A DNA stretch of 64,000 nucleotides from Verrucomicrobiota bacterium (GTDB lineage: Bacteria; Verrucomicrobiota; Verrucomicrobiia; Limisphaerales; J093). The notes under the pieces are model-generated. The model saw only the letters and a program-made list of their open reading frames with translations, made no database searches and was not told the DNA's origin. Within the stretch, counting starts at the first letter, position 1. The number at the start of each line of letters is the position of its first letter. Made by a program: the position numbers and the translations under genes. The stretch covers positions 1 through 64,000 of the forward strand of contig JAKQDD010000030.1 in NCBI GenBank assembly GCA_029556615.1. Direction: 5' to 3'. Below, one piece after another: positions 1 to 64,000 of this stretch.

Positions 1-43
1 TGCGTGCTGAGCCGCCCCGTCAGTGGTTTCCGCGGATTTGGAT

Positions 44-107
44 GCCCGCCCCCAGGGCGGGCCCATTCCCTCCCAATTCTATAGAGCCCGCCCGCGCGCG
101 GGCGGGC
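44..107. repeat. Two GC-rich palindromes
   Basis: Bases 44-51 (GCCCGCCC) pair with 55-62 across a 3-base loop. Bases 86-96 pair perfectly with 97-107, giving a 22-base palindrome without a loop. They share the GCCCGCC core, so they may be copies of a small palindromic element or transcription-stop hairpins of an upstream gene outside the window. Neither is followed by a clear T tract. Confidence 0.5.
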
Positions 108-390
108 CACCCCGGAGCCGACACCCGACGCGCCTTCAAGGTGAAAACCCACCAGGTGCCGATGGCAAACGTTCGCGCCACACGCGTTAGGCGAGGATCC
201 GGGTGGGGACTGAAGGGGTTGGCATGGTTGGACAGTAGAATCTAAAATATTGCTGTTCAATTGGTTAAGCAAGAACTCGCGCGTTGGATCCCGGAAATCC
301 GGCAACTTCGAGCCTTTTGTGTCCTCAAATTCCAGGGGAAATGGGCTTGACTTGATCCTTGGCTTCCAATAGTTGCGAGGGATTCATGCC

Positions 391-411
391 GGCCCGGCCG
401 CGGGCTGGGCC
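391..411. repeat. GC-rich hairpin just before hppA
   Basis: Arms 391-399 (GGCCCGGCC) and 403-411 pair with one G-T wobble across a 3-base loop. It resembles the two palindromes at 44-107 and lies about 50 bases before the chosen hppA start, so it would sit in the 5' leader of that mRNA. A regulatory role is possible but not shown. Confidence 0.4.
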
Positions 412-461
412 CTGCCCCGGGGGGGAGTGTGAAGCCCGGAATCCGAACCGAACCGAGACCT

Positions 462-2972
462 ATGTTGAGACGAAATCAGAACCTGATCCGGCTGGCCTTG
501 ATGGCGGGAGCGCCCTGGCTGGCGCTTTGCGCCCTGGCCAGTGAAGCCGAGCTAAAACTTCCCAAGCTCGACACCGTGACGTTCCTGGGAGGAATCACGG
601 GCAACCAACTGATGCTGGGCGGCATCGTGGTGTGCGCCATCGGGTTGCTCTTCGGCCTGGTACAGTACGTCCAGACGAAGAACCTGCCCGTGCACGATTC
701 GATGCGCAACGTGTCGAATTTGATCTGGGAGACGTGCAAGAGTTATCTGGCGCAGCAAGGCAAGTTCCTGGCGATCCTCTGGCTGCTGATCGGGGCGTGC
801 ATTGTGGCCTACTTCAAGTTTCTGCAGCACATGACGGCCGTGCAGGTCTTTCTGATCCTGGTAGCTTCCATTTTGGGGATCCTGGGGTCGTACGGCGTGG
901 CCTGGTTCGGCATGCGGATCAACACGCAGGCAAACAGCCGGTCCGCGTTCAGCGCGTTGCGCGGTCTGCCCTGGGGGCCGTTGGCGATTCCGATGCGCTC
1001 GGGCATGAGCGTCGGGTTGCTGCTCATCACCGTCGAGCTGTTCTTCATGATCTGCATTCTGGTGTTGCTGCCCGTCGAGCTGAAGGGACCGTGCTTCATC
1101 GGGTTCGCCATCGGCGAGTCGCTCGGCGCCAGCGCCCTCCGTATCTGCGGCGGCATCTTCACCAAGATCGCGGACATCGGGTCGGATCTGATGAAGATCA
1201 TCTTCAAGCTGCCCGAGGACGACCCGAAGAACCCGGGAGTGATCGCGGATTGCACGGGGGACAACGCCGGCGACAGCGTCGGGCCGACGGCGGACGGGTT
1301 CGAGACCTACGGCGTGACCGGGGTGGCGCTGATTACCTTTCTGGCGCTGACTTTGGGCACTTCGGCGCTCTGCGCGCAGTTGATCGTCTGGATCTTCGTG
1401 ATGCGCATTCTGATGATCGTGACCTCGATGGTGGCCTACTTCATCAACGAGCGGGTGTTCACGGCCAAGTACTCGCAGGCCAAAGACTTCCATCCCGAGC
1501 TCCCGCTGACCTCGCTCGTCTGGGTGACGTCCATCATCTCGATCATCGTCACCTTTATCGCGAGCAAACTCCTGCTCGTGCCTGCCCCTGGCAGCGGCAT
1601 TCATCCCGATCTCTGGTGGGTCCTCTCCGTGGTCATCTCCTGCGGCACCGCCGCCGGCGCCCTCATCCCCGAGTTCACCAAGATCTTCACGAGCACGGAA
1701 TGCCGTCACACGAAGGAGATCGTGACGGCGTCGAAGCAGGGCGGTTCCTCGCTCAACATTCTCTCCGGGTTTGTTGCGGGCAATTTCTCGGCGTTCTGGG
1801 AAGGGCTGCTGATGCTCGTGCTGATGCTGATCGCGGCCGTGCTCTCGAACCACGGGGCGCTGGTCGAGCTGATGCCGAAGGAAATCGGGTTCGCCGCGCC
1901 GATCTTCGCGTTCGGCCTCGTCGCCTTTGGGTTCCTCGGCATGGGACCGGTGACCATCGCCGTCGACAGTTTCGGGCCGGTCTCGGACAATGCGCAGTCC
2001 GTCTATGAGCTGAGCCAGATCGAGGGGATCCCGGGGATCGAGAAGGAGATCGAGGCGAAGTACGGGTTCAAGCCGGACTTTAAGGCGGCCAAGCACAACC
2101 TCGAGCGGAACGACGGCGCCGGCAACACCTTCAAGGCGACCGCGAAACCGGTGCTGATCGGCACGGCCGTCGTGGGGGCCACCACGATGATCTTCGGCAT
2201 CATCCTGCTGCTGGCCAAGGTGGCGGCGGAGGGGATCGCCCATGCCAAGGGCGTGACCCTGGGCGGCGAGGCCCTGCCCACGGAGATCATCAAAGCCGGC
2301 ATGGACTCGGTCGTGGCCAGCTTGAGCCTGGTGAAGCCGCACATCGTCCTCGGCTTCCTGATGGGCGGCGCGGTCATCTACTGGTTCACCGGGGCTTCGA
2401 CCCAGGCGGTCGTGACCGGCGCCTACCGGGCCGTTGTGTACATCAAGGAGAACATGAAGCTGGATGCGACGCGCGCGTCGATCGAGGACAGCAAGGAAGT
2501 GGTGAAGATCTGCACGATCTACGCCCAGAAAGGCATGATCAACATCTTCGTCGCGATCTTCTGCCTCTCGCTGTCGCTGGCGTTCTTCGATCCCTTCTTC
2601 TTCATCGGCTACCTGATCAGCATCGCGTTCTTCGGGTTGTACCAGGCGATCTTCATGGCCAACGCGGGCGGGGCCTGGGACAACGCCAAGAAGATCGTCG
2701 AGGTCGATCTCCGGGCCAAAGGCACCCCACTCCACGAAGCCAGCGTGGTCGGCGACACCGTGGGCGATCCGTTCAAGGACACCTCCTCGGTGGCCATGAA
2801 CCCCATCATCAAGTTCACAACGCTCTTCGGCCTGCTCGCGGTCGAAATGGCTGTCGCCATGAAGAGCCAGGGAACGAAGATCGGCATCGGTATCGCCCTG
2901 TTCCTCGTGGCGCTCTTCTTCGTCTACCGCTCGTTCTACGGGATGCGGATCCCCGAGGACAAGGCGGCCTGA
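462..2972 (+). CDS. hppA: Membrane-bound ion-pumping pyrophosphatase, divergent type
   Basis: This integral membrane pump hydrolyses pyrophosphate and moves H+ or Na+ across the membrane. The family signatures are present: the acidic loop PEDDPKNPGVIADCTGDNAG, then GDSVGPTADGFETYG, and near the C-terminus AGGAWDNAKK and GDTVGDPFKDTS. The usual GADLVGKVE substrate motif is changed to GSDLMKIIFKL. The K+-dependence position reads GNTFKA, and a Lys there marks K+-independent enzymes in the canonical family. At 836 residues it is longer than the usual 670-770 residues because of an extra N-terminal hydrophobic region. The start is uncertain: an in-frame GTG at 429 has a purine-rich tract too close to it, while the ATG at 462 begins a typical signal-like segment. 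A terminator follows at 2991. The ion specificity cannot be read from the sequence. Confidence 0.93.
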   Translation: MLRRNQNLIRLALMAGAPWLALCALASEAELKLPKLDTVTFLGGITGNQLMLGGIVVCAIGLLFGLVQYVQTKNLPVHDSMRNVSNLIWETCKSYLAQQGKFLAILWLLIGACIVAYFKFLQHMTAVQVFLILVASILGILGSYGVAWFGMRINTQANSRSAFSALRGLPWGPLAIPMRSGMSVGLLLITVELFFMICILVLLPVELKGPCFIGFAIGESLGASALRICGGIFTKIADIGSDLMKIIFKLPEDDPKNPGVIADCTGDNAGDSVGPTADGFETYGVTGVALITFLALTLGTSALCAQLIVWIFVMRILMIVTSMVAYFINERVFTAKYSQAKDFHPELPLTSLVWVTSIISIIVTFIASKLLLVPAPGSGIHPDLWWVLSVVISCGTAAGALIPEFTKIFTSTECRHTKEIVTASKQGGSSLNILSGFVAGNFSAFWEGLLMLVLMLIAAVLSNHGALVELMPKEIGFAAPIFAFGLVAFGFLGMGPVTIAVDSFGPVSDNAQSVYELSQIEGIPGIEKEIEAKYGFKPDFKAAKHNLERNDGAGNTFKATAKPVLIGTAVVGATTMIFGIILLLAKVAAEGIAHAKGVTLGGEALPTEIIKAGMDSVVASLSLVKPHIVLGFLMGGAVIYWFTGASTQAVVTGAYRAVVYIKENMKLDATRASIEDSKEVVKICTIYAQKGMINIFVAIFCLSLSLAFFDPFFFIGYLISIAFFGLYQAIFMANAGGAWDNAKKIVEVDLRAKGTPLHEASVVGDTVGDPFKDTSSVAMNPIIKFTTLFGLLAVEMAVAMKSQGTKIGIGIALFLVALFFVYRSFYGMRIPEDKAA

Positions 2973-2990
2973 CGTTTCGGTGAATTCGGC

Positions 2991-3022
2991 AACAGCGGGC
3001 CGTGGTGACACGGCCCGCTGTT
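2991..3022 (+). terminator. Strong hairpin terminator after hppA
   Basis: Bases 2991-3004 and 3009-3022 are a perfect 14-bp inverted repeat around a GTGA tetraloop, followed by a short CGCTTTGT stretch. It lies 19 bases after the hppA stop and separates that gene from pheT. The T tract is weak, so termination may be partial or bidirectional. Confidence 0.75.
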
Positions 3023-3113
3023 CGCTTTGTGGGCACGGCAGATTTTGATTGGGCGTTCGCGCGGGAACCGCTACTTTTCACATCCCCTGTCTGCGACCGG
3101 GGGAATGCGCCGC

Positions 3114-5573
3114 ATGAAAGTCACACTGAATTGGCTCAGACAGTACGTCGACTACGACGGGTCACCGGATGACCTTGCCGAACGCCTCACCCTGCTCGGG
3201 GTCGAGGTCGAAGGCCTTCAGAAATTGGGCGGCGAGTTCGAGGGCATCGTCGTGGCTCAGGTCCTGACCTGCGACAAGCATCCCAACGCCGACAAGCTCT
3301 CCGTCTGCCGGGTGGCCGACGGCAAGGGCGAACGCCAGATCGTTTGCGGCGCCCACAATTTCAAGGCCGGCGACAAAGTGCCGCTCATCCTCCCCGGCGC
3401 CACCCTGCCGGCCCGCCCGGGCGAGCCGCCCTTCACCATCAAGGTCGGCAAAATCCGCGGCGTCGAGTCCCATGGCATGATGTGTTCCCCCAAGGAACTG
3501 GGACTCGCCGAGGACGCCCAGGGCCTCATGATCCTCCCGCCCGACGCCCCGCTCGGACAGCCCTTCGCCCAGTTCCTCGGCCGCAGCGAGGCCGACGTCG
3601 TGTTCGATCTCGAAATCACCCCCAACCGCCCCGACCTCAACAGCGTCATCGGCATCGCCCGCGAGATCAGCGCCATCACCGGACGCCCGCTCCGTCTCCC
3701 GGAAACCACCCTGCCCGCCGGCGACCGCCCGGCGGCGGATTTCGTCGCCGTCCGCCTCGACGCCCCGGATCTCTGTCCCCGGTATGTCGCCCGCGTCATC
3801 CGCGGCGTCACCGTCGCCCCCAGCCCGGACTGGCTCCGGCGCGCCCTCGAAAGCGTCGGCCTGCGCAGCATCAACAACGTGGTCGATGCCACGAACTACG
3901 TCATGCTCGAGTGCGGCCAACCGCTCCACGCCTTTGATTATCACCTCGTCGCTCCCGCCCCGGACGGACGCCCCACGATCGTCGTCCGGCGCGCGCTCGA
4001 AGGCGAGACGTTCACCACGCTCGACGGCGCGTCCCACGCGCTCACCGGCGACATGCTGCTCATCGCGGACCCGGAGAAGGGGATTGCCCTGGCCGGCATC
4101 ATGGGGGGGCAGAACAGCGAGATCAACGAGCGCACCGTGGACGTCCTCCTGGAAAGCGCCTACTTCCAACCCACGCAGATCCGCCGCACCTCGAAGGCGC
4201 TCGGATTGCGCACCGACGCCTCGTATCGCTTCGAACGCGGCGCCGACCTGGGCGGCACGGACTGGGCCAGCCGCCGCTGCGCCCGTCTCATCCTCGAAAC
4301 CGCCGGCGGCCAACTCGCCGCGGATGCCGTCGACGCCTACCCCGAGCCGGTCGAGCCGCGGTGTGTCACGCTCCGCCACCGCAAAGTCCGGCAACTCCTC
4401 GGCATCAGCCTGCGTCCGGAAGAGATCGAGTCTTGCCTCGGCCCGCTCGGGCTCGAAGTGGTCCGGCGCAAGCCCCAGCCGGTCGATGCCGAACCCGCCG
4501 AACCCGAGCCCGTCACGTTCCGCATCCCCACCTTCCGCGTTGATCTCAAGCGCGAAATCGATCTCGTCGAAGAGATCTGCCGCCTGCACGGGGTGGATCG
4601 AATCCCGCCCACGCCTCCCCGGGGCGCGCTCGGCGCCAACGACTACGATGCGGTGCACGACCAGTTGGCCGAGGCGCGCCGGCACTTGACCGGTCTCGGC
4701 CTCGATGAGGCCCAGGGCCAGACGCTCATCGCCGAACCCGCCGCCCGCCTCGCCGCCCCCGCCGAGACCCTCGTCCCCCTCGCCAACCCGCTCAGCGCCG
4801 ACATGGGCGTGTTGCGCCCAAGCCTCCTGCCCGGGCTGCTCGACGCCCTCCGCCACAACTGCAGCCGGCAAAACCCGGACGTCGCGCTCTTCGAGATCGG
4901 CCGCGTCTTCACGCGCACCGCCGATGGGGTCGGCGAACGCCGGCGCCTGGCGCTGGTCCTCAGCGGACGCCGGCAGCCGCGGTTCTGGAGCGGCGACGAC
5001 CGCGAAGCGCGGTACGACGGCTCCGATCTCAAGGGGTTGATCGAGGAATTCCTCGAACACTACGGCGTGCGCGGCGCTTCCTGTCTCCGCCGCGAGGCGG
5101 CCACGGCCCTGTTCGTCCAGTCCGCCACGATCCAGCTCGGCCGGATCCTCCTCGGCGAGCTCGGGCAGGTGCTGCCCGCCGTCGCGCGGGACAATGACCT
5201 GCGCGACCCGGTCTGGATGGCGGAGCTCGATCTCGATCAGTTGCTCGCCCGGCGCAACGCATCCCGCGCGTTCAAACCTCTGCCCCAAGTTCCATCCGTG
5301 CGCCGCGACGTCGCCATGATTGTGCCGGAGTCGGTCACCCACGACGCCGTGCTGCTCGCCGTCCGGCAATCGCGCCCGGCGTGTCTCGAAGCGGTCGAGC
5401 TGTTCGATGTGTTCCGGGGGCAATCGATCCCGGCAGGTCAGAAGAGCATGGCCTACGCTCTCACCTACCGCAGCCCGGATCGCACCCTGACCGACGCGGA
5501 GGTGAATGCCACCCACGACAAGGTCATTCTCCACGTGAAACAAACCCTCAACGCGGTCATCCGCGACACCTGA
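3114..5573 (+). CDS. pheT: Phenylalanine--tRNA ligase beta subunit
   Basis: Beta chain of the cytoplasmic (alphabeta)2 phenylalanyl-tRNA synthetase, which charges tRNA-Phe; the alpha chain (pheS) is not in the window. At 819 residues the length is normal. The order of domains fits bacterial PheT: the N-terminal MKVTLNWLRQYVDY segment, an EMAP/tRNA-binding fold (about residues 40-150), the B3/B4 editing module, B5, the catalytic-like core, and a C-terminal anticodon-binding FDX-ACB domain with VPSVRRDVAMIVPE. The ATG at 3114 is preferred over an upstream in-frame ATG at 3105 and longer extensions because GGGGGA at 3099-3104 is well spaced and homologues begin at this methionine. The gene for a CotH-type protein follows after 27 bases. 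Confidence 0.95.
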   Translation: MKVTLNWLRQYVDYDGSPDDLAERLTLLGVEVEGLQKLGGEFEGIVVAQVLTCDKHPNADKLSVCRVADGKGERQIVCGAHNFKAGDKVPLILPGATLPARPGEPPFTIKVGKIRGVESHGMMCSPKELGLAEDAQGLMILPPDAPLGQPFAQFLGRSEADVVFDLEITPNRPDLNSVIGIAREISAITGRPLRLPETTLPAGDRPAADFVAVRLDAPDLCPRYVARVIRGVTVAPSPDWLRRALESVGLRSINNVVDATNYVMLECGQPLHAFDYHLVAPAPDGRPTIVVRRALEGETFTTLDGASHALTGDMLLIADPEKGIALAGIMGGQNSEINERTVDVLLESAYFQPTQIRRTSKALGLRTDASYRFERGADLGGTDWASRRCARLILETAGGQLAADAVDAYPEPVEPRCVTLRHRKVRQLLGISLRPEEIESCLGPLGLEVVRRKPQPVDAEPAEPEPVTFRIPTFRVDLKREIDLVEEICRLHGVDRIPPTPPRGALGANDYDAVHDQLAEARRHLTGLGLDEAQGQTLIAEPAARLAAPAETLVPLANPLSADMGVLRPSLLPGLLDALRHNCSRQNPDVALFEIGRVFTRTADGVGERRRLALVLSGRRQPRFWSGDDREARYDGSDLKGLIEEFLEHYGVRGASCLRREAATALFVQSATIQLGRILLGELGQVLPAVARDNDLRDPVWMAELDLDQLLARRNASRAFKPLPQVPSVRRDVAMIVPESVTHDAVLLAVRQSRPACLEAVELFDVFRGQSIPAGQKSMAYALTYRSPDRTLTDAEVNATHDKVILHVKQTLNAVIRDT

Positions 5574-5600
5574 CGCGGCCAGCCCACCGTCCGCAACGCC

Positions 5601-8600
5601 ATGCCTGGCAAGCCATCGCCGCCCGAGCCCGCCACCCCCCTCCCCGTCCTTCGCCAACGGGCACTGATGACCGTCGCCCTCGCGCTGCTGGCCGGCACGG
5701 CGTTCTTGCCGCGCCCGCGCGCCGGCGTCTGGATCAACGAGATCGTCGCTGACAACGCGAGCGGTCTCCAGACCCTGGCTGGCGATGCCGCCGACTGGAT
5801 CGAGCTGGCCAACGACGGTCCCCAGGCCGTACCCCTGGGCGGCTGGTATCTCACGGACCGCGCCTCGAATCTCACCCAGTGGCGCATTCCCAACGGCACG
5901 ACCATCCCCGCCAACGGCTATCTCGTCGTTTTCGCCGACAGCTCCCCGGTCGCCCTCGTCCAAGGCGAGCTCCACGCCAGTTTCAGCCTCTCGAAAGACG
6001 GCGAGTACCTCGGCCTGGTTCAGCCCGATGGCGTCACGGTCGCCAGCGAGTTCGCCCCCGCCTACCCGCCCCAGCTCCGGGATGTCGCCTACGGCCGCGG
6101 TCCCCGGCGCGAGCGCGTGCTCGTCGACGCCGGAACCCCTTGCCACTACTGCGTCCCCAACGCCGACAACACCGGCCCGTGTGCCGACGGGGCCGGCGCG
6201 CTCGGCTTCGGCAGCCCCGAGGGGGCCTTCACCGTCCGCTACTACGAGTTGACCCGCTCGATCAACACGATCGATGACGCCGAAACCATGATGGCCAACC
6301 GCCGCTATTGGAAGACCGACGCCGCCTACCCCATCGTGGGCCAGTACGACACCCTCGATTTTCACGCCAATGGCGCCTCCGGCGCCTTCGCCCAGAACCG
6401 CCTCTTTCCCGGCCACACCTATCCCGGCCAGAACAAGGAGAACTTCGCGCTCGAGGCCGAAAGCGCCGTTTTCGTGCCGGCCGCGGGATTCTGGACGTTC
6501 GCTGTCGGCAGTGACGACGGGTTCCGCCTGCGCCTCTGGGGACATGGCGTCGATTTCGTCGCCGAATACCCCACCGGCCGCGGCTTCGACACCACGCTCG
6601 CCCGATTCAATTTCCCGGTCGCCGGCGTCTACCACCTGCGCCTGGTCTATAACGAGAACTACGGTGACGCAGGCTTCGAGTGCTCCGTCGCCCGGGGTTA
6701 TCAGGAGACCTTCTCCGCCGAAGCCTTCCGGCTCGTCGGCGATCCCGCCAGCGGCATCCCCCTCGCCGGCGCCATCGGGTCGCTTGTCGACACCGATGTC
6801 GCTTCTCTGATGCAAGGCGTCAACGCCCGCCTCGATGCCCGCTGGCTTTTCCGTCTCGAGACGGCACCCGCTCCCGAGGACGACATCACCCTCTCGGTCC
6901 GCTGCGCCGACGGCTTCATCGCCGCCCTCAACGGCATCCCCGTGGCGGCCCTCGACGCCCCCACGCCCCTCGCCTGGAACAGCGCCGCCACCGCCACCCG
7001 ATCGCTCGACGAAACCCTCGCCGGCCAGTCGTATTCCATGGCCGCGCTGTTCCTCAGAGCTGGCGACAATTCCCTCGCCATCACCGCCCTCAATGATTCA
7101 GCGCAGGATCCCGATTTCCTCATTGCCCCGCGGCTCTCCTGGCGGCCGGCCGGCCACCAGCTGGCCTTCTTTGACGAGCCCACCCCCGGGTCCGCCAACG
7201 CCGAGCCCTACAACGCCCCCACCCCCGCCGTCACCGCCAGCGAACCGCGCGGCTTCAAGACCGCCCCGTTCACCGTGTCGCTCCTCGCCCCCGACACCGC
7301 GGACGAGATCCGGTACACGCTCGATGGGACCGTGCCCACAACGGACTCGCTGCGGTACACCGCCCCGTTCGTCGTCTCGAAAACCACCACCCTCCGCGCC
7401 GCCGTCGTGGATCCCGCCGCAATCCGCCAGACCGTCACCACGGTGACCTGGCTCTTCCTCGAGGACATCCTCGGGCAGGGCAGCAGCCCGCCGCCGGGCT
7501 GGCCGGCGAGCGGCAAGGTCAACGGCCACGTCATGGAATACGGCGTCCGGCAGAGCATTGTCACAAGCGACCCCACGCGCCTGCGCCAGGGCATGACCAA
7601 TGCCATCCCCTCGATCTCGATCGTCACCGACCTCGCCCACCTCTTCAATGCCCAGACCGGCATCTACGTCAACCCCGGCAACGACGGCATCGCCTGGGAA
7701 CGGCCCGTCTCCATCGAGCTCATCGATCCCGTCCACGGTGCGGAGGCCGAGTTCCAGATCGACGCCGGCCTGCGGATCCGCGGAGCCTACAGCCGCAGCG
7801 CCGGCAACCCCAAGCACTCGCTCCGGCTCTTCTTCCGGTCCGAGTACGGCGACGGCAAGCTGCGGTTCCCGCTGTTTGGCGAGGAGGGGGCGTCCGAGTT
7901 CGACAAGGTGGACCTTCGCACCTCGCAGAACTACTCGTGGGCCTTCGAGAACGGCACGCAGGAGACCTTCGTGCGGGAGACGTTCTCCCGGGATTCGCAG
8001 CGGGACATGGGGATGCCCTACACCCGCAGCCGGTACTACCACCTCTATCTCAATGGCCAGTACTGGGGCCTCTATCAGACCCAGGAGCGCGGTGACGCCG
8101 ATTTCGCCGCCACGTACCTCGGCGGCGACGACGACGATTGGGACTGCATCAAGACCACCCAGCCGGGATACACCACAACCGCCAGCGACGGCACGTTCGA
8201 CGCCTTCTCGGCCCTCCACAACCTCGCGGTCAACCAGGGCTTCACCGGCGCCTACAGCAACAATTACTACCGCGTGAAGGGCCTCAACCCGGACGGCACC
8301 CCCAATCCCGCCTACCCGGTCTACCTGGATGAGGACAACCTCATTGTCTACATGCTGACCGCCTTCTACACGGGCGACCCCGACTCGCCCGTGTCGATCT
8401 GGGGCGGCATGCCCAACAACATGTACGCCGTCTTCAACCGGGTCTTCCCGGATGGCTTCAAGTGGCTGCGCCACGACGCCGAACATTCCCTGGGCGCGAA
8501 CAGCAGCTACGGGGTGACGTGCGACACCACCACCGCCGGCGCCACCTACACGTCGTTCGCCGCGTTCAACCCCGCCATCCTCCACCAGCGCCTCTGCCAG

Positions 8601-9932
8601 CACCCAGCCTACCGCCTCCGGTTCGCCGACCTGGTGCAAAAGCACTTCTACGGTGATGGCGCGCTCACCCCCGCCAACGCGCAGCAGCGGTTCCGGAGCC
8701 GCATGCATGAGATCGATCTCGCGATCATCGGCGAGTCCGCCCGCTGGGGCCGCGGCAAGACGCGGGATGCCACCTGGCTCCCCGCCTGCAACGCCGTCCT
8801 CAATTCCTACCTCGACCGACGCCGCGATATCGTCGCAGCCCAGTTCCGCCAGCGCCGCTGGTTGCCGTCCATCGATGTCCCCCGCTTCTCCGTCACCAAT
8901 GCCACCGTGACCGCCGGCCATCTCCTCCGCCTCTCCGCCACCAACGCCTTCTATTACACCCTCGACGGCTCCGACCCGCGCCTCCCCGATGGCCGCGTCA
9001 ATCCCTCCGCCGTCGCGGTCCAGGGCGAGGGACCCGTGGCGCCGATCCCCCTCATCCCCCGCGGCGCCCGATGGCGCTGCTTCGACCGCGGCTCCGAACC
9101 GGCCCCCGCCGGCGGTCTCTCGTGGCGCGACCCCGGATTCCCGGACGGCGCCTGGATCGAAGGCCCCGCCATCCTCGGCTACGCCGGCCCGGACAACCCC
9201 AACCCGGTCGCCACCGGCACCTGCCGGTACGTGGTCGGTTTCTCCGGCCCTACCGTCGTCACCACCTACCTGCGCCATGCCTTCATCGTCGATACCACCA
9301 ACGCCATCCCGAAGGTCGTCGCCGAAATCCTCCGCGACGACGGCGTCGTCGTCTATCTCAACGGCGTCGAGGTCCCCGCGTGGCGCGAAAACATGCCCCC
9401 GGGAGCGCCCACCTACGAGACCCATGCCGCGACGGCCGTGAATTGGCCTGCACACAACACCTACTTCAAGCGGGAAGCCGACGTCGCCGCCCTCCTGCAG
9501 ACGGGCACCAACACCCTGGCTGTCGAGCTGCACCAGTGCAGCGAGAGCAACACCGATCTTTACTTCGATTGCTCCCTCACCATCCCCGGCAGCGAGGGCC
9601 TGCTCACCGCCGACATCCCCGTCACCCGAAGCCTCACCCTCAAGGCCCGCGCGTTCAATGGGACCGAGTGGAGCGCCCTCGTCGAGAATACCCTGACGGT
9701 CAAAACGGTCGCCTTCACCGGGACCCGGGTCACCGATGACGGTCTCCTCGTCGCCGAAACGACCGGTCTCGAAGGACCTGTGACGCTCTGGTGCTCGTCC
9801 GATCTCCACACCTGGATCCCGTGCGACCCTTCCGCCTGGTCCCTGACCGAGGGCGTGTTCACAATCGACCTCAAACACCCGTTACTCTCCCCCGGCCCCC
9901 AGAATTTCTTCCAGATCCGACTCCCCGACTGA
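5601..9932 (+). CDS. Large secreted CotH-kinase / lamin-tail domain protein
   Basis: A 1,443-residue exported protein. A hydrophobic signal segment (about residues 20-40) is followed by a lamin-tail domain beginning GVWINEIVADNASG, then a PA14-like beta domain around residues 205-375, a chitobiase/hexosaminidase C-terminal type repeat (RYTLDGTVPTTDS), and a CotH-like kinase domain over roughly residues 650-1080. The CotH part includes LYLNGQYWGLYQTQERGD, and later MYAVFNRVFPDGFKW and RHDAEHSLG. A second YYTLDGSDPRLPDG repeat and beta-sandwich modules end the protein. CotH domains of spore coats are atypical protein kinases; the role of this bacterial surface form is unknown, probably cell-surface or polysaccharide related. 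The 27-base gap to pheT suggests possible cotranscription, but the functions are unrelated. Confidence 0.88.
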   Translation: MPGKPSPPEPATPLPVLRQRALMTVALALLAGTAFLPRPRAGVWINEIVADNASGLQTLAGDAADWIELANDGPQAVPLGGWYLTDRASNLTQWRIPNGTTIPANGYLVVFADSSPVALVQGELHASFSLSKDGEYLGLVQPDGVTVASEFAPAYPPQLRDVAYGRGPRRERVLVDAGTPCHYCVPNADNTGPCADGAGALGFGSPEGAFTVRYYELTRSINTIDDAETMMANRRYWKTDAAYPIVGQYDTLDFHANGASGAFAQNRLFPGHTYPGQNKENFALEAESAVFVPAAGFWTFAVGSDDGFRLRLWGHGVDFVAEYPTGRGFDTTLARFNFPVAGVYHLRLVYNENYGDAGFECSVARGYQETFSAEAFRLVGDPASGIPLAGAIGSLVDTDVASLMQGVNARLDARWLFRLETAPAPEDDITLSVRCADGFIAALNGIPVAALDAPTPLAWNSAATATRSLDETLAGQSYSMAALFLRAGDNSLAITALNDSAQDPDFLIAPRLSWRPAGHQLAFFDEPTPGSANAEPYNAPTPAVTASEPRGFKTAPFTVSLLAPDTADEIRYTLDGTVPTTDSLRYTAPFVVSKTTTLRAAVVDPAAIRQTVTTVTWLFLEDILGQGSSPPPGWPASGKVNGHVMEYGVRQSIVTSDPTRLRQGMTNAIPSISIVTDLAHLFNAQTGIYVNPGNDGIAWERPVSIELIDPVHGAEAEFQIDAGLRIRGAYSRSAGNPKHSLRLFFRSEYGDGKLRFPLFGEEGASEFDKVDLRTSQNYSWAFENGTQETFVRETFSRDSQRDMGMPYTRSRYYHLYLNGQYWGLYQTQERGDADFAATYLGGDDDDWDCIKTTQPGYTTTASDGTFDAFSALHNLAVNQGFTGAYSNNYYRVKGLNPDGTPNPAYPVYLDEDNLIVYMLTAFYTGDPDSPVSIWGGMPNNMYAVFNRVFPDGFKWLRHDAEHSLGANSSYGVTCDTTTAGATYTSFAAFNPAILHQRLCQHPAYRLRFADLVQKHFYGDGALTPANAQQRFRSRMHEIDLAIIGESARWGRGKTRDATWLPACNAVLNSYLDRRRDIVAAQFRQRRWLPSIDVPRFSVTNATVTAGHLLRLSATNAFYYTLDGSDPRLPDGRVNPSAVAVQGEGPVAPIPLIPRGARWRCFDRGSEPAPAGGLSWRDPGFPDGAWIEGPAILGYAGPDNPNPVATGTCRYVVGFSGPTVVTTYLRHAFIVDTTNAIPKVVAEILRDDGVVVYLNGVEVPAWRENMPPGAPTYETHAATAVNWPAHNTYFKREADVAALLQTGTNTLAVELHQCSESNTDLYFDCSLTIPGSEGLLTADIPVTRSLTLKARAFNGTEWSALVENTLTVKTVAFTGTRVTDDGLLVAETTGLEGPVTLWCSSDLHTWIPCDPSAWSLTEGVFTIDLKHPLLSPGPQNFFQIRLPD

Positions 9933-10194
9933 CACCGCACCGGAGCGGCCGCGAAACGCGGAGGGATGGCCGCCAAAAGGCTCAAGAAACGCAAAGCCCG
10001 CCAAGGCCCCTCCAAAGGCATTCGCCGCTCCATCCCCCTTCGTCGCCACCCTTGTCGCTACTCCGGGCTTTCTTGCCTGGCCCAGTCGGCGAGCACCGAC
10101 ACGGTGACGGTCCAGCGGGTCAACCGCGGACCACGCCAAGCACGCTGGGGCATGCGGATCGAATTCGTGCCTGCGGACCAGACCCCCACAGACC
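9933..10194. other. Intergenic spacer, eroded sequence
   Basis: No gene is recognised between the two convergent genes. Read on the minus strand it contains phrases such as GGTCCGCGGTTGACC and TTTGCGTTTCTTGAGCC, reminiscent of the repeat text around the GxxExxY gene near 20.8 kb. It may be a decayed copy of the same spacer family, but the similarity is short. Confidence 0.3.
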
Positions 10195-11049
10195 TCAGTA
10201 GGTTTGGCTCTTCCGCGGCGTCCGGTATCGCATCCAGAGAATATCCGGGTCCGATGCGAGCGCCGGGATATGACCGATGTCGCTATACTTGACCTTGGTG
10301 TTGCGGGGGTCCTTCATGGTGGGGCCAGCCCACTTCCGGATCTCCGAATGACCGTCCGCGAACGCGAATCCCGCCGCTCCGTTGTGGTAGCAGGCCGGCT
10401 GATCAATCCACTCCGTCTTGTAGGGCGCGAAGAAACCCGCGTCGTTGATGCTGTCCGGATGTTCGTCGACGTAAACCCAGGTGTCCGACGGGCCGGGGAT
10501 GATGAGCTCCGACGCGCGCTTGACATGGGCAAACGCGGCATCCCAGGGACCATCCTCCGCGTTGCCTTCGCCGACGCCGATGTTGCCGGAGATGCTGCGC
10601 ACGCGTTCGGTCCAGTGCCGGGTCCGCTGGACGGGGCTGAGGTACTTGTCGGCGGGGCACTTGAACACGTTCTTGGCATTGCCAAAGTACTGGGCCAGTT
10701 TCGAGTAGCGGCGGTCGGTGAGGTAGAGGGTGTTCGTGTTGTCGGAGGATGTTGACCAATCCAGCCAGCCCACCACCCACGGCGCGTCCTTGTGGTCGGC
10801 GGTCGGGCTGCTGGCCCAGCCGCCGTGGAACGCGCCCGGGAACTTGTCGTTGTTGTCGCCAATGTAGCTGTGCCAGGCCAGCATGAGCTGCTTGGTGTTG
10901 TTCATGCACATGATGCCCTGGGCCTTGGCCTTTGCCTTGCTCAGGGCCGGCAAGAGCATGCCGGCGAGGATCGCAATGATCGCGATGACAACGAGCAGTT
11001 CGATCAGCGTGAAGCCGGTCTCCGGTCGGCGAGTGTGGATTCCATTCAT
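10195..11049 (-). CDS. Type II secretion/pilin-like prepilin protein
   Basis: A 284-residue pseudopilin-like protein. The prepilin peptidase site is clear: Gly12 followed by [20 protein letters not shown], in which the Glu at +5 and the hydrophobic helix are canonical. The body has the conserved [20 protein letters not shown] block, and the C-terminal region has [13 protein letters not shown], the pattern shared by the large Verrucomicrobiota/Planctomycetes prepilin family. The protein would be cleaved and N-methylated and held in the inner membrane or assembled into a pseudopilus. I chose the ATG at 11049 because it puts the cleavage site 12 residues in; the open frame runs further upstream without protein character. 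It stands alone, so its assembly partners are elsewhere. Confidence 0.9.
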
Positions 11050-11281
11050 AGCGCACCCGGGTTGTGAGCGGCAGTTTACCTCGCGGACAATCGGGAGGCA
11101 AGCGCCCGCAGAGAGAAGGAGGGAACGGATTTCATCCTGCTGTCGTCCGTCCTCCGTCCGAGACCAGCGGACCGGCGATGCGGGCCGGTGCGCCACGGCG
11201 CAGAGGCTGGAAGGCGCTGCGGACCCTTGCATGCGGATTGGGGTGCTTGTCATCCCGCGCCGCATCCCCTAACGTGCGGGC
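11050..11281. other. Divergent intergenic region between prepilin gene and ffh
   Basis: This spacer must hold the promoters of the prepilin gene (minus) and ffh (plus). No clear pair of -35/-10 boxes stands out. An open frame crosses it on the minus strand as an upstream extension of the prepilin gene, but it has no recognisable protein features. Confidence 0.4.
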
Positions 11282-12628
11282 ATGTTCGATGCCCTGACGT
11301 CCAAGCTCCAGAATGTGTTCCGCAACCTGCGGGGTCTCGGCCGGATTTCGGAATCGAACGTGGCCGAATCGCTGCGCGAGGTGCGCATGGCGCTCCTGGA
11401 GGCGGACGTGAACTTCAAAGTCGCCCGCGATTTCATCGAGCGGGTGAAGGAGAAGGCCATCGGCGAGCAGGTCGTCCAGAGCATCCAGCCCGGCCAGCAG
11501 GTCATCAAGATCATCCACGACGAGCTGGTCGCACTGCTCGGGTCTGAGAACGCGGCGCTCGATCTCAGCGGCAATCCCACCAGCATCCTCCTGGTCGGAC
11601 TCCACGGCTCGGGCAAGACCACCACCTGCGGCAAGCTGGGCCGGCTTCTCCAGAAACAGGGGCGCACCCCCTTGCTCGTGGCCGCCGATGTCTACCGTCC
11701 GGCAGCCATGGACCAGCTCGCCACGCTCGGCGAGAAGATCGGCCTGCCGGTCTTCGTCAAACGCGGCGAGACCGACGTCCTCGCCATCGCCCGCGGCGCC
11801 CTCGACGAGGCCCGTGCCCGGCAATGCAATGTGCTGTTGTTCGACACCGCCGGCCGCCTGCAGATCGACGAACCGCTCGTCCAGGAGCTCGTCCGTCTCC
11901 GCGATCTGGTCCGGCCCCGCGAGATCCTGCTCGTGCTCGACGCGGCCACGGGCCAGGAGGCCGTGAACGTGGCCACCCACTTCGATCAGGCTCTCGAAAT
12001 CACCGGCGCGGTCCTGACCAAACTGGACGGCGACGCCCGCGGCGGCGCCGCCCTCAGCTTCAAAGCGGTTGTCGGCAAGCCGATCAAGCTGATGGGCGTG
12101 GGCGAGAAGCTCGAGGACTTCGAGCCGTTCCATCCCGAGCGCATGGCCCAGCGGATCCTTGGCATGGGCGATGTCGTCAGCCTCGTCGAACGCGCCGCCG
12201 AGGCGGTCGATGCCCAGGATGTCCAGCGGCTCGAGGAGAAGATGCGCAAGGGGCAGTTCACCCTCGATGACTTCCTCGACCAGCTCCGCCAGATGCGCAA
12301 AATGGGCCCGCTCGAGAACCTCGTCGGCCTCCTCCCTGGCGGCGGCGAGCTCGCCCGGCAAGCCGACCTCGGCCAGAGCGAACGGGAGTTCCGCCGCATG
12401 GAGGGCATCCTGTGCGCCATGACGCCCCGGGAACGCCGCAACCCCCAGATCCTCAACGCCCGCCGCCGCATCCGCATCGCCAACGGCAGCGGCGTCAAGG
12501 TGGCCGAAGTCAACAGCCTCCTGCAACGCTTCGGCCAAATGCAGCAGATGATGAAGAAAATGGGCAAGCTCCAGCGGATGATGGGCCGCTTCGGAGGCGC
12601 GCCGCCTCCCGGCCTGTTCCGCCGCTAG
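11282..12628 (+). CDS. ffh: Signal recognition particle protein Ffh (SRP54)
   Basis: GTPase subunit of the signal recognition particle, which binds signal sequences at the ribosome and docks with FtsY. At 448 residues it has the standard length. The N domain is at residues 1-90. The G domain carries GLHGSGKTTTCGKL (P-loop, residues 106-113), the DTAGRLQ motif, and TKLDGDARGGAALS. The Met-rich M domain ends with LLQRFGQMQQMMKKMGKLQR, which binds 4.5S RNA and signal peptides. The ATG at 11282 gives MFDALTSKLQNVF, the usual N-terminus. A structured repeat begins only ten bases after the stop codon. Confidence 0.97.
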   Translation: MFDALTSKLQNVFRNLRGLGRISESNVAESLREVRMALLEADVNFKVARDFIERVKEKAIGEQVVQSIQPGQQVIKIIHDELVALLGSENAALDLSGNPTSILLVGLHGSGKTTTCGKLGRLLQKQGRTPLLVAADVYRPAAMDQLATLGEKIGLPVFVKRGETDVLAIARGALDEARARQCNVLLFDTAGRLQIDEPLVQELVRLRDLVRPREILLVLDAATGQEAVNVATHFDQALEITGAVLTKLDGDARGGAALSFKAVVGKPIKLMGVGEKLEDFEPFHPERMAQRILGMGDVVSLVERAAEAVDAQDVQRLEEKMRKGQFTLDDFLDQLRQMRKMGPLENLVGLLPGGGELARQADLGQSEREFRRMEGILCAMTPRERRNPQILNARRRIRIANGSGVKVAEVNSLLQRFGQMQQMMKKMGKLQRMMGRFGGAPPPGLFRR

Positions 12629-12637
12629 AGTCCTCTC

Positions 12638-12815
12638 TAGCGAGGCGCGCCTCAGACCTAACGAAGTCCGCGATCCCATGAAGCCTTCCTGCCTTTCCGG
12701 ACCCTCTCTTCCGCGCCTCGCCAATGTGGAGTCCTCGAAGGCGGGGGGCTGGGGTTGGAACGGCAGGGACCAAACTTGACCTGGTGACCCCATGTTTCAG
12801 GAGTCGAGGACTCCA
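12638..12815. repeat. Dispersed structured repeat, copy 1
   Basis: This element matches 44701-44880 at roughly four bases in five by eye, with long identical runs such as TAGCGAGGCGCGCCTCAGAC and GGGACCAAACTTGACCT. It consists of two successive inverted-repeat units. In the first, 12638-12648 (TAGCGAGGCGC) pairs with 12713-12723, with one mismatch. In the second, 12728-12738 (GGAGTCCTCGA) pairs with 12804-12814. The units are 86 and 87 bases long. It starts 10 bases after the ffh stop and ends just before the glycosyltransferase start. No transposase lies inside, so a MITE-like element or a structured RNA is possible. Confidence 0.8.
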
Positions 12816-12818
12816 GGG

Positions 12819-13619
12819 ATGCCCGTGCCCCCCGAACTCGCCATCGTCATCCCGGTCTACAACGAACAGGAGAACGTCCTGCCGCTCGCCGCCGAGGTCG
12901 CCGCCGCCCTCGCACATCAACCGCGCCGCTGGGAACTGGTCTTCGTCGACGACGGCAGCACCGACGCCACCTGGCAACGCATCGAAGCCGCCCATCAGCA
13001 GGACCCCCGCGTGCGCGGCCTCCGCCACCCGCGCAACGCCGGCCAAAGCGCCGCCGTCTGGACCGGCGTCCGCCACACCGCCAGCCCCCTCATCGCCACC
13101 CTCGACGGCGATCGCCAAAATGACCCCGCCGAGTTGCCCCGTCTCCTCGAGCTTCTCGAGGGCGCCGATTTCGTCTGTGGCCGACGCGAGCAGCGCCAGG
13201 ACTCCTGGCTCCGGCGCGTCTCGTCGAGGATCGCCCGCTGGGTCCGTACCCGCGCCCTCGGCAGCGAGTTTCAGGACACCGGCTGCGCGCTCCGTGTGTT
13301 CCGGCGCGAAACGCTCGACGGCGTCCCCGGCTTCAACGGCCTCCACCGGTTCCTTCCTATCCTCGTCGCCGGCGCCGGCTTCCGAACCCGGGAAGTCCCG
13401 GTCCGGCACCGGCCGCGCACCGCCGGCACCTCGAAATACGGCGTCTGGAACCGGCTCGGCCGCGGCCTGTTCGATCTCGTCGGCGTCGCCTGGTACCAAC
13501 GCCGCCGGCTGCCCACGCTGGCGGTCACGAGGACCGACGACAGTACTCCGGTGCGTCAGTGCGCCAGTGGGACGGTTGACCAGACCGAGGACCGAGGACT
13601 GAGGATGGATTCGACGTGA
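12819..13619 (+). CDS. Family 2 glycosyltransferase, polyprenyl-phosphate sugar type
   Basis: A GT-A fold transferase resembling dolichol-phosphate mannosyltransferase / ArnC catalytic domains, which pass a sugar from a nucleotide donor to polyprenyl phosphate at the cytoplasmic membrane. It has the typical N-terminal ELAIVIPVYNEQENV, the VFVDDGSTD loop, RHPRNAGQSAAVWTG, the metal-site region TLDGDRQNDP, and the acceptor-side DTGCALRVFRRE. At 266 residues it lacks the C-terminal membrane helices found in GtrB-type members. I chose the ATG at 12819. An ATG at 12792 is also in frame, but it lies inside the repeat element and the extra residues look non-conserved. The last 30 or so residues are not typical of the family. 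The next gene starts one base after the stop, so the two are cotranscribed. Confidence 0.88.
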   Translation: MPVPPELAIVIPVYNEQENVLPLAAEVAAALAHQPRRWELVFVDDGSTDATWQRIEAAHQQDPRVRGLRHPRNAGQSAAVWTGVRHTASPLIATLDGDRQNDPAELPRLLELLEGADFVCGRREQRQDSWLRRVSSRIARWVRTRALGSEFQDTGCALRVFRRETLDGVPGFNGLHRFLPILVAGAGFRTREVPVRHRPRTAGTSKYGVWNRLGRGLFDLVGVAWYQRRRLPTLAVTRTDDSTPVRQCASGTVDQTEDRGLRMDST

Positions 13620-13620
13620 T

Positions 13621-15912
13621 GTGCCATTGACCTCGATCCATCCACCGGAGCGCAACCGGTTCCCGGTCGTTCTGGCGCTCCTGCTGGGGCTCGCCTTCGG
13701 CGATCTCCTTCTGGGCCAGCGCACGCTGTTCTATCGCGACTTCGGCGTGCTCGCTTATCCGACCATGGCCTACGCGAGGGATTCCATCGCCCAGGGCGCG
13801 CTTCCTCTCTGGAATCCCCTCAGCCACTGCGGCGTCCCGTTCCTCGCCCAGTGGGGCACGCTCACACTCTACCCGGGGTCGGTGATCTGGCTGCTTCTGC
13901 CTCTGCCGTGGGCGGCCAACGTCTTTTGCCTCCTCCACCTCTGGCTGGCCGGCTTCGGCATGCACCGATTGGCGCGCCGATGGACCGGCGACCCCACCGC
14001 GGCCGCACTGGCCGGCACCGCCTTCGTGTTCAGCGGGCTCACGCTTTCCTGTCTCCTCTGGCCGAACTACACCGCGGCTCTCGCCTGGATGCCCTGGGTC
14101 GTCTCCACGGCATGCCGGGCCGCACGACACGGCGCGCGAGCGGTCCCGCTCGCCGTCCTCCCCGCTGCCCTGCAAATCCTCGCCGGCGTTCCCGAAATCC
14201 TCGGCCTGACCTGGCTCGTCGTTTTCCTCATTGTCCTGCTCGCACCGCCCCGCGAGGCCTCCCCCGCTTCCCCTGCGCTCTCCGCCCAGCCCACGCCCCC
14301 GGGCCGTGGACTGACCCTCGTCCGCCTGACCGCCGTGGCCGCCCTGGCTGCCGGTCTCACCGCGATCCAATGGGCCCCCTTTGTCGAGCTGCTGACGCAC
14401 TCGCACCGCGACACCGCTTTCGCCACCGGCAAGTGGGCGCTCCCACCCTGGGGTTGGGCCAACCTGGTTGATCCCTTGTTCCGATGCTTCCCCACCAGCC
14501 TGGGCGTCTACTTCCAACCCGGCCAGGAGTTCTTCTCCTCCGTCTACCTCGGCACGGGTGTCGTCGCCCTCGCCCTCGCCGGCGTTGGTCTCGTCCGCAA
14601 ACCTTGGTGGTGGGTCCTCGCGGCGCTCGCCCTCGCCGGAGCGTGGCTCGCCCTCGGCAACCACTCGGCCCCTTACCGCGTCCTCCGCGAAACCGTCCCC
14701 CCGCTTGGACTGGCACGGTACCCGGTGAAGTTCCTGTTGCTGACCGGATTCGCCGCACCGCTCCTCGCTGCCGGCACCCTCGCCGCGCTCAAGACAGGCC
14801 CTTACCATGTCCCCCGCCGGTCCTTTCGCCCGGTCGCCATCGCGTGCGGCTTGGTCCTGCTTGCCCTCGCCGGGTTGGCTGCCTGGACCATCCACCATGC
14901 AGCCGCCGCCGACACCGCCGCCGTCCGCCTCCTCAACACGGCCGCCCGCGCCGGCTTCCTCCTGGCCACGATCGCCGCCCTTGGCGCGACGGTGCGCACT
15001 GGCATCACCTCGAGAACGGCGGCGGCGGCGATTGTCCTGCCTGTCCTGATCGCCCTCGACGGGCTCAGCCACGTCCCCGCCCAGAATCCCACCCTGCCCG
15101 CCAATGTCCTCGAACCCGGCCTCGCCCGGGCTGCTGCTTCCCTGCCCCACTCGGGTGAAGGCCGCGTGTTCATCACCCCCGAGGCGGAAGACCAACTCCT
15201 GAACAGCCGCCTGACAAACGCCGCCGACGATCTGGTCGGGAAACGGCTCGCTCTCTGGTCCAACCTTAACCTCCTCGAAGGCGTCCCCAAGGTGAACGGG
15301 GCCGCCACCCTCCAAATCCGCGAACAGGCCGATCTGCAGCGGTTGCTGTACGATGCACCACCTGCCCATCGCGAGGGCCTCCTCGATTTCCTCGGCGTCA
15401 CGCGAATGACGGCGCCCGCCAACCCCACCGAGTGGATAACCCGCTCGAATGCCATGCCCCTCGTCACCGGGGGCCAGCAGCCCGTCTACACCCCCGTCGA
15501 CTGGAACCCCAACGCTCTCCTCGATCCCGAATGCGATCTCCGGACACGCGTCTTCCTGCCGGAACCGGCACGCGCCGCGGCGGCGGCGGCGGGAGTCGCG
15601 GAGACAGCCGTCCCGGTCACGTTCGCCGGGCGGCAGGGCGATGCGCACCACCTTCGGGTCGTTGCGGAGACACCGGCGCCCGCCTGGGTGGTGCTGGCCC
15701 AATCCCACTACCCGGCCTGGCGCGCCGAGGTCAACGGCCGCCCCGCCCGCCTCTGGCCGGCCAACCACGCTTTCCAGGCCCTCTGCATCCCCGCCGGGAC
15801 CTCCACGGTCCGGATCGTCTATCGGGATCGCGTCTTCTGGGCGGGCGCGGCTCTCAGCGCCGCCACAGCGATTCTCCTGCTCCGCGTGAAGCGTCGCGCC
15901 CGCGCTGGTTGA
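13621..15912 (+). CDS. Multi-pass membrane protein, YfhO-like
   Basis: A 763-residue polytopic membrane protein of the YfhO/GT-C-like type, probably with 10 or more helices followed by a periplasmic beta-rich part. Typical elements are FYRDFGVLAYPTMAYARD and PLWNPLSHCGVPFLAQ in the first loop, the WANLVDPLFRCFPTSLG segment, and LARYPVKFLLLTGFA. The C-terminal part contains VLAQSHYPAWRAEVNGRPA, a phrase common to YfhO proteins, and one final helix. Members are thought to modify cell-wall or lipid-linked glycans using polyprenyl-phosphate sugars. The adjacent GT2 enzyme could make such a donor, as in GtrB/GT-C pairs. Translation starts at a GTG one base beyond the upstream stop, which suggests coupling. 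Confidence 0.82.
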   Translation: MPLTSIHPPERNRFPVVLALLLGLAFGDLLLGQRTLFYRDFGVLAYPTMAYARDSIAQGALPLWNPLSHCGVPFLAQWGTLTLYPGSVIWLLLPLPWAANVFCLLHLWLAGFGMHRLARRWTGDPTAAALAGTAFVFSGLTLSCLLWPNYTAALAWMPWVVSTACRAARHGARAVPLAVLPAALQILAGVPEILGLTWLVVFLIVLLAPPREASPASPALSAQPTPPGRGLTLVRLTAVAALAAGLTAIQWAPFVELLTHSHRDTAFATGKWALPPWGWANLVDPLFRCFPTSLGVYFQPGQEFFSSVYLGTGVVALALAGVGLVRKPWWWVLAALALAGAWLALGNHSAPYRVLRETVPPLGLARYPVKFLLLTGFAAPLLAAGTLAALKTGPYHVPRRSFRPVAIACGLVLLALAGLAAWTIHHAAAADTAAVRLLNTAARAGFLLATIAALGATVRTGITSRTAAAAIVLPVLIALDGLSHVPAQNPTLPANVLEPGLARAAASLPHSGEGRVFITPEAEDQLLNSRLTNAADDLVGKRLALWSNLNLLEGVPKVNGAATLQIREQADLQRLLYDAPPAHREGLLDFLGVTRMTAPANPTEWITRSNAMPLVTGGQQPVYTPVDWNPNALLDPECDLRTRVFLPEPARAAAAAAGVAETAVPVTFAGRQGDAHHLRVVAETPAPAWVVLAQSHYPAWRAEVNGRPARLWPANHAFQALCIPAGTSTVRIVYRDRVFWAGAALSAATAILLLRVKRRARAG

Positions 15913-16040
15913 TGCCGCCGCGGAGCCTGGCCGACGCGTTTGCCGCGGCGCTGGCCAGGAGACTGAAAGCCGACCTTGTCACCGGCGATCCCGAGTTCAA
16001 AGCCGTGGCAAGGGAGATCTCGGTCACCTGGTTGCCATGA
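15912..16040 (+). pseudogene. C-terminal fragment of a VapC-type PIN-domain toxin
   Basis: The 42 codons read SLADAFAAALARRLKADLVT and then GDPEFKAVAREISVTWLP, which is the end of a PIN-domain ribonuclease. The conserved Asp of the ADAFAAALA helix and the TGDPEF motif are intact. The N-terminal two thirds with the first catalytic acids are absent, and no antitoxin gene lies nearby, so this is a relic rather than a functional toxin. Its first codon overlaps the stop of the upstream membrane-protein gene. Confidence 0.8.
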
Positions 16041-16055
16041 CGCCCCGACAGGACC

Positions 16056-16169
16056 TCAATCGCCACCCACCGCCCGATAGAATCGGTGCGGATGCTCCGG
16101 CGCCCCCGGATCCGCCAGCGGCACCGTGACACCCGGCAACACGAGGTTCATCAGGTAGTGTTCGCTGCT
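16056..16169 (-). pseudogene. 3' end relic of a secreted protein gene
   Basis: On the minus strand this frame reads SSEHYLMNLVLPGVTVPLAD and then PGAPEHPHRFYRAVGGD before a TGA stop at 16056-16058. A closing PxRFYRAV phrase is common at the C-termini of large secreted proteins in Verrucomicrobiota. The sequence upstream in this frame (R-P-T-A-A-P-A) does not continue as a convincing protein, so only the tail seems preserved. It lies next to the PIN fragment, making this an erosion patch. Confidence 0.5.
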
Positions 16170-16461
16170 CGCGGGTGCCGCCGTGGGTCTCCTCGATCTG
16201 CTCAAGGCAGGTGAAACGGTATCGGCTTTCCAGCTTCAGCCCAGCCAGGGAAGGACCACCCTCTTTGATCCTTCCAGAGAACTCATCCTCCTCCGCGGCG
16301 ATACGCCAAGCACCGCTGTCCACGTCTGCCTTCTTAAGGGCGCCGACGATTGCACTTTCCTCGATCGCATCGGGCTCGATAGAGTGCGCTCCAGGGACCC
16401 GCATCGGGAGCGCGCTCGAGGCGCCCGGCGGTCCCCGCAGCAGAGCGTCACGCGGGAAGCC
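16170..16461. other. Unassigned region before murA
   Basis: No functional gene is recognised. A frame on the plus strand runs into murA, but its residues before the murA methionine at 16462 look non-conserved. A minus-strand frame reads LKLESRYRFTCLEQIEETHG around 16190-16250 and could be further debris of the broken gene at 16056. The murA promoter presumably lies near the end of this stretch; no clear boxes were seen. Confidence 0.35.
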
Positions 16462-17721
16462 ATGTACAGTCTCGTCATTCGCGGCGGTCGCCCCCTCGAG
16501 GGGGAAGTGACCATCAGCGGCGCCAAGAACGCGGTCCTGCCCATTCTGGCGGCGACGCTCCTCACGCGTGAGCCGTGCACCCTCCGCCGCGTTCCCGCGC
16601 TGAGTGACGTCACCTTCATGATGCGGATCCTGACCGCCCTCGGCGCCAAGGTGCGGGCGCACGGCGATGCGGTGACGGTCGAGGCAGGCCGCGTCAAGGG
16701 GATCGCGACCTACGATCTGGTGCGGAAAATGCGCGGCTCGATCTGTGTCCTTGGGCCCCTGCTCGGCCGGCTGCGCGACGCGAAGGTCTCCCTGCCCGGC
16801 GGCTGCGTGATCGGTTCGCGGCCGATCGATCTGCACTTGAAAGGCCTGCGCGCGCTGGGCGCCGACGTGTCGATCCAGCAAGGCTACGTCCGGGTGCGGG
16901 CCCCGCGCCTCGCGGGATCGGAGATGTTCCTGGGCGGGCGCGCCGGGCCCACGGTGCTGGGGACGGCGAACGTGATGATGGCAGCGGTCCTGGCGGAGGG
17001 AGTCACGACGATCCAGAGCGCGGCGTGCGAACCGGAGGTGGTGGATCTTGCGGACTTCCTGAACGCCATGGGCGCGCGCATCAGCGGCGCGGGCAGCCCG
17101 ACGATCACGATCACCGGGGTGGGCGAGCTGCACGGGGTCGAGCACGAGGTGATTCCGGACCGGATCGAGGCGGCGACCTTCGCGGTGGCGGCGGCGGCCA
17201 CCCGGGGCGAGGTCACGCTGCGCCGGTGCCGGCCCGAGCACCTGCATGCTGTCATCGACAAACTCCAGGAGGTCGGCGTCCGGATCACCCACAACCGGAA
17301 CTCGATGACGGTGCGCGGGGACGCGGCGCTCCGATCGGTGGACGTCACCACCCAGCCCTACGCCGGTTATCCCACGGATGCCCAGGCGCAGATGATGGTG
17401 CTGATGACCCAGGCGCCGGGGATCAGCCTCATCACCGAACGCGTTTTCGAGGCCCGGTTCATGCACGTCAGCGAGCTGGCGCGTCTCGGTGCCGACATCA
17501 CCATCGAGGGCCCGACCGCCATCGTGAAGGGGGCCACCGCCCTCTCGGGAGCGCCGGTGATGGCCAGCGACCTGCGGGCCTCGGCGGCCCTGGTCATTGC
17601 CGGGCTCGTGGCCGAGGGCCAGACCACCGTGAAACGGATTTACCACCTTGACCGCGGCTACGAGAAGATTGATGAGAAACTGCGCCGGCTGGGCGCCTCC
17701 GTGCGCCGGGTCCGGGATTGA
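16462..17721 (+). CDS. murA: UDP-N-acetylglucosamine 1-carboxyvinyltransferase
   Basis: First committed enzyme of peptidoglycan precursor synthesis: it transfers enolpyruvate from PEP to UDP-GlcNAc in the cytoplasm. At 419 residues it has the family length. Key residues are in the expected places: Lys22-Asn23 in SGAKNAVLPI, Cys115 in PGGCVIGSRPIDLH (the fosfomycin-target Cys), Asp306 in AGYPTDAQAQ, and Arg398 in DRGYEKIDEKLRRLG. Because Cys115 is present rather than Asp, the enzyme should be fosfomycin-sensitive if the drug enters. The ATG at 16462 gives the standard MYSLVIRGGRPLEGEV start. A small membrane-protein gene follows after 12 bases. Confidence 0.96.
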   Translation: MYSLVIRGGRPLEGEVTISGAKNAVLPILAATLLTREPCTLRRVPALSDVTFMMRILTALGAKVRAHGDAVTVEAGRVKGIATYDLVRKMRGSICVLGPLLGRLRDAKVSLPGGCVIGSRPIDLHLKGLRALGADVSIQQGYVRVRAPRLAGSEMFLGGRAGPTVLGTANVMMAAVLAEGVTTIQSAACEPEVVDLADFLNAMGARISGAGSPTITITGVGELHGVEHEVIPDRIEAATFAVAAAATRGEVTLRRCRPEHLHAVIDKLQEVGVRITHNRNSMTVRGDAALRSVDVTTQPYAGYPTDAQAQMMVLMTQAPGISLITERVFEARFMHVSELARLGADITIEGPTAIVKGATALSGAPVMASDLRASAALVIAGLVAEGQTTVKRIYHLDRGYEKIDEKLRRLGASVRRVRD

Positions 17722-17733
17722 GACTGCAACTCC

Positions 17734-18153
17734 ATGAGACACGTTCTGACGGTTTTATTGGTGGCGACGGTGATCTGGCTGGGCTTGAAATTCAACCGCT
17801 ACGCCAAGGAGAGAATCAGGTCCAAACCGGCGACCGAAGAGAGCGGCCAGGCGCCTGCCCCGGGCAAGATGCGCGGCATGGCGGCCGCTCTCGAACCGGC
17901 GTTCGAGGAGGCGAAGCGCGGGGGACCCGAGAATCTCTGGAAATGGATCGAGCAGCACCGCGCCGACCTCCGTGATCCGCGGCTGGCGGACATCGAGTTG
18001 GACTACGTGGTGCTGGTGGGCGGTTCGAATCCCGCCGAGGCCCGGCGGGTTCTGGCGTCACTCGAACCGCGGGTCCAAGCCGCTTCCCCGGTCCATAAAC
18101 GGTTCCAGCAACTCAAGCAGACCTATTCGGTCGCCGGCGCCAAAGCGCCTTGA
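17734..18153 (+). CDS. Small N-terminally anchored protein, unknown function
   Basis: I do not recognise a family. The 139-residue product starts with a hydrophobic helix (VLTVLLVATVIWLGLKF) that would anchor it in the inner membrane or act as an uncleaved signal. A charged linker follows, then a helical part rich in Glu/Arg (LWKWIEQHRADLRDP, PAEARRVLASLEPRV) that looks like a TPR-type helix pair. It begins 12 bases after murA, so it is probably cotranscribed. Its 3' end overlaps the convergent GH172-like gene by 31 bases. Confidence 0.65.
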   Translation: MRHVLTVLLVATVIWLGLKFNRYAKERIRSKPATEESGQAPAPGKMRGMAAALEPAFEEAKRGGPENLWKWIEQHRADLRDPRLADIELDYVVLVGGSNPAEARRVLASLEPRVQAASPVHKRFQQLKQTYSVAGAKAP

Positions 18154-19700
18154 ACCCGGCGGAGATCGAATCCTTCCGGCCGATTGTAAGCCTGGATCCG
18201 GGCTGACAGCGTGTCGAAGCCGAGAAAGAAGCCGGTGGACGCCGCCGCCTTGCCGACGCACTCGAAGCGCAGCACGTGGGGCCCGGCCGCCAGGCGATGC
18301 GTCCCAATCCGATGCGGCGTCGGAGTGATGCTCGGATGATGGAGATCCAGCGTCGCCGCCTCCCGACCATCGACGCGAACACGGTACCGGCCGTAGTCCG
18401 GGGCGTGCAGCATCCGGACCGAGAGCGTGGCGTTGACCTCCTTCTCGAGGGTGAACGGGATCTCGACCCATCCCTTGTCATCCCCGGGGGTGAACCAGAG
18501 CTGCTGGTTGTCCGTAAGCCCGCCGATGTCCTGAACCTGCAGCGGATGCTCCGAGTGCCGGGCCTGGGGCACGGCTTTCCAGCCCACCAGCAGGGTCTCC
18601 TCCCGGAACGGCAGGCGCTCCGGGCCCGGCGGCAGGGCGGCCCAGGGGCGATGCGGCTCGATCTGGTACCAGAACGCCACCGAGGACATCAGGTCGTCGC
18701 GTTCGATGTAGCCGGTGACCTTGCCGTCGGGGAAGACTTGTCCGCCCTTGTGCTCGATCTCGACCCGCAGGGAACGGGTAAACGGCACGGGATCGACCAG
18801 GTGAAACCGGTAGGCCGTGCTGCGATCCCCGGCGCCGTAACCCTCCCAGAGCGGCGTCCCGTAAAAGAGGCCGTCCTGCTGGCGGAATCCCCAGGCGTCG
18901 CAAAAGTAGTCCTCGGTGCCCGTGCCCCGGAGCTGCGGCTCGGCGGCGCCATCGATCGTGAAGAAATCGTCGCCCTCGCCGTACCAGCCGGAGGACATGT
19001 GATAGACACTCTGGATGGTGCCGACGTAATGCCCGCGGCCGGCGAGGTCGGCGAGCAGGTAGTTGCGGCCCATCTGGCAGGGGTGCTCCTGCCGGTACAT
19101 CGCGTGGAAATAGGCGGAGTCGTCCGGCAACGCCGTGTGCTTCTGCCAGTCGACGTAGTAATAGAAGGCGTGGCACCGCTGGGTGCTCTCGTTGCTCACG
19201 GTCAGCCGCGCCGACTTGTGGAAGGGCATGGGCCAGTAACAGTTCCGGGCCCGGCCGTCCGACGTCACCCGGATCGGCAGCGACAGGAATGGCCGGTCCA
19301 CGCCATGGCCGATTCCGAAGAAATCGCCGATCGGCGCCTCGACACTCGGGTGGCTCTCCCCATCCCAGTAGACGCGCAGCGTGAGCAGCCTCGAGTAAAA
19401 CGGGGCGTCATGGGCGATGGTGAACCAGATGTGGGTGATCACCCCGGGCCCTTCGAGCTCCGCCAAGGTGAGCGTCCCCCCGGGCGGGATCGGCCGGGCG
19501 TCGCCGTTGCCGTCCTTCCAGTTGGGATCAGACGACGACGCGCGCCGCGCCTCGAACGGTTTGAGCTGGGCGAGCCCGGACAGTGGATTCCCCGTGAGCG
19601 ATTGGGCGTCGGCTCTCGGAAGAAGCGCTTCGCCGGACAGCAGCAGGGCGAGGGCAAGACCCGCCGAGGCTCGAGCGGTCGTGGGACGATGGTGTTGCAT
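18123..19700 (-). CDS. Secreted DUF2961 / GH172-family protein
   Basis: A 525-residue exported protein with a signal peptide ending near PRADAQS. It carries the DUF2961 signatures: ELEGPGVITHIWFTIAHD near the N-terminus, LRVYWDGESHPSVEAPIGDF followed by FGIGHG, the YYVDWQ segment, and GTGTEDYFCDAWGF with the conserved acidic residue. DUF2961 was assigned to glycoside hydrolase family GH172, whose characterised members act on fructofuranose- or arabinofuranose-containing glycans. The true substrate here is unknown. The C-terminal 120 residues form a further beta domain (VRMLHAPDYGRYRVRVDGRE). The ATG at 19700 is chosen because it places the signal peptide at the N-terminus. Confidence 0.88.
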   Translation of the reverse strand: MQHHRPTTARASAGLALALLLSGEALLPRADAQSLTGNPLSGLAQLKPFEARRASSSDPNWKDGNGDARPIPPGGTLTLAELEGPGVITHIWFTIAHDAPFYSRLLTLRVYWDGESHPSVEAPIGDFFGIGHGVDRPFLSLPIRVTSDGRARNCYWPMPFHKSARLTVSNESTQRCHAFYYYVDWQKHTALPDDSAYFHAMYRQEHPCQMGRNYLLADLAGRGHYVGTIQSVYHMSSGWYGEGDDFFTIDGAAEPQLRGTGTEDYFCDAWGFRQQDGLFYGTPLWEGYGAGDRSTAYRFHLVDPVPFTRSLRVEIEHKGGQVFPDGKVTGYIERDDLMSSVAFWYQIEPHRPWAALPPGPERLPFREETLLVGWKAVPQARHSEHPLQVQDIGGLTDNQQLWFTPGDDKGWVEIPFTLEKEVNATLSVRMLHAPDYGRYRVRVDGREAATLDLHHPSITPTPHRIGTHRLAAGPHVLRFECVGKAAASTGFFLGFDTLSARIQAYNRPEGFDLRRVQGALAPATE

Positions 19701-19772
19701 GGGCTGTTTATCCGCGGCCGCATGCGGGTTGACAACAGCATTTGTACATGTCGGGTGGCGCGGTCCGGTGCT

Positions 19773-19820
19773 GAGGCACGAAGAACGCGGAGAGGGGATC
19801 GGCTTGGGGTTCGTGGGGGG
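19773..19820. repeat. Direct repeat flanking the GxxExxY gene (distal copy)
   Basis: The stretch beginning GAGGCACGAAGAACGCGGAG and continuing through ATCGGCTTGGGGTT is repeated almost exactly at 20829-20874. The two copies bracket the GxxExxY gene in the same orientation. One extra G in the GGGG run is the main difference. The pattern could mark an insertion or a recombination unit around the gene. Confidence 0.75.
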
Positions 19821-19871
19821 CACTCAGCGTCCCTCGTCAGTTTGGGGCCGAGGGAGGCGCCGGCGCTCGAC

Positions 19872-20738
19872 TTACCATTGCGGTAGACGGTCGTTGAGCA
19901 GACGGCAGAGGCCGTCGCCCAGGGCGCACGTGTTGAAGTTCAGCAGCAGTCCCTGTGGCCATCCCCCGAGCCGAAGTTGACTCAGGAGATCCGCTTTGTG
20001 GACAGGCAGGAGTTCGGCTACCGCCTTGGGTGCTACCACGACGCACCCCGCGACCAGCAAGGGCACGTGCATCGCCTGCTGAAGCGCCTGTCCTCTGTAG
20101 ACCAGAGGAACTTGCACGCGTCGCTCGAACGAGAGCTTGCGAAGCGCGAGTTCGTGACACAGACACGATTCGTACGCCGAGGCCAGCAATCCGGGCCCGA
20201 GATGCCGCTGCACTTCCAGAGCCGCTGCTAGGACCGCATGAGACACCCGGTTGGTGTCGGCGTTGCCCTGCAATTCTGACCCGGTCTCTCGTACAGGATC
20301 CGGTTCTGCTTGCCTGCACCGTTGGCGACCCTGTCTTGTCAAGTCTGGCGGGTTCCCCTCCTCGAACCCGAGCACCAAGCGCCGGATTCCCCGCTTGAGA
20401 ACGGCGACGTGGAAATTCAAGAGCAGTCCGATGCGCCAGCCACCCAGTCTCAGGTAGGTGATCATCTGAGCTTCGTGAACCGGTGCGATCGTTTCGAGCG
20501 CCTTGACCTCCACGACGACTGTATTCTCAGCCAGGATGTCTAGGCGGTAACCGCAGTCGAGCTTCACGCCTTTGTACACGACGGGGAGAGCTTTCTGCGC
20601 GCGGAACGTCATGCCACGGAATTCGAGTTCCCGACAGAGAGCGCGTTCGTAAGCCGCCTCCGGTTTACCCGGACCCAACTCGCGGTGGACTTCAATGGCA
20701 CCGCCGATGATCGACTGGGTGACAGTGTTTGCCCTCAC
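19872..20738 (-). CDS. Tandem-duplicated GxxExxY protein
   Basis: Two GxxExxY domains lie in one 288-residue chain. The first (about residues 1-125) has the signature G24-K-P-E27-A-A-Y30 and a PD-(D/E)XK-like core, LDCGYRLDILAENTVVVEVK. The second (about 162-288) aligns along its whole length but reads GLLASAY where GxxExxY is expected and VVVAPKA where the EVK core should be. It therefore has lost both acidic residues and is probably catalytically dead. Single-domain members are usually 125-140 residues long; their function is not established, though a nuclease-like fold is suggested by the motif. Translation appears to start at GTG 20738. A perfect TATAAT on the minus strand at 20746-20751 lies unusually close to it. 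Direct repeats flank the gene. Confidence 0.85.
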   Translation of the reverse strand: MRANTVTQSIIGGAIEVHRELGPGKPEAAYERALCRELEFRGMTFRAQKALPVVYKGVKLDCGYRLDILAENTVVVEVKALETIAPVHEAQMITYLRLGGWRIGLLLNFHVAVLKRGIRRLVLGFEEGNPPDLTRQGRQRCRQAEPDPVRETGSELQGNADTNRVSHAVLAAALEVQRHLGPGLLASAYESCLCHELALRKLSFERRVQVPLVYRGQALQQAMHVPLLVAGCVVVAPKAVAELLPVHKADLLSQLRLGGWPQGLLLNFNTCALGDGLCRLLNDRLPQW

Positions 20739-20789
20739 ATTTGGTATTATACTGGTGAGGGGGACGAAACGCGAATCTCAGCGTCGCTT

Positions 20790-20844
20790 CGTGTCTCTGC
20801 GGTGGGATGAGTCGGGCGATCAACCGCGGAGGCACGAAGAACGC
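20790..20844. repeat. 55-bp direct repeat, unit 1
   Basis: Starts CGTGTCTCTGCGGTGGGATG and ends GGCACGAAGAACGC. It is identical to 20891-20945, with a 101-base period. The unit contains the short inverted pair CGTGTCTCTGCGGT and ACCGCGGAGGCACGA, so each copy can form an imperfect hairpin. Its last part belongs to the longer repeat shared with 19773-19820. Confidence 0.85.
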
Positions 20845-20890
20845 GGAGAGGGATCGGCTTGGGGTTAGTGGGGGAGTCCTCTGCGCTCCT

Positions 20891-20945
20891 CGTGTCTCTG
20901 CGGTGGGATGAGTCGGGCGATCAACCGCGGAGGCACGAAGAACGC
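20891..20945. repeat. 55-bp direct repeat, unit 2
   Basis: Exact second copy of 20790-20844. Together they fill most of the roughly 300-base spacer between the GxxExxY gene and the sigma-factor gene. Besides the repeats no gene or RNA was recognised in 20739-21039. Text of this kind (GTGTCTCTGCGGT...ACCGCGGAGGCACGAAG) looks like the degenerate spacers often seen next to GxxExxY genes. Confidence 0.85.
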
Positions 20946-21039
20946 TCTGTAACCTGGGGAGGCTTGCGGGCGTTAACAGAAACAACAACGGACTCTTGAC
21001 GTGACCTCGAGCATCCTGACACGGTGGGCCGGATAATCC

Positions 21040-21648
21040 ATGGCGGCCGAGATCTGCGAAGTTGTCACCGACGCCGACGTCGAGCGGGCGCGCCAGGGGG
21101 ACGCGGAGGCCGGGCGACGGCTGGTGGAAGGTCTCTACCCCGTGGTGCTCCGGATCGTCCGCGGCCATCGGCCGGTGCGGACGGGCGAGGCGGACCTGGC
21201 GCAAGAGGTCTTCCTCAAGATCTTCGCCCGGCTCGACCGCTATCAGCCCCGGGCGGGCGTGCCGTTCGTCCATTGGGTGTCGCGGGTGGCGGTCCGGACG
21301 TGCCTCGACCTGCTGCGGGCGGAACGGCGCCGGCCCGAACGGATGTGGTCGGACCTGACCGAGGAAGAGGCAACCTGGCTCGAGTACCTGCTTGCGGGAT
21401 CGGACGAAAACCCGGCCGGCTCTGCGGCGGCGGCGCGCGAGGTGGTCAGGCACTTGCTCGGACGACTGCCGCCCGCGGACAGTCTGGTGCTGACGCTCCT
21501 CGACCTCGAGGAACGGTCGGTCAAAGAGATCAGCGCCCTGACCGGCTGGAGCGTAACGTCGGTGAAGGTGCGGGCCTTTCGCGCCCGCCAGCGGTTGCGG
21601 CGGGTGGCGGAGCAGTACCGGAAGGAACAGCGTCATGAACACTTTTGA
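21040..21648 (+). CDS. ECF-type RNA polymerase sigma factor
   Basis: A 202-residue sigma-70 family factor with regions 2 and 4 only. Region 2 contains EADLAQEVFLKIFARLDRY and the promoter-melting helix VHWVSRVAVRTCLDLLRAE. Region 4 contains LPPADSLVLTLLDLEERSV and the helix-turn-helix ISALTGWSVTSVKVRAFRAR. It overlaps the next gene by 14 bases, and that product looks like a small membrane anti-sigma factor. A periplasmic sensor-like protein follows. This order is the logic of CnrH-CnrY-CnrX-type extracytoplasmic signalling. Confidence 0.9.
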   Translation: MAAEICEVVTDADVERARQGDAEAGRRLVEGLYPVVLRIVRGHRPVRTGEADLAQEVFLKIFARLDRYQPRAGVPFVHWVSRVAVRTCLDLLRAERRRPERMWSDLTEEEATWLEYLLAGSDENPAGSAAAAREVVRHLLGRLPPADSLVLTLLDLEERSVKEISALTGWSVTSVKVRAFRARQRLRRVAEQYRKEQRHEHF

Positions 21649-21925
21649 CCGGCGATGGCAGCGGCTGACCGCGGCGGCCCGGGAGGCGCCGTCGCTGTCC
21701 GAGGCGGCTCCTCACGGCTGGGCGGCGCGAGTGTGGGCGCGGGCCCAACCGGGGAGGGGCGCGGATGCCGGCGGCCTCTGGCTGCGCTGGGCCTTGCGCG
21801 CCCTGGGAGCGATGGCCTCCCTGCTGGTGATCGCCACGGTTCTCGACCGTGGGCTCGACCGGCACGATGCCACGCTGCGTCCGCCCCTCGAGAACGTGAT
21901 TGCGGGCATTTTCTGGAGTCTATGA
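21635..21925 (+). CDS. Small membrane protein, probable anti-sigma factor
   Basis: A 96-residue protein with a cytoplasmic N-terminal half, one transmembrane helix (LRALGAMASLLVIATVL) and a short outer tail. It overlaps the sigma gene by 14 bases and the next gene by an ATGA overlap, so all three are translationally coupled. No Zn-binding anti-sigma motif is present; assignment rests on position, size and topology, which match CnrY-like anti-sigma factors. The residues before the helix (ARVWARAQPGRG) are basic. Confidence 0.65.
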   Translation: MNTFDRRWQRLTAAAREAPSLSEAAPHGWAARVWARAQPGRGADAGGLWLRWALRALGAMASLLVIATVLDRGLDRHDATLRPPLENVIAGIFWSL

Positions 21926-22329
21926 AGGCGAGGGATCGCGCGAAAATCCTGGCGACGCTGGCCGGCCTCATGCTTGTGAGCGGGGCGTTCGGCGCCTTGT
22001 TGGGCGCCCGCTGGGAGCGCCGGGAGATGCGGCTCCAGTTCGACCCTGAGAACTGGAACGAGTACGCCATGCGGCTCATCGATCAGAAACTGCGGCTCTC
22101 TCCGGACCAGCGGGTCCGGGTGCGGGCCGCCATCGACCAGGCGGTGACCGAGATGAAGACTCTGCATCACGACACCGTACGCGAGACCGGGAATGTCGTG
22201 AACCGCATGCTGGGGGCCATCGACCGCGAGCTGACGCCCGAACAACGCAAGATCGCCGAAACCCTCGTCCCCCCGCCCGAGCAGGTCACGATCGACCTCC
22301 TCAAGGTCCGGGAGCGCCCGGCCCCCTGA
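21922..22329 (+). CDS. Periplasmic Spy/CnrX-like sensor protein
   Basis: A 135-residue protein with an N-terminal membrane anchor or signal (LATLAGLMLVSGAFGALLG) and a helical periplasmic part. LRLSPDQRVRVRAAIDQAV and ELTPEQRKIAETL are the helix-hairpin repeats typical of the Spy/CpxP/ZraP/CnrX 'metal resist' superfamily, in which LTPEQ motifs precede long helices. No His/Met-rich metal site is evident; His165-type clusters are lacking, and only HH at TLHHDTVRE stands out. Its start overlaps the upstream stop (ATGA). It likely senses periplasmic stress or metal and releases the sigma factor, by analogy only. Confidence 0.7.
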   Translation: MKARDRAKILATLAGLMLVSGAFGALLGARWERREMRLQFDPENWNEYAMRLIDQKLRLSPDQRVRVRAAIDQAVTEMKTLHHDTVRETGNVVNRMLGAIDRELTPEQRKIAETLVPPPEQVTIDLLKVRERPAP

Positions 22330-22380
22330 GGCCAGATTTACCCTTGGAAGTCCTGTAACCTCGAACCTCACTGCAGCGTT

Positions 22381-23028
22381 ATGTACAGCATGACACATAC
22401 CCTGAAATCCGTTCTGAACCCCACCCTCACCCTGTGCGCCCTGGCGGCGTTCCTGGCCACGCCAGCCTCGATGCAGGCGCAGGAGCGCCTGCCGCTCGAG
22501 CAGGCGCAGCGCTTCGCCAAGTTCATTCATCAGGACCCCAAGCTGCTCGAGGCGCTGCCCCTGAAAGTCGAAGCCGACGTGACCAAGCCGATGGCCATTC
22601 GGGACGAGGAGCACGGCGGCCTCTTGATCCCCGATGCCCGGTTGACGGTCGAGTCCCTGGCCAAGGTCGGGACCAATGCGGTGCCGGTCGGCGAGCTCTG
22701 GCTCCGCCTGCTCGGCGTGCGCAAGGACTACGATGTCGTTCCCGCCAGCCAATTGAACGTGATCAAGTTCACCACCGACAACGGCCAGGTGTCGGCCCCG
22801 GTCTACCCGCTCGCGGTGCGGCAGAAGTCCGGGGGCGGACTCGAGCTGCTCGTCTACGGCAAGGCCAAGGAGCCGCTGCTGAAGCTGCCGCTCAAGGCGA
22901 TCGACGCCAAGCAGGAGCTGCCCCTGGAGGCCGATGGCGAACGCGGCGGCGACGGCGCCACCGTGACCCTCAAGATCGCCGGGAAATACCAGGCCAGTTT
23001 CGAAGTGGGCGAATTGTGGATGGACTAG
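22381..23028 (+). CDS. Secreted protein of unknown function
   Basis: I do not recognise a family. The 215-residue product has a signal peptide ending at SMQAQ (around residue 33). The mature part is mixed alpha/beta with EQAQRFAKFIHQDPKLLEAL near the start and repeated beta stretches (LELLVYGKAKEPLLKLPLKA) near the end. It follows the sigma/anti-sigma/sensor triad by about 50 bases and could be a target of that factor. Two in-frame ATGs (22381 and 22390) are possible starts. Confidence 0.6.
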   Translation: MYSMTHTLKSVLNPTLTLCALAAFLATPASMQAQERLPLEQAQRFAKFIHQDPKLLEALPLKVEADVTKPMAIRDEEHGGLLIPDARLTVESLAKVGTNAVPVGELWLRLLGVRKDYDVVPASQLNVIKFTTDNGQVSAPVYPLAVRQKSGGGLELLVYGKAKEPLLKLPLKAIDAKQELPLEADGERGGDGATVTLKIAGKYQASFEVGELWMD

Positions 23029-23070
23029 CATGGCGCCGCCTCAGACCCGGCTCGAGCACAGACTCCCGAC

Positions 23071-24237
23071 ATGAACCGCCGTGAGTTCACCCGGGTCGCC
23101 TTCCTGACGGGCGGCGCGGCCGCGACTGCGGCCGCGCTGCCGGCACTCGCCGCCGAGGCGCCAGCCCGACGCATCCGCACCGGCGTCATTGGCTGCGGCA
23201 GCGTGTCGAACTCCTATCTCCCCTCGCTGACGAGCTGTTCGTTTGTCGAGGTGGTCAGCCTCTGTGACCTCAAGCCGGACCGTGCCCGGCGGCAGGCGGC
23301 GCGGTTCAAGGTGGCGCACCACTATCCCCACATCGACGCGATGCTGGCCGGCGAGCCGTTCGAGTTCCTCGTGGACCTCACGGACATGCAGCAGCACGAG
23401 GGGATCAACCGCCGTGCCCTCGAAGCGGGCAAGCACGTTTGGAGCGAGAAACCGATCGCCAACACGCTCGCGGCGGGCCAGGAGCTGCTCCGTCGGGCGC
23501 AGCAGAAGGGCCTGCGTCTCTGGGGTGCGCCGATCACGGTGCAGAGCCCCCAGTTCGCCTTCATGGCCAGGCAACTCGCCGCCGGCAAACTGGGCCGCGT
23601 GGCCGCCGCCCACGCGGATTACGGCCATGAAGGCCCCGATTGGTCGGCGTTCTTTTACGAGAAGCTTGGCGGCTCGATGCCGGATCTTGCGGTCTACAAC
23701 CTGACGTCACTCACCGGCCTGTTGGGCCCGGCGAAACACGTCACCGCCTTGTGCAGCATCGTCACGGCCGAGCGCACGGTCGGCGACAAGGGCCGCATCC
23801 GGGTGACCGAGGAGGACAACGCGATGGTGCTCCTCGACCACGGCCAGGGCGTCATCTCGCACATCCAATCCGGGTTCAACTACTTCAATCCGCACGGCCA
23901 CGACGGCAGTCAGGAGACACGCCACACCCTCACCCTCGTCGGTTCGACCGGCTTCATGGGGCTGGTGGGCTACGATTGGGCGCCGTTGGGGGTGGACCTG
24001 GCCACGAAGGACGCCCCGCGATTACAGCGCCATGCCACGGACGCCCAGGGCTACGTCTGGCAGCAGGGCGCCGCCCTGGCCGCCGAATGTCTGGCGACCG
24101 GCAAGGAGCTGCTCGTCACTCCCGAGCACGCGCTGCACGTGCTCGAGATCATCACCGCCGCCCGCGAATCCTCCGCCATGGGGCGCCGCATCGCCCTCGC
24201 CTCGACCTTCCGCTGGCCCGTCGTGGTTGGACCGTGA
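23071..24237 (+). CDS. Tat-exported Gfo/Idh/MocA family oxidoreductase
   Basis: A 388-residue NAD(P)-dependent dehydrogenase-like protein. The Tat signal MNRREFTRVAFLTGGAAATA shows export in folded form, so the cofactor would have to be loaded in the cytoplasm. A Rossmann motif GVIGCGSVSNSYLPS follows, then the conserved EKPIANT segment with the family's catalytic-region Lys. The C-terminal half is the usual alpha/beta substrate domain (GFNYFNPHGHDGS). Such exported members are abundant in Verrucomicrobiota and Planctomycetes and are usually linked to sugar or inositol catabolism; the substrate is not predictable here. Confidence 0.87.
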   Translation: MNRREFTRVAFLTGGAAATAAALPALAAEAPARRIRTGVIGCGSVSNSYLPSLTSCSFVEVVSLCDLKPDRARRQAARFKVAHHYPHIDAMLAGEPFEFLVDLTDMQQHEGINRRALEAGKHVWSEKPIANTLAAGQELLRRAQQKGLRLWGAPITVQSPQFAFMARQLAAGKLGRVAAAHADYGHEGPDWSAFFYEKLGGSMPDLAVYNLTSLTGLLGPAKHVTALCSIVTAERTVGDKGRIRVTEEDNAMVLLDHGQGVISHIQSGFNYFNPHGHDGSQETRHTLTLVGSTGFMGLVGYDWAPLGVDLATKDAPRLQRHATDAQGYVWQQGAALAAECLATGKELLVTPEHALHVLEIITAARESSAMGRRIALASTFRWPVVVGP

Positions 24238-24332
24238 CTCTGGGACTCGCGGCAATCCAGGTGCAGAACACGGGCCACACGACTCCGAGTGGCGGCTTCG
24301 GCCATGCTCACGCCAGAGCGGGCTTCAAGAAC

Positions 24333-25115
24333 TCAGGGGACTTTGACATCCCATAGCTCGAGAGAGGGATATGCGGTGTCAGCGCGGTTATTAAAGTACC
24401 AGTTACACGTGGGATCGCAACCATCCCAATCGACGGCAAACAGATCCCAGCCACCATTACCTGCAGCGAGATTACGCTCGAAGCGGGTCCCACAACTGCC
24501 CCCAACGGTGATTCCCGAACGGTTGCCGCAAGTTTCGTTGCCGGTCACCGTGCAATCGGGCGAGTTCCCCACCTCGATCCCGTTCCAACCGTTGTTGCAG
24601 GCCCGGTTGTGGTCCGCTGTGCACTCTGGGGACTGCGCCAAATAAATGCCGTCCCACGCGTTGTCCTCGCACACGTTGTGGTCGACGACGCAACCGGGTG
24701 AGAGCCACAGCCGGATGCCGTCTCCCCGGGAGGCCGTTACTCGGTTGTTATGGATATGAACACGGGTGTTGGCGCCGTTAAGCATGATCCCGGTCGGAGT
24801 GCCTTCTACCGTATTGTGACCGATCTCATAGTCTCTCGATCCGGACATGGTGATGCCCTCCGAGACACAGCCGTGTATCAGATTGCGGACGATGTGCCCG
24901 CCTTGTACTGGGAATCCAAGTCCTCCGTAAATACCCGACCAGAATCCGGAGATGTCGAAGCCTTCGACAAGAACGTCATCAGCCATGACCGCTATCCCCT
25001 TCTCGTAATCATCCGTGGGTCTGTCTGCTTTCACAAAAACTGAACCGAGTCTTCTTGTGTTTTGGGGAAGCAGATGCTCGTGGGTACAAGTCTGGCAGTC
25101 GGAGGTCAAGCGCAT
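24333..25115 (-). CDS. Right-handed beta-helix (NosD-like) protein, probably 5'-truncated
   Basis: The 260 codons encode parallel beta-helix rungs of about 22-24 residues: GIMLNGANTRVHIHNNRVTA, GIRLWLSPGCVVDHNVCED, GIYLAQSPECTADHNRACNN, GIEVGNSPDCTVTGNETCGN. Such folds occur in NosD and polysaccharide lyase-like secreted proteins. No signal peptide is present: the frame begins with a non-conserved, Cys/His-containing leader (MRLTSDCQTCTHEHLL), and rungs start abruptly near residue 40. I infer that the original 5' end is lost. It has no obvious functional link to the cyclase gene upstream on the same strand. Confidence 0.6.
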   Translation of the reverse strand: MRLTSDCQTCTHEHLLPQNTRRLGSVFVKADRPTDDYEKGIAVMADDVLVEGFDISGFWSGIYGGLGFPVQGGHIVRNLIHGCVSEGITMSGSRDYEIGHNTVEGTPTGIMLNGANTRVHIHNNRVTASRGDGIRLWLSPGCVVDHNVCEDNAWDGIYLAQSPECTADHNRACNNGWNGIEVGNSPDCTVTGNETCGNRSGITVGGSCGTRFERNLAAGNGGWDLFAVDWDGCDPTCNWYFNNRADTAYPSLELWDVKVP

Positions 25116-25154
25116 TCACAACACCGCCATGGGCTCATGGGCTCGAGCCCGCGC

Positions 25155-26780
25155 TCACAGACGGTCCGAACCCTGCGGCGGGCATGGCGCCGCGCCGCCG
25201 CGCCCGGTGAGGAACCAGGCGGGCACGATGCCCATGCCTTTCATCTCGATGGTGCCTCGCGCTTCGAACGTGTAGCGCCCCCGCAACCGCTCATACACCG
25301 CAGCGCCCACCTGGATCCGGCCCGGCAGTCCATGGCTTTCCATGCGGCTGGCGGTGTTCACCGTGTCTCCCCAGAGGTCGTAATTGAACTTGTGCCGGCC
25401 GATCACGCCGGCAATCACCGGCCCGGTGTTGATGCCGATCCGCAGCCGCAAGGGAACCGGGTAATCGCCCGGGTGCTGCTCGACATAGGCCATCATGCCC
25501 AACGCCGCCTCCGCCACCGCCTCGGCATGATCGGCGCGCGGCGTTGGCAACCCCCCAACCACCATGTAGGCGTCCCCGATCGTCTTGATCTTCTCGAGGC
25601 CCTGCGCCGCCGCCAGCTCGTCGAATGCGCTGAAGACCTCGTCCAACAGCCGGACCACATCCACGGACGCCACCCTCGAGGCGAGCGCCGTGAACCCCAC
25701 GAGATCCGCAAACATCACCGTGACCTCAGGCAGGCTGTCGACGATCGTTGTTTCACCCCGCTTGAGGCGATCCGCGATCGGCGCGGGCAGGACGTTCAAC
25801 AGCAGCGACTCCGACTTGCGCCGTTCCGTTTCCAGCGCCTCGAGGTACGCGGCCTCCTGCCGCCGCAGCCGGCTCTTCTCGAGGCAGGCCCCGATCCGAG
25901 CCCGGAGCAACACCGCATTGAAGGGCTTGGCCAGGTAATCCTCCGCCCCCATCAGGATGCAGCGCACCACGCTGTCCATTTCATCCAGGGCCGACAGGAG
26001 AATCACGGGCACGTGACGGAGCTCCCGATCCGCCTTAATGCGCGTCAGGACCTCATCCCCTGCCATCCCCGGCATGACCAGGTCGAGCAGCACCAGGTCG
26101 CAGGATGCCGACCGCAGACAGCCCAAGGCCCGCTCCCCGTCCTCGGCCACCTCGACACGAAAGCCCTGCTGGCGCAGCCGCCGCGACAGCATGTCCCGGT
26201 TGCCCGGGTCATCGTCCACGACCAGGATCAAGCCTCCCTCCCCTCCGGGTCCCGCCGGCGGCACCGAGGCCGCCGACCGCGTCAGTGCCAGGGCGTCGGG
26301 CCGCGCCGTCGGCGCGACCGCTGGCAACGCCGTCGCCGCCGCGGCCACCAAGACCTCCGCCGTCAGCCGCTCCTCGACCAGCCGCAGCAACGCCTGCGCC
26401 GCCCTCGAGATCTTCTCGAGATCGGGCACCAGATCCTCCGCGCCCTCCTGTTCCGCCTGCTCGATCAGCAGCTCGCTGTAGCCGATCACGTGGTTCAACG
26501 GCGTCCGAAACTCCGCCTGCAACCGGCGCGCGTCCACCGTGCCTCCCGCCAGTGGCTCCGGCGACAACTCCTCACGGATCAACTCGACCAACCGGCGTCC
26601 GGCCATCTCGATCCGTTTCAGGTCGGGGGCAAACCGCGGCCGATCCGCCGTCTGCTCGAGCAACATCTCGCTGTACCCCTGGATGTGCGACGCCGGGGTC
26701 CGCAAGTCATGGCGGATCCTCGCCAGCCGGTGGGCCCCGGCGGGCTCGGAGCCTTCTCGATGCCAGTTTGGTTCGCTCAT
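25155..26780 (-). CDS. Receiver-coupled class III adenylate cyclase with kinase-like dimerisation domains
   Basis: A 541-residue signalling protein. The N-terminal region has two HisKA-like helices: RHDLRTPASHIQGYSEML keeps the His, while the second, AEFRTPLNHVIGYSELL, has Ala there; no ATP-binding kinase domain follows. A receiver domain (ILVVDDDPGNRDMLSRRL; phospho-Asp in LVLLDLVMPGM) comes next, then a coiled linker and a class III cyclase domain. Metal-binding Asp359 (MFADLVGFTA) and Asp403 (KTIGDAYMVVGG) are present. Lys399 and the Asp of NYDLWGDTVN are the residues expected for ATP, so cAMP is the likely product. It overlaps the receiver gene by four bases, in an operon with the hybrid kinase. 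Confidence 0.9.
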   Translation of the reverse strand: MSEPNWHREGSEPAGAHRLARIRHDLRTPASHIQGYSEMLLEQTADRPRFAPDLKRIEMAGRRLVELIREELSPEPLAGGTVDARRLQAEFRTPLNHVIGYSELLIEQAEQEGAEDLVPDLEKISRAAQALLRLVEERLTAEVLVAAAATALPAVAPTARPDALALTRSAASVPPAGPGGEGGLILVVDDDPGNRDMLSRRLRQQGFRVEVAEDGERALGCLRSASCDLVLLDLVMPGMAGDEVLTRIKADRELRHVPVILLSALDEMDSVVRCILMGAEDYLAKPFNAVLLRARIGACLEKSRLRRQEAAYLEALETERRKSESLLLNVLPAPIADRLKRGETTIVDSLPEVTVMFADLVGFTALASRVASVDVVRLLDEVFSAFDELAAAQGLEKIKTIGDAYMVVGGLPTPRADHAEAVAEAALGMMAYVEQHPGDYPVPLRLRIGINTGPVIAGVIGRHKFNYDLWGDTVNTASRMESHGLPGRIQVGAAVYERLRGRYTFEARGTIEMKGMGIVPAWFLTGRGGAAPCPPQGSDRL

Positions 26781-27181
26781 GAGCCTGGGGACTGGGTTGG
26801 GTCCGAGGCACGGCTCGCCAGGAGAACCCGGATCTTCTCCAGCAACCGGGGCAGCTCGACCGGCTTGGTGTCGAACTCGTCGCAGCCCGCCTCCCGCGCC
26901 CGCTGCTCGTCTGCCGCCATCGCGTGCGCGGTCAGCGCGATCACGGGAATGCCACGAAGCTCCGCATCCGCCTTCAGCCGGCGTGTTGCCTCCCAGCCGT
27001 CCAGCACCGGCAGACTCATGTCCATGAGGATCAAGTCCGGCCGTTCCCGCGCCGCCGCTTCGAGCCCTTCCTGGCCGTCGACGGCGCAGATCACGGTGTG
27101 CCCACTGCGCGCGAGGCGCCGGCTGAGCATGTCGCGGTTCATCTCATTGTCTTCCACCAACAGGATCCTCGCCATAGACAC
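26777..27181 (-). CDS. Stand-alone response regulator receiver
   Basis: A single CheY-like receiver of 134 residues without an output domain. It has ILLVEDNEMNRDMLSRRL with the acidic pair, the phospho-acceptor Asp in LILMDMSLPVLDG, Thr in VIALTAHAM, and Lys in FDTKPVELP. It lies between the hybrid kinase (8-base gap) and the cyclase (4-base overlap), so it probably works as a phosphate shuttle or diffusible switch between them. The in-frame ATG at 27175 is an alternative start. Confidence 0.9.
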   Translation of the reverse strand: MSMARILLVEDNEMNRDMLSRRLARSGHTVICAVDGQEGLEAAARERPDLILMDMSLPVLDGWEATRRLKADAELRGIPVIALTAHAMAADEQRAREAGCDEFDTKPVELPRLLEKIRVLLASRASDPTQSPGS

Positions 27182-27188
27182 CTCGCCC

Positions 27189-30100
27189 TCAACTTGGATT
27201 CACCGGCTCGCCCGGGCCCCGCCCGGCAGCCCCCAAGCGCCGGCGCACCTCGGCCAGGACTTCGTCCGTCCGATACGCTCCTTTGGGCAACACCTTGTCC
27301 ACCCGCCCCCGCAGATCCGCGGCCTCTTCTTCCGTCAGGTCCTTTGCGGTCAGGACCAGGACGGGGATCGCCTGCCACTCCGCCTGCGCTTGCAGCTTGA
27401 GCAGGAACTCGAATCCATCCATCCCGGGCATCAACAAGTCCAACAGGATCAACCCCGGCGCGCGCGCTGCCACCCGCTCGAGCGCCTCGCGCCCATCGGC
27501 CGCCTCATCCACCACCCACCCCTCGTGCTCGAGATCCCGGCGCATCCGCGCCCGCTCCTCCGCGTTGTCGTCGACCACGAGCACCACCGAAGCCGCCGCC
27601 TGCGACCGGTGCCTGGCCAGAAGGCCCGCGAGCCGCTTCCAGTCCACCGGTTTCACCAGGTAATCCGCCGCGCCCAACGCAAACCCGAGCGTCCGATCGT
27701 CCACGATCGTCATCATGATGACTGGGATGTCCGCCGTCGCCGGATCGGCCTTCAGCCGGCTCAGCACCGCCCAGCCGTCCATCCCGGGCATCAGCACATC
27801 CAGCGTGATCGCTACCGGCCGCAACCGCTTCGCCTCCGCCAGGCCCACCCCGCCATCGCGCGCCGTTGCCACCCGGAAGCCTTCCTTTTCCAGCGTCCGC
27901 CGCATCAGGTCCAACACTGCGGGATCGTCGTCGATCACCAGGACCCACGGGCCCGTCGCCTGGGCCGGCTCGGCTTCCCGGGCTCCGGCGACCGCCTCCC
28001 CGACCGGCGCCACCCCCGTCGCCGGCGCCATCGGCGGCGCCGACTCCGCCATCAGCGGGACCGCAAACCGGAATGTCGAGCCCACGCCCGGCTCGCTCGT
28101 CACTCGAATCTCACCTCCCAGCATCTGACAATACCGCTGCGAGATCGCCAGCCCGAGGCCGGTCCCGCCAAACCGCCGTGTGGTCGAGGCGTCCGCCTGG
28201 GTGAACGCCTGAAACAAGTGCCCCACTTGTTCCGGCGTCATCCCCACCCCCGTATCGCTCACGGTGAACACCGCCCGCCCCCCCTTCTCTCCGGGCTCGA
28301 GCTCGACCCGCAGCACAATGCGGCCGCGCTCGGTGAACTTGGCCGCGTTGGACAACAGGTTGAGGAGGACCTGTCGCACCTTGGTCTGGTCGGACCGCAT
28401 CCGGCCCAGCTCATCCGGCCGCTCGACCGTCAGCGTGTTCCCCTGCTTGGCCACGAGCGGCTGGACGGTCGTCGCCACCTCTTCCAACAAACGCCCCAGG
28501 TCGAATTCCTCGAGGTACACCGTCATCTTGCCCGCTTCGATCTTCGACAGGTCCAGGATATCGTTCACGAGCAGCAACTGATGCCGCGCCGCCCCCTGGA
28601 TCTTCTGGAGGTCCGGGATGTACTCGGCGTGCCCGTTCTCGCCCGCCACTTCCTCGAGCATCTCGCTGTAGCCGATGATCGCGTTCAACGGGGTCCGCAA
28701 CTCATGGCTCATGTTGGCGATGAACCGCGACTTCGCCTGGTTGGCGGCATCCGCCACTTCCTTGGCCACTTCGAGTTCCCGTCGCTGGTGCTCGATCTGC
28801 TGGTTGGCGGTCATCAACTGCTCGTTGGTCCGGCTCAGCTCGATGCCCCGGATCTCGAGCTGGCGGCTTGCGCTGGCGAAGGTCCGTGCCAGGTGGATGG
28901 ACATCGCGCCGAAGAAGAAGATCACTCCCAGCTGTCGAAACGCCATTCCTGGCACCATGGGCACACTGGTATCCCAAGGCCAGAACACGACCAGCGCGCC
29001 CAGTCCCACGCCGATCACCCGCGCGCCCGACCGGCCCGCCCGCCACGCCTGCCACGCGATCCCCGCCACGCGCAACGCCGCCGCCACCACCACCACCGTT
29101 GCCACGATCCGCGCCACGGTCACCAGCACACCCCACAGCGAGAGCAACAAGGCGTCCACCAGCAGCACCACCACCGACACCAGCGCCCCTTGGACCAGCC
29201 ACCGCCGCGTCTCCGCGGATGACGGCGCGAAGAGCGACTGGAACAACCGCAACACCCACACTGCCAACAGCGGCATCAGCGGCGACCGCACCTCCTCGAG
29301 GCCGCGCAACGGCCAGTTCATCACCCCCGCCAAACCGCTGATCAACGCAAAATACAGGTGATCCCGCGCCTTCCGCTGAAAGGCAAACAGCAGGGCGTGG
29401 ATCACGCAAAACGCCGTCAGTGCCCCCGCCACAAAACCCGTCCCGGTCGGCATCCGCCCTGCCGGCCCGCCCTCCCCGCCCCCGGGCCACTTCATCTGGC
29501 GCAGCAGACCTTCCGCCGGAGTCCGCACCGCCGGGTTCTCCGATCCCGCCGCCCGCACCAGCATTTCCCGCGCTGGATTTCCCCCCGACCATTCGCCAAA
29601 CCCCGGCCCCAGCTCCATCCGCAAATCGCCGACCAGCACCTCCCCCTGCCCCGACTCGACCGGAATCCAATCGTTCGACCGATAGCCCACCCCGGGCCGG
29701 CTTGCCTGGACGCGGATTGCCGCTGGCCCCGGCAACCGTACCGTGCAGCTAAACTCCCCCGCCTCGTCCGTCGCCGCCGCCGCCACCGGCAACTCGTACG
29801 CTTTCACCAACACAAAGGCGTCCTGCACCGCTTCCCGCCGCCGACCCAGCACGCGTCCTCTGACCACGGCCTGAGAGGCGAACGCCTCCGACCCCGGAAG
29901 CTCCATCGCTTCCCATCGCGCGCCCGCCGCGAACTCGACAAAACCGGCCAACTCCTCGTCGGGCTCGAAATCCACCGTGCAGGCCAGGCCCGGCTCCCCG
30001 GGGCGGACTCGCCGGAACATGTCCTGCCGGATCTCCTCGGTGGTCCGAACCCGCGACCACACCCGAAACTCATCGATCACCCCGTGGAACGTCGCCTCGT

Positions 30101-30764
30101 TGTCCGCGGCCGTCACCGACCTGCCCAGGTAACAGTCTCCGTCCTCTGCCGCTGCGGAGAAGCTCCCCGTGTACGACCCGCCCGAGGAGACCGGAGTCCC
30201 GTTCAGCCAAAGCTGCATGCCGCTCCCGCCGGCAGAGGCCGCCACATGGTACCAGCGGTTCGTCCGCAGGACGCCCTCGACCTCCAGCCACTGCAACCCC
30301 GCCCGCGCGTCCGCGATCACCATGGCCAAGGCCCCGCGCCCGCGCGACAGCACGCTCAAGTCCCGCCTCGGCCGGCCATAGTTGAACAACCGCCTTGTCC
30401 CCGCGAGGTCATCCCAGCGCACCCAGCATTCGAGGGTGGCATTGCTCAATTCTCGAAACGGCTCGATCGGAAGCCGCGCGTGCGCCCCTCGGCCATCCAA
30501 CACCAGGACCTGATTCGAGCGCTCGGGAGCGGGACCGTCAGGCACCGGCGCCTGCGCTCGAGCCGGGCCCGGCATCGCCACCCATCCCAGCCACGCCAGC
30601 ATCGCCAGCAATCTCCAGAGCCAACCCGGTTCCGGAAGCGGCCGCCGTCGACAATGCTTCCGACAGGCAACCCTGCGCCCACAACCTGGTCGAAACACGT
30701 CGTGGCTCAGACAGGCTCTCACGTTCGTCAGCAGTCCAACGAGGACATTGGCCGCCGCCGCCAT
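27189..30764 (-). CDS. Hybrid histidine kinase with LamG sensor, 7TM region and two receivers
   Basis: A membrane sensor kinase of up to 1,191 residues. After a signal segment ([18 protein letters not shown], ends near ARAQ) comes a laminin-G/concanavalin-like domain over about residues 85-275 ([39 protein letters not shown]). A carboxypeptidase-regulatory-like beta domain precedes a 7-helix membrane region at about 440-620. HisKA has the phospho-His in [20 protein letters not shown] (near residue 687), and HATPase_c has DTGVGMTP and [10 protein letters not shown]. Two receivers follow, with Asp in [11 protein letters not shown] and [11 protein letters not shown]. The exterior LamG domain suggests sensing of a glycan or surface ligand. 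The true start may be downstream of the first ATG, since about 45 unlikely residues precede the signal peptide. Confidence 0.9.
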
Positions 30765-30922
30765 CGCGCGCTCCGGCCCAAGATCCAGCCCCCGCCGCCT
30801 GCCAAGCCGCAGCCTACTGGCAGCCTCTCCCCCCGATCAAGCCCGACTGCACTCATTCGAGTAATCATTGTCAAAGCGACCCGAAGCTGATACGGCTTCC
30901 CCAAGCGCCCGCCTTCTCCAAT

Positions 30923-32338
30923 ATGACCACGTCTTCCGCTTCCACCACCAGCCGCCGACAGTTCCTCCACCAAGGGCTCATGGCCGCGGGCGCCGCGGCC
31001 CTGACGCCGGTCCTCCCCCCCGTTCCGGCCCGCGCCGCTGCCGGCCCCCGGAAGATCACGCTGTCCAAGGTCAGCTCGAACTTCGAGCGGGAGCCGCTGG
31101 TCCGCCCGTTCGGATTCAAGGGGAGCTACATGCGGGAGATCTGGCAGACGGCGGCCTATCTCGAGAGCGGCTCGGGGGCGCACGGGATCGGGCTCTGCTC
31201 CCAGAGCGTGCTGTGGTCGGATGCGTCGGTCTTCGCGAAGCACTCGGAGAGCGGGGGCAACGCGCTGATGTACGCGATGACCGAGCGGGCGCTCCAGATT
31301 CTCCGCGGCCAGACGTTCACGGCTCCGGAGGAGCTGCTGGAGGCGGTGCTCCCGGAAGTCCATGCCTACGGACAGAGGATCACGGCGCACCCGGCATTGC
31401 GGCGGACCTTTGCCCTGAACGCGCTCGTCGGCGTCGACAGCGCGGCCTGGCTGCTGTACGCGAAGGAGAACGGCATCGCCACCTTTGACGATCTGATTCC
31501 TCCCGTCTATCGGGCCGCCCTCGCGCACCGTCACGAGCGCGTGGCCGGCATCCCGCTGATGGCCTACACCATCCCTGTCGAGGAGATCAAGGCGAGCGCG
31601 GACGCGGGGTACTTCTTCATGAAGATCAAGATCGGCCAGCCGGGAACGCAGGCGGAGATGCTCGAGAAAGACAAGGCGCGCCTGACGGCAATCCACCAGG
31701 CAATCGGCCACCTCAAGACGCCGCACACCGCCACGGGCGCGCTCCCCTACTACTTCGACGCCAACGGGCGTTACGAGAAGAAGGAGACGCTGCTCGAGCT
31801 CCTCGACCACGCTCGCCGGCTGGGTGCCTTCGACCAGATCGCCATCATCGAGGAGCCTTTTGCCGAGGAGCTTGATATCGAGGTCGGCGACATCCCGGTG
31901 CGGCTTGCCGCCGACGAGAGCGCGCACACGGTCGAGGATGCGATCGTGCGGATGCAGATGGGGTACAAGGCCATGGCGCTGAAGCCCATTGCCAAGACCC
32001 TGAGCATGAGCCTGAGAATCGCCCGCGCGGCCCACGAGCGGCAGGTCCCCTGTTTCTGTGCGGACCTGACCGTCAATCCGGTGCTCATCGAGTGGAACAA
32101 GAACGTGGCCGCCAGGCTGGCGCCCTTCCCGGGCCTCGGGAGGCTGGGCCTGCTCGAAAGCAACGGACATCAGAACTACCGGAACTGGGACGCGATGCTC
32201 GGCTACCATCCGCGCCGGGACGCCCCCTGGACCCGGGTGCGGCAGGGGGTTTACGAGCTGGGGACGGATTTCTACCGCAGCTCGGGGGGGATCTTCGAGC
32301 CCATGCCGCACTACGAGGCGATGTTCGCCCAGGCCTGA
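30923..32338 (+). CDS. Tat-exported enolase-superfamily (mandelate racemase-like) protein
   Basis: A 471-residue protein with a Tat signal (SRRQFLHQGLMAAGAAALTP). The enolase-superfamily barrel motifs are intact: FMKIKIG (KxK base), the metal ligands in YYFDANGRY, AIIEEPF and LAADESAHT, and MALKPIAKT for the C-terminal Lys. This suggests a working acid/sugar racemase or dehydratase acting outside the cytoplasm. The substrate is unknown. The ATG at 30923 is selected because it puts the twin arginines near the N-terminus; the open frame extends upstream across the gap to the divergent kinase operon. It ends 15 bases from the convergent macroglobulin-like gene. Confidence 0.88.
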   Translation: MTTSSASTTSRRQFLHQGLMAAGAAALTPVLPPVPARAAAGPRKITLSKVSSNFEREPLVRPFGFKGSYMREIWQTAAYLESGSGAHGIGLCSQSVLWSDASVFAKHSESGGNALMYAMTERALQILRGQTFTAPEELLEAVLPEVHAYGQRITAHPALRRTFALNALVGVDSAAWLLYAKENGIATFDDLIPPVYRAALAHRHERVAGIPLMAYTIPVEEIKASADAGYFFMKIKIGQPGTQAEMLEKDKARLTAIHQAIGHLKTPHTATGALPYYFDANGRYEKKETLLELLDHARRLGAFDQIAIIEEPFAEELDIEVGDIPVRLAADESAHTVEDAIVRMQMGYKAMALKPIAKTLSMSLRIARAAHERQVPCFCADLTVNPVLIEWNKNVAARLAPFPGLGRLGLLESNGHQNYRNWDAMLGYHPRRDAPWTRVRQGVYELGTDFYRSSGGIFEPMPHYEAMFAQA

Positions 32339-32353
32339 TCGCCGTCCGCCCCT

Positions 32354-35300
32354 TCAGAATGCCTGCTCCATTTGCACGCCCTTGGCGGGAGCCTGGCGCC
32401 GCTGAAGGTCGAAACGCCCGCGGTTCAGCTCCTGGATCCTGGTGTTCTCGTAGTTGAGGTTGTTCAGGTAATCGATCGAGGGTCCGGGCGTGGCGGGCTG
32501 CGCGGCCGGCGCCGCCGGCGCGTTGAGCGGCGCGCCCAGCCACGTTTCACCCCGGAAGAAGGCGTACCGGGACTCGCCCTCGCGGGCGATCACCGTGGCC
32601 TTGCCGCGGACGGCGTCGGCGACGAACAGGCCGCGCAGGTCGGTCTCCCCGCTGCGGAACTCGGTGTCTGCGCTGCCAATCACCTTGATGTGGACCTCGG
32701 GCCGGTAGCCGCCCTTGTCGGCATCGAGCACGTTGGCCCGCACCCGGCCGCTGGCGGCGTCTTCCTGGACTTCGATCTTGAGCGGGGTGATCAGGACCAT
32801 GCCGCTCGTGAAGAGATCGTCGCCGCGGCAGATGACGAGGTAGGCGGCTTCGTCCTTCAACGGCAGCGACAGGGTGCGGGTCTTTTCGAGGTAATCCCTG
32901 CCGTCACCGAGAGCGGTGGTCTGCTCGAGCTCGGGCCGGATGCCGGCCAGCTGGACGCGGGTGATGGCGCTGAGGTTCTTCTGCTGGAGGTAGAGTTTCA
33001 TGAGGTCCACGCGATAGACCTGGAGCGCCGCTTCCTTGATGTTTCGGTATTTCAGGGTGAGATCAACCGGTTGCCGGGGGCGGATGACGCTGACCTCGTC
33101 GAGGGCGATGCGTTTCTGTTCGAAGTAGGCGATGGCTTCGGCCGCGTCGGGGTAGAGCGTTTTGACCTTGGTGTACCACTCGATGGCCTGCTGCGGTTTG
33201 CCTTCGGCGTGGTGGATTTGGCCGACGATGTAGCGGGCGACGTCGCGGTCTTTGCTGTCGCCGTCGGCCACCACGGTGGCGGCGGCGAGGGCGTCGGCGT
33301 ACTGGTGCTGCCAGAACAGGCCGAGGGCGGCCATGTACTGGAAGCCGGGAGCCAGCGGGCTGTCCGGGTACTGTTGGGCGAACTCGCCGCTGAGGGCGAC
33401 GACGAGCGGATAGTTCTTCAGGCTGAGATGGCAGTTGGCGAGGCTGAAGCCGGCGTCATCGGCCAGCGGGTCCCTGGGGTGCATCGCCAGGAAGGAGACG
33501 AGGAGGCCGGCGGTGCGGCGGAGCATGGCGATCTTCTCGGGCTGAACGCCGTCTTCCTTGGGCAGCTCGTGGGCCTTGGGGGCCTTCTCGTACAGCAATT
33601 GCGAGAGTGCGAAGTAGCTCGAGAGCACCTCGGCCGTGTCGGGGTACTCGCGCCAGACGCGCTCCTGGAAGTCGATCGAGCCGAGGAACCGGCCTTCGTC
33701 CTCGAGCACGGCGCTGATGGCGGAGTCGTTATTGAAGCTGGCGGCCATGGCGGCGCGGTAGACCAGCCAGGAACGCTCGAACTCGCCGAGGTCCGTGTAC
33801 GCCCTGCCCACCGTGAGGATCTTGTCGAAGGGGATCTCGAGCTGCGGATAGCGCTCGCGGAGGACCTCGAACCGGTCGACGATGCTCCGGGCGTCGTAGA
33901 ACTTCGGGCTCGTGTAGATCCACAACAACATGCGGGCCAGCTCGCTCTCGTTGTGCTTGGGATTGTCCTTGTGGACCGCGGCGAGGTGTTCGAGGGCGGT
34001 GCCGAAATCGCCGTCGTCGAAGTGGCACTTGCCGAGGGCATAGTGCTCGCTGATGTTCATCGCGTAGGGGTCCGGCGAGGTCTCGCCCCCGCCCAGGACG
34101 GTGAGCTCGGTCACCGGTCCGACGCTCATGAAGGCGGGGTTGCCCAGCTCCCGGATGACCGGCGGCAGCATGCGGAACGTGCCGGGCGCCGTGCCGCTGA
34201 GCTCGAAGCTGACCGAGTGCAGCCAGCGGTCAAAGAACAGGGTCAGGGTCGAGTCGGTGAGTTCCCGGCCCGTCACCCAGTTGGGCTCGGCGCGGAGCGT
34301 GCCCTCATCGAGGCGCGTGCCGGGCGGCAGCGCGACTTCGAGGGCGTACCGGCGGCCATCCCCGGAATGTCCGCGCTCGGTCCGGAGCGCGACTCGGAAT
34401 CGCTGGCCGTTCTCGAGGTGTTTCACCGGCGAGCTGCTGTCCGCGCCGATCGGTTTGCCCCGGTACTCGAGCTGGGCGTGGAGATGGCGCACGTGTTCCA
34501 TGCACGGCGTGATGTTCGGCGGGGACGCCTTCACGTCCGGGGAAAACCCGTAGAGGGTGGCCGCGTAGGTGTAGCGCCCGCGGCCGCGCATCTTGAACTC
34601 GACGACGTTCTTGTCCGCCTTGAGGACGTCCGCGGGGACGGGCAGGTGATGCAGGCCGAAGGTGCCGGCACCCGCCACGACACCGATCGCGCGGCCGTTG
34701 ACGGCGACGTCGATCTCGAGGTCGGTGGTTTGGGGGAGGCCCTGGCCGAACCAGAGGCAGAGCGCGGCGACTGCGGGGCCGTGGGCGCGCGGGTTGGGGA
34801 ACCCGAAGCAGCCGTGGGCCTTCAGGAGGGACTGGGCGGCGGCGGCGGCGGCGTTCGAGCCGGGCTTGGTCTCCGCCAGGGCCAGGAGGACCATGGCCGT
34901 CGTCTCATCGGTGTCATTGAGCCAGACCAGCCTGCAGCCGCCTTCCCAGGCGACGGACGTTCCGGCGTCGACCTTGACCTTCGATTCGAGCAGTGTCGCC
35001 AGCTCCGAGGCAATCTCGCGGCGCTCGAGATTGAAGAAGGCCCGGGCGAGGTGGGCGAGGGCCGAGTTGCCCAGCGCCTGGCGGTCGCGGTAGAGGCGGT
35101 TGCAATGGGCGAAATCAGCGCGGCGGTCGGTCGAAAGCGCGTGGAGAATCACAGCCTTGCTGTCGTTGTCGTTCGCGTCGCAGCCCTCGAACTGCTTCAG
35201 CAGGGCCGCGGCCGCCTTATCGAGGGTTTCCTTGCCGACGACCATGCCGCTGGCGCGCGCTTCGATGAGAGCCCAGAAGACGCGCGCGGTGGTGAGGTGG

Positions 35301-38300
35301 CCCAGCGACTGGCAGGTCCACTGGCCTTCGGCAGTCTGGCTGGCGACCAGGGTGGCCACCAGGGCGCGGGCGCGGTCGGCCAGTGGGCGGGAGTAGCTCT
35401 CGCCGATCTGGCCGGCGAGGGCGTAACGCAGGCCGGCGGCGGCCGCGAGGAGGTCGTTGGCCGGCGTGTCGCCCCAGCCGGGGGGACGCAATCGGGCCAT
35501 GGGATCCGAGGGGCCGGCCCCGCCGCGGCGCAGGGCCATATCGAGCACGGCGGTGCGCAGATCGGGCCCCAGGGCCACGCTCATCCAGAGCGAGGCGTAC
35601 GACCGGTCGCCCGGCAGACCGAGGACCGCCGCAGTGTCCGCCTCCGCCGTCCCTCCGGCGTGCGCGGCGTAAGGGAGTCCCCACGGGCGGACCGGGATCT
35701 CGAGCACGAGCGCGTCGTTGTGCGGGCCGGCGGTTCCGGTCAGTTCCGTCACGAGGCCGAGCACGGCCGGCACCGTGACGAGGTCGAACGTGGTTTCGGC
35801 GCTGGATTGGGGCTCGAGATCGAGTGTCTTCTCCCGCTGGGCGATGACCTTGGTCTTGTCGGCGGCGTCGAGCACGCGGAGTTGGAGCGTCACCGGGCCG
35901 GCGTTCTTGCCCAGGTTGTGGGCCCGGCCGACCACGCGGAGTCCATCGCCTTCGCGGGCGAAGGAGGGGGTCTTGAGTTCGACAAAGAAGTCCTTGCGGG
36001 TCAGGGTGGCGGCGGTGGTTTGGCCGACGAGCGTCTCGACGGTGCAGCCGCGGGCGGTGAGTCGCCAGGCGGTGGTCGTCTCCGGCATGGGGATCGCGGC
36101 CGTGGCCTTGCCGTCGGCACCGGTCACCACCGAGGGCAGCCAGCGTCCCTCGCCCTTGATTTCGCGGCGGGCCGAGGCTTCGGGGGCTTCCCCCTCGACG
36201 GACCGAGAGAAGAAGAACGCCCCGCCCTCCGCGGGCTTGGCCTTCCTATCGACCAAGCCGAGGTCCATCGCCCCGTCGGCGTCGAAGTCGGCAAAGCCGC
36301 TGACTTCGCTGCCGGCGGCGCTGCGCATGCGCAACGCGCCATTGGCCCGGATAGCCTGCCTGCCGCCGGAGGGCGCTGCGACCGACTGGGGCGGGGCGGG
36401 GGCCACGGGCCGGCCCAGCGCCGCGAGCTGCTGAACCTCGGCAAGACCGCGCGTGACGCGTTCGGCTTCCTGGACCACGTCTTTCGAAACCGGACGGGTC
36501 TTGCCCGGGTAGCGGAAGGCACAGGTGGCGCCGAGCTTGAACTCGGCGTGACGCCAAGCGTCCTTCTGGAAGTAATCGAGGATGGGCATGAGGGGGTCCG
36601 GACAGATGGCGAACAGGGCTTCATTCACGAGCGCGAGGCTCAGCTCGGCCTCGACCGGCCGACCGCTCTGATCGGTAACCCCGACCTCGACGTGCCCGGT
36701 CTCACCGGGGAGGAAAGCGTCCTTGAGGGGTTTGACGAGGACCTTGAGCTCACGTTCCACGGTGAAGTCCTTGACGGCGGCGCGCAGGTCGCGTCCGTCC
36801 ATCGCGGCCACGGCGAGGCGGAAATTGGGGAACAGCTCATGTCCCACGGCGATGGCGATGTCATGGTAGTCCTGCTTCAGCTCGAGGATCCGGTGATGGA
36901 GGATGGTTTCGCCCTCGAACGTCACGAGCGCGAGTCCCTTGTCCATGCGGGAGTGCAGGCGCGCTCGGGTGTTCATGCCGACCTTGAGCGTGGCGGTCTC
37001 GGCAAAGAGCCGGAGCTTGACGGCATCGGTGGCGTCCGAGACCTCGACCTGGCACTGGTGGGTGATGGTCTGGCCGAAGCGGTCGGTGCCGGTGGTCCGG
37101 AGCCGGTACACGCCGCCTTGGTTCAGGGTCAGGGGGGCGACGGCTTTGCCCGTGGCGGGATCGGTCCTGACCTCGGACTCGGACACCTTGACCTCGGCGG
37201 ATTGCGGCCCCTCGGTTTCCCGCCACGGCAGGATCGCCAGCAACGGACTGGCCTTGGGCTTCTCGACGCGGAACACCGCGACGTTAAGCGGTTCACCGAC
37301 GGGTTTGCCGTCGGCGCCGGTGGCGGTGATTGCCAGGTCGAAGGGTTCGCCCGCGATGACGACCGGCTGGCTCGGCTTGGCCGCGATGCCGAAACCCAGC
37401 CGCGCCAGGGTCACCGTCTCCGAGGCGGCGACGTCTTCGCCGTCGAGCGAGGCCGCGAACCGGAGTGCGGTCCCGGGGCGCATTCCGGCGGTGTCGAAGA
37501 GGAGCCGGGCCTTGCCCTGGGCGTCGGTGGTGACCTGCTGGGTGCGGCCATCGGGCAGCGTGCAGCGCAACGGCCGCCCGGCCAACGGCGCACCCCAGTA
37601 GTAGGCGACCTGCAGGTTCGCCTCGATCGATTCGCCGCGGAACCAGACGCGGCGGGGGAACTCGATCGCCAGCTTGATCTTGGCGAGCGTCAGCGGGCGG
37701 ACCTCGAAGGTCCCCTGGAAATGGAGAGGCTCGTGTCCCTTGCGATCCTGGTGGGCAGCCAGCGTGTACTGGCCGCTGGCAGCGCCGGCGGGGAGCGCAA
37801 AGGCCGAGTCGAACGTCCCGAAACGGCTGAGCTTGACTGTCTGTTCGGACAGCAGGCGGCCCTGGGGATCGAGGACGCTGACCTTGAACTCGCCGTTCTC
37901 CGGCACGGCGTAGGCCGCGTTGCGCACTTCGCGCAGGATGCCGCGGACGGCAACGGTTTCGCCGGGCTGGTAGGCGGGCCGATCCGTGTAGAGGTAACCC
38001 TTGGGAGTCAGGCCCGAGGAGAGCTCGAGGCCGGAGAGCTCGAGGTTGAACGAGGCGGCATGGCCGTTGCCGAGGGCGAAGAGGCGGATGTCCGCGAGGT
38101 TCTGCAGCGATTCGAGGGCGGTCTTGAACACGCCATCCTCGCCGGTCTTGCCGGAGGCGGCGACCGCCTGGCCGTCGCTGACCAGAATGTCGATGCCGGC
38201 CGCCGGTTTGCCGGTGAGCATGTTCTGGACAAAGGCCAGCACCTCGCGGCGGCTCGATTTCACGATCATCTCGAGGTCGGACCGCAGCACCAGGACGGTG

Positions 38301-40456
38301 GCTTCCCAGTCGTCGTCGCCGGCGGTGACGACGTACGCCCCCGGTTCGCTGTCGGGAAACGGCACTTCGACCTCCTGATCGAAGGGCTTGTACTTGGCGT
38401 AGCCTTCGGGCTTGAACTCCCAAGTCGTGTCCGGCTGGATCAGCGAGACATCAAGCCCCTCGACGCCCCCGATGCCGTGCATCTTGCGGAAGTAGGCCTG
38501 CAAATCGAGCTTGTGCAGCCGGAAGGTGGCCTTCTCGATGTTCCGAAGCCGGAGCTTGACCACCGCTTTCTCGTTCGAGCGGAACGTGCGGTCGGCGGAC
38601 AACTCGAGGGACTTCCGGGTGAGCCGCACCATGGCGGCTTGGGCGTCGCCATGCTTGAATTCGTCGGCGAGCCGGCGGTAGATGCCGAGGGCGGTCTCGT
38701 ACTCCCCGAGCTTCTCCTCATGGATCCCCGCGGTCTTCATCAGGGCGCTGCGGGCCTCGGGGCTCTGGGGATACTTGCTGGTCAGCTTGGTCCATTCCCC
38801 GATGGCCTTGCGGTAGCCGGCCTCGATGGCGGCTCGGTCGCCCCGGGACTCCTCGAGGGCGCGGGTCCTGGCCTCGTGCACGGCCCCGAAGAGGTAGAGG
38901 ATCCGGGGCGACCGCGCGTCGAGCGGATGAGCGCGCAGGAATTCCTCGAACCGCTCGAGGCCGAGCGCCTCGTTCTGACTGATCACGGCGTCGAGCCCCA
39001 TCTGGTATTCGGCATCGATGAGCGCACTCTGGCTGTCGGACCATTGGGGGCCGTTCGGGTGGTCCTTCACGTAGGTCTTCCACGCGGCGATGGCCTCCTC
39101 GTTCTTCTTCTGCTGGGCGAGAATCGAGCCGATGCGAAACAAGGCCCGCATCCGCAGGTTGGCCAGATGCGCGGCGGGCGTGGCGCCGAGCTCCTCGTCG
39201 AGTCGTTCCGCGGCCTCCGCGGTCTCGGGTTGGAAGCCGCGTCCGGCGATGACGTCCCGGTAAGCCTGGATGGCGTCGTCGGCCCGGCCGGCGGTCTCGA
39301 GGGTCTCGGCGATCATCCAGGCCGCCCGAACCGCACGGCTCCCCTCAGGGCACGCCTCGAGGAAACTCCGGCAGACGCGCAACGCCGCATCCGGTTCCCC
39401 CTCGCGCAGCGTGAAGAGGACGGGATCCGCGGACGACCGGCCGCGGGCGCGCCCACTGCTCTCCCCGGCGGGCGCGGTCTTGTTCGCAGCGCCGCCGCCG
39501 GAGGAGGGGACGAAGTGCGATTGCACGAGCAACCACCGGATGTCTTGCGGGAGCCTCTTGCCTTCCTGGGTGGACAGTTCGATCTCGAGCGGATTCGAGG
39601 CGCCAGCGCGGGCGGCGGTGAGTTTCAGCAGGTCCTCGAGTTCCATGCGCCCCGCAGCCAGATGGCCGGCCTGAATCTGCGACTCGCCCAAGCGATACCG
39701 CGCCATCGCAAGGTGCTTCCCGGCCGGCGGCGGGTTCTGCAGCGGCAGACGGGCAGTCCCCGAACCGGCGGGGCCGGTCCAGCCCGGGTCGAATTCGGTC
39801 AGGTAAGCCTGATAATCCTGGATGGCCTGGCCGAAGTTGCCGGCTTGCTGGATGGCGCGGGCTTTCTTGAAGACGAGATCATCGCGGAGATCGCGGGAGA
39901 TCTCCATGCCCAGTGCCTTGGTGAAGAGGCCGTGCGCCTTTGGGAAATCGGGCCTGGGAGCGTCTGGCATCCTGGGATCGGGTTGGGCGCTGAGCTTCTC
40001 CGCGAAGGCGACGATCACGCCCACGAGTTCCTGCTTGCGGTCAGCGGCGAGGAGACGGGCGGCTTCGGCCTGATAGAGGGCGGCGGCGGGTTGGAACTGC
40101 TTCTGCTCGATGAGCGCCTGGGCCTTGAGGAAGACGGCCTTGTGCCGCCAGACGGACTCCGGGAATGCGAACGCGAGTTGATCGGCGGCAGCGGCGGCTT
40201 CGGGGAATCGCTTCGCGTGAAAGAGCGCCAGCGTTTTCAAGTAGTGAGCCTCGTCGGCCTGGGGATGTTTGGCAGCGATGATCGTGTCGGCGGTGGCGAT
40301 TGCCGAGTCGAAGCGTTCGGCGCGCATGTCCGCCCGCAACGGATCCAGCGGTGTGGTCTCGGCCCCCCAGGCGCGGGGGGCCAGGCACAGGGCTGCTGCC
40401 AGCAGGGCGATCCAGGACCGGGGGGACAAACAGAAGACAGGCTCGGGGGGGTTCAT
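32354..40456 (-). CDS. Giant TPR / alpha-2-macroglobulin-like secreted protein without thioester
   Basis: At 2,700 residues this is among the largest proteins of the window. After a signal peptide (WIALLAAALCLAPRAWGA) it has TPR-like repeats (about residues 30-600), macroglobulin beta domains including the MG2-type TDRPAYQPGETVAVRG near 820, the A2M signature region TAWRLTARGCTVETLVG, and a toroidal helical domain near 1650-1850. A second block of TPRs and a beta domain form the C-terminal 600 residues. The CxEQ thioester that traps proteases is not present where the helical domain begins, so trapping by covalent bond is unlikely. Bacterial alpha-2-macroglobulins protect the periplasm or envelope. 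The ATG at 40456 is preferred to a GTG three codons upstream. Confidence 0.85.
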   Translation of the reverse strand: MNPPEPVFCLSPRSWIALLAAALCLAPRAWGAETTPLDPLRADMRAERFDSAIATADTIIAAKHPQADEAHYLKTLALFHAKRFPEAAAAADQLAFAFPESVWRHKAVFLKAQALIEQKQFQPAAALYQAEAARLLAADRKQELVGVIVAFAEKLSAQPDPRMPDAPRPDFPKAHGLFTKALGMEISRDLRDDLVFKKARAIQQAGNFGQAIQDYQAYLTEFDPGWTGPAGSGTARLPLQNPPPAGKHLAMARYRLGESQIQAGHLAAGRMELEDLLKLTAARAGASNPLEIELSTQEGKRLPQDIRWLLVQSHFVPSSGGGAANKTAPAGESSGRARGRSSADPVLFTLREGEPDAALRVCRSFLEACPEGSRAVRAAWMIAETLETAGRADDAIQAYRDVIAGRGFQPETAEAAERLDEELGATPAAHLANLRMRALFRIGSILAQQKKNEEAIAAWKTYVKDHPNGPQWSDSQSALIDAEYQMGLDAVISQNEALGLERFEEFLRAHPLDARSPRILYLFGAVHEARTRALEESRGDRAAIEAGYRKAIGEWTKLTSKYPQSPEARSALMKTAGIHEEKLGEYETALGIYRRLADEFKHGDAQAAMVRLTRKSLELSADRTFRSNEKAVVKLRLRNIEKATFRLHKLDLQAYFRKMHGIGGVEGLDVSLIQPDTTWEFKPEGYAKYKPFDQEVEVPFPDSEPGAYVVTAGDDDWEATVLVLRSDLEMIVKSSRREVLAFVQNMLTGKPAAGIDILVSDGQAVAASGKTGEDGVFKTALESLQNLADIRLFALGNGHAASFNLELSGLELSSGLTPKGYLYTDRPAYQPGETVAVRGILREVRNAAYAVPENGEFKVSVLDPQGRLLSEQTVKLSRFGTFDSAFALPAGAASGQYTLAAHQDRKGHEPLHFQGTFEVRPLTLAKIKLAIEFPRRVWFRGESIEANLQVAYYWGAPLAGRPLRCTLPDGRTQQVTTDAQGKARLLFDTAGMRPGTALRFAASLDGEDVAASETVTLARLGFGIAAKPSQPVVIAGEPFDLAITATGADGKPVGEPLNVAVFRVEKPKASPLLAILPWRETEGPQSAEVKVSESEVRTDPATGKAVAPLTLNQGGVYRLRTTGTDRFGQTITHQCQVEVSDATDAVKLRLFAETATLKVGMNTRARLHSRMDKGLALVTFEGETILHHRILELKQDYHDIAIAVGHELFPNFRLAVAAMDGRDLRAAVKDFTVERELKVLVKPLKDAFLPGETGHVEVGVTDQSGRPVEAELSLALVNEALFAICPDPLMPILDYFQKDAWRHAEFKLGATCAFRYPGKTRPVSKDVVQEAERVTRGLAEVQQLAALGRPVAPAPPQSVAAPSGGRQAIRANGALRMRSAAGSEVSGFADFDADGAMDLGLVDRKAKPAEGGAFFFSRSVEGEAPEASARREIKGEGRWLPSVVTGADGKATAAIPMPETTTAWRLTARGCTVETLVGQTTAATLTRKDFFVELKTPSFAREGDGLRVVGRAHNLGKNAGPVTLQLRVLDAADKTKVIAQREKTLDLEPQSSAETTFDLVTVPAVLGLVTELTGTAGPHNDALVLEIPVRPWGLPYAAHAGGTAEADTAAVLGLPGDRSYASLWMSVALGPDLRTAVLDMALRRGGAGPSDPMARLRPPGWGDTPANDLLAAAAGLRYALAGQIGESYSRPLADRARALVATLVASQTAEGQWTCQSLGHLTTARVFWALIEARASGMVVGKETLDKAAAALLKQFEGCDANDNDSKAVILHALSTDRRADFAHCNRLYRDRQALGNSALAHLARAFFNLERREIASELATLLESKVKVDAGTSVAWEGGCRLVWLNDTDETTAMVLLALAETKPGSNAAAAAAQSLLKAHGCFGFPNPRAHGPAVAALCLWFGQGLPQTTDLEIDVAVNGRAIGVVAGAGTFGLHHLPVPADVLKADKNVVEFKMRGRGRYTYAATLYGFSPDVKASPPNITPCMEHVRHLHAQLEYRGKPIGADSSSPVKHLENGQRFRVALRTERGHSGDGRRYALEVALPPGTRLDEGTLRAEPNWVTGRELTDSTLTLFFDRWLHSVSFELSGTAPGTFRMLPPVIRELGNPAFMSVGPVTELTVLGGGETSPDPYAMNISEHYALGKCHFDDGDFGTALEHLAAVHKDNPKHNESELARMLLWIYTSPKFYDARSIVDRFEVLRERYPQLEIPFDKILTVGRAYTDLGEFERSWLVYRAAMAASFNNDSAISAVLEDEGRFLGSIDFQERVWREYPDTAEVLSSYFALSQLLYEKAPKAHELPKEDGVQPEKIAMLRRTAGLLVSFLAMHPRDPLADDAGFSLANCHLSLKNYPLVVALSGEFAQQYPDSPLAPGFQYMAALGLFWQHQYADALAAATVVADGDSKDRDVARYIVGQIHHAEGKPQQAIEWYTKVKTLYPDAAEAIAYFEQKRIALDEVSVIRPRQPVDLTLKYRNIKEAALQVYRVDLMKLYLQQKNLSAITRVQLAGIRPELEQTTALGDGRDYLEKTRTLSLPLKDEAAYLVICRGDDLFTSGMVLITPLKIEVQEDAASGRVRANVLDADKGGYRPEVHIKVIGSADTEFRSGETDLRGLFVADAVRGKATVIAREGESRYAFFRGETWLGAPLNAPAAPAAQPATPGPSIDYLNNLNYENTRIQELNRGRFDLQRRQAPAKGVQMEQAF

Positions 40457-40690
40457 GGCGTTCACGATGTCGGCGAGAGTTCGCAGCCTTGATCATAAGA
40501 CACCGCAACGAGCGGTTTGTTAGCCGGTTTCTCCGGGCCAGCGATGGCAATCCCTGAGGCGCCCTTTTTGAGAGTGACAGAGTCCGAGAGGCCCAACATA
40601 CTGCAACGCATAAGCATAGAACGCCGCGGTGCGCGCACCCGCCCGTTTGCGGGTTGACAGGCGAGCGGGTTCGTTTGTGGATGGGGATGT

Positions 40691-41551
40691 GTGACGCGTG
40701 CTGGGCGGGAGCGCTCGAAAGGAAGCCTCGAGGGGCGCCGAAAGAACGTGACAACGACGAATCCGAAGACATCAACGCCGGCGACCGGATCCCGCGGGGG
40801 TGGCGGAGGGGGCGGTTCACGGTTTGCCACGACCGACTGGGGGCTCTTTCGGGCGGTGCGGTCGGGCAAGAGCACGGGCAAAGCCAACATCCTCAACGAG
40901 CTCGTGAAGCGGTATTGGAGGCCGCTTTACGCTTACGTGCGCAGCAAGGGATACGAGGAGCACGAGGCGGAAGACATCGTGCAGTCGTTTTTGGTGGATT
41001 GCCTCAAACATGACCTCTTTGGCCGCGCCCGGCAGGAGCGCGGCCGGTTTCGGACGTTTCTCAGGACGTCCTGCGACCACTTCATGTCGAACTACAACCG
41101 CGCCCAGCGCGCCAAACGCCGTCGCCCGGCTGCGGGGTTCGTTTCCCTGGATGAGCCTGCCGGTCAAGGCGAAGAGCGGCGGGCCATCGAACCCGGAAGC
41201 TCGGAGACCCCGGAGCGCGTGTTCGACCGGGTCTGGGCGCGCGAGTTCCTCCATCGCATCCTGCGGATGTTCCGGGAGGAATGCGGCCAAAGCGGCAAGC
41301 GCGTTCACCACGAGATTTTCGAGGACCGGATTGTGAGGCCGGCCCTTGAAGGGGCCAGCCCCCCGTCGCTCCGCGATCTGGCGGTCCGCCACGGTATCGA
41401 CGAGAAAACGGCAGCCAATTGCCTGATCACCGCCAGGCGTGCCTTCCAGCGCCTGCTGCGAAGAGAGGTTTCCTCCTATGCGCTCTCCGACGAGGATGTC
41501 ACAGCAGAGATCAATGATCTATTCAGCCTGTTGGCGCCTGCTGGCGCGTGA
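40691..41551 (+). CDS. ECF-like sigma factor heading the chaperone/kinase locus
   Basis: A 286-residue sigma-70-like factor of the expanded type found next to Ser/Thr kinases in Planctomycetes and Verrucomicrobiota. A Gly-rich leader is followed by FATTDWGLFRAVRSG and a region 2 with YWRPLYAYVRSKGYEEHEAE and DIVQSFLVDCL. A long spacer leads to region 4, with RDLAVRHGIDEKTAANCLI as helix-turn-helix. It precedes a Ser/Thr kinase by 124 bases on the same strand and likely directs or co-regulates the downstream cluster. The start is uncertain: the GTG at 40691 has GGATGGGG four bases upstream, and a GTG at 40748 is a possible alternative. Confidence 0.83.
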   Translation: MTRAGRERSKGSLEGRRKNVTTTNPKTSTPATGSRGGGGGGGSRFATTDWGLFRAVRSGKSTGKANILNELVKRYWRPLYAYVRSKGYEEHEAEDIVQSFLVDCLKHDLFGRARQERGRFRTFLRTSCDHFMSNYNRAQRAKRRRPAAGFVSLDEPAGQGEERRAIEPGSSETPERVFDRVWAREFLHRILRMFREECGQSGKRVHHEIFEDRIVRPALEGASPPSLRDLAVRHGIDEKTAANCLITARRAFQRLLRREVSSYALSDEDVTAEINDLFSLLAPAGA

Positions 41552-41675
41552 AAGGGGCCAGGCAGCGGGCGGCATCCTCCGCGATTCACGTCGGACACAA
41601 AGCAGCCTTGGGCGCAATCCCGTGTAGATCCTCTTATCCAGGCCAGGGCCGACGAGGCCAGCGGCCGGAAACATC

Positions 41676-43328
41676 ATGAACCAACACGTGCGCCAGGCCG
41701 CAGAGAACGAGGAGCAGGTCTTCGAGTTGATCCGGTCGTTGGGCCAGGGCGGTTTCGCCCATACCTGGCTGGCGCGAGTTCTGGATGCGGAGCTGATTCA
41801 GGATTATGGCACGGAACAGGTCGCCATCAAGATACCCTCCAGTCCCAAGAACCAGCGGGTCCTGCAGAAGGAGGTCAAGAACAACATCCTGTTGCAGGAG
41901 CGCCTCAAGGCCTGCAAGTCCGACAACCTCTGCCGTTATCTCGGGATCGACCTCTTTGACAACCAGTGGGTCATGGTCATGGAGTTCGTGCCCGACGGCA
42001 GCCTGCGCAAGGTCGTCCGCGGCTTCAACCTCGGCCGGCGCAAACGTCTCGAGTGGAAAGAGGCCGTCCTGCTGGTCGAAGGGGTTCTCGAAGGCCTCGT
42101 CCTGATCCACGGAGAACACCTCTTTCACCGGGACATCAAACCGGAGAACATCCTCCTCCACGGCAGGGTCCCGAAGATCGCCGACCTCGGCATCTCGAAA
42201 TTCCTGACCACCAACCAGCGGACCTGCTCGGGTTCCTGCACGATCTTCTACGCCGCTCCCGAACTGCTGGGGAAGGAGGGATCCTCCTTCCCGGCGGACG
42301 TGTGGGCCACGGCGGTCATGCTCTACGAAATGCTGACGGGCCAACTGCCCTTTGGCGAGGACGACAGCCACCCGGCGGTCGTGATCGACGCGATCCGGGA
42401 CGAACGGCAGACCGCTGCCCGCACCGCGTGTCCGCAAGTGCCCGCCTGGCTGAGCGATCTGATCGACCTGGCCCTCGAGAAGGATGTCGCCCGACGCATC
42501 ACCGCCCGACAGATGCTCGAGACGCTGCGGGCCGCCGGCAAAACCCCCACGCAGCTTCTGGAGCGCGTCGCCGCCGTTCGGGCGGCGATCCAGAAGGAGA
42601 AGGATGAGCGCAAGGTCGAGTCGCTGATCCGGAGCCTGATCGAGGAGTTCCCCGAGGAGGCGCAGGTCTACCAGCTCCAGGGCGAGCACTTCCGGCAATG
42701 CGAGCTGCACAGCGAAGCCGTGGAAGCCTTCCGCCGTGGCCTCGTCCTCGATGACCGCAACGCGCTGCTGCATTGGGATCTCGCCCTCGAATACCAGCGG
42801 CTGCGCCGGTCCGCCGACGCCATCCGGCACCTCGAGCTGGCCAGGTCCTTCGGGCTCGACCCCGCCAAAGCCAGTGCCGCCGAGCGCCTGCTCAAGGCGC
42901 TTCGGGCCGGCCAGCGAAAGCCGGTCGCCGGCTGCCCCAAGACGGACGCGAATCAAGGCGAGTTCGAGCGCGAGCTCGCCCGGTTGCAGGACCTGCTCCA
43001 ACAGGAGCGCGGCGACGAAGCCGCGGAGAAGGCGCTCCGGGACCTGATCCGGAGGTTTCCCCGCAACCCGGTGGCCTACCAATGTCTCGGGGAGTATTAC
43101 AGCCGCTGCGGCCTGGATGTGGCGGCCTCCGCCGCCTTTCTCGAGGGGCTGGCGATCGACAAGGACAATGCGCTGCTCCATTGGGATCTCGCGCTGAGCT
43201 ACCAGCGCATGGGACGCAAGCCCCAGGCGATCGAGGAGCTGCGTCAGGCGCTGGCCCTGGACCTCAATCCCGGCCTGCGCCGACACGCCCGGACGCTGCT
43301 CAGAGCCCTGGGCGCCAGCGGTGGATGA
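41676..43328 (+). CDS. Ser/Thr protein kinase with TPR tail
   Basis: A cytoplasmic Hanks-type kinase fused to TPR repeats (550 residues, no membrane helix). The kinase half (about 16-290) has the Gly loop LGQGGFAHTWLA, Lys52 in VAIKIP, H151-R-D-I-K-P-E-N, D170-L-G instead of DFG, and APELLG. All catalytic residues are therefore present. The C-terminal half has TPR pairs such as ALLHWDLALEYQRL and its repeat ALLHWDLALSYQRM, and may recruit substrates. The stop codon overlaps the start of the PP2C gene (ATGA), and a GrpE gene follows in the same manner. The close coupling of kinase, phosphatase and chaperone cofactor suggests phospho-control of the chaperone machine encoded downstream. Confidence 0.93.
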   Translation: MNQHVRQAAENEEQVFELIRSLGQGGFAHTWLARVLDAELIQDYGTEQVAIKIPSSPKNQRVLQKEVKNNILLQERLKACKSDNLCRYLGIDLFDNQWVMVMEFVPDGSLRKVVRGFNLGRRKRLEWKEAVLLVEGVLEGLVLIHGEHLFHRDIKPENILLHGRVPKIADLGISKFLTTNQRTCSGSCTIFYAAPELLGKEGSSFPADVWATAVMLYEMLTGQLPFGEDDSHPAVVIDAIRDERQTAARTACPQVPAWLSDLIDLALEKDVARRITARQMLETLRAAGKTPTQLLERVAAVRAAIQKEKDERKVESLIRSLIEEFPEEAQVYQLQGEHFRQCELHSEAVEAFRRGLVLDDRNALLHWDLALEYQRLRRSADAIRHLELARSFGLDPAKASAAERLLKALRAGQRKPVAGCPKTDANQGEFERELARLQDLLQQERGDEAAEKALRDLIRRFPRNPVAYQCLGEYYSRCGLDVAASAAFLEGLAIDKDNALLHWDLALSYQRMGRKPQAIEELRQALALDLNPGLRRHARTLLRALGASGG

Positions 43329-44122
43329 CCATGCAACCCGCCCCGAGCCGATCGCCGCGACGGTGGACTCTCGACTGTCACACCTGCTCCGAACCCGCCC
43401 CGGAGTCCGCCGTCAACGAGGACTTCGCCGTCGCGGATCCTGTGAAAGGCGTGTTTGTGGTCGCCGACGGCATGGGCGGCCGGCCGGCCGGCCATCTCGC
43501 CAGCCGGATCGCAGCCTCCGCATTCGTGAAGAGCCTGCTCCGGGACGCAGGCGGCAGGCCTCCGCGCCGTTCCATTCTGGTGCAGGCCGTGGCGGACGCC
43601 AACACCGCCGTGCGCGCCTGCGGACGCCGGAACGCGTCCCGGACAGGCCTCGGGACGACCCTCACCGCCGTCGTCCTGCGCGGGCGGACCGGGCGGATCG
43701 TTCATCTCGGGGACAGCCGAGCCTATCTCTACCACCAGGGCCGCCTCCGCCAGTTGACCGACGATCACACCCTCGCCGAGGAACTCCTGCGCCGCCGCTG
43801 CGTCGATCGGGAGCAGTTGGCCCGGCATCCGTTCCGCCACGTCCTGTTGCGGACGATCGGCACCCACCAGGCGCCCGACCCGGACATCCTGGCCTTCTCC
43901 CTCGAGCCCGGCGACGGCTTGATCCTGACCACCGACGAGATCCCGCGGCTCCTGCCGAACGGGGAGCTCGAAGCCATCGCGCGACGCCACTGGGCTCGGG
44001 GAGCGGCAGCGGTTTGTGGCCAGCTCATGCGCCGTGCCCGACAGCGGAAACCCCAGGATGACGTCACCCTCCTGGTACTGAAAGAGGCCAACGGCGAGCA
44101 ACGGCATCGGCTTCGAGTATGA
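43325..44122 (+). CDS. PP2C-family Ser/Thr phosphatase
   Basis: A 265-residue metal-dependent phosphatase expected to reverse the upstream kinase. It has NEDFAVAD (Asp33), VVADGMGGRPAG (Asp48, Gly49), GLGTTLTAVVL, HLGDSRAYLYH, and PQDDVTLLVL near the C-terminus. The motif normally reading SDGLTD is TTDEIPRLL here: the metal Asp remains, but the following Gly is Glu. That could alter metal binding, although the rest looks active. The gene overlaps the kinase stop and the GrpE-like start by ATGA overlaps, so all three are translationally coupled. Confidence 0.9.
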   Translation: MTMQPAPSRSPRRWTLDCHTCSEPAPESAVNEDFAVADPVKGVFVVADGMGGRPAGHLASRIAASAFVKSLLRDAGGRPPRRSILVQAVADANTAVRACGRRNASRTGLGTTLTAVVLRGRTGRIVHLGDSRAYLYHQGRLRQLTDDHTLAEELLRRRCVDREQLARHPFRHVLLRTIGTHQAPDPDILAFSLEPGDGLILTTDEIPRLLPNGELEAIARRHWARGAAAVCGQLMRRARQRKPQDDVTLLVLKEANGEQRHRLRV

Positions 44123-44703
44123 AACCAACACCCGCCAACGGTTCGCAGTCCGCCCCGGCCGGTTCCCCGAGCCCGCCCGCAGAGGTCTGGACCCGCGAAC
44201 AGCAGACCCGGTGCGCCCAGGTGGTCGCCGACGATCTGGCCACCCTCATGCGGCAGTTGGCCGAGTGCCAGTCCACCCTGCGGGACAAGGAAGAGACCCA
44301 GAAGAACCAGATGCGCTCGCTGCTCATCGAGTTGCTCGAGATCTCCGATGGTTTCGAGCGGGTCTTTGCCCTCATCGAACCCCACAAAGCCGGCTGCACG
44401 CCCGAGGTCAGGGCATGGCTCAACACGTTCCGCGTCCTGCACCGGTTGCTCTGGAGAACCTTGAAAGCGCAGGGGGTGACCCGCATCCAGAACCTCGACG
44501 GCACCTATGATCCGCACTGGCATCTGCCCCAAACCAGGGTGTATGACCCCACGCAGCCGGAGGGCACGATCCTCCGCGAGGAAAAGCCCGGCTACATCTG
44601 GCAGGGCATCCTCCTGCGCAAGGCGGAAGTCGCGGTCATCACCCACGACGCCAGCCAGGCGGTCGCCGAAAGCGCGGACGATGACGCCGCAGATCAACCC
44701 TAG
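44119..44703 (+). CDS. GrpE-like nucleotide exchange factor
   Basis: A 194-residue GrpE homologue. A Pro-rich leader precedes a helical coiled region (LATLMRQLAECQSTLRDKE), helical bundle residues, and the C-terminal beta part: LKAQGVTRIQNLDGTYDPHW then GYIWQGILLRKAEVAVI, which match the GrpE pattern (short DP..H, G.....LR.A.V.V). It would release ADP from the Hsp70 encoded 260 bases downstream. Its stop codon TAG (44701-44703) is also the first three bases of the repeat element, so the repeat sits exactly at the end of the gene. Confidence 0.88.
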   Translation: MKPTPANGSQSAPAGSPSPPAEVWTREQQTRCAQVVADDLATLMRQLAECQSTLRDKEETQKNQMRSLLIELLEISDGFERVFALIEPHKAGCTPEVRAWLNTFRVLHRLLWRTLKAQGVTRIQNLDGTYDPHWHLPQTRVYDPTQPEGTILREEKPGYIWQGILLRKAEVAVITHDASQAVAESADDDAADQP

Positions 44704-44880
44704 CGAGGCGCGCCTCAGACCAATCCAAGACAGCGATCCCATGAGACATCACTGCCTCTTCGGGCCCTCTCTCCTGCGCCTCGCTAATGTAGAGTCCTCG
44801 AAGGCAAGGGGGGGCGGGTTGGGAACGTCAGGGACCAAACTTGACCTGTTGACCACACATTCCACAAGTCGAGGACTCCA
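44701..44880. repeat. Dispersed structured repeat, copy 2
   Basis: Second copy of the element at 12638-12815. Unit one pairs 44701-44711 (TAGCGAGGCGC) with 44776-44786 perfectly. Unit two pairs 44792-44801 (GAGTCCTCGA) with 44869-44878. The unit lengths (86 and 87 bases) equal those of copy 1. AGCGAGGCGC at 44702-44711 recurs at 44880-44889, immediately after the element, either as a flanking duplication or as the start of another unit. In the operon it would be transcribed between the GrpE and Hsp70 genes. Confidence 0.8.
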
Positions 44881-44910
44881 GCGAGGCGCCGCCTTGAAAT
44901 TCGTCGTGAT

Positions 44911-44950
44911 AACGTCAAGTGTCGGCCCGTTCAGAATGTGACAACGTCAA
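44911..44950 (+). promoter_or_regulatory. AACGTCAA direct repeats before the Hsp70 gene
   Basis: AACGTCAA occurs at 44911-44918 and again at 44943-44950, about three helical turns apart and just before the Hsp70 ribosome-binding site. A TTGAAA at 44894-44899 could be a -35 box, but no -10 element follows at a normal distance. This may be an operator or internal promoter; the evidence is only the repeat. Confidence 0.3.
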
Positions 44951-44966
44951 TCCAGGAGAAGCACCT

Positions 44967-47366
44967 ATGGGCAAGAGCATCGGCATCGACTTAGGAACCA
45001 CCAACACCGTCGCCGCGGTTGTGGATGGCCCCCGCGTCACCGTGATCGTCAATCGGGAGAACCACCAGTCCACCCGCTCGGTCGTCGGGCTGCGCCGCCG
45101 GAAGGACAAAACCGAGATCCTGTGCGGGGATGTGGCCCTGGACAACTGGCCGATGGCGCCCGAGGACACGATCATCTCGATCAAACGGCTGATGGGCCGG
45201 GGAGCCGACGATCCCGAAATCGCGAAGGTCCGTGACACCTACCTCTATAAGATCGTCGTGCCCAAGGATGGCACTGCGGACAGCCTGCGGGTGGTCATGG
45301 GCGGTGTCCAGTACTCCCCGGTGCAGATCTCGGCCATGATCCTCAAGAAGGTCAAAGAGGACGCCGAGTTCCGCCTGAACGAAGAGGTCACCGACGCCGT
45401 GATCACGGTGCCGGCCTACTTCAGCCAGGCCCAAAAGGCGGCGACCCGCCGGGCCGGGCAGGAAGCCGGGCTGCGCGTCATCCAGATTCTCGATGAACCC
45501 ACGGCCGCGGCGATCTCCTATGGCATGGAGACCATCGAGGCCACGGAGCCGAAGTACCTTCTGGTCTACGATCTGGGCGGGGGCACGTTCGACATCTCGG
45601 TGCTCTTGTGGGACCGGAACATCTTCGTGCCGCTGACGCTCGAGGGCGACATGTGGCTCGGGGGCGACAACTTCGACCAGGCGCTGGTCGACTGCGCGGT
45701 GGGCCAGATCAAGAAGGAGCACGGGGTCGATCCCAAGCCCAACCGGCGGTTCATGGCGATGTTGAAGAAGGAGTGCCAGAAGGCCAAAGAGACCCTGAGC
45801 GGGGCCCGCTCGGCGGACATCATCGTGGCCAGTGTCCTCCAGGATGCGGCCGGCAATCCCGTCGATGTGGTGCTCGAGGTCACGCGGGAGCAGTTCGAGG
45901 AGATGATCCGTCCCCTGGTGGCCCGGACCATCGCGCTGGCGGAGAAGGCGCTCGCCGGCGCCGAGCTCGAGGTCTCCCAGGTCAGCCATGTTCTCATGGC
46001 CGGCAACTCGACGTGCGTCCCCCTCGTTCAGCAGGAGGTGGAGAAGAAGTTCGGCGCGGACAAGGTGCTGCGCAAGGTGCACCCCAAACAGAGCGTGGCC
46101 ACCGGGGCGGCAAAGCTCGCGGCGGTGCTTTACGGCAAACTCGTCTGCCAGGCCCCCCGGCAGGAGGATCCCCAGCAGGAATGCGGGTACCGGAACGAGC
46201 GGGACGCAGTCACCTGCGCCCGCTGCGGCGCTCCCCTGGCGGCGCAGGAGGGGCCGGTGCCCACGGATGAGCTGATCCCTCCCGGCGGCATCGCCGCCTG
46301 TTCCTACGGCATTCAAACCGCGGGCGACAAGTACGCGGTCTTCATCAAGAAAAACGACCCCTATCCGACCCCCGAGGAGAACCGCCAGCCGCAAACCTTC
46401 TACACCCGCATGCCCGACCAGCGGATCATCATGATCCCGGTCTACGGAGGCGAGACCATGGACCGGGCCAGCGCCAACGAAAAGCAGGGCGCCGCCGTCG
46501 CCATCCTCCCGGCGCGCCTGCCGAAGGGGACGGCAATCCGCATCCGGGTCTGGTTGGACAACGACTGCGTGTTCGTCGTCAGCGCGCACCTCGAGGACGG
46601 CACCGACCTGAAACCCTGGATCATGAAGGGCGAGGCGGACGCCAAGGCCCTCGAGGGACTCCAGCGCGTGGACCAGGAGTTCGAGAAGGTCGAATCCGAG
46701 CTGACAGCCGACGAGCATGCGGAGGTCGATCGCGTCCGGAACCAGGCCTTCGACGACATGCGGAGCCAGCGGTTCGACGACGCCATGCAGCGCGCCCAGG
46801 ACTTCAAGAAGAAGCTCGAGGAGCGAAAGAAAGGCGACGACCCGTTGACGCGGAAGGCGGAAGGCCTGGTTCGGTACACGCGTTTTGTGCTCGACCGGTA
46901 CGGGTGGCTCCTGGACCCGCCCAAGGCGGTTCAACTCAATCAGCTGGCCGAGCAAATCGAGGAAGCGGTTCGCTCGGGCGACCGGCAGCGACTCGAGGAG
47001 AAGGCGAAGGAACTGGACAAGGCAACTGACGAATTGCCGCAGGCGGCCCGGGCGTTCATCGGGATGTTCCTCGCCATCCACAACCGGATCCAGCCCGTGG
47101 ATCCCGTCCAGGCCGCCAACCTGCTCGAGGAGCTCGCGGAGGCGGAGCAGGCCCTCAAGGCCCGGGATCCGAATGCGCGCCAGAAGATCCAACAGGTGTC
47201 GGCGAAGATCGCCGTGACCATTGATCAGATCGGCACCGGGGATCCCGACAAGTCGAAGCGGCTCGTCTGCTCGTGCGGCACCGAGATCCCGGCGGGTGCG
47301 GACAAGTGCCCGAAGTGCGGGCTGGCGGCTTGGCTGGTCGAAGACCGGTCCCGCCGGGGCCTTTGA
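44967..47366 (+). CDS. Hsp70 chaperone with zinc-ribbon insertions
   Basis: A 799-residue DnaK-type chaperone with an intact ATPase: GIDLGTTNT (residues 6-14), D202-L-G-G-G-T-F-D and AGNSTCVPLVQ. Between the ATPase and peptide-binding parts is a zinc-ribbon-like insert, ECGYRNERDAVTCARCGAPL, with Cys406, Cys417 and Cys420; the usual first Cys is Gln, so only three remain. The substrate-binding beta domain follows (IPVYGGETMDRASANEK), then a helical lid and a complete C-terminal zinc ribbon (Cys768, Cys770, Cys781, Cys784). Ordinary DnaK has about 640 residues and no zinc motifs. The ATG at 44967 has AGGAGA at 44954-44959. The C-terminal ribbon replaces the usual EEVD-like tail, suggesting a dedicated partner. 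Confidence 0.93.
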   Translation: MGKSIGIDLGTTNTVAAVVDGPRVTVIVNRENHQSTRSVVGLRRRKDKTEILCGDVALDNWPMAPEDTIISIKRLMGRGADDPEIAKVRDTYLYKIVVPKDGTADSLRVVMGGVQYSPVQISAMILKKVKEDAEFRLNEEVTDAVITVPAYFSQAQKAATRRAGQEAGLRVIQILDEPTAAAISYGMETIEATEPKYLLVYDLGGGTFDISVLLWDRNIFVPLTLEGDMWLGGDNFDQALVDCAVGQIKKEHGVDPKPNRRFMAMLKKECQKAKETLSGARSADIIVASVLQDAAGNPVDVVLEVTREQFEEMIRPLVARTIALAEKALAGAELEVSQVSHVLMAGNSTCVPLVQQEVEKKFGADKVLRKVHPKQSVATGAAKLAAVLYGKLVCQAPRQEDPQQECGYRNERDAVTCARCGAPLAAQEGPVPTDELIPPGGIAACSYGIQTAGDKYAVFIKKNDPYPTPEENRQPQTFYTRMPDQRIIMIPVYGGETMDRASANEKQGAAVAILPARLPKGTAIRIRVWLDNDCVFVVSAHLEDGTDLKPWIMKGEADAKALEGLQRVDQEFEKVESELTADEHAEVDRVRNQAFDDMRSQRFDDAMQRAQDFKKKLEERKKGDDPLTRKAEGLVRYTRFVLDRYGWLLDPPKAVQLNQLAEQIEEAVRSGDRQRLEEKAKELDKATDELPQAARAFIGMFLAIHNRIQPVDPVQAANLLEELAEAEQALKARDPNARQKIQQVSAKIAVTIDQIGTGDPDKSKRLVCSCGTEIPAGADKCPKCGLAAWLVEDRSRRGL

Positions 47367-47382
47367 TCGAACAAGGGGGACG

Positions 47383-49218
47383 ATGAGCGCGCAACCTAAT
47401 CCATCGCCGCGGGTCGTCGGCGTCGACTTCGGCGGCGATGCCCTGAGGCTCGCGTCCTGGGTAGACGGAGAGCCCCGGCTGTTGCCCTCTCGGCCGGTCG
47501 CCGAACCCCTCCACCGGGAAATCCGCGTCAACGGCGCGGCGCCGGAGTGCCGGATCCTATCCCTCAAGCGGTTGCTGGATCATGACGAAACCCTCATCCT
47601 GCCCAGGGTGGGGGGGGCGAGCATCCGCTCCGTGGAATACCTGACCGAGCTGTTCCGCCTCCTGCGGACCAACGCGACCCTCTTCCCGGCGTCCACGCCG
47701 CTGAACACCGTCGGCGCCGTTCCCCCCTGCTTCTCCCAGCGCCAGCGCTCGACCTTCCGCGAAGCCATCGAGAAGGCGGGCTTCGAGCGGGTCCGGCTGG
47801 TGGACGACACGATGGCCGCAGTTCTCGCCAACCAGGAACGACTCCGGGGCAAGGAGAGCGTGCTGGTCTACGCCTGGGGAGCAAGCACGTTCTCCGCAGC
47901 CCTCTACCGCCCCGCCGGAACCGCCTTCCGGGTCATCGCCCAGGACGGCGATCGGAATCTGGGCGGTGATGACTGGAATGGGGTGATCTTGAATGGCTGC
48001 CTGAAAGCCCTGGGCCGGCCCGTGCGGTTCCCGTCCAAGGACGACGCGGCGCTGCTGCGCGAGCTGGAACGGATCAAACGCGTCTTGTCCGATGGCCAGG
48101 AAGCCCAGTTCTCGACCGTCGTGCTCGTCGGCGGACGACCGGAAGCCCAGCGAATCCCGCCGCAACTGGCCGTGGACGCCAGCGCCTTCCGGGAGGCCGT
48201 GCTGCGCATGACTCAGCGCACCCTCGAGTTGTCGGAGAAGGTCCTGCGGGAGGGCAAATGCCCCGAGCCGGAAGTGGTCCTGCTTCTGGGCGGAGTGACG
48301 TCGGCGCCTCTCGTGACCCGGGCGATCGAGCAGAGGTTCCCGGGGCGAATCCTCGCCACCATCCCCGACGCCGTCGCCGTCGGAGCCGCCATCTACGGAA
48401 CCTTGCTCCCGTCGGCCGAGTGGGAAGCCTCCGGCCGCAGGGCTGAACAGGACAAACAGCGGGGCCTCCCGCCGGCGGCCAAGCCGCCAGCCGCCACTCC
48501 GGACCCGGACCCGTCTCCGGCCCCGCGCCTGCGCGCACCGGACCGGGCGCCGGAGACTCCGGCCCGGCCTGCCGTCGAAGGGGGTTGGGCTGCCCATTTC
48601 GTCCCGCTGCTGAACGAGGCGGAGCGGCTCGAGAAGGAAGACCGCCTGGACGAATCGGTGGCCAAGCTCGAAGAACTGCACGAGAGGATGGGCAAGTTCT
48701 TCTTCTGGGTGTTCGACAAGGCGGCCACAACCCAAATGGCCCAGGGTCACAAGGAGCGAGCCTACGCCCTCCTGCAAAGGGCCAACCGGTTCGATCCCTC
48801 AAACGAACGAGTCGCTCACAGCCTCGCGGAGTTCTACGGAGGACGCGCCGTCGAGCTCTACAAGAACCGCCGCTTCGAGTCGGCCCTCGAGTCCTGCCGC
48901 GCGGCGCTGGCAGTGATCGAAGCGCTGCCGGACGCCGAGCGGCGACAGGGGCGATTCCTCGCTCATTATCTCCGGCTCCAGGCCGAGATCGAGCTGGCGT
49001 TGAGCCGAACGAGCGCGGCGGAAGCCAACCTCGAACGAGCGGTAAGGCTGAACCCCGAGGAACCGGCCCTCAAACAGCGATTGCAGGAAATCCAGCCCTT
49101 GCTGAAGCGGGCGGCTTCCGAGGTGCGCCGGGTCTTCGGCCCCATGTCGGGCGAAGACCGAAACCGGCTTTGTCCTTGTGGCAGCGGCAAGAAGTACAAG
49201 AAATGTTGCGGACGATGA
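47383..49218 (+). CDS. Degenerate Hsp70-like ATPase-fold protein with TPR and SEC-C motif
   Basis: A 611-residue protein built on an Hsp70 nucleotide-binding fold (about 1-350). Phosphate loop 1 reads VVGVDFGGDALRL rather than GIDLGTTNS, and the second loop is VYAWGASTFSAAL (residues 163-172) rather than DLGGGTFD, so ATP turnover is doubtful. FRVIAQDGDRNLGGDDWNG still resembles the family. A Pro-rich linker joins TPR-like helices, and the chain ends in a perfect SEC-C zinc motif, CPCGSGKKYKKCCGR (Cys597, 599, 608, 609), best known from the SecA tail. Start ATG 47383 has AAGGGGGA upstream, 16 bases after the active Hsp70. It may regulate or scaffold the active chaperone. Confidence 0.85.
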   Translation: MSAQPNPSPRVVGVDFGGDALRLASWVDGEPRLLPSRPVAEPLHREIRVNGAAPECRILSLKRLLDHDETLILPRVGGASIRSVEYLTELFRLLRTNATLFPASTPLNTVGAVPPCFSQRQRSTFREAIEKAGFERVRLVDDTMAAVLANQERLRGKESVLVYAWGASTFSAALYRPAGTAFRVIAQDGDRNLGGDDWNGVILNGCLKALGRPVRFPSKDDAALLRELERIKRVLSDGQEAQFSTVVLVGGRPEAQRIPPQLAVDASAFREAVLRMTQRTLELSEKVLREGKCPEPEVVLLLGGVTSAPLVTRAIEQRFPGRILATIPDAVAVGAAIYGTLLPSAEWEASGRRAEQDKQRGLPPAAKPPAATPDPDPSPAPRLRAPDRAPETPARPAVEGGWAAHFVPLLNEAERLEKEDRLDESVAKLEELHERMGKFFFWVFDKAATTQMAQGHKERAYALLQRANRFDPSNERVAHSLAEFYGGRAVELYKNRRFESALESCRAALAVIEALPDAERRQGRFLAHYLRLQAEIELALSRTSAAEANLERAVRLNPEEPALKQRLQEIQPLLKRAASEVRRVFGPMSGEDRNRLCPCGSGKKYKKCCGR

Positions 49219-49358
49219 ACCCGACCGTCGCGGCGTTGAGGAGCGCCAGCAGACTTACGCGAGGCGCCGGTTATATCGAGATGGGCGTGAAGCGAAACCG
49301 GCATTGAGTGTTGCACAGACGCTTGGGTTGCCCCCGGCGGGCATCAAGGGTTCGGACG

Positions 49359-51962
49359 ATGAAGATTCGCTGTACAACATGCGGAACAGACTACGACCTG
49401 GACGACTCGTATCGGGGACGGCGGGTGCGCTGTGACGTCTGCAATGCGGAGCTCGTCGTGGAAGCAACGGCGGCTCCTACCCTCGCAACCCCGGCGCCTC
49501 GAGCCGATCCCGCCCCGGTCACCCCGGCGCGCCCAACGCCCAGACAGCCCGCCGGCGCCAAGCCCGGCGCCAACCCGGGGGAAGCCGCGGGCGCGTTGGG
49601 GATCTGGAAGGACCCGCTCCAGCACGAACCGACGCCGTACGAAGTGCTCGGTGTCCCGCGGGGCGCGCAAAAGCCGGAAGTCGAACGGGCGGTCGTCGCG
49701 GCCATCCGCCGGGGCGTGCGCTCCCTTGAAGCCCAAGTGGCCCGCCGGGCGCTCCTGACGCCGGCCGAGCGGGCGTCCTGCGATCTGCTGCTCTATGATC
49801 CGGCCGTTCTCGAACGGCTGAATCCGAGCCCGCTGCGGGACCCGACGGTTCTGCATGCCTCGCGACGATTGGCCACCGGCGAGGCCTGGGAACGGCAATT
49901 GCGGGCCCGCTTCCCCGATGCCGGCATTGCGCACAGCCTCGGCGTCCTCTGGTACTGGTGGGCCCGCCACGAACAGGAGCGCCTTGAGGCCCTGGTCGGG
50001 GCCGCACCGGACCGGGCCCGACAGAGTGACGGCTCGAAGTCGCAGTTGATCCTCGCCGCCCGCCAGAAGACGGGGGGTGCCTGTGCCCTGAAGGCGAGCG
50101 AATGCACCGAGCCCGACTGCGTCTGGCGTGAGGACTGTGCCACGGCCGGCGTGACCGCCCAGGAAGCCTGGAAACGGGCCGTGATCTACTGGAGCATGCT
50201 GGCCTCGACGCCCGAGGTGTGGAATGGCCGGCTGGGTCTCAGCGAGGCGGAGTCCGCGGCGCTGCGCAAGAACTTCATCGAGGATTTGTCCAACCGGCTG
50301 GTCGACTGCGCCCAGCACTACAGCCAGCAGTTTGCCGCCGATCATCCCCTGGCCGCCTCCTTCCGGCAGCTCAAACTGTGCCTCGCCTCGGAACTGAAAA
50401 CGTCCGCTGCCATGGCCCAGTCAGGCTACCGCACCAAGCGCGGCCGGGTCGCCGCCGGAGTCCTCATGCTGCAGCACCTGGGCCTGCTCGAGAAGGTCCG
50501 GGAACAGGTCGACGGCCTTCTCGAACGAACGCCGGGGAACCAGGCGCTTCGGGAACTGCGCGCCCTGCTCTCACCCCACTTCCCGATCATCATCCTGGTC
50601 GAGGAGGAGAGAGCCCAGGAGGCCCTCGAAGCCATCGAGCGCCTCCCCGGCAAGGACAAGGAATCACTCGAAATCCGACGCCTCCGGTGCAAGGCCCTCC
50701 TCATCGCCGGACGCCAGCGGGCCAGCGTCAATGAATGCGCACGAGCCCTGGATTACTGGACCCAAGCCCTGAATCTGGGGGCGGGAGAGGACCTGGATGC
50801 CGAGGTCCGACGCCAGGTCGTTGCCAGTTGTCAGAGCCAGGGACACGAGCTCGAGAGGCGGGATGCCGACCGGGCCGCGGACATCCTCGAGCGCGGATTG
50901 CGTCTCACGCAGGATCCCAAGCTCAGACTCCAACTCGCCGAACTCCTCGTGGGACGCGGGATCGATGCCTTCAACAAGGCCCAGGAAGCGATCAAGACCG
51001 CCCGCGGCGCCAAGGCGCGATCCCTCATCAAAGAGCTCGAGCGCGCTCGGCACCACATCGCGCGGGCCAAAGAACTCGGATCGGCGCGCGCCGCCGCGAA
51101 CCTCGAGACCGCCGAGGAAATCCTGAGCGGCCTCAAGCTCCAGATGAGCGAGGGTCTGCTGGACCTGCCCGAGGCTGCCGAAAGACCCTGGCGTGAGGCC
51201 AACGCCGCCGTCCAGCGCAAGGACTGGGACACGGCCATCGAACGATTGCGCGAAGCCTTGAAACTGGCCGGCGGCAGCCGGCCGGGCCTCACCCAACGGC
51301 TGGCGTCCGCCCTGGCCAACCGCGGCATCCAACGCGCCAACCAGGCCGTGCAAAGCCTGTCGGTCGCCCACCAGGCCCATGGAGCCGAACTCATGGGCCT
51401 GATCCAGGAGATCCAAAACCACTACGACGATGATCAGTGCGCCATCTGCAAGAAGTCGAAGCTCTTCAACACCGCCGGCACCGAGTGGTTCACCGTCACC
51501 TTGAAAGGGGGCAAGACCGGCCAGCTGTGCCTCATGTGCATGATGCGCCTGCAACAGCTGCAGAACGATCGCCCCACACCCGATCCCAACTCGGTGGCCC
51601 TCCTCCGATCCGGCGAGAGCGACCTCGCCGAAGCCAGCACCCTCGACCCGACCAGCACGCACATCCAGAAGAACCTGCGCGATGTCCGTGAAACACTCCG
51701 GCAGCTGTCGTCGGAACCTGAGTCGCATACCACGGTCGAACGATCCCAGGCACCGCACCCCGCCGCCGCGCCGCGCCCCGCCCCGGGACCGGCGCCCCAC
51801 CGGCCGCGCCGTCCCAGTCCGACGCCTGCACCCGGCAGCCCGCCTCCCGCGCCCACCCCAGGCAGTGCAGCCACCCCCTCGGTCGGAGTCCGATTCCTGA
51901 AAGCAACATGGTGGTTGTGGGCCGCGGGGCTCGGCTGGCTCCTGGTGAAAGGGTGTCAGTGA
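49359..51962 (+). CDS. Zinc-ribbon, J-like and TPR protein with C-terminal membrane anchor
   Basis: An 867-residue multi-domain protein. The N-terminus MKIRCTTCGTDYDLDDSYRG with CDVC is a four-Cys zinc ribbon. After a Pro/Ala linker comes a J-like segment, PTPYEVLGVPRGAQKPEVER, that lacks the HPD tripeptide needed to stimulate Hsp70. A long helical/TPR-rich body follows (for example WDTAIERLREALKLAGG). Near residue 690 a second zinc motif, CAICKKSKLFNTAG plus CLMCMM, appears. A Pro-rich stretch and one C-terminal helix (ATWWLWAAGLGWLLVKG) anchor the chain in the membrane with most of it in the cytoplasm. The ATG at 49359 begins right at the ribbon. I infer a membrane-bound adaptor for the Hsp70 proteins. 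Confidence 0.8.
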   Translation: MKIRCTTCGTDYDLDDSYRGRRVRCDVCNAELVVEATAAPTLATPAPRADPAPVTPARPTPRQPAGAKPGANPGEAAGALGIWKDPLQHEPTPYEVLGVPRGAQKPEVERAVVAAIRRGVRSLEAQVARRALLTPAERASCDLLLYDPAVLERLNPSPLRDPTVLHASRRLATGEAWERQLRARFPDAGIAHSLGVLWYWWARHEQERLEALVGAAPDRARQSDGSKSQLILAARQKTGGACALKASECTEPDCVWREDCATAGVTAQEAWKRAVIYWSMLASTPEVWNGRLGLSEAESAALRKNFIEDLSNRLVDCAQHYSQQFAADHPLAASFRQLKLCLASELKTSAAMAQSGYRTKRGRVAAGVLMLQHLGLLEKVREQVDGLLERTPGNQALRELRALLSPHFPIIILVEEERAQEALEAIERLPGKDKESLEIRRLRCKALLIAGRQRASVNECARALDYWTQALNLGAGEDLDAEVRRQVVASCQSQGHELERRDADRAADILERGLRLTQDPKLRLQLAELLVGRGIDAFNKAQEAIKTARGAKARSLIKELERARHHIARAKELGSARAAANLETAEEILSGLKLQMSEGLLDLPEAAERPWREANAAVQRKDWDTAIERLREALKLAGGSRPGLTQRLASALANRGIQRANQAVQSLSVAHQAHGAELMGLIQEIQNHYDDDQCAICKKSKLFNTAGTEWFTVTLKGGKTGQLCLMCMMRLQQLQNDRPTPDPNSVALLRSGESDLAEASTLDPTSTHIQKNLRDVRETLRQLSSEPESHTTVERSQAPHPAAAPRPAPGPAPHRPRRPSPTPAPGSPPPAPTPGSAATPSVGVRFLKATWWLWAAGLGWLLVKGCQ

Positions 51963-51999
51963 CATCCGCCCACAACCCTTCCATCGATCGGAGACCCCA

Positions 52000-53229
52000 A
52001 TGAACTGCCCTGTCTGTCCGGCGCGAGATCTGCCCGACGACTGCACCTGCTGTCCCGTCTGCCGGGCGGATCTGCAACCCTTCCAGCGAGTCCGCCAGCT
52101 CCACCGCGCCCAGCTCGCCGAAGCCCAACGGCTGTTCGAGTTGGGCGCCGTCGATCCCGCCCTCCATCACGCGGCGGCAGCCCTCGCCCTCAACCCCTCG
52201 TACGCTCCCGCCCTGAAACTCCTCGGCCGCTTGTTCTGGCAAAAAGGCGCAGCCCAGGAGGCCCTTGCTCGGTGGGAGGAGGCAGCCCGGCTCGATCCGG
52301 ATGACCAGGAAGTCCAGGCGTTGCTGCGGGAATCCCGCGCCGAGCTGCAAGCCCGGGACCACCGGCGAAAGCGGGCATGGTGGCTCGGCGGCGCCGCGCT
52401 GGGCGCTGCGCTGATCGCGGCCGTCCTGTACGCCCTCCTCTACGTCAATCCCCGGCTCGCCGACCGACAGGGATCCAGTTCCACCGCCGCGGCGGGCCGG
52501 CCAGGGGCGGGAACCGCGGAAACCGCGGTCGCCAAGGCGCTCGAGGATCTCGCAGTCCGACTCGAAGCCTTGCAGCGCCGCTGCGACACCCTCGCCGAGA
52601 GCCAGGAACCGATGACGGCTCAGCTCAATTCCACCGCCGACGCCGGCGCGGAGTCCCGACGGCAGATCGCCATGCTGAACACGAACCTCTCCGAAGTCTC
52701 CGCCCTGGCAACCCACCTCGCGTCCGTGAGGCTTCCGGACCTCTCGAAGGTCGTCACCAGCACCCTGGACCGGCTGAAAGCCGTCGAATCCGGGCTGCAA
52801 ACGGTCGTGGCCGCCCAAGCCATGGCCGACGCCGACGCCAAGACCATGCTCCAGACCGCCGCGGAATCGCAGCAGGCGCTCCGCAACACGCGGCAGGAGA
52901 TCGCAGCCCTCGAGCACTGGCTTGCCGGCGTGGCGCAGACCGCCGCGCCCCTCCTGCAACCGCCTGCGATCGAGGAGTTGGCCGCGCAGATCGCCGCCGC
53001 CCGCAACGAACTCGATCGCCTCCAACAGGAAGAGGCCAGGCCGCGGCATTCCCGCGGCGCGTTCGAAGCCATGGCGGACCTGCGAGCCGAAAGCCGGGTC
53101 CGGGCGGCTCAGAAACGGCTTGCAGTCCTCGAGGCAGAATGGCAAAAGCACGCCGAACCATGGCTGCGCTTCAAGACGTTCCTCAGCACGAATGCGCAGC
53201 CCCCAGCCCCCGGCCTATCCCCCCGTTAG
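52000..53229 (+). CDS. Zinc-ribbon/TPR membrane protein with coiled coil, unknown role
   Basis: A 409-residue protein. The N-terminus MNCPVCPARDLPDDCTCCPV plus CRADL is a Cys-rich knuckle, and a TPR pair (ALHHAAAALALNPSYAPALK, ALARWEEAARLDPDDQEVQ) follows. One transmembrane helix lies near residue 130 (WWLGGAALGAALIAAVLYAL). The C-terminal 250 residues form a long coiled coil, probably periplasmic. It shares this layout with the product of 59260-60363, so the two look like paralogues that could form a membrane-spanning pair. A J-like protein gene follows at 53366. Confidence 0.75.
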   Translation: MNCPVCPARDLPDDCTCCPVCRADLQPFQRVRQLHRAQLAEAQRLFELGAVDPALHHAAAALALNPSYAPALKLLGRLFWQKGAAQEALARWEEAARLDPDDQEVQALLRESRAELQARDHRRKRAWWLGGAALGAALIAAVLYALLYVNPRLADRQGSSSTAAAGRPGAGTAETAVAKALEDLAVRLEALQRRCDTLAESQEPMTAQLNSTADAGAESRRQIAMLNTNLSEVSALATHLASVRLPDLSKVVTSTLDRLKAVESGLQTVVAAQAMADADAKTMLQTAAESQQALRNTRQEIAALEHWLAGVAQTAAPLLQPPAIEELAAQIAAARNELDRLQQEEARPRHSRGAFEAMADLRAESRVRAAQKRLAVLEAEWQKHAEPWLRFKTFLSTNAQPPAPGLSPR

Positions 53230-53365
53230 CGGAATTCGCTGAGCCCGCGGAAAGCAGCATCGTTCGAAATCCCGGGTATCAGAGGGTGGAGTCGACGTGG
53301 ATGAACGCTCCGGGTGCCAGTGACGGGTGAAACTGCGGGCGGCCGCGCGACCCATGGAAGAGACC

Positions 53366-55903
53366 ATGAGCAGCAATCAGCAACCAGCACCGAGGTCGGA
53401 GGGTCGCACGGCGCCGCACGAGGAAGGCGGCGATGGGCTGCCAACCCATTGGCTGTTTACGACGCTGAACACGCCCCTGCTGGGCGTGCCGGTGGGGATG
53501 GACGTCTACCTGCGCAATGCCTACCGCCTCCTCGGCTTGCCCGCCAACGCGCCGGCCGAGGCCGCCGTCCGCGAAATGGGACGGCTGAAGTCGATGGCCA
53601 GACTCAGCGCCAACGCACCCCAGCGGTTCTGGATCCGCAACGGCTACGAATCCCGTCTTTCCTGCGAGGAGGCCATGACCGCCGTGGCCCGTCTGAAAGA
53701 CCCCCGCCAGCGGTTGATCCAGGAGCTGTTCTGGCCGCACCTCGACAACGGCCTCGGGACGCGTTTGACCCAGAGCCGCACGCTGGATGATCCCCAGTTG
53801 CGCTCGGAACTGCACGCCGTGGCGGAACACCAGAATGGACGCGCGGCTGCCCTGGCCCGGCACGGTCTGGCGATTCTCTACCACAACCTGGCGCTGCGCG
53901 ATGAGCTCCTGGCCGGTGAGGACGGAGCCGACTGGAGCGACCAGCATTGGCGGCAGGCGCTGACCATCTGGGGCGAGACGCTGGCCAACAGCCATTTCTG
54001 GGAGTACATGGCCGATCGGGTGCGTGGCTACGACGATTTCCGCGTTCAAGCGGAGGATCTCGAAGCGATCAAGCCGCAGCTCTGGCGCGTTATCCTCGAG
54101 TTCCACAGCGTGCTGGCGCGCTCGCATGCGGAGCGCCAGCCGACGCTGGCCAACGGGCATCTCCGGCTGCTCAGCACGGCTCCGTGCCCGTCCGAGACCA
54201 TGGTCCCGGTTCTGGGTGCGTCGCTGAAGGCCATCGCCGGCAAGAAGCTGGTCCCGGTCGTGGCGCAGGCCCAGTCCCAGCTCCTCGGACACAAGCCGCC
54301 GCTCAAATGGCAGGACTTCCGCAGCCGCTGCGAACCGATCCTGCAACAGGCCGGCCAGGTGCTGGCGTTCCTGGCGCATGAGCTGCGCATCGCCGCCGAG
54401 GTGGTGGCACTGGCCGAGTTTGACACGTTCTGCGACGTGGTCGCCACCGGCCTCGCCCAGAGCATCGATTACAGCCAGGACCGGGAGCGAGCCCTGCTCT
54501 ACTCGATGGTCACCACGCGCCGGCTCCTGGGCTTTCCGCTCTCCTCCGCAGCGCGCATCAAGCACGAGTCCATCCTGCGTCAGGACCGGCAGATGCTGTA
54601 CCACAAGGAGTTCGCCCTGCCCGAAGAGGTCGATCCCACGGAATGCTGGTTCCTGGCCGGAGAACCGGCGGATCCGGATGCCTGCATCGTCAAACCGGTC
54701 TACCGGATCACGCGCGTGACCGCCGCCAATATCCAGTGGAACCAGCGCCGGATTCTCGTGCCCCGCTCGACGGCCGCCAATGAAATGCACCGGGGCCGGA
54801 AACCCCCGGCGGGATGGACCGCACAAGGCAACACGCCGGCCGCCCGGGCGCTCAATGAGCAGCTCGAAGCCGCCCGCGCCAAGGCCGCCAAGGCGGAACA
54901 GGATCTCGAGGCGCAACGGGATGCCGCCCGGCGTCAGGTGCAGGATCAGTATGCCCGCCGCCTCGACGAGGCCCAACAGGCGATCGATGCAGCCCTGGCC
55001 CGGGTTGCCCCGCAAGTGGCGGCCGCAGCAGCCGAAAAAGACCGGCAGATCGCCGAGGAGAACACCCGGCTCGAATCGCAACTCGGATCGATCCAAACCG
55101 CCTCAGCGGATGAGCTGGCTGCCGCCCAACAGGCCCTCGATGCCATCACTTCCGGCCAGTCCGGCAGGAGAATCCCCTGGGCCCTCCTGCTGGGCCTGGG
55201 CGCAACCGGCGCCGTCCTGGGCGCCGCCGCCGGCTATGCCCTCGACTTCTGGTACCTGCTCCCGCGCTCGGTCCCGTCCCCCATGGCCCTCGCCGGCGGC
55301 GCCTGCGTGGGAAGCGTCCTCTGCGGATCGTCCGCCGCCTTCTCGCGGACGCTCAAGACCCATGGCGCGGAGAGGCGAGTCGGCAGAATCCGGAAGAGAC
55401 TCGATGCGGCGTTGGCGCAAGCCCGGGAGGATTCCGCCCGCACGGCAGCGAGGATTCAGGAGGATAGCGGTGCCGCACTCGCCCGGATCGAGGCGGAGGT
55501 CACAGCGCGGCGGAAAGCCCGCCAGGAAATCGAGGCGTCCATGCAGAGCGAGCTCGCGGCGATCGATGCGACAATCCAGACCCAGCAGGATGCGGTGCGC
55601 AAAGACGCGGCGAAACGGGTGAAGAAACTCGAAGACAAACTGGCCGCGCTCGTCACCCCCAAGAAGGAATCGGCGGCGTCGGATTTTCCACCGTACCGAA
55701 ATGCCCGGGCCGCCGGGTACCGGGATGGCGAACGGCCGTCCGATGCCGAGGCTCAGGCCATGATGACCGAGGAGTTCAACCGGCTGGTGCAATCGCTGAC
55801 GCCACAACAGGCCGTGCTGCTCCAAGTCATGCTGCAGCAGGCCGGCCCCGGGCAGCAAGCGGCCGTCCTCGAGAGGTTCATCGAGATGAGAGGCGGCTTT
55901 TGA
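53366..55903 (+). CDS. J-like membrane protein with long coiled coils
   Basis: An 845-residue protein. Near the N-terminus, YLRNAYRLLGLPANAPAEAA looks like the helix I/II part of a J domain, but no HPD follows. The middle (about 100-480) is helical without a known match. Long Ala/Glu/Arg coiled coils (from about 500) flank a double membrane helix near 610-665 (WALLLGLGATGAVLGAAAG, MALAGGACVGSVLCGSSAA). A C-terminal helical tail ends with PQQAVLLQVMLQQAGPGQQ. Start: the ATG at 53366 has GGAAGAG close upstream, and an ATG at 53354 is an alternative. It sits between a TPR membrane protein and the second GrpE/Hsp70 pair, suggesting a membrane co-chaperone. Confidence 0.75.
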   Translation: MSSNQQPAPRSEGRTAPHEEGGDGLPTHWLFTTLNTPLLGVPVGMDVYLRNAYRLLGLPANAPAEAAVREMGRLKSMARLSANAPQRFWIRNGYESRLSCEEAMTAVARLKDPRQRLIQELFWPHLDNGLGTRLTQSRTLDDPQLRSELHAVAEHQNGRAAALARHGLAILYHNLALRDELLAGEDGADWSDQHWRQALTIWGETLANSHFWEYMADRVRGYDDFRVQAEDLEAIKPQLWRVILEFHSVLARSHAERQPTLANGHLRLLSTAPCPSETMVPVLGASLKAIAGKKLVPVVAQAQSQLLGHKPPLKWQDFRSRCEPILQQAGQVLAFLAHELRIAAEVVALAEFDTFCDVVATGLAQSIDYSQDRERALLYSMVTTRRLLGFPLSSAARIKHESILRQDRQMLYHKEFALPEEVDPTECWFLAGEPADPDACIVKPVYRITRVTAANIQWNQRRILVPRSTAANEMHRGRKPPAGWTAQGNTPAARALNEQLEAARAKAAKAEQDLEAQRDAARRQVQDQYARRLDEAQQAIDAALARVAPQVAAAAAEKDRQIAEENTRLESQLGSIQTASADELAAAQQALDAITSGQSGRRIPWALLLGLGATGAVLGAAAGYALDFWYLLPRSVPSPMALAGGACVGSVLCGSSAAFSRTLKTHGAERRVGRIRKRLDAALAQAREDSARTAARIQEDSGAALARIEAEVTARRKARQEIEASMQSELAAIDATIQTQQDAVRKDAAKRVKKLEDKLAALVTPKKESAASDFPPYRNARAAGYRDGERPSDAEAQAMMTEEFNRLVQSLTPQQAVLLQVMLQQAGPGQQAAVLERFIEMRGGF

Positions 55904-56056
55904 GAACGTGCCCACCCGGGAAACCCAACCGCAAACGTCGTGAAAGGCCCCGATCGCACCCCCTCACCTTCGTCATGATCAACCGACACTCACCGCCAGG
56001 AATACGATGCGTCGTCGCCGACGCGTGCTTCAGTGCGGGTGTCGAAGGAGGAAGTC

Positions 56057-56629
56057 ATGTGGTTTAGCCGGCTGCGGGTCTGGTGGACCCAGGGGCGTTT
56101 CCCCGAGGAAATCCGGATCTCGGAGGTCGCGCCCGTGGATCTCGAGGAGGTCCTGGGGGAGCTGGCCGCGGACATCCTCGCCATGGGCAAACCGGCGCCG
56201 GCCAACCCGGTCGCCGCGGAATCGGCTGCACCCGCCCCTGTCCCTACCGCGTCGGCCGCCCCTGCCGCCGGCGCTCTCGAGGTCGGCTTCGTCGTCGCGC
56301 TCTGCAACGACTTGTCCCGGGTCAAACGCAACGCGACCATGCTGTCGCAGGCGGGGACCGAGACCAAGGAGATCCGCGGCATTCGCCGGGCTGTCGAGCG
56401 GCTCGACGACGCCCTGCGAGGGCGTGGAGTCGAGTACTTCGAGAAAACAGGAACCCGATTCGACCCCAGGGACATCGAGTTCGACCCCAAAGGCCAGCCG
56501 GTCGTCGTGCCCGGCCTGGCCCAGAGCCGTATCGGGCCCTGCGAGTGTCCGGTGGTCAAACTGGACGGCAAGATCATTCAACGCGCACAAGGACTGGTGG
56601 AAGTACCCGCTGGAGGAGGAGGACGATAG
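56057..56629 (+). CDS. Second, divergent GrpE-like protein
   Basis: A 190-residue protein that I read as a distant GrpE relative. A short N-terminal helix (MWFSRLRVWWTQG), a Pro/Ala-rich linker and a helix with LSRVKRNATMLSQAGTETKE precede a beta part reading GVEYFEKTGTRFDPRDIEFD and VVKLDGKIIQRAQGLVEVP. The DP turn and the G.....RAQ..V pattern match GrpE C-termini. The ATG at 56057 has a strong AAGGAGGA at 56045-56052. It stops one base before the next Hsp70 gene, the classic GrpE-DnaK pairing. Similarity to GrpE is by pattern only. Confidence 0.65.
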   Translation: MWFSRLRVWWTQGRFPEEIRISEVAPVDLEEVLGELAADILAMGKPAPANPVAAESAAPAPVPTASAAPAAGALEVGFVVALCNDLSRVKRNATMLSQAGTETKEIRGIRRAVERLDDALRGRGVEYFEKTGTRFDPRDIEFDPKGQPVVVPGLAQSRIGPCECPVVKLDGKIIQRAQGLVEVPAGGGGR

Positions 56630-56630
56630 C

Positions 56631-59231
56631 ATGGCGAAAATATTCCTGAAGTTGGGGATCGATCACGGAACCAGCAACTCGAGCATCTGCGTCATGGAAC
56701 CGACGGGCCCGCGGGTCATCCGGGTGGATGGCGCGGACGAGATCATGCCCTCGGTCGTGTACATGGACCGCAGCGGCCGCGTCATTGTGGGGGCTGCGGC
56801 TCGCAAGGCGATGCTCTACAACCCCCCGCAGGAGGGGGACGGCCACGCGGGCTACAAAATCAAGATTGGCCAGGACGACCGCTACGATTTCCGCGCCGCC
56901 GGGAAATCCCTGTCCGCGCCGGAGTTGGGGGGGCTGGTGATGGGGTACCTCCTGCGGGCGTATCGGGACGTGGCCCACGAGGAAATCCCGGGTGCCGTGA
57001 TCACCGTGCCCGCCAAGTTCGAGCACAACGCCTGCGAGGGCACGCGGGAGGCCGCCCGTCATGCAGGCCTGAAGTTCTTCCCCCAGATCCAGGAGCCCAT
57101 CGCCGCGTCGATGGCGTACGGATTCACCGCCACCGATCGCAGGGCCCAGTGGATGGTCTTTGACCTGGGAGGTGGGACGCTGGACGTCTCGCTCGTCTAC
57201 GTCCGCGGGGGACGAATGGACGTGCCGGAGGAAGGCCATGCGGGCGACAACCGGCTGGGGGGACGCAAGTTCGACCGGGAGATCCTGGCCTACGTGCTCG
57301 GACAACTGAAGAAACAATACGCCCTCGCCACGTTCTCCGAGGGCAATCCCGCCTACACCCAGGCCTGGGGACGCCTCATGATGGCGTGCGAGCAGGCCAA
57401 AATCCAGCTCTCGACCCGATCCCAGGCGGTGGTCGAAGTGGACGGCGTGCTCTGCCAGGATGACCAGGGAAAGGACGTGCTGGTCGAGATCCCCATCGAG
57501 CGCAGCCAGTACGTGGCGATGATCGCGCCCGAAATCCAGAAGGCGATTCACCTGTGCCGGACCCTGCTCGAAGGCAACCGGCTGACACCCAAGGATCTGG
57601 ATCGGATCATCCTGATCGGCGGGCCCACCAAGACCCCCTATGTGCAAACCGCGCTGGCCGAGGGCCTCGGGCTCGAGGTCAAACCCACCATCGACCCGAT
57701 GACCGCCGTGGCTGTCGGAGCCGCCTTGCACGCAGCCACCGTCGAGCTTCCCGAGGAGCATCACCCCTCCGTTCGTGTCACCGAGACCATCGCCGCCTCC
57801 TTCGTCTCCGTCCGCCTCGAGTACGAGCGCACCCCGCAGGCCAATCCCTGCTTCATCGCCGGAAAGGTCGAGGGCGAAATCGACCCCGCGTCGACCAGGG
57901 TCGAGATCCGGAGAAGCGACGGCTGGTCCTCAGGCGATATTCCCGTGGCCGAGGACGGGACCTTCACCTGCGACGTCGCCCTGATTGACGAGGGCACCGC
58001 GAAACTCTCGAGTTTTGAAACCCGCGTTTTCGGGAAAGGGGGCGAGCTGCTCGCATCGTCGGCCGAGCCGCAGATTCTCTATCCCTACCGCGGGGTCGAG
58101 GGTCGCCTGGCCAATTCGCTGCTGATCGCCACCGAGGGGAACCGCACGGTCACCCTGGTCAAAAAGGGATCCAGCCTGCCGGGCAAGGGCTCGGAACGGT
58201 TCGTCACCACCAAGCCGCTGCAGAAAGGCTCCGGCGATGACGTCCTGAACATCGCCGTCCTCGAAGGTGTCACCAACTTGTTCGGCGAGGAGAACTCAAG
58301 CGCGGACCTGAACGTCCACATCGGATCGCTCGTGATCAAGGGGGACAACGAACGGCTGACCCATGACCTGCCCGCCGGCAGCCGGCTCCGCATCACCGTG
58401 CACCAGGACGAGTCCCGCGCGGTCCACTGCGTCGCTTACGTCGATCTCCTCGACGACGAATTCGAGGGCGAGATCACCAGGGAAGGGTTCGAGATCGACT
58501 CCAAAAGCGTCGCGGCCCGCTTCGCCACCGCGACCGCCGCGCTCGAGGATGCCAGGGCCCTCGACCGCGAATACCCCACGCCAGGGGTCGACCAAAGACT
58601 CCGGATCATCGACGAACTCAAGGTTGTCGAGGAAATCGCCAAGGAAACGGAACGGGCCCAGCAGGGGGAGAAAGACGCCCTGTATCGAGCCTACCGGCGT
58701 GTCCTCGAACTCGCCGGCGCGCTGCAGATCATCGCCGAAGCCCAAACCGAAGCTCATGGCCGACGCCACATCGGACGCCTGCGACAGGCGGTCCGCGACA
58801 AGGAGGCGCAAGACCTCGACGCCGTCGAGGCGGAGTTCGACCGTGCCGTCCGCGAGAAGGACACCAAGGCCTTGGCGAGAACGCGTGAGGCGCTGACCGA
58901 GCTTGATCACCGCGTCCGGGCCCGCCCCTACTTCAGCGTCTGCCTCGCGCTGGCGGCCGTGGCCGGCAAACGTGGCAACCAACGCCAGATCGCGGTCGTG
59001 AAGGAGGCCGACGCCCTCATCGGACGCGTCGACGCCAAGGGCGGTGTGGGCGCCCTCACAGCCTCCGATTTGTCCGAATTGGAAGCCATGCATCGGAAGC
59101 TGCTCGACGTGCTGCCCGAGCTGCCGAAGTGGATCGAGGAGTTCCTGAAGACCATCCCGGACGGCACCCCGCCCGGAACCACCAAGAACCCCTACGCGCA
59201 CGTCAAGAAAGAGACGGCCAGCAACTACTGA
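56631..59231 (+). CDS. Second Hsp70 chaperone with inserted beta domain
   Basis: An 866-residue Hsp70 distinct from the one at 44967. The ATPase motifs are GIDHGTSNSS (D11; His replaces Leu), FDLGGGTLDVS (D178) and LIGGPTKTPYVQ, so hydrolysis is plausible. After the ATPase comes an extra beta-rich region of roughly 130 residues (about 385-520; PCFIAGKVEGEIDPASTRVE, DGWSSGDIPVAEDGTFTCDV) not found in DnaK. A recognisable peptide-binding part (TNLFGEENSSADLNVHIGSL) and long lid helices follow. No zinc ribbon is present. Start ATG 56631 is preceded by GGAGGAGGAGG. It has its own GrpE-like gene immediately upstream, so the locus encodes two separate exchange-factor/chaperone pairs. Confidence 0.9.
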   Translation: MAKIFLKLGIDHGTSNSSICVMEPTGPRVIRVDGADEIMPSVVYMDRSGRVIVGAAARKAMLYNPPQEGDGHAGYKIKIGQDDRYDFRAAGKSLSAPELGGLVMGYLLRAYRDVAHEEIPGAVITVPAKFEHNACEGTREAARHAGLKFFPQIQEPIAASMAYGFTATDRRAQWMVFDLGGGTLDVSLVYVRGGRMDVPEEGHAGDNRLGGRKFDREILAYVLGQLKKQYALATFSEGNPAYTQAWGRLMMACEQAKIQLSTRSQAVVEVDGVLCQDDQGKDVLVEIPIERSQYVAMIAPEIQKAIHLCRTLLEGNRLTPKDLDRIILIGGPTKTPYVQTALAEGLGLEVKPTIDPMTAVAVGAALHAATVELPEEHHPSVRVTETIAASFVSVRLEYERTPQANPCFIAGKVEGEIDPASTRVEIRRSDGWSSGDIPVAEDGTFTCDVALIDEGTAKLSSFETRVFGKGGELLASSAEPQILYPYRGVEGRLANSLLIATEGNRTVTLVKKGSSLPGKGSERFVTTKPLQKGSGDDVLNIAVLEGVTNLFGEENSSADLNVHIGSLVIKGDNERLTHDLPAGSRLRITVHQDESRAVHCVAYVDLLDDEFEGEITREGFEIDSKSVAARFATATAALEDARALDREYPTPGVDQRLRIIDELKVVEEIAKETERAQQGEKDALYRAYRRVLELAGALQIIAEAQTEAHGRRHIGRLRQAVRDKEAQDLDAVEAEFDRAVREKDTKALARTREALTELDHRVRARPYFSVCLALAAVAGKRGNQRQIAVVKEADALIGRVDAKGGVGALTASDLSELEAMHRKLLDVLPELPKWIEEFLKTIPDGTPPGTTKNPYAHVKKETASNY

Positions 59232-59259
59232 CAAGGCATCAGGAGAGCAGGCGCTCGCC

Positions 59260-60363
59260 ATGAGCACGTCACAGCAACATCGTCTGAAAGCGGCCCGGTG
59301 GGCCGCAGCCGTGGGCCGCTACTCCCTCGCCTCCGCCTTCCTTGATGCCATCACCGATCCCGCCCTCGGGTCGGAAACGCAGGTCCTGCGCGGGCACATC
59401 CACGCGCAGCAGGGGCGGTACGCGGAGGCCTTGGGGCTCTGGGAGCAGGCCCTGGCTCGATCGCCCGGCGACGCCCGGCTCGAGAAGGCGATCCGCAGGT
59501 TGCGCGCCATGCAGGAGACCGGCTTCACACCGCCCTCGACACGGTTCCGACTGGCCGCGCTCTGCGGGCTCGCCCTGTGCAGCTTGCTGCTCCTGGCGGC
59601 TGCGTTTGCCCTGGGGCGCTGGACGACCCGGGCCGGCGCCGCCAAACCCCCGGGACTCACCCTCGCCGCCGCCGACACCCTCGAACCGCCGACGCAGGCC
59701 CTGCTTCAGCAGCAGACGCTCGCCATCTCCGGCCAGGTGGATCTGGTCCAGAACCGCCTCGCCGAAGGCCACGCCGCGCTGCGGGCTGGCCTCGATGCGC
59801 TGGCGGCGGAGCTGCCCAAGGCCCGGGCGGTGGCGGACCTGGCCGTCGCGGTGCAGAACGTCCAAGGCGAGATCCGCACTCTCGACCGCCGCATGAACGA
59901 TGCGACCGCCGGCCTCTCGAATGCCCTGCAATCGATCCGACTCCAGCAGGAACAACAACTCCGCGACGACACGGCTCGCGGACAGGCGATCCAGGCCGCG
60001 CGCGGCGATCTGGCGAGGCTCCGGGACGCCATGGCCGCAGAGACCGCGCGGTCCGATCAGCGGCTGCATGCCATGATCGACCTGTTGCGCCCCGTGAACC
60101 TCGACCGATTGGCCCGCGAGATCCAGGACGCCGAAGCGGCGATCAGCGTTCTCCGGACCGAAGCGGCACGGCCGCCATCCGACGGCCCCCACGGGCTCAT
60201 CAGCCGCCGCGCCGCCCTGCGGAGCGAGCTTCGGGAGATCGAGAATCGCCTCGCCTCCTTGCGCGAAGCGTGGGAACAACACGTGGTCCCCTGGCTGAAG
60301 GCCAGGGCGGCGCTATCAGGCTCCGGAGAGCCCGCGGCTCGGCCGGACAAAGCGCTCCACTGA
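59260..60363 (+). CDS. TPR/membrane/coiled-coil protein, paralogue of the 52000 gene
   Basis: A 367-residue protein with an N-terminal TPR pair (YAEALGLWEQALARSPGDAR), one transmembrane helix (LAALCGLALCSLLLLAAAFALG) and a long C-terminal coiled coil rich in Ala/Arg/Glu. The layout equals that of the product of 52000-53229, except that the Cys knuckle is missing. Each paralogue sits beside one of the two Hsp70 modules. It begins 28 bases after the Hsp70 stop and is followed by the Clp-like genes after 25 bases. Confidence 0.75.
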   Translation: MSTSQQHRLKAARWAAAVGRYSLASAFLDAITDPALGSETQVLRGHIHAQQGRYAEALGLWEQALARSPGDARLEKAIRRLRAMQETGFTPPSTRFRLAALCGLALCSLLLLAAAFALGRWTTRAGAAKPPGLTLAAADTLEPPTQALLQQQTLAISGQVDLVQNRLAEGHAALRAGLDALAAELPKARAVADLAVAVQNVQGEIRTLDRRMNDATAGLSNALQSIRLQQEQQLRDDTARGQAIQAARGDLARLRDAMAAETARSDQRLHAMIDLLRPVNLDRLAREIQDAEAAISVLRTEAARPPSDGPHGLISRRAALRSELREIENRLASLREAWEQHVVPWLKARAALSGSGEPAARPDKALH

Positions 60364-60388
60364 GGAACCGTGATCGAGACGGCAGCGT

Positions 60389-61423
60389 ATGAAAGTCTCA
60401 GCCACCATCGAGTTGATCTGGCAGTTGGCCTGCCGCGAGGCGATCGCCGCCGAGTTCAAGGAGGTCGCGCCCGAGCACTTCCTCATGGCCCTGTTGAAGC
60501 TGGCGGAAACGCCGGTGTCGGATCTCGAGCAGCTGGGCGCGGGCATGGAGGCCGCACGCGTGTTGAGCGCGGACGCCGCAGCGTTGCGCGAGGAGCTGGG
60601 CAGCCGGGGCATCAACTCGGGGACCCTGCGTCGCGAGTTGCGGACCCTTCTCGGGCGGGGCAGCACGCCCTACCAGGGAGGACAAATCCACCGCGCTCCC
60701 GCCTCCCGGGATTACTTCGACAAGGCCGCCAAACTGGCCGGAGACGCCGGCAGCGACGTGCTGATGGGCCGGCACCTGCTGCTGTCGCTCCTCCAGGAGC
60801 CGACGCCCCCCATGGCCCAGGTGCTGGCGCGCGGCGGCCAGGCCGGCGAAGCGGCGCCGGCAGCCCCCCTCGTCGTCCTCTATGAGCACGGCAAAGACCT
60901 CAACCGGGCCGTCGCGGAACAGAAGCTCGCCCAGGACAAGGAACGCCTCGCCGAAGCCCGGGTGCTGCTCCGCGTTTGGGAGCAGAGTCAGCGCCACAGC
61001 GCGTTCCTCGCCAGTGACCAGCCGGAGGCGGTGCGAAAGACCGTGTTCACGGCGGTCCGCTGTCTCTCCGCAGGCGACACCCCCGCGGGCCTCAGAGGCA
61101 AGCGGATCATCGATCTCTCGGAAGTTGGCGGGGGCACCACCCGGGCCAAGGCCACCGTCGAGCTGTTGGAACGTCTGCTCGACCAGGCCGCGGCGGTGCC
61201 GGGCGTCGTCCTCTTCCTGCCCGCCGTGGGGTCCAAGGGGGCCAAGATGCCCGCTTGGACGGAGATGCTCAAGAGAACGGCGGCCCAGGGCAAGGTGCAG
61301 TTCGTGGCCCGGCTCGCTCCCGAATTGCGGACCGCCGTCGAGAAAGACCCGGCGTGGAAGCGCATTGCCCAGGTGATCAGTCTCGCCCGGGAAAAGGCCA
61401 CCGAGATCCCGTCCGAGCTGTAA
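60389..61423 (+). CDS. Clp N-domain protein with inactive AAA module
   Basis: A 344-residue protein that matches the first half of ClpA/B/C unfoldases. Two Clp-N repeats are visible (LACREAIAAEFKEVAPEHFL, AKLAGDAGSDVLMGRHLLLS). The hinge LYEHGKDLNRAV corresponds to the usual EYGRDLTAMA. The D1 part follows: AGDTPAGLRGKRIIDLSEVG aligns with the D1 segment GDVPEGLKGKRVLALD. Where Walker A is expected only LASDQPEAVRKT is found, and Walker B is VVLFLPAVGS instead of VILFIDELHT. The D1 ATPase is therefore dead. The matching D2 lies in the next gene, 12 bases away, so this is a split Clp unfoldase. Confidence 0.83.
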   Translation: MKVSATIELIWQLACREAIAAEFKEVAPEHFLMALLKLAETPVSDLEQLGAGMEAARVLSADAAALREELGSRGINSGTLRRELRTLLGRGSTPYQGGQIHRAPASRDYFDKAAKLAGDAGSDVLMGRHLLLSLLQEPTPPMAQVLARGGQAGEAAPAAPLVVLYEHGKDLNRAVAEQKLAQDKERLAEARVLLRVWEQSQRHSAFLASDQPEAVRKTVFTAVRCLSAGDTPAGLRGKRIIDLSEVGGGTTRAKATVELLERLLDQAAAVPGVVLFLPAVGSKGAKMPAWTEMLKRTAAQGKVQFVARLAPELRTAVEKDPAWKRIAQVISLAREKATEIPSEL

Positions 61424-61434
61424 AGAACTCCCGT

Positions 61435-64000
61435 ATGTTCACCGAACGTGCCCAGACGATCATCGACGCGGCCAAGGATTACGCCTTCTCCAGTGGCGAC
61501 CAGCAACTCACGCTCGCAGCGTTTGCGCCGGCGGCGGTGCGGCAGCCCGAGGCGACCATCATGCTGGCCGAGTTCCTGATGCTGACCCCCGACCAGTTGC
61601 GAGAGAAAGTTCCCCCCACGCCGCCGCCGGCGGCTTGTCCGGGCAAACTCCCGCTCTCGGAGCCGGTTCGGGCGATGCTCGAGGCGGCCAGGGAACTGGC
61701 CCAGGAAGTCCCGGATCGAAGCCAGCCCGGCCTGATTGACCTGCAGCACCTGCTGATGGCGCTGGCGCTCTCCCGGGAGTTCTGCGCCCTGCTGGGAGTC
61801 GCCCCCATGCCCCGCGAGGACGCCGTGCGGGCGCTGGCGGATTCCTACCAGCGGGAGGGAGGCACTCCCGCGATCGGCGACCTGATGGAACGGCTCCGGC
61901 GGATGCGCCTCGAGTTGCTCAACAGGGTGTTCGGGCAGGATCACGCGATCGAGGCGTTCGTCGAGGGTGTGTTCAACGCGGAAATCGTCGCAACCGCCGA
62001 CGTGCGACGGCGCGAGCCCCGCGCGGTGTTTGTCTTCGCCGGACCTCCGGGGGTGGGCAAGACCTACCTCGCCGAATCGGCGGCCACCTGGCTCGATCGC
62101 CCCTTCCGCCGCTTCGACATGACCACCTACTCCGATCATCAGGCAAGCAACGCGCTGGTGGGCTGGGCCAAGAGCTACCACGCTGCGCACCCGGGCCTGC
62201 TCACGGAGTTCGTCGAGAAGAACCCCAACGCCATCCTGCTCTTCGACGAGATCGAGAAGGCGCACCTCAACACCGTGCTGCTCTTCCTCCAGATCCTGGA
62301 TGCGGGGGTTCTCGAGGACAAGTACCACGAGCGGAATGTGAGCTTCCGGGACACGACCCTCATCTTCACCACCAATGCCGGCCGAAAACTCTACGACCGG
62401 CCCAACGAAAGCGGTGTCCACGCCGCCCATGCCGCCTTCCACCGGAAGACGATTCTCGATGCCCTCGAAAACGAGAAGGACCCGCGAACCGGGCAAGCCT
62501 GCTTCCCGCCCGCCATCTGCTCCCGGCTGGCCACCGGCTACCCGGTGCTGTTCAATCACCTGCGGGTCAACGAGCTCCAACGGGTAGCCCAGGCGGAGCT
62601 GGCCCACGTGGCCCACCTCCTCGAAAGACAGTACTACAAGCGAATCCTCATCAGCGACCTCGTCGCTGCCGCCCTCGTGTTGCGCGAAGGAGCCAAAGTC
62701 GACGCCCGCACGCTCCGATCCCAGGCCGAGACCTTCGTCAAGACCGAGTTCTTCAAGTTCTGCCAGTTGTTCAAGACCGACCGGATCGAGGAGGTCTTCC
62801 AGCAGGTGGACAGCGTCAGCCTCGAACTGGAACAGGAGCTCTCCGAGTGCGATCCCGAGGTCCGGGAGTTGTTCCAGGCCTCGGAAAAGCCCCGGGTGCT
62901 GCTGGTGTCGGAACCCAGCATGGGCGAGCTGTACCGGGAATGCCTCAAAGAGGTCGAGTGGCGCCTGGCCGCGAACGCCGAAGACGCCCTCGAGATCCTC
63001 GCCAACGAAGAAGTGGACCTGGCGTTGGTCGACCTGTGGCTGGGACGCACGCCGGGCAGCCAGACGGGCAGCGTTCAGCAGTTCGATCACATCCCGCTCG
63101 CCCACCGGGGCCTGGACCAGGGCCAGGAAATCCTCCGCCGGGTTCGCGAACGCCTTCCGGACCTGCCCGTGTATCTGCTCTCGCTCGCCGAAGGGGATGA
63201 GGCCGGCCCCGTCCGGGGCACGATCGATGACGAGCTGTTCATGGCCTGCGTCCGCGGCGGGGGAGCCCGGGGCATGCTCGTGAGCCGGTTCCTGGACAAC
63301 ATGGTCCGGGACTGGACCCAGCACCGCGACGCCTTCAAAGCCGACCTGCTCGCCACATGCCAGAGGCTCTATCGGGAGCGCGCCGCCGAACGCCTGGGCC
63401 AGGAACGCAAGGTCCTCTCCTTTGATACCGAACCCAAATTGCTCGCCTCCAAACGGCAGATCGTCATCCGGTTGCGCAACCTGCGCCTGGCGCGCGCCTT
63501 GGCCGCCGCCGACGCGGGGGAAGTGGTCGAGGATGTCGAGCGCCCGCGCACGCGGTTCGAGGATGTCATCGGAGCCGATGGCGCCAAGGAGGAGCTCCGG
63601 TTCTTCATCGATTTCCTCAAGCGCCCGCGCCGATTCGCCGCCCTGGGGCTCAAGCCGCCCAAAGGAGTCCTGCTCCACGGTCCCCCGGGCACCGGCAAGA
63701 CCATGCTCGCCCGCGCCATGGCCGGCGAGTCCGACGTCGCCTTCCTGCCGGTCTCGGCCAGCAATTTCGTCACCATCTGGCAGGGCAGCGGCCCGCAAAA
63801 CGTCCGCGACCTCTTCGCCCGCGCCCGCCGCTACGCGCCATCGATCATCTTCATCGACGAAATCGATGTCATCGGCAAGGCCCGCACCGGTTCCCCCGGC
63901 GCCGGCCAGGCCGAGGAGAACACCCTCAACGCGCTCCTGGTGGAAATGGACGGTTTCACCGGCCCTTCGCCGGACCGCCCCGTCTTCGTCCTCGCAGCCA
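61435..64000 (+). CDS. Giant fusion of Clp-D2-like AAA, receiver-like and FtsH-like AAA domains (partial)
   Basis: At least 855 codons, open at the window edge. The N-terminus resembles another degenerate Clp-N domain. A ClpB-D2-like AAA follows, with Walker A GPPGVGKT (203-210), Walker B LLFDEIEKAH (Asp271-Glu272) and the sensor-1 region TLIFTTNAG (Asn314). A receiver-like domain comes next (about 482-600; RVLLVSEPSMGELYREC, Asp533 in ALVDLW). An FtsH-like AAA begins FEDVIGADGAKEELRFFIDF and has GPPGTGKT (749-756) and FIDEID (Asp808). The FtsH pore phrase FVEMFVG reads FVTIWQG. Both AAA cores look active. Any FtsH-type zinc protease (HExxH) would lie beyond the window. There is no N-terminal membrane helix. 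Confidence 0.9.
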   Translation, partial: MFTERAQTIIDAAKDYAFSSGDQQLTLAAFAPAAVRQPEATIMLAEFLMLTPDQLREKVPPTPPPAACPGKLPLSEPVRAMLEAARELAQEVPDRSQPGLIDLQHLLMALALSREFCALLGVAPMPREDAVRALADSYQREGGTPAIGDLMERLRRMRLELLNRVFGQDHAIEAFVEGVFNAEIVATADVRRREPRAVFVFAGPPGVGKTYLAESAATWLDRPFRRFDMTTYSDHQASNALVGWAKSYHAAHPGLLTEFVEKNPNAILLFDEIEKAHLNTVLLFLQILDAGVLEDKYHERNVSFRDTTLIFTTNAGRKLYDRPNESGVHAAHAAFHRKTILDALENEKDPRTGQACFPPAICSRLATGYPVLFNHLRVNELQRVAQAELAHVAHLLERQYYKRILISDLVAAALVLREGAKVDARTLRSQAETFVKTEFFKFCQLFKTDRIEEVFQQVDSVSLELEQELSECDPEVRELFQASEKPRVLLVSEPSMGELYRECLKEVEWRLAANAEDALEILANEEVDLALVDLWLGRTPGSQTGSVQQFDHIPLAHRGLDQGQEILRRVRERLPDLPVYLLSLAEGDEAGPVRGTIDDELFMACVRGGGARGMLVSRFLDNMVRDWTQHRDAFKADLLATCQRLYRERAAERLGQERKVLSFDTEPKLLASKRQIVIRLRNLRLARALAAADAGEVVEDVERPRTRFEDVIGADGAKEELRFFIDFLKRPRRFAALGLKPPKGVLLHGPPGTGKTMLARAMAGESDVAFLPVSASNFVTIWQGSGPQNVRDLFARARRYAPSIIFIDEIDVIGKARTGSPGAGQAEENTLNALLVEMDGFTGPSPDRPVFVLAA

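Follow-up and report, generated by a model that had tools for sequence, protein, structure and literature searches.

Do fourteen neighbouring genes for a sigma factor, a kinase, a phosphatase, chaperones and AAA proteins form one system, and what might such a system do? The genes begin at position 40691 of the window, by which we mean the whole 64,000-nt stretch of DNA that was analysed. An earlier note on this stretch had read them as a membrane-attached protein remodelling or degradation machine switched by phosphorylation. Here we examine the composition of the locus, its occurrence elsewhere and the explanations that compete for it.

Layout of the locus

The fourteen genes are co-directional, as had been claimed, and all lie on the + strand. 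The locus ends at contig position 64929, beyond the window, and the sequence past 64000 completes a last gene (61435-64929) with an intact M41 site and more domains than the earlier note gave it. The genes are as follows.

40691..41551, +, ECF-like sigma factor (Sigma70_r2 below cut-off; TIGR02937 E 5e-8, below cut-off)
41676..43328, +, Ser/Thr kinase, TPRs at its C terminus (Pkinase 9e-44; VAIK, HRDIKPEN, DLG)
43325..44122, +, PP2C phosphatase (PP2C_2 1.5e-13; NF033484 1.2e-48, below cut-off; DGMGG, GDSR, DDxT)
44119..44703, +, module A, GrpE1 nucleotide exchange factor (PF01025 6.4e-19)
44967..47366, +, module A, HspA, Hsp70 with zinc ribbon (PF00012 2e-113, PF13240; ATPase motifs intact)
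47383..49218, +, module A, HspC, degenerate Hsp70 carrying TPR-like repeats and a SEC-C tail (PF00012 1.6e-25, SEC-C)
49359..51962, +, module A, J1, with a zinc ribbon, a J-like stretch lacking HPD and an extended C-terminal part (DnaJ profile; zinc ribbon 1.3e-5, below cut-off)
52000..53229, +, module A, T1, TPR-like protein with one TM and an extended C-terminal region, interpreted as coiled coil (TPRs below cut-off)
53366..55903, +, module B, J2, N-terminal domain conserved, J-likeness uncertain (N-terminal homologues in G011, G046, L053, G344)
56057..56629, +, module B, GrpE2-like protein (PDB GrpE E 0.0022; related genes between J2 and HspB in G011, G046, L053)
56631..59231, +, module B, HspB, Hsp70 (PF00012 1.4e-65, residues 8-370; C-terminal half outside the Pfam match)
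59260..60363, +, module B, T2, TPR protein with one TM and an extended C-terminal region, interpreted as coiled coil (TPR_2 above cut-off)
60389..61423, +, ClpN, Clp N-domain and dead D1 subunit (ClpC/ClpB chains from 2e-8)
61435..64929 (window ends at 64000), +, Clp-N-like / Clp D2 / receiver-like / FtsH AAA / M41 fusion (Pfam, NCBIfam, AlphaFold2, Foldseek)

Successive genes are separated by 124, -4, -4, 263, 16, 140, 37, 136, 153, 1, 28, 25 and 11 bases, lengths that depend on the start codons chosen in the analysis; the PP2C frame, 43325-44122, corrects earlier coordinates. Pfam matches above cut-off were obtained for Pkinase, TPR, PP2C, GrpE, HSP70 (three proteins), SEC-C, AAA_2, AAA, Peptidase_M41 and one TPR family (T2), while Sigma70_r2 (22.2 of 24 bits), the receiver (19.6 of 30.2), the TPRs of T1, the zinc ribbon of J1 and Clp_N of the ClpN gene stayed below it; J2 and GrpE2 had no Pfam match. 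In this arrangement the locus looks like two Hsp70 modules placed on one shared protease end.

The Clp-FtsH fusion and the adjacent ClpN

The chain encoded by the last gene runs from a Clp-N-like domain through a Clp D2 motor, a receiver-like domain and an FtsH AAA domain to an M41 metalloprotease. The proposed fusion of Clp-D2, receiver and FtsH-like AAA was therefore real and incompletely described, as the M41 peptidase and the Clp-N-like domain belong to the same chain. Judged from its sequence, the AAA fusion is a complete protease: both motors and the M41 site retain their residues, 15 catalytic or zinc-site positions are identical in all 32 aligned fusions, and the Walker A and B motifs of the FtsH AAA, the M41 zinc site HExxH and the putative third-ligand Asp are kept in 32/32. 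The receiver Asp is replaced in six of the 32, and the ClpP-docking IGF/IGL tripeptide, searched between sensor 1 and the arginine finger, occurs in none. D2 matched AAA_2 (3.7e-32) and scored best in NCBIfam with ClpA (2e-42 over 151-400, below the equivalog cut-off); on its P-loop AAA_3, of MoxR type, reached 22.5 of 27 bits, below cut-off. On the FtsH equivalog TIGR01241 the fusion scored 351.7 bits, under the cut-off of 600 bits. The N-terminal transmembrane anchor of FtsH is absent from the fusion, whose strongest segment is borderline (1.61 at residue 106) and falls within the Clp-N-like helices. An AlphaFold2 model (mean pLDDT 82, pTM 0.53) gave FtsH chains as best Foldseek matches, with 27-38% identity in the best rows, and the plastid Ycf2-FtsHi motor was also matched; the best 50 matches all lie on the FtsH side, and the Clp part is thus not confirmed by fold.

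ClpN is encoded by the adjacent gene, and the two genes recur together in other loci. It matches the N-domain and D1 of ClpC/ClpB in the PDB (from 2e-8), and the Walker A of its D1 is missing in 5/5 homologues, which bears out the earlier description of a Clp protein with a dead D1.

Chaperones, T proteins and regulators

Motif alignment showed intact ATPase motifs in HspA and HspB, while two ATPase motifs of HspC have lost the DnaK-type residues, with the same losses in its myxococcal homologue (L058). With SEC-C above cut-off, the degenerate Hsp70 with a SEC-C tail that had been claimed was confirmed, and HspC is a degenerate Hsp70 kept in two phyla. The two GrpE-like/Hsp70 pairs fared less evenly: Pfam supports GrpE1, HspA and HspB, and the case for GrpE2 consists of a match to PDB GrpE 4ani (E 0.0022) and an hhalign E of 0.0094 at a probability of only 4. 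The HPD motif is present in neither J1 nor J2, as the earlier note had it. J1 matched a two-sequence DnaJ profile (probability 84, E 7.6e-6, 23 columns), and J2 matched the DnaJ profile weakly (probability 20, E 0.0011, 28 columns; best PDB DnaJ E 0.98). No J-domain appeared among the best 50 Foldseek matches of J2, so that the fold search leaves the reading of J2 as a J-protein unsupported. The window genome also encodes full-length DnaK, plain FtsH and DnaJ.

T1 and T2 are paralogous over their C-terminal ~88 columns (E 2e-9) and each has a single strong TM candidate, at residue 129 and residue 100, respectively; two TPR/membrane/coiled-coil paralogues had been described, of which the coiled coil is a reading. 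An OmpA-like tail suspected by eye in the T1 homologue of L058 was rejected, as it had no Pfam match. These TM candidates are the basis for the membrane attachment proposed in the earlier note; the FtsH part of the fusion has no anchor of its own.

Kinase and PP2C phosphatase were correctly named, with Pfam matches above cut-off and their catalytic motifs retained. The sigma factor was upheld as an ECF-like protein with recurring homologues, found near system genes in G248, G004, G011, L053 and G345, although its domain matches (Sigma70_r2, TIGR02937) are below cut-off.

Occurrence of the fusion in other genomes

A scan of genome contigs with two peptide patterns revealed at least 39 fusion loci in about twelve phyla, most of them metagenome bins, for which the taxon label can be wrong; three (L052, L062, L072) are contigs also labelled G248, G295 and G344. 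The alignment and the tree comprise the window's own fusion and 31 of the 39 loci, L057, L059, L068, L075, L078, L082, L084 and L087 being excluded because their frames are short or broken. By their FtsH part the fusions cluster together, separated from 26 plain FtsH (branch 100/100). The fusion tree is at odds with taxonomy, and the distribution is sparse and crosses phyla: a full-length fusion is present in two of the 58 nearest genomes, the window's own included, and was not found in genomes G046 and G011, though both carry the J2-GrpE2-HspB trio.

The myxococcal contig G345 carries nine of the fourteen window genes in the same order; its kinase is 41% identical to that of the window over residues 16-416, while the T1 match covers only 34 residues and the ClpN match only 111. 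Within the same family as the window, G004 has a sigma factor, an FHA-type kinase (FHA assigned by similarity only), PP2C, a large kinase, ClpN and the fusion, that is, a kinase-only version with the protease; G011 has sigma factor, kinase, J2, GrpE2-like protein, HspB, T and ClpN, after which the contig ends before any protease. Kinases near other fusions bear variable domains (WD40, MORN, TPR, BrxC/D-like ATPase). A kinase version is also found in Lachnospiraceae bacterium NE2001 (L071), whose record carries no MAG label; it is probably an isolate, and bench work on it may be possible. A DUF4062 gene start lies downstream of the fusion in L087, and a Ter-type ATP-grasp gene lies near the fusion in L064. 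Comparison of these sequences supports a locus composed of ClpN and the Clp-FtsH end with exchangeable front ends, rather than one indivisible set.

A kinase, PP2C or Hsp70 was found in the flanks of 18 of 39 fusion loci versus 0/15 plain-FtsH stretches, all from the window's phylum (one-sided p 6e-4). These counts used phmmer seeds from the window and L071, and L071 is positive by construction; without it the figures are 17/38 versus 0/15 (p 9e-4). Such counts may miss distant kinases and accept a match on either strand anywhere in a flank; flanks vary in extent, and in several cases the fusion lies close to a contig end. A second control covered 19 plain-FtsH stretches from fourteen genomes that also bear a fusion. 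One stretch was positive, by a single Hsp70 with neither kinase nor PP2C; the genomes were picked among the 18 positive loci, so only the rate of 1/19 is informative. Thirteen of them contribute, G353 having no plain FtsH match, and an M41 match in G351 (191-residue frame) was left out. Among loci with at least 5 kb upstream and outside the distal group, an exclusion chosen after the data had been seen, 16/20 have a kinase, PP2C or Hsp70. Hsp70 occurs in the flanks of only 5/39 loci; kinases and PP2C are the commonest partners, mostly without Hsp70. All three are absent from the available flanks of a supported clade of eight fusions, and likewise from those of L064, L068, L082 and L087.

Comparison with known systems

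The fusion shares the AAA and M41 peptidase of FtsH, m-AAA and i-AAA proteases; unlike FtsH, it has no N-terminal membrane segments and adds Clp-N-like, Clp D2 and receiver-like domains. Its pore reads IWQG in the window, where FtsH has MFVG. The Clp N-domain, D1 and D2 folds of the Hsp100 proteins ClpA, ClpC and ClpB are all represented, here over two genes, with D2 scoring best with ClpA and the separate ClpN subunit with ClpC/ClpB; in contrast to these, D1 is dead and lies in a separate gene without Walker A, the ClpP-docking tripeptide is absent, and the peptidase is supplied in cis by FtsH. The DnaK-DnaJ-GrpE system with the ClpB disaggregase joins an Hsp70, an exchange factor and a J-protein to a Clp motor. 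The locus has these components too, with a J-like protein for the J-protein, and differs in its two Hsp70 modules, degenerate Hsp70, missing HPD, attached protease, and kinase and phosphatase within the locus.

Among published loci, the passages available of Kaur et al. 2020 (PMC7159879) describe FtsH ternary and GAP1-N2 GTPase systems, which have a two-AAA FtsH-type protein of which one copy is inactive, or HSP70, GrpE, a second HSP70 and DnaJ, or kinase and PP2C as neighbours. The locus is comparable to them in these features and in its patchy distribution; in those passages the systems centre on MoxR-vWA or a GTPase, not found here, and no Clp-FtsH fusion is seen. The MoxR-vWA and TRAFAC GTPase systems, as far as those passages define them, were rejected as identities for the locus, their core components not being found among the families listed. 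In Pirellula, a planctomycete, a Ser/Thr kinase is linked to Hsp70 (PMC1262709) in a single fused protein, with protease and cofactors not part of the passages seen. Neither this locus nor a Clp-FtsH fusion was named in any paper listed by the literature searches, which covered few subscription journals and no bioRxiv preprints, and within that scope the earlier note's impression of a set without a named system stands. The locus looks like an undescribed kinase-controlled machine for protein unfolding and degradation.

Discussion

We consider it somewhat probable that these genes specify an ATP-dependent protease with two motors, that Hsp70 proteins form its front ends and that Ser/Thr phosphorylation controls it. 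HspA/GrpE1/J1 and HspB/GrpE2/J2 would pick substrates and pass them to the Clp N-domains; D2 would unfold them and feed the FtsH ring in cis, this ring replacing ClpP; T1 and T2 may tether the chaperones to the membrane. The kinase, with PP2C as its counterpart, would switch delivery or the protease, the receiver-like domain could relay the phosphorylation state, and the sigma factor would govern expression. Elsewhere the Hsp70 front end would be swapped for kinases, PP2C and a kinase with a WD40, TPR, MORN or ATPase domain as input sensor. Phosphorylation, membrane anchoring and substrates are inferred.

The genes are a coherent set and not a chance row, because the order of nine of them is conserved in another phylum and the neighbourhood of the fusion is richer in kinase, PP2C or Hsp70 genes than that of plain FtsH. 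A chance neighbourhood of unrelated genes could appeal to the five junctions at which 124-263 bases separate the genes; it is contradicted by the conserved order and by the enrichment against both control sets, and we regard it as hardly conceivable. Ordinary stress proteostasis, in which the sigma factor induces extra Hsp70, GrpE and Clp/FtsH copies while kinase and phosphatase act on transcription only, would suit the sigma gene heading the locus and the full-length DnaK, plain FtsH and DnaJ encoded elsewhere in the genome. The degenerate Hsp70, dead D1 and fused protease recur in other phyla, so that they are not simple duplicates, and with the fusion's commonest partners being kinases and PP2C, mostly without Hsp70, we judge this reading quite unlikely.

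A little less unlikely is a role in conflict or self-limitation, comparable to the NTP-dependent systems of Kaur et al. 2020: activated by sensor kinases, the protease would bring the cell to arrest or degrade a protein of an invader. The sparse cross-phylum distribution with its mismatch of tree and taxonomy, the constant core beside kinases with variable sensor domains, and the DUF4062 and ATP-grasp neighbours all fit it. The best PADLOC matches are the anti-phage kinases MAD6 and PD-T4-6 and the AAA protein IetA, but these are kinase- or AAA-wide (NCBIfam MAD6 99.6 of 460 bits, IteA 118 of 510 bits). A known anti-phage system was rejected, since PADLOC on seven window and three L071 products returned only matches of kinase, AAA, SEC-C and coiled-coil type. 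Against conflict also stand the absence of vWA, GTPase and toxin families among the matches listed for the fourteen products (for the fusion, 25 of 39 families) and of any match in the plasmid and phage collections (tblastn) or viral contigs (pattern scan) that were searched. A remodelling or assembly machine whose protease cleaves one or few clients, for example in envelope or supercomplex assembly, would accommodate the membrane segments of T1/T2 and the Ycf2-FtsHi fold match; FtsHi proteins are presumably inactive, whereas the M41 site is identical in 32/32 fusions, and we take this account to be very unlikely.

The phosphorylation-controlled two-motor protease can be stated in a bolder form, to which we give a little less than even odds: a soluble single-chain double-motor protease, with D2 feeding FtsH/M41 in cis and a separate dead-D1 Clp subunit, would take its input from exchangeable sensor kinases or complete Hsp70 modules, Ser/Thr phosphorylation would directly gate the hand-over from Hsp70 to protease, and the window, with two Hsp70 modules on one machine, would exemplify a new class of bacterial protease machine.

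Few bacterial ATP-dependent proteases are known, namely Lon, FtsH, ClpXP/AP/CP and HslUV. If the proposal is true, these would be joined by an AAA+ protease under phospho-control whose single chain holds two unfolding motors and a peptidase, and bacteria would provide an instance in which clients could pass directly from Hsp70 to a protease, with a kinase controlling the transfer. The recurring degenerate Hsp70 and HPD-less J-like proteins would then have roles that are testable in a defined set.

Architecture of the locus and its proteins

The fourteen genes of the locus, co-directional as the earlier note had described and all on the plus strand, occupy contig positions 40691-64929 and are flanked 3' by minus-strand genes from 65039 (called by codon-position bias), while a 2703-residue minus-strand open frame (32354-40465) lies just upstream. 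The note had called the gaps between most genes short; eight junctions measure 37 bases or fewer and five measure 124-263 bases. Elsewhere in the window, 25155-30764 of the minus strand carries one run of a hybrid histidine kinase, a receiver protein and an adenylate/guanylate cyclase with receiver.

Reading beyond position 64000, as the note had advised, completed the last gene. Its product, a Clp-FtsH fusion of 1164 residues, displays the Pfam domains AAA_2, AAA and Peptidase_M41 plus a weak receiver match. An AlphaFold2 model built from 32 aligned sequences reached a mean pLDDT of 82 and a pTM of 0.53; Foldseek returned FtsH chains in its first rows (27–38% identity) and, since the best 50 rows all lay on the FtsH side, gave no test of the Clp part. 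Fifteen positions are invariant in 32/32 aligned fusions, including Walker A, Walker B and one arginine in the D2 part, Walker A, Walker B and two arginines in the FtsH part, and HExxH with an Asp that we take to be the third metal-site ligand in the M41 part. The receiver position is occupied by Asp in 26, Glu in four, Pro in one and Lys in one. An IGF-like tripeptide, which in Clp serves ClpP docking, was found between sensor 1 and the arginine finger in none of the 32 on alignment. The product of the preceding gene, ClpN, combines a Clp N-domain with a D1 fold that lacks Walker A in all five homologues examined, in agreement with the proposed dead D1; several other lineages have a ClpN-like stretch joined directly to D2.

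By motif alignment, HspA and HspB have the ATPase motifs of the same genome's DnaK. The Hsp70 suspected to be degenerate, HspC, does show losses within two of them, and its homologue at L058, another fusion locus, shows the same ones. Both J-like proteins lack HPD, as claimed; J1 resembles DnaJ across 23 columns, but the likeness of J2 is weak. The identity of GrpE2 was judged from a profile match to PDB GrpE (E 0.0022), a poor hhalign match, and the placement of its gene between those for J2 and HspB. The supposed TPR/membrane proteins, T1 and T2, prove to be paralogues, and each has a single strong transmembrane candidate; weaker candidates (1.61–1.68) in J2, GrpE2, ClpN and the fusion were not counted as transmembrane segments.

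Distribution of the fusion

A single scan of a species-genome collection with the D2-end/receiver/linker region as query gave 39 fusion loci. According to record titles and tree labels, they reach Lentisphaerota, Planctomycetota, Acidobacteriota, Armatimonadota, Myxococcota, Thermodesulfobacteriota, Nitrospirota, Bacillota, Bacteroidota, Chloroflexota, Synergistota and Deferribacterota. From 288 genomes sampled within the window's phylum, with two candidates per genome scored, the matches listed included at least four long fusions, own included; the others listed were plain FtsH. Among the 58 nearest genomes, the fusion occurs in the window's own and in G004, of the same family, and J2 homologues occur in three, own included. 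A tree built on the FtsH part separates 32 fusions from 26 plain FtsH by a branch with 100/100 support; the window's protein falls with bins of Acidobacteriota and Planctomycetota, a placement suggestive of horizontal transfer. In the Nitrospirota bin that holds L060, the fusion was the sole M41 match found; plain FtsH may be missing there or simply unassembled.

Kinases, phosphatases and Hsp70 near the fusion

Within up to 10 kb on either side of the fusion, the 39 loci showed a kinase in 15, PP2C in seven, Hsp70 in five, the sigma type in three and GrpE in one. At least one of kinase, PP2C or Hsp70 flanked 18/39 fusions versus 0/15 plain-FtsH stretches of the window's phylum (one-sided Fisher p 6e-4); leaving out L071, whose proteins served as search seeds, gave 17/38 (p 9e-4). 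In a second control of 19 plain-FtsH stretches, drawn from the 14 genomes that hold fourteen of the positive fusion loci, Hsp70 lay near one and kinase or PP2C near none. With at least 5 kb upstream, 16/27 loci were positive, or 16/20 when a distal group of fusions was omitted, a decision taken after seeing the data.

The order FHA-type kinase, PP2C, large kinase, fusion recurs at L063, L065, L066, L071 and L076; FHA was detected by Pfam in L071 only and assigned elsewhere by similarity to the L071 protein. At L062, kinase and PP2C lie downstream of the fusion. L074 shows the same kinase-PP2C-kinase order with two additional genes, one a second kinase, ahead of the fusion; these separate the fusion from the large kinase (2448-5504), which includes a BrxC/BrxD-like ATPase (Pfam 4.6e-40). 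Large kinases carry WD40 repeats at L063, L065 and L060 (the last also MORN) and TPR at L057 and L071. In G004, sigma, an FHA-type kinase (by similarity), PP2C, a 1189-residue kinase, ClpN and the fusion fall within 11.5 kb.

A modular rather than a fixed gene set

G345, the genome of L058, labelled Myxococcota, keeps the order of the window's genes but lacks J2, GrpE2, HspB and T2. Identities to the window are 41% for the kinase, 43% for PP2C, 39% for GrpE1, 49% for HspA, 36% for HspC, 35% for J1 and 47% for the fusion; ClpN matches over 111 residues (34%, E 4e-9) and T1 over 34 residues only (E 2e-4). Sigma follows the fusion there, and ClpN is separated from the fusion by further small frames. 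The trio J2, GrpE2-like gene and HspB occurs in G011, of the window's family, preceded by sigma and kinase and followed by T and ClpN, where the contig ends; at L053 the trio, again with sigma and kinase before it, is divergent from the ClpN-fusion. Ahead of the fusion, L073 carries Hsp70, a short gene that matches TPR weakly, a 967-residue protein without match, and a kinase, whereas L070 carries two HspB-like genes. From these front ends we read the window as two modules, A (GrpE1, HspA, HspC, J1, T1) and B (J2, GrpE2, HspB, T2), sharing one ClpN-fusion end.

On whether the set stays together, as the note had asked, several observations speak against this reading. A 10.5 kb contig of G046 holds J2, a GrpE2-like gene and HspB, and neither G046 nor G011 yielded a full-length fusion, so module B is not linked to the protease in every genome. 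Only 5/39 fusions have Hsp70 nearby. Moreover, a clade of eight fusions (L080, L081, L083, L085, L086, L088, L089, L090; support 100/100) has no kinase, PP2C or Hsp70 in the searched flanks, and may represent the same protease with a different partner set. Three of its loci, L080, L085 and L089, have in common a 414–428 residue protein upstream and a 788–883 residue protein downstream; three L080 proteins gave no Pfam match.

Kinase, PP2C and Hsp70 were likewise not found near L064, L068, L082 and L087, loci with long flanks. A Ter-type ATP-grasp gene (PF15632; L064:6908-7975) lies two genes upstream of the L064 fusion, and L068:3921-8930 holds genes that by eye resemble this neighbourhood, making a link to Ter stress pathways possible. 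Small WXG100-like proteins (by eye; L068:955-1929), upstream on the fusion contig, hint at a type VII secretion neighbourhood. Directly 3' of the L087 fusion, a DUF4062 gene starts (L087:11818-12036); DUF4062 occurs in STAND-type signalling proteins.

Within the literature searched, neither a Clp-FtsH fusion nor the present locus is named in any paper listed, and to that extent the system is undescribed. Among published systems, the FtsH ternary and GAP1-N2 systems (Kaur et al. 2020, PMC7159879) come closest in theme; their core is MoxR-vWA or GTPases, none of which was found at this locus. A Pirellula kinase-HSP70 fusion was noted in 2005 (PMC1262709). We infer the mechanism of the system from its parts; the locus itself is real and conserved as a modular system.
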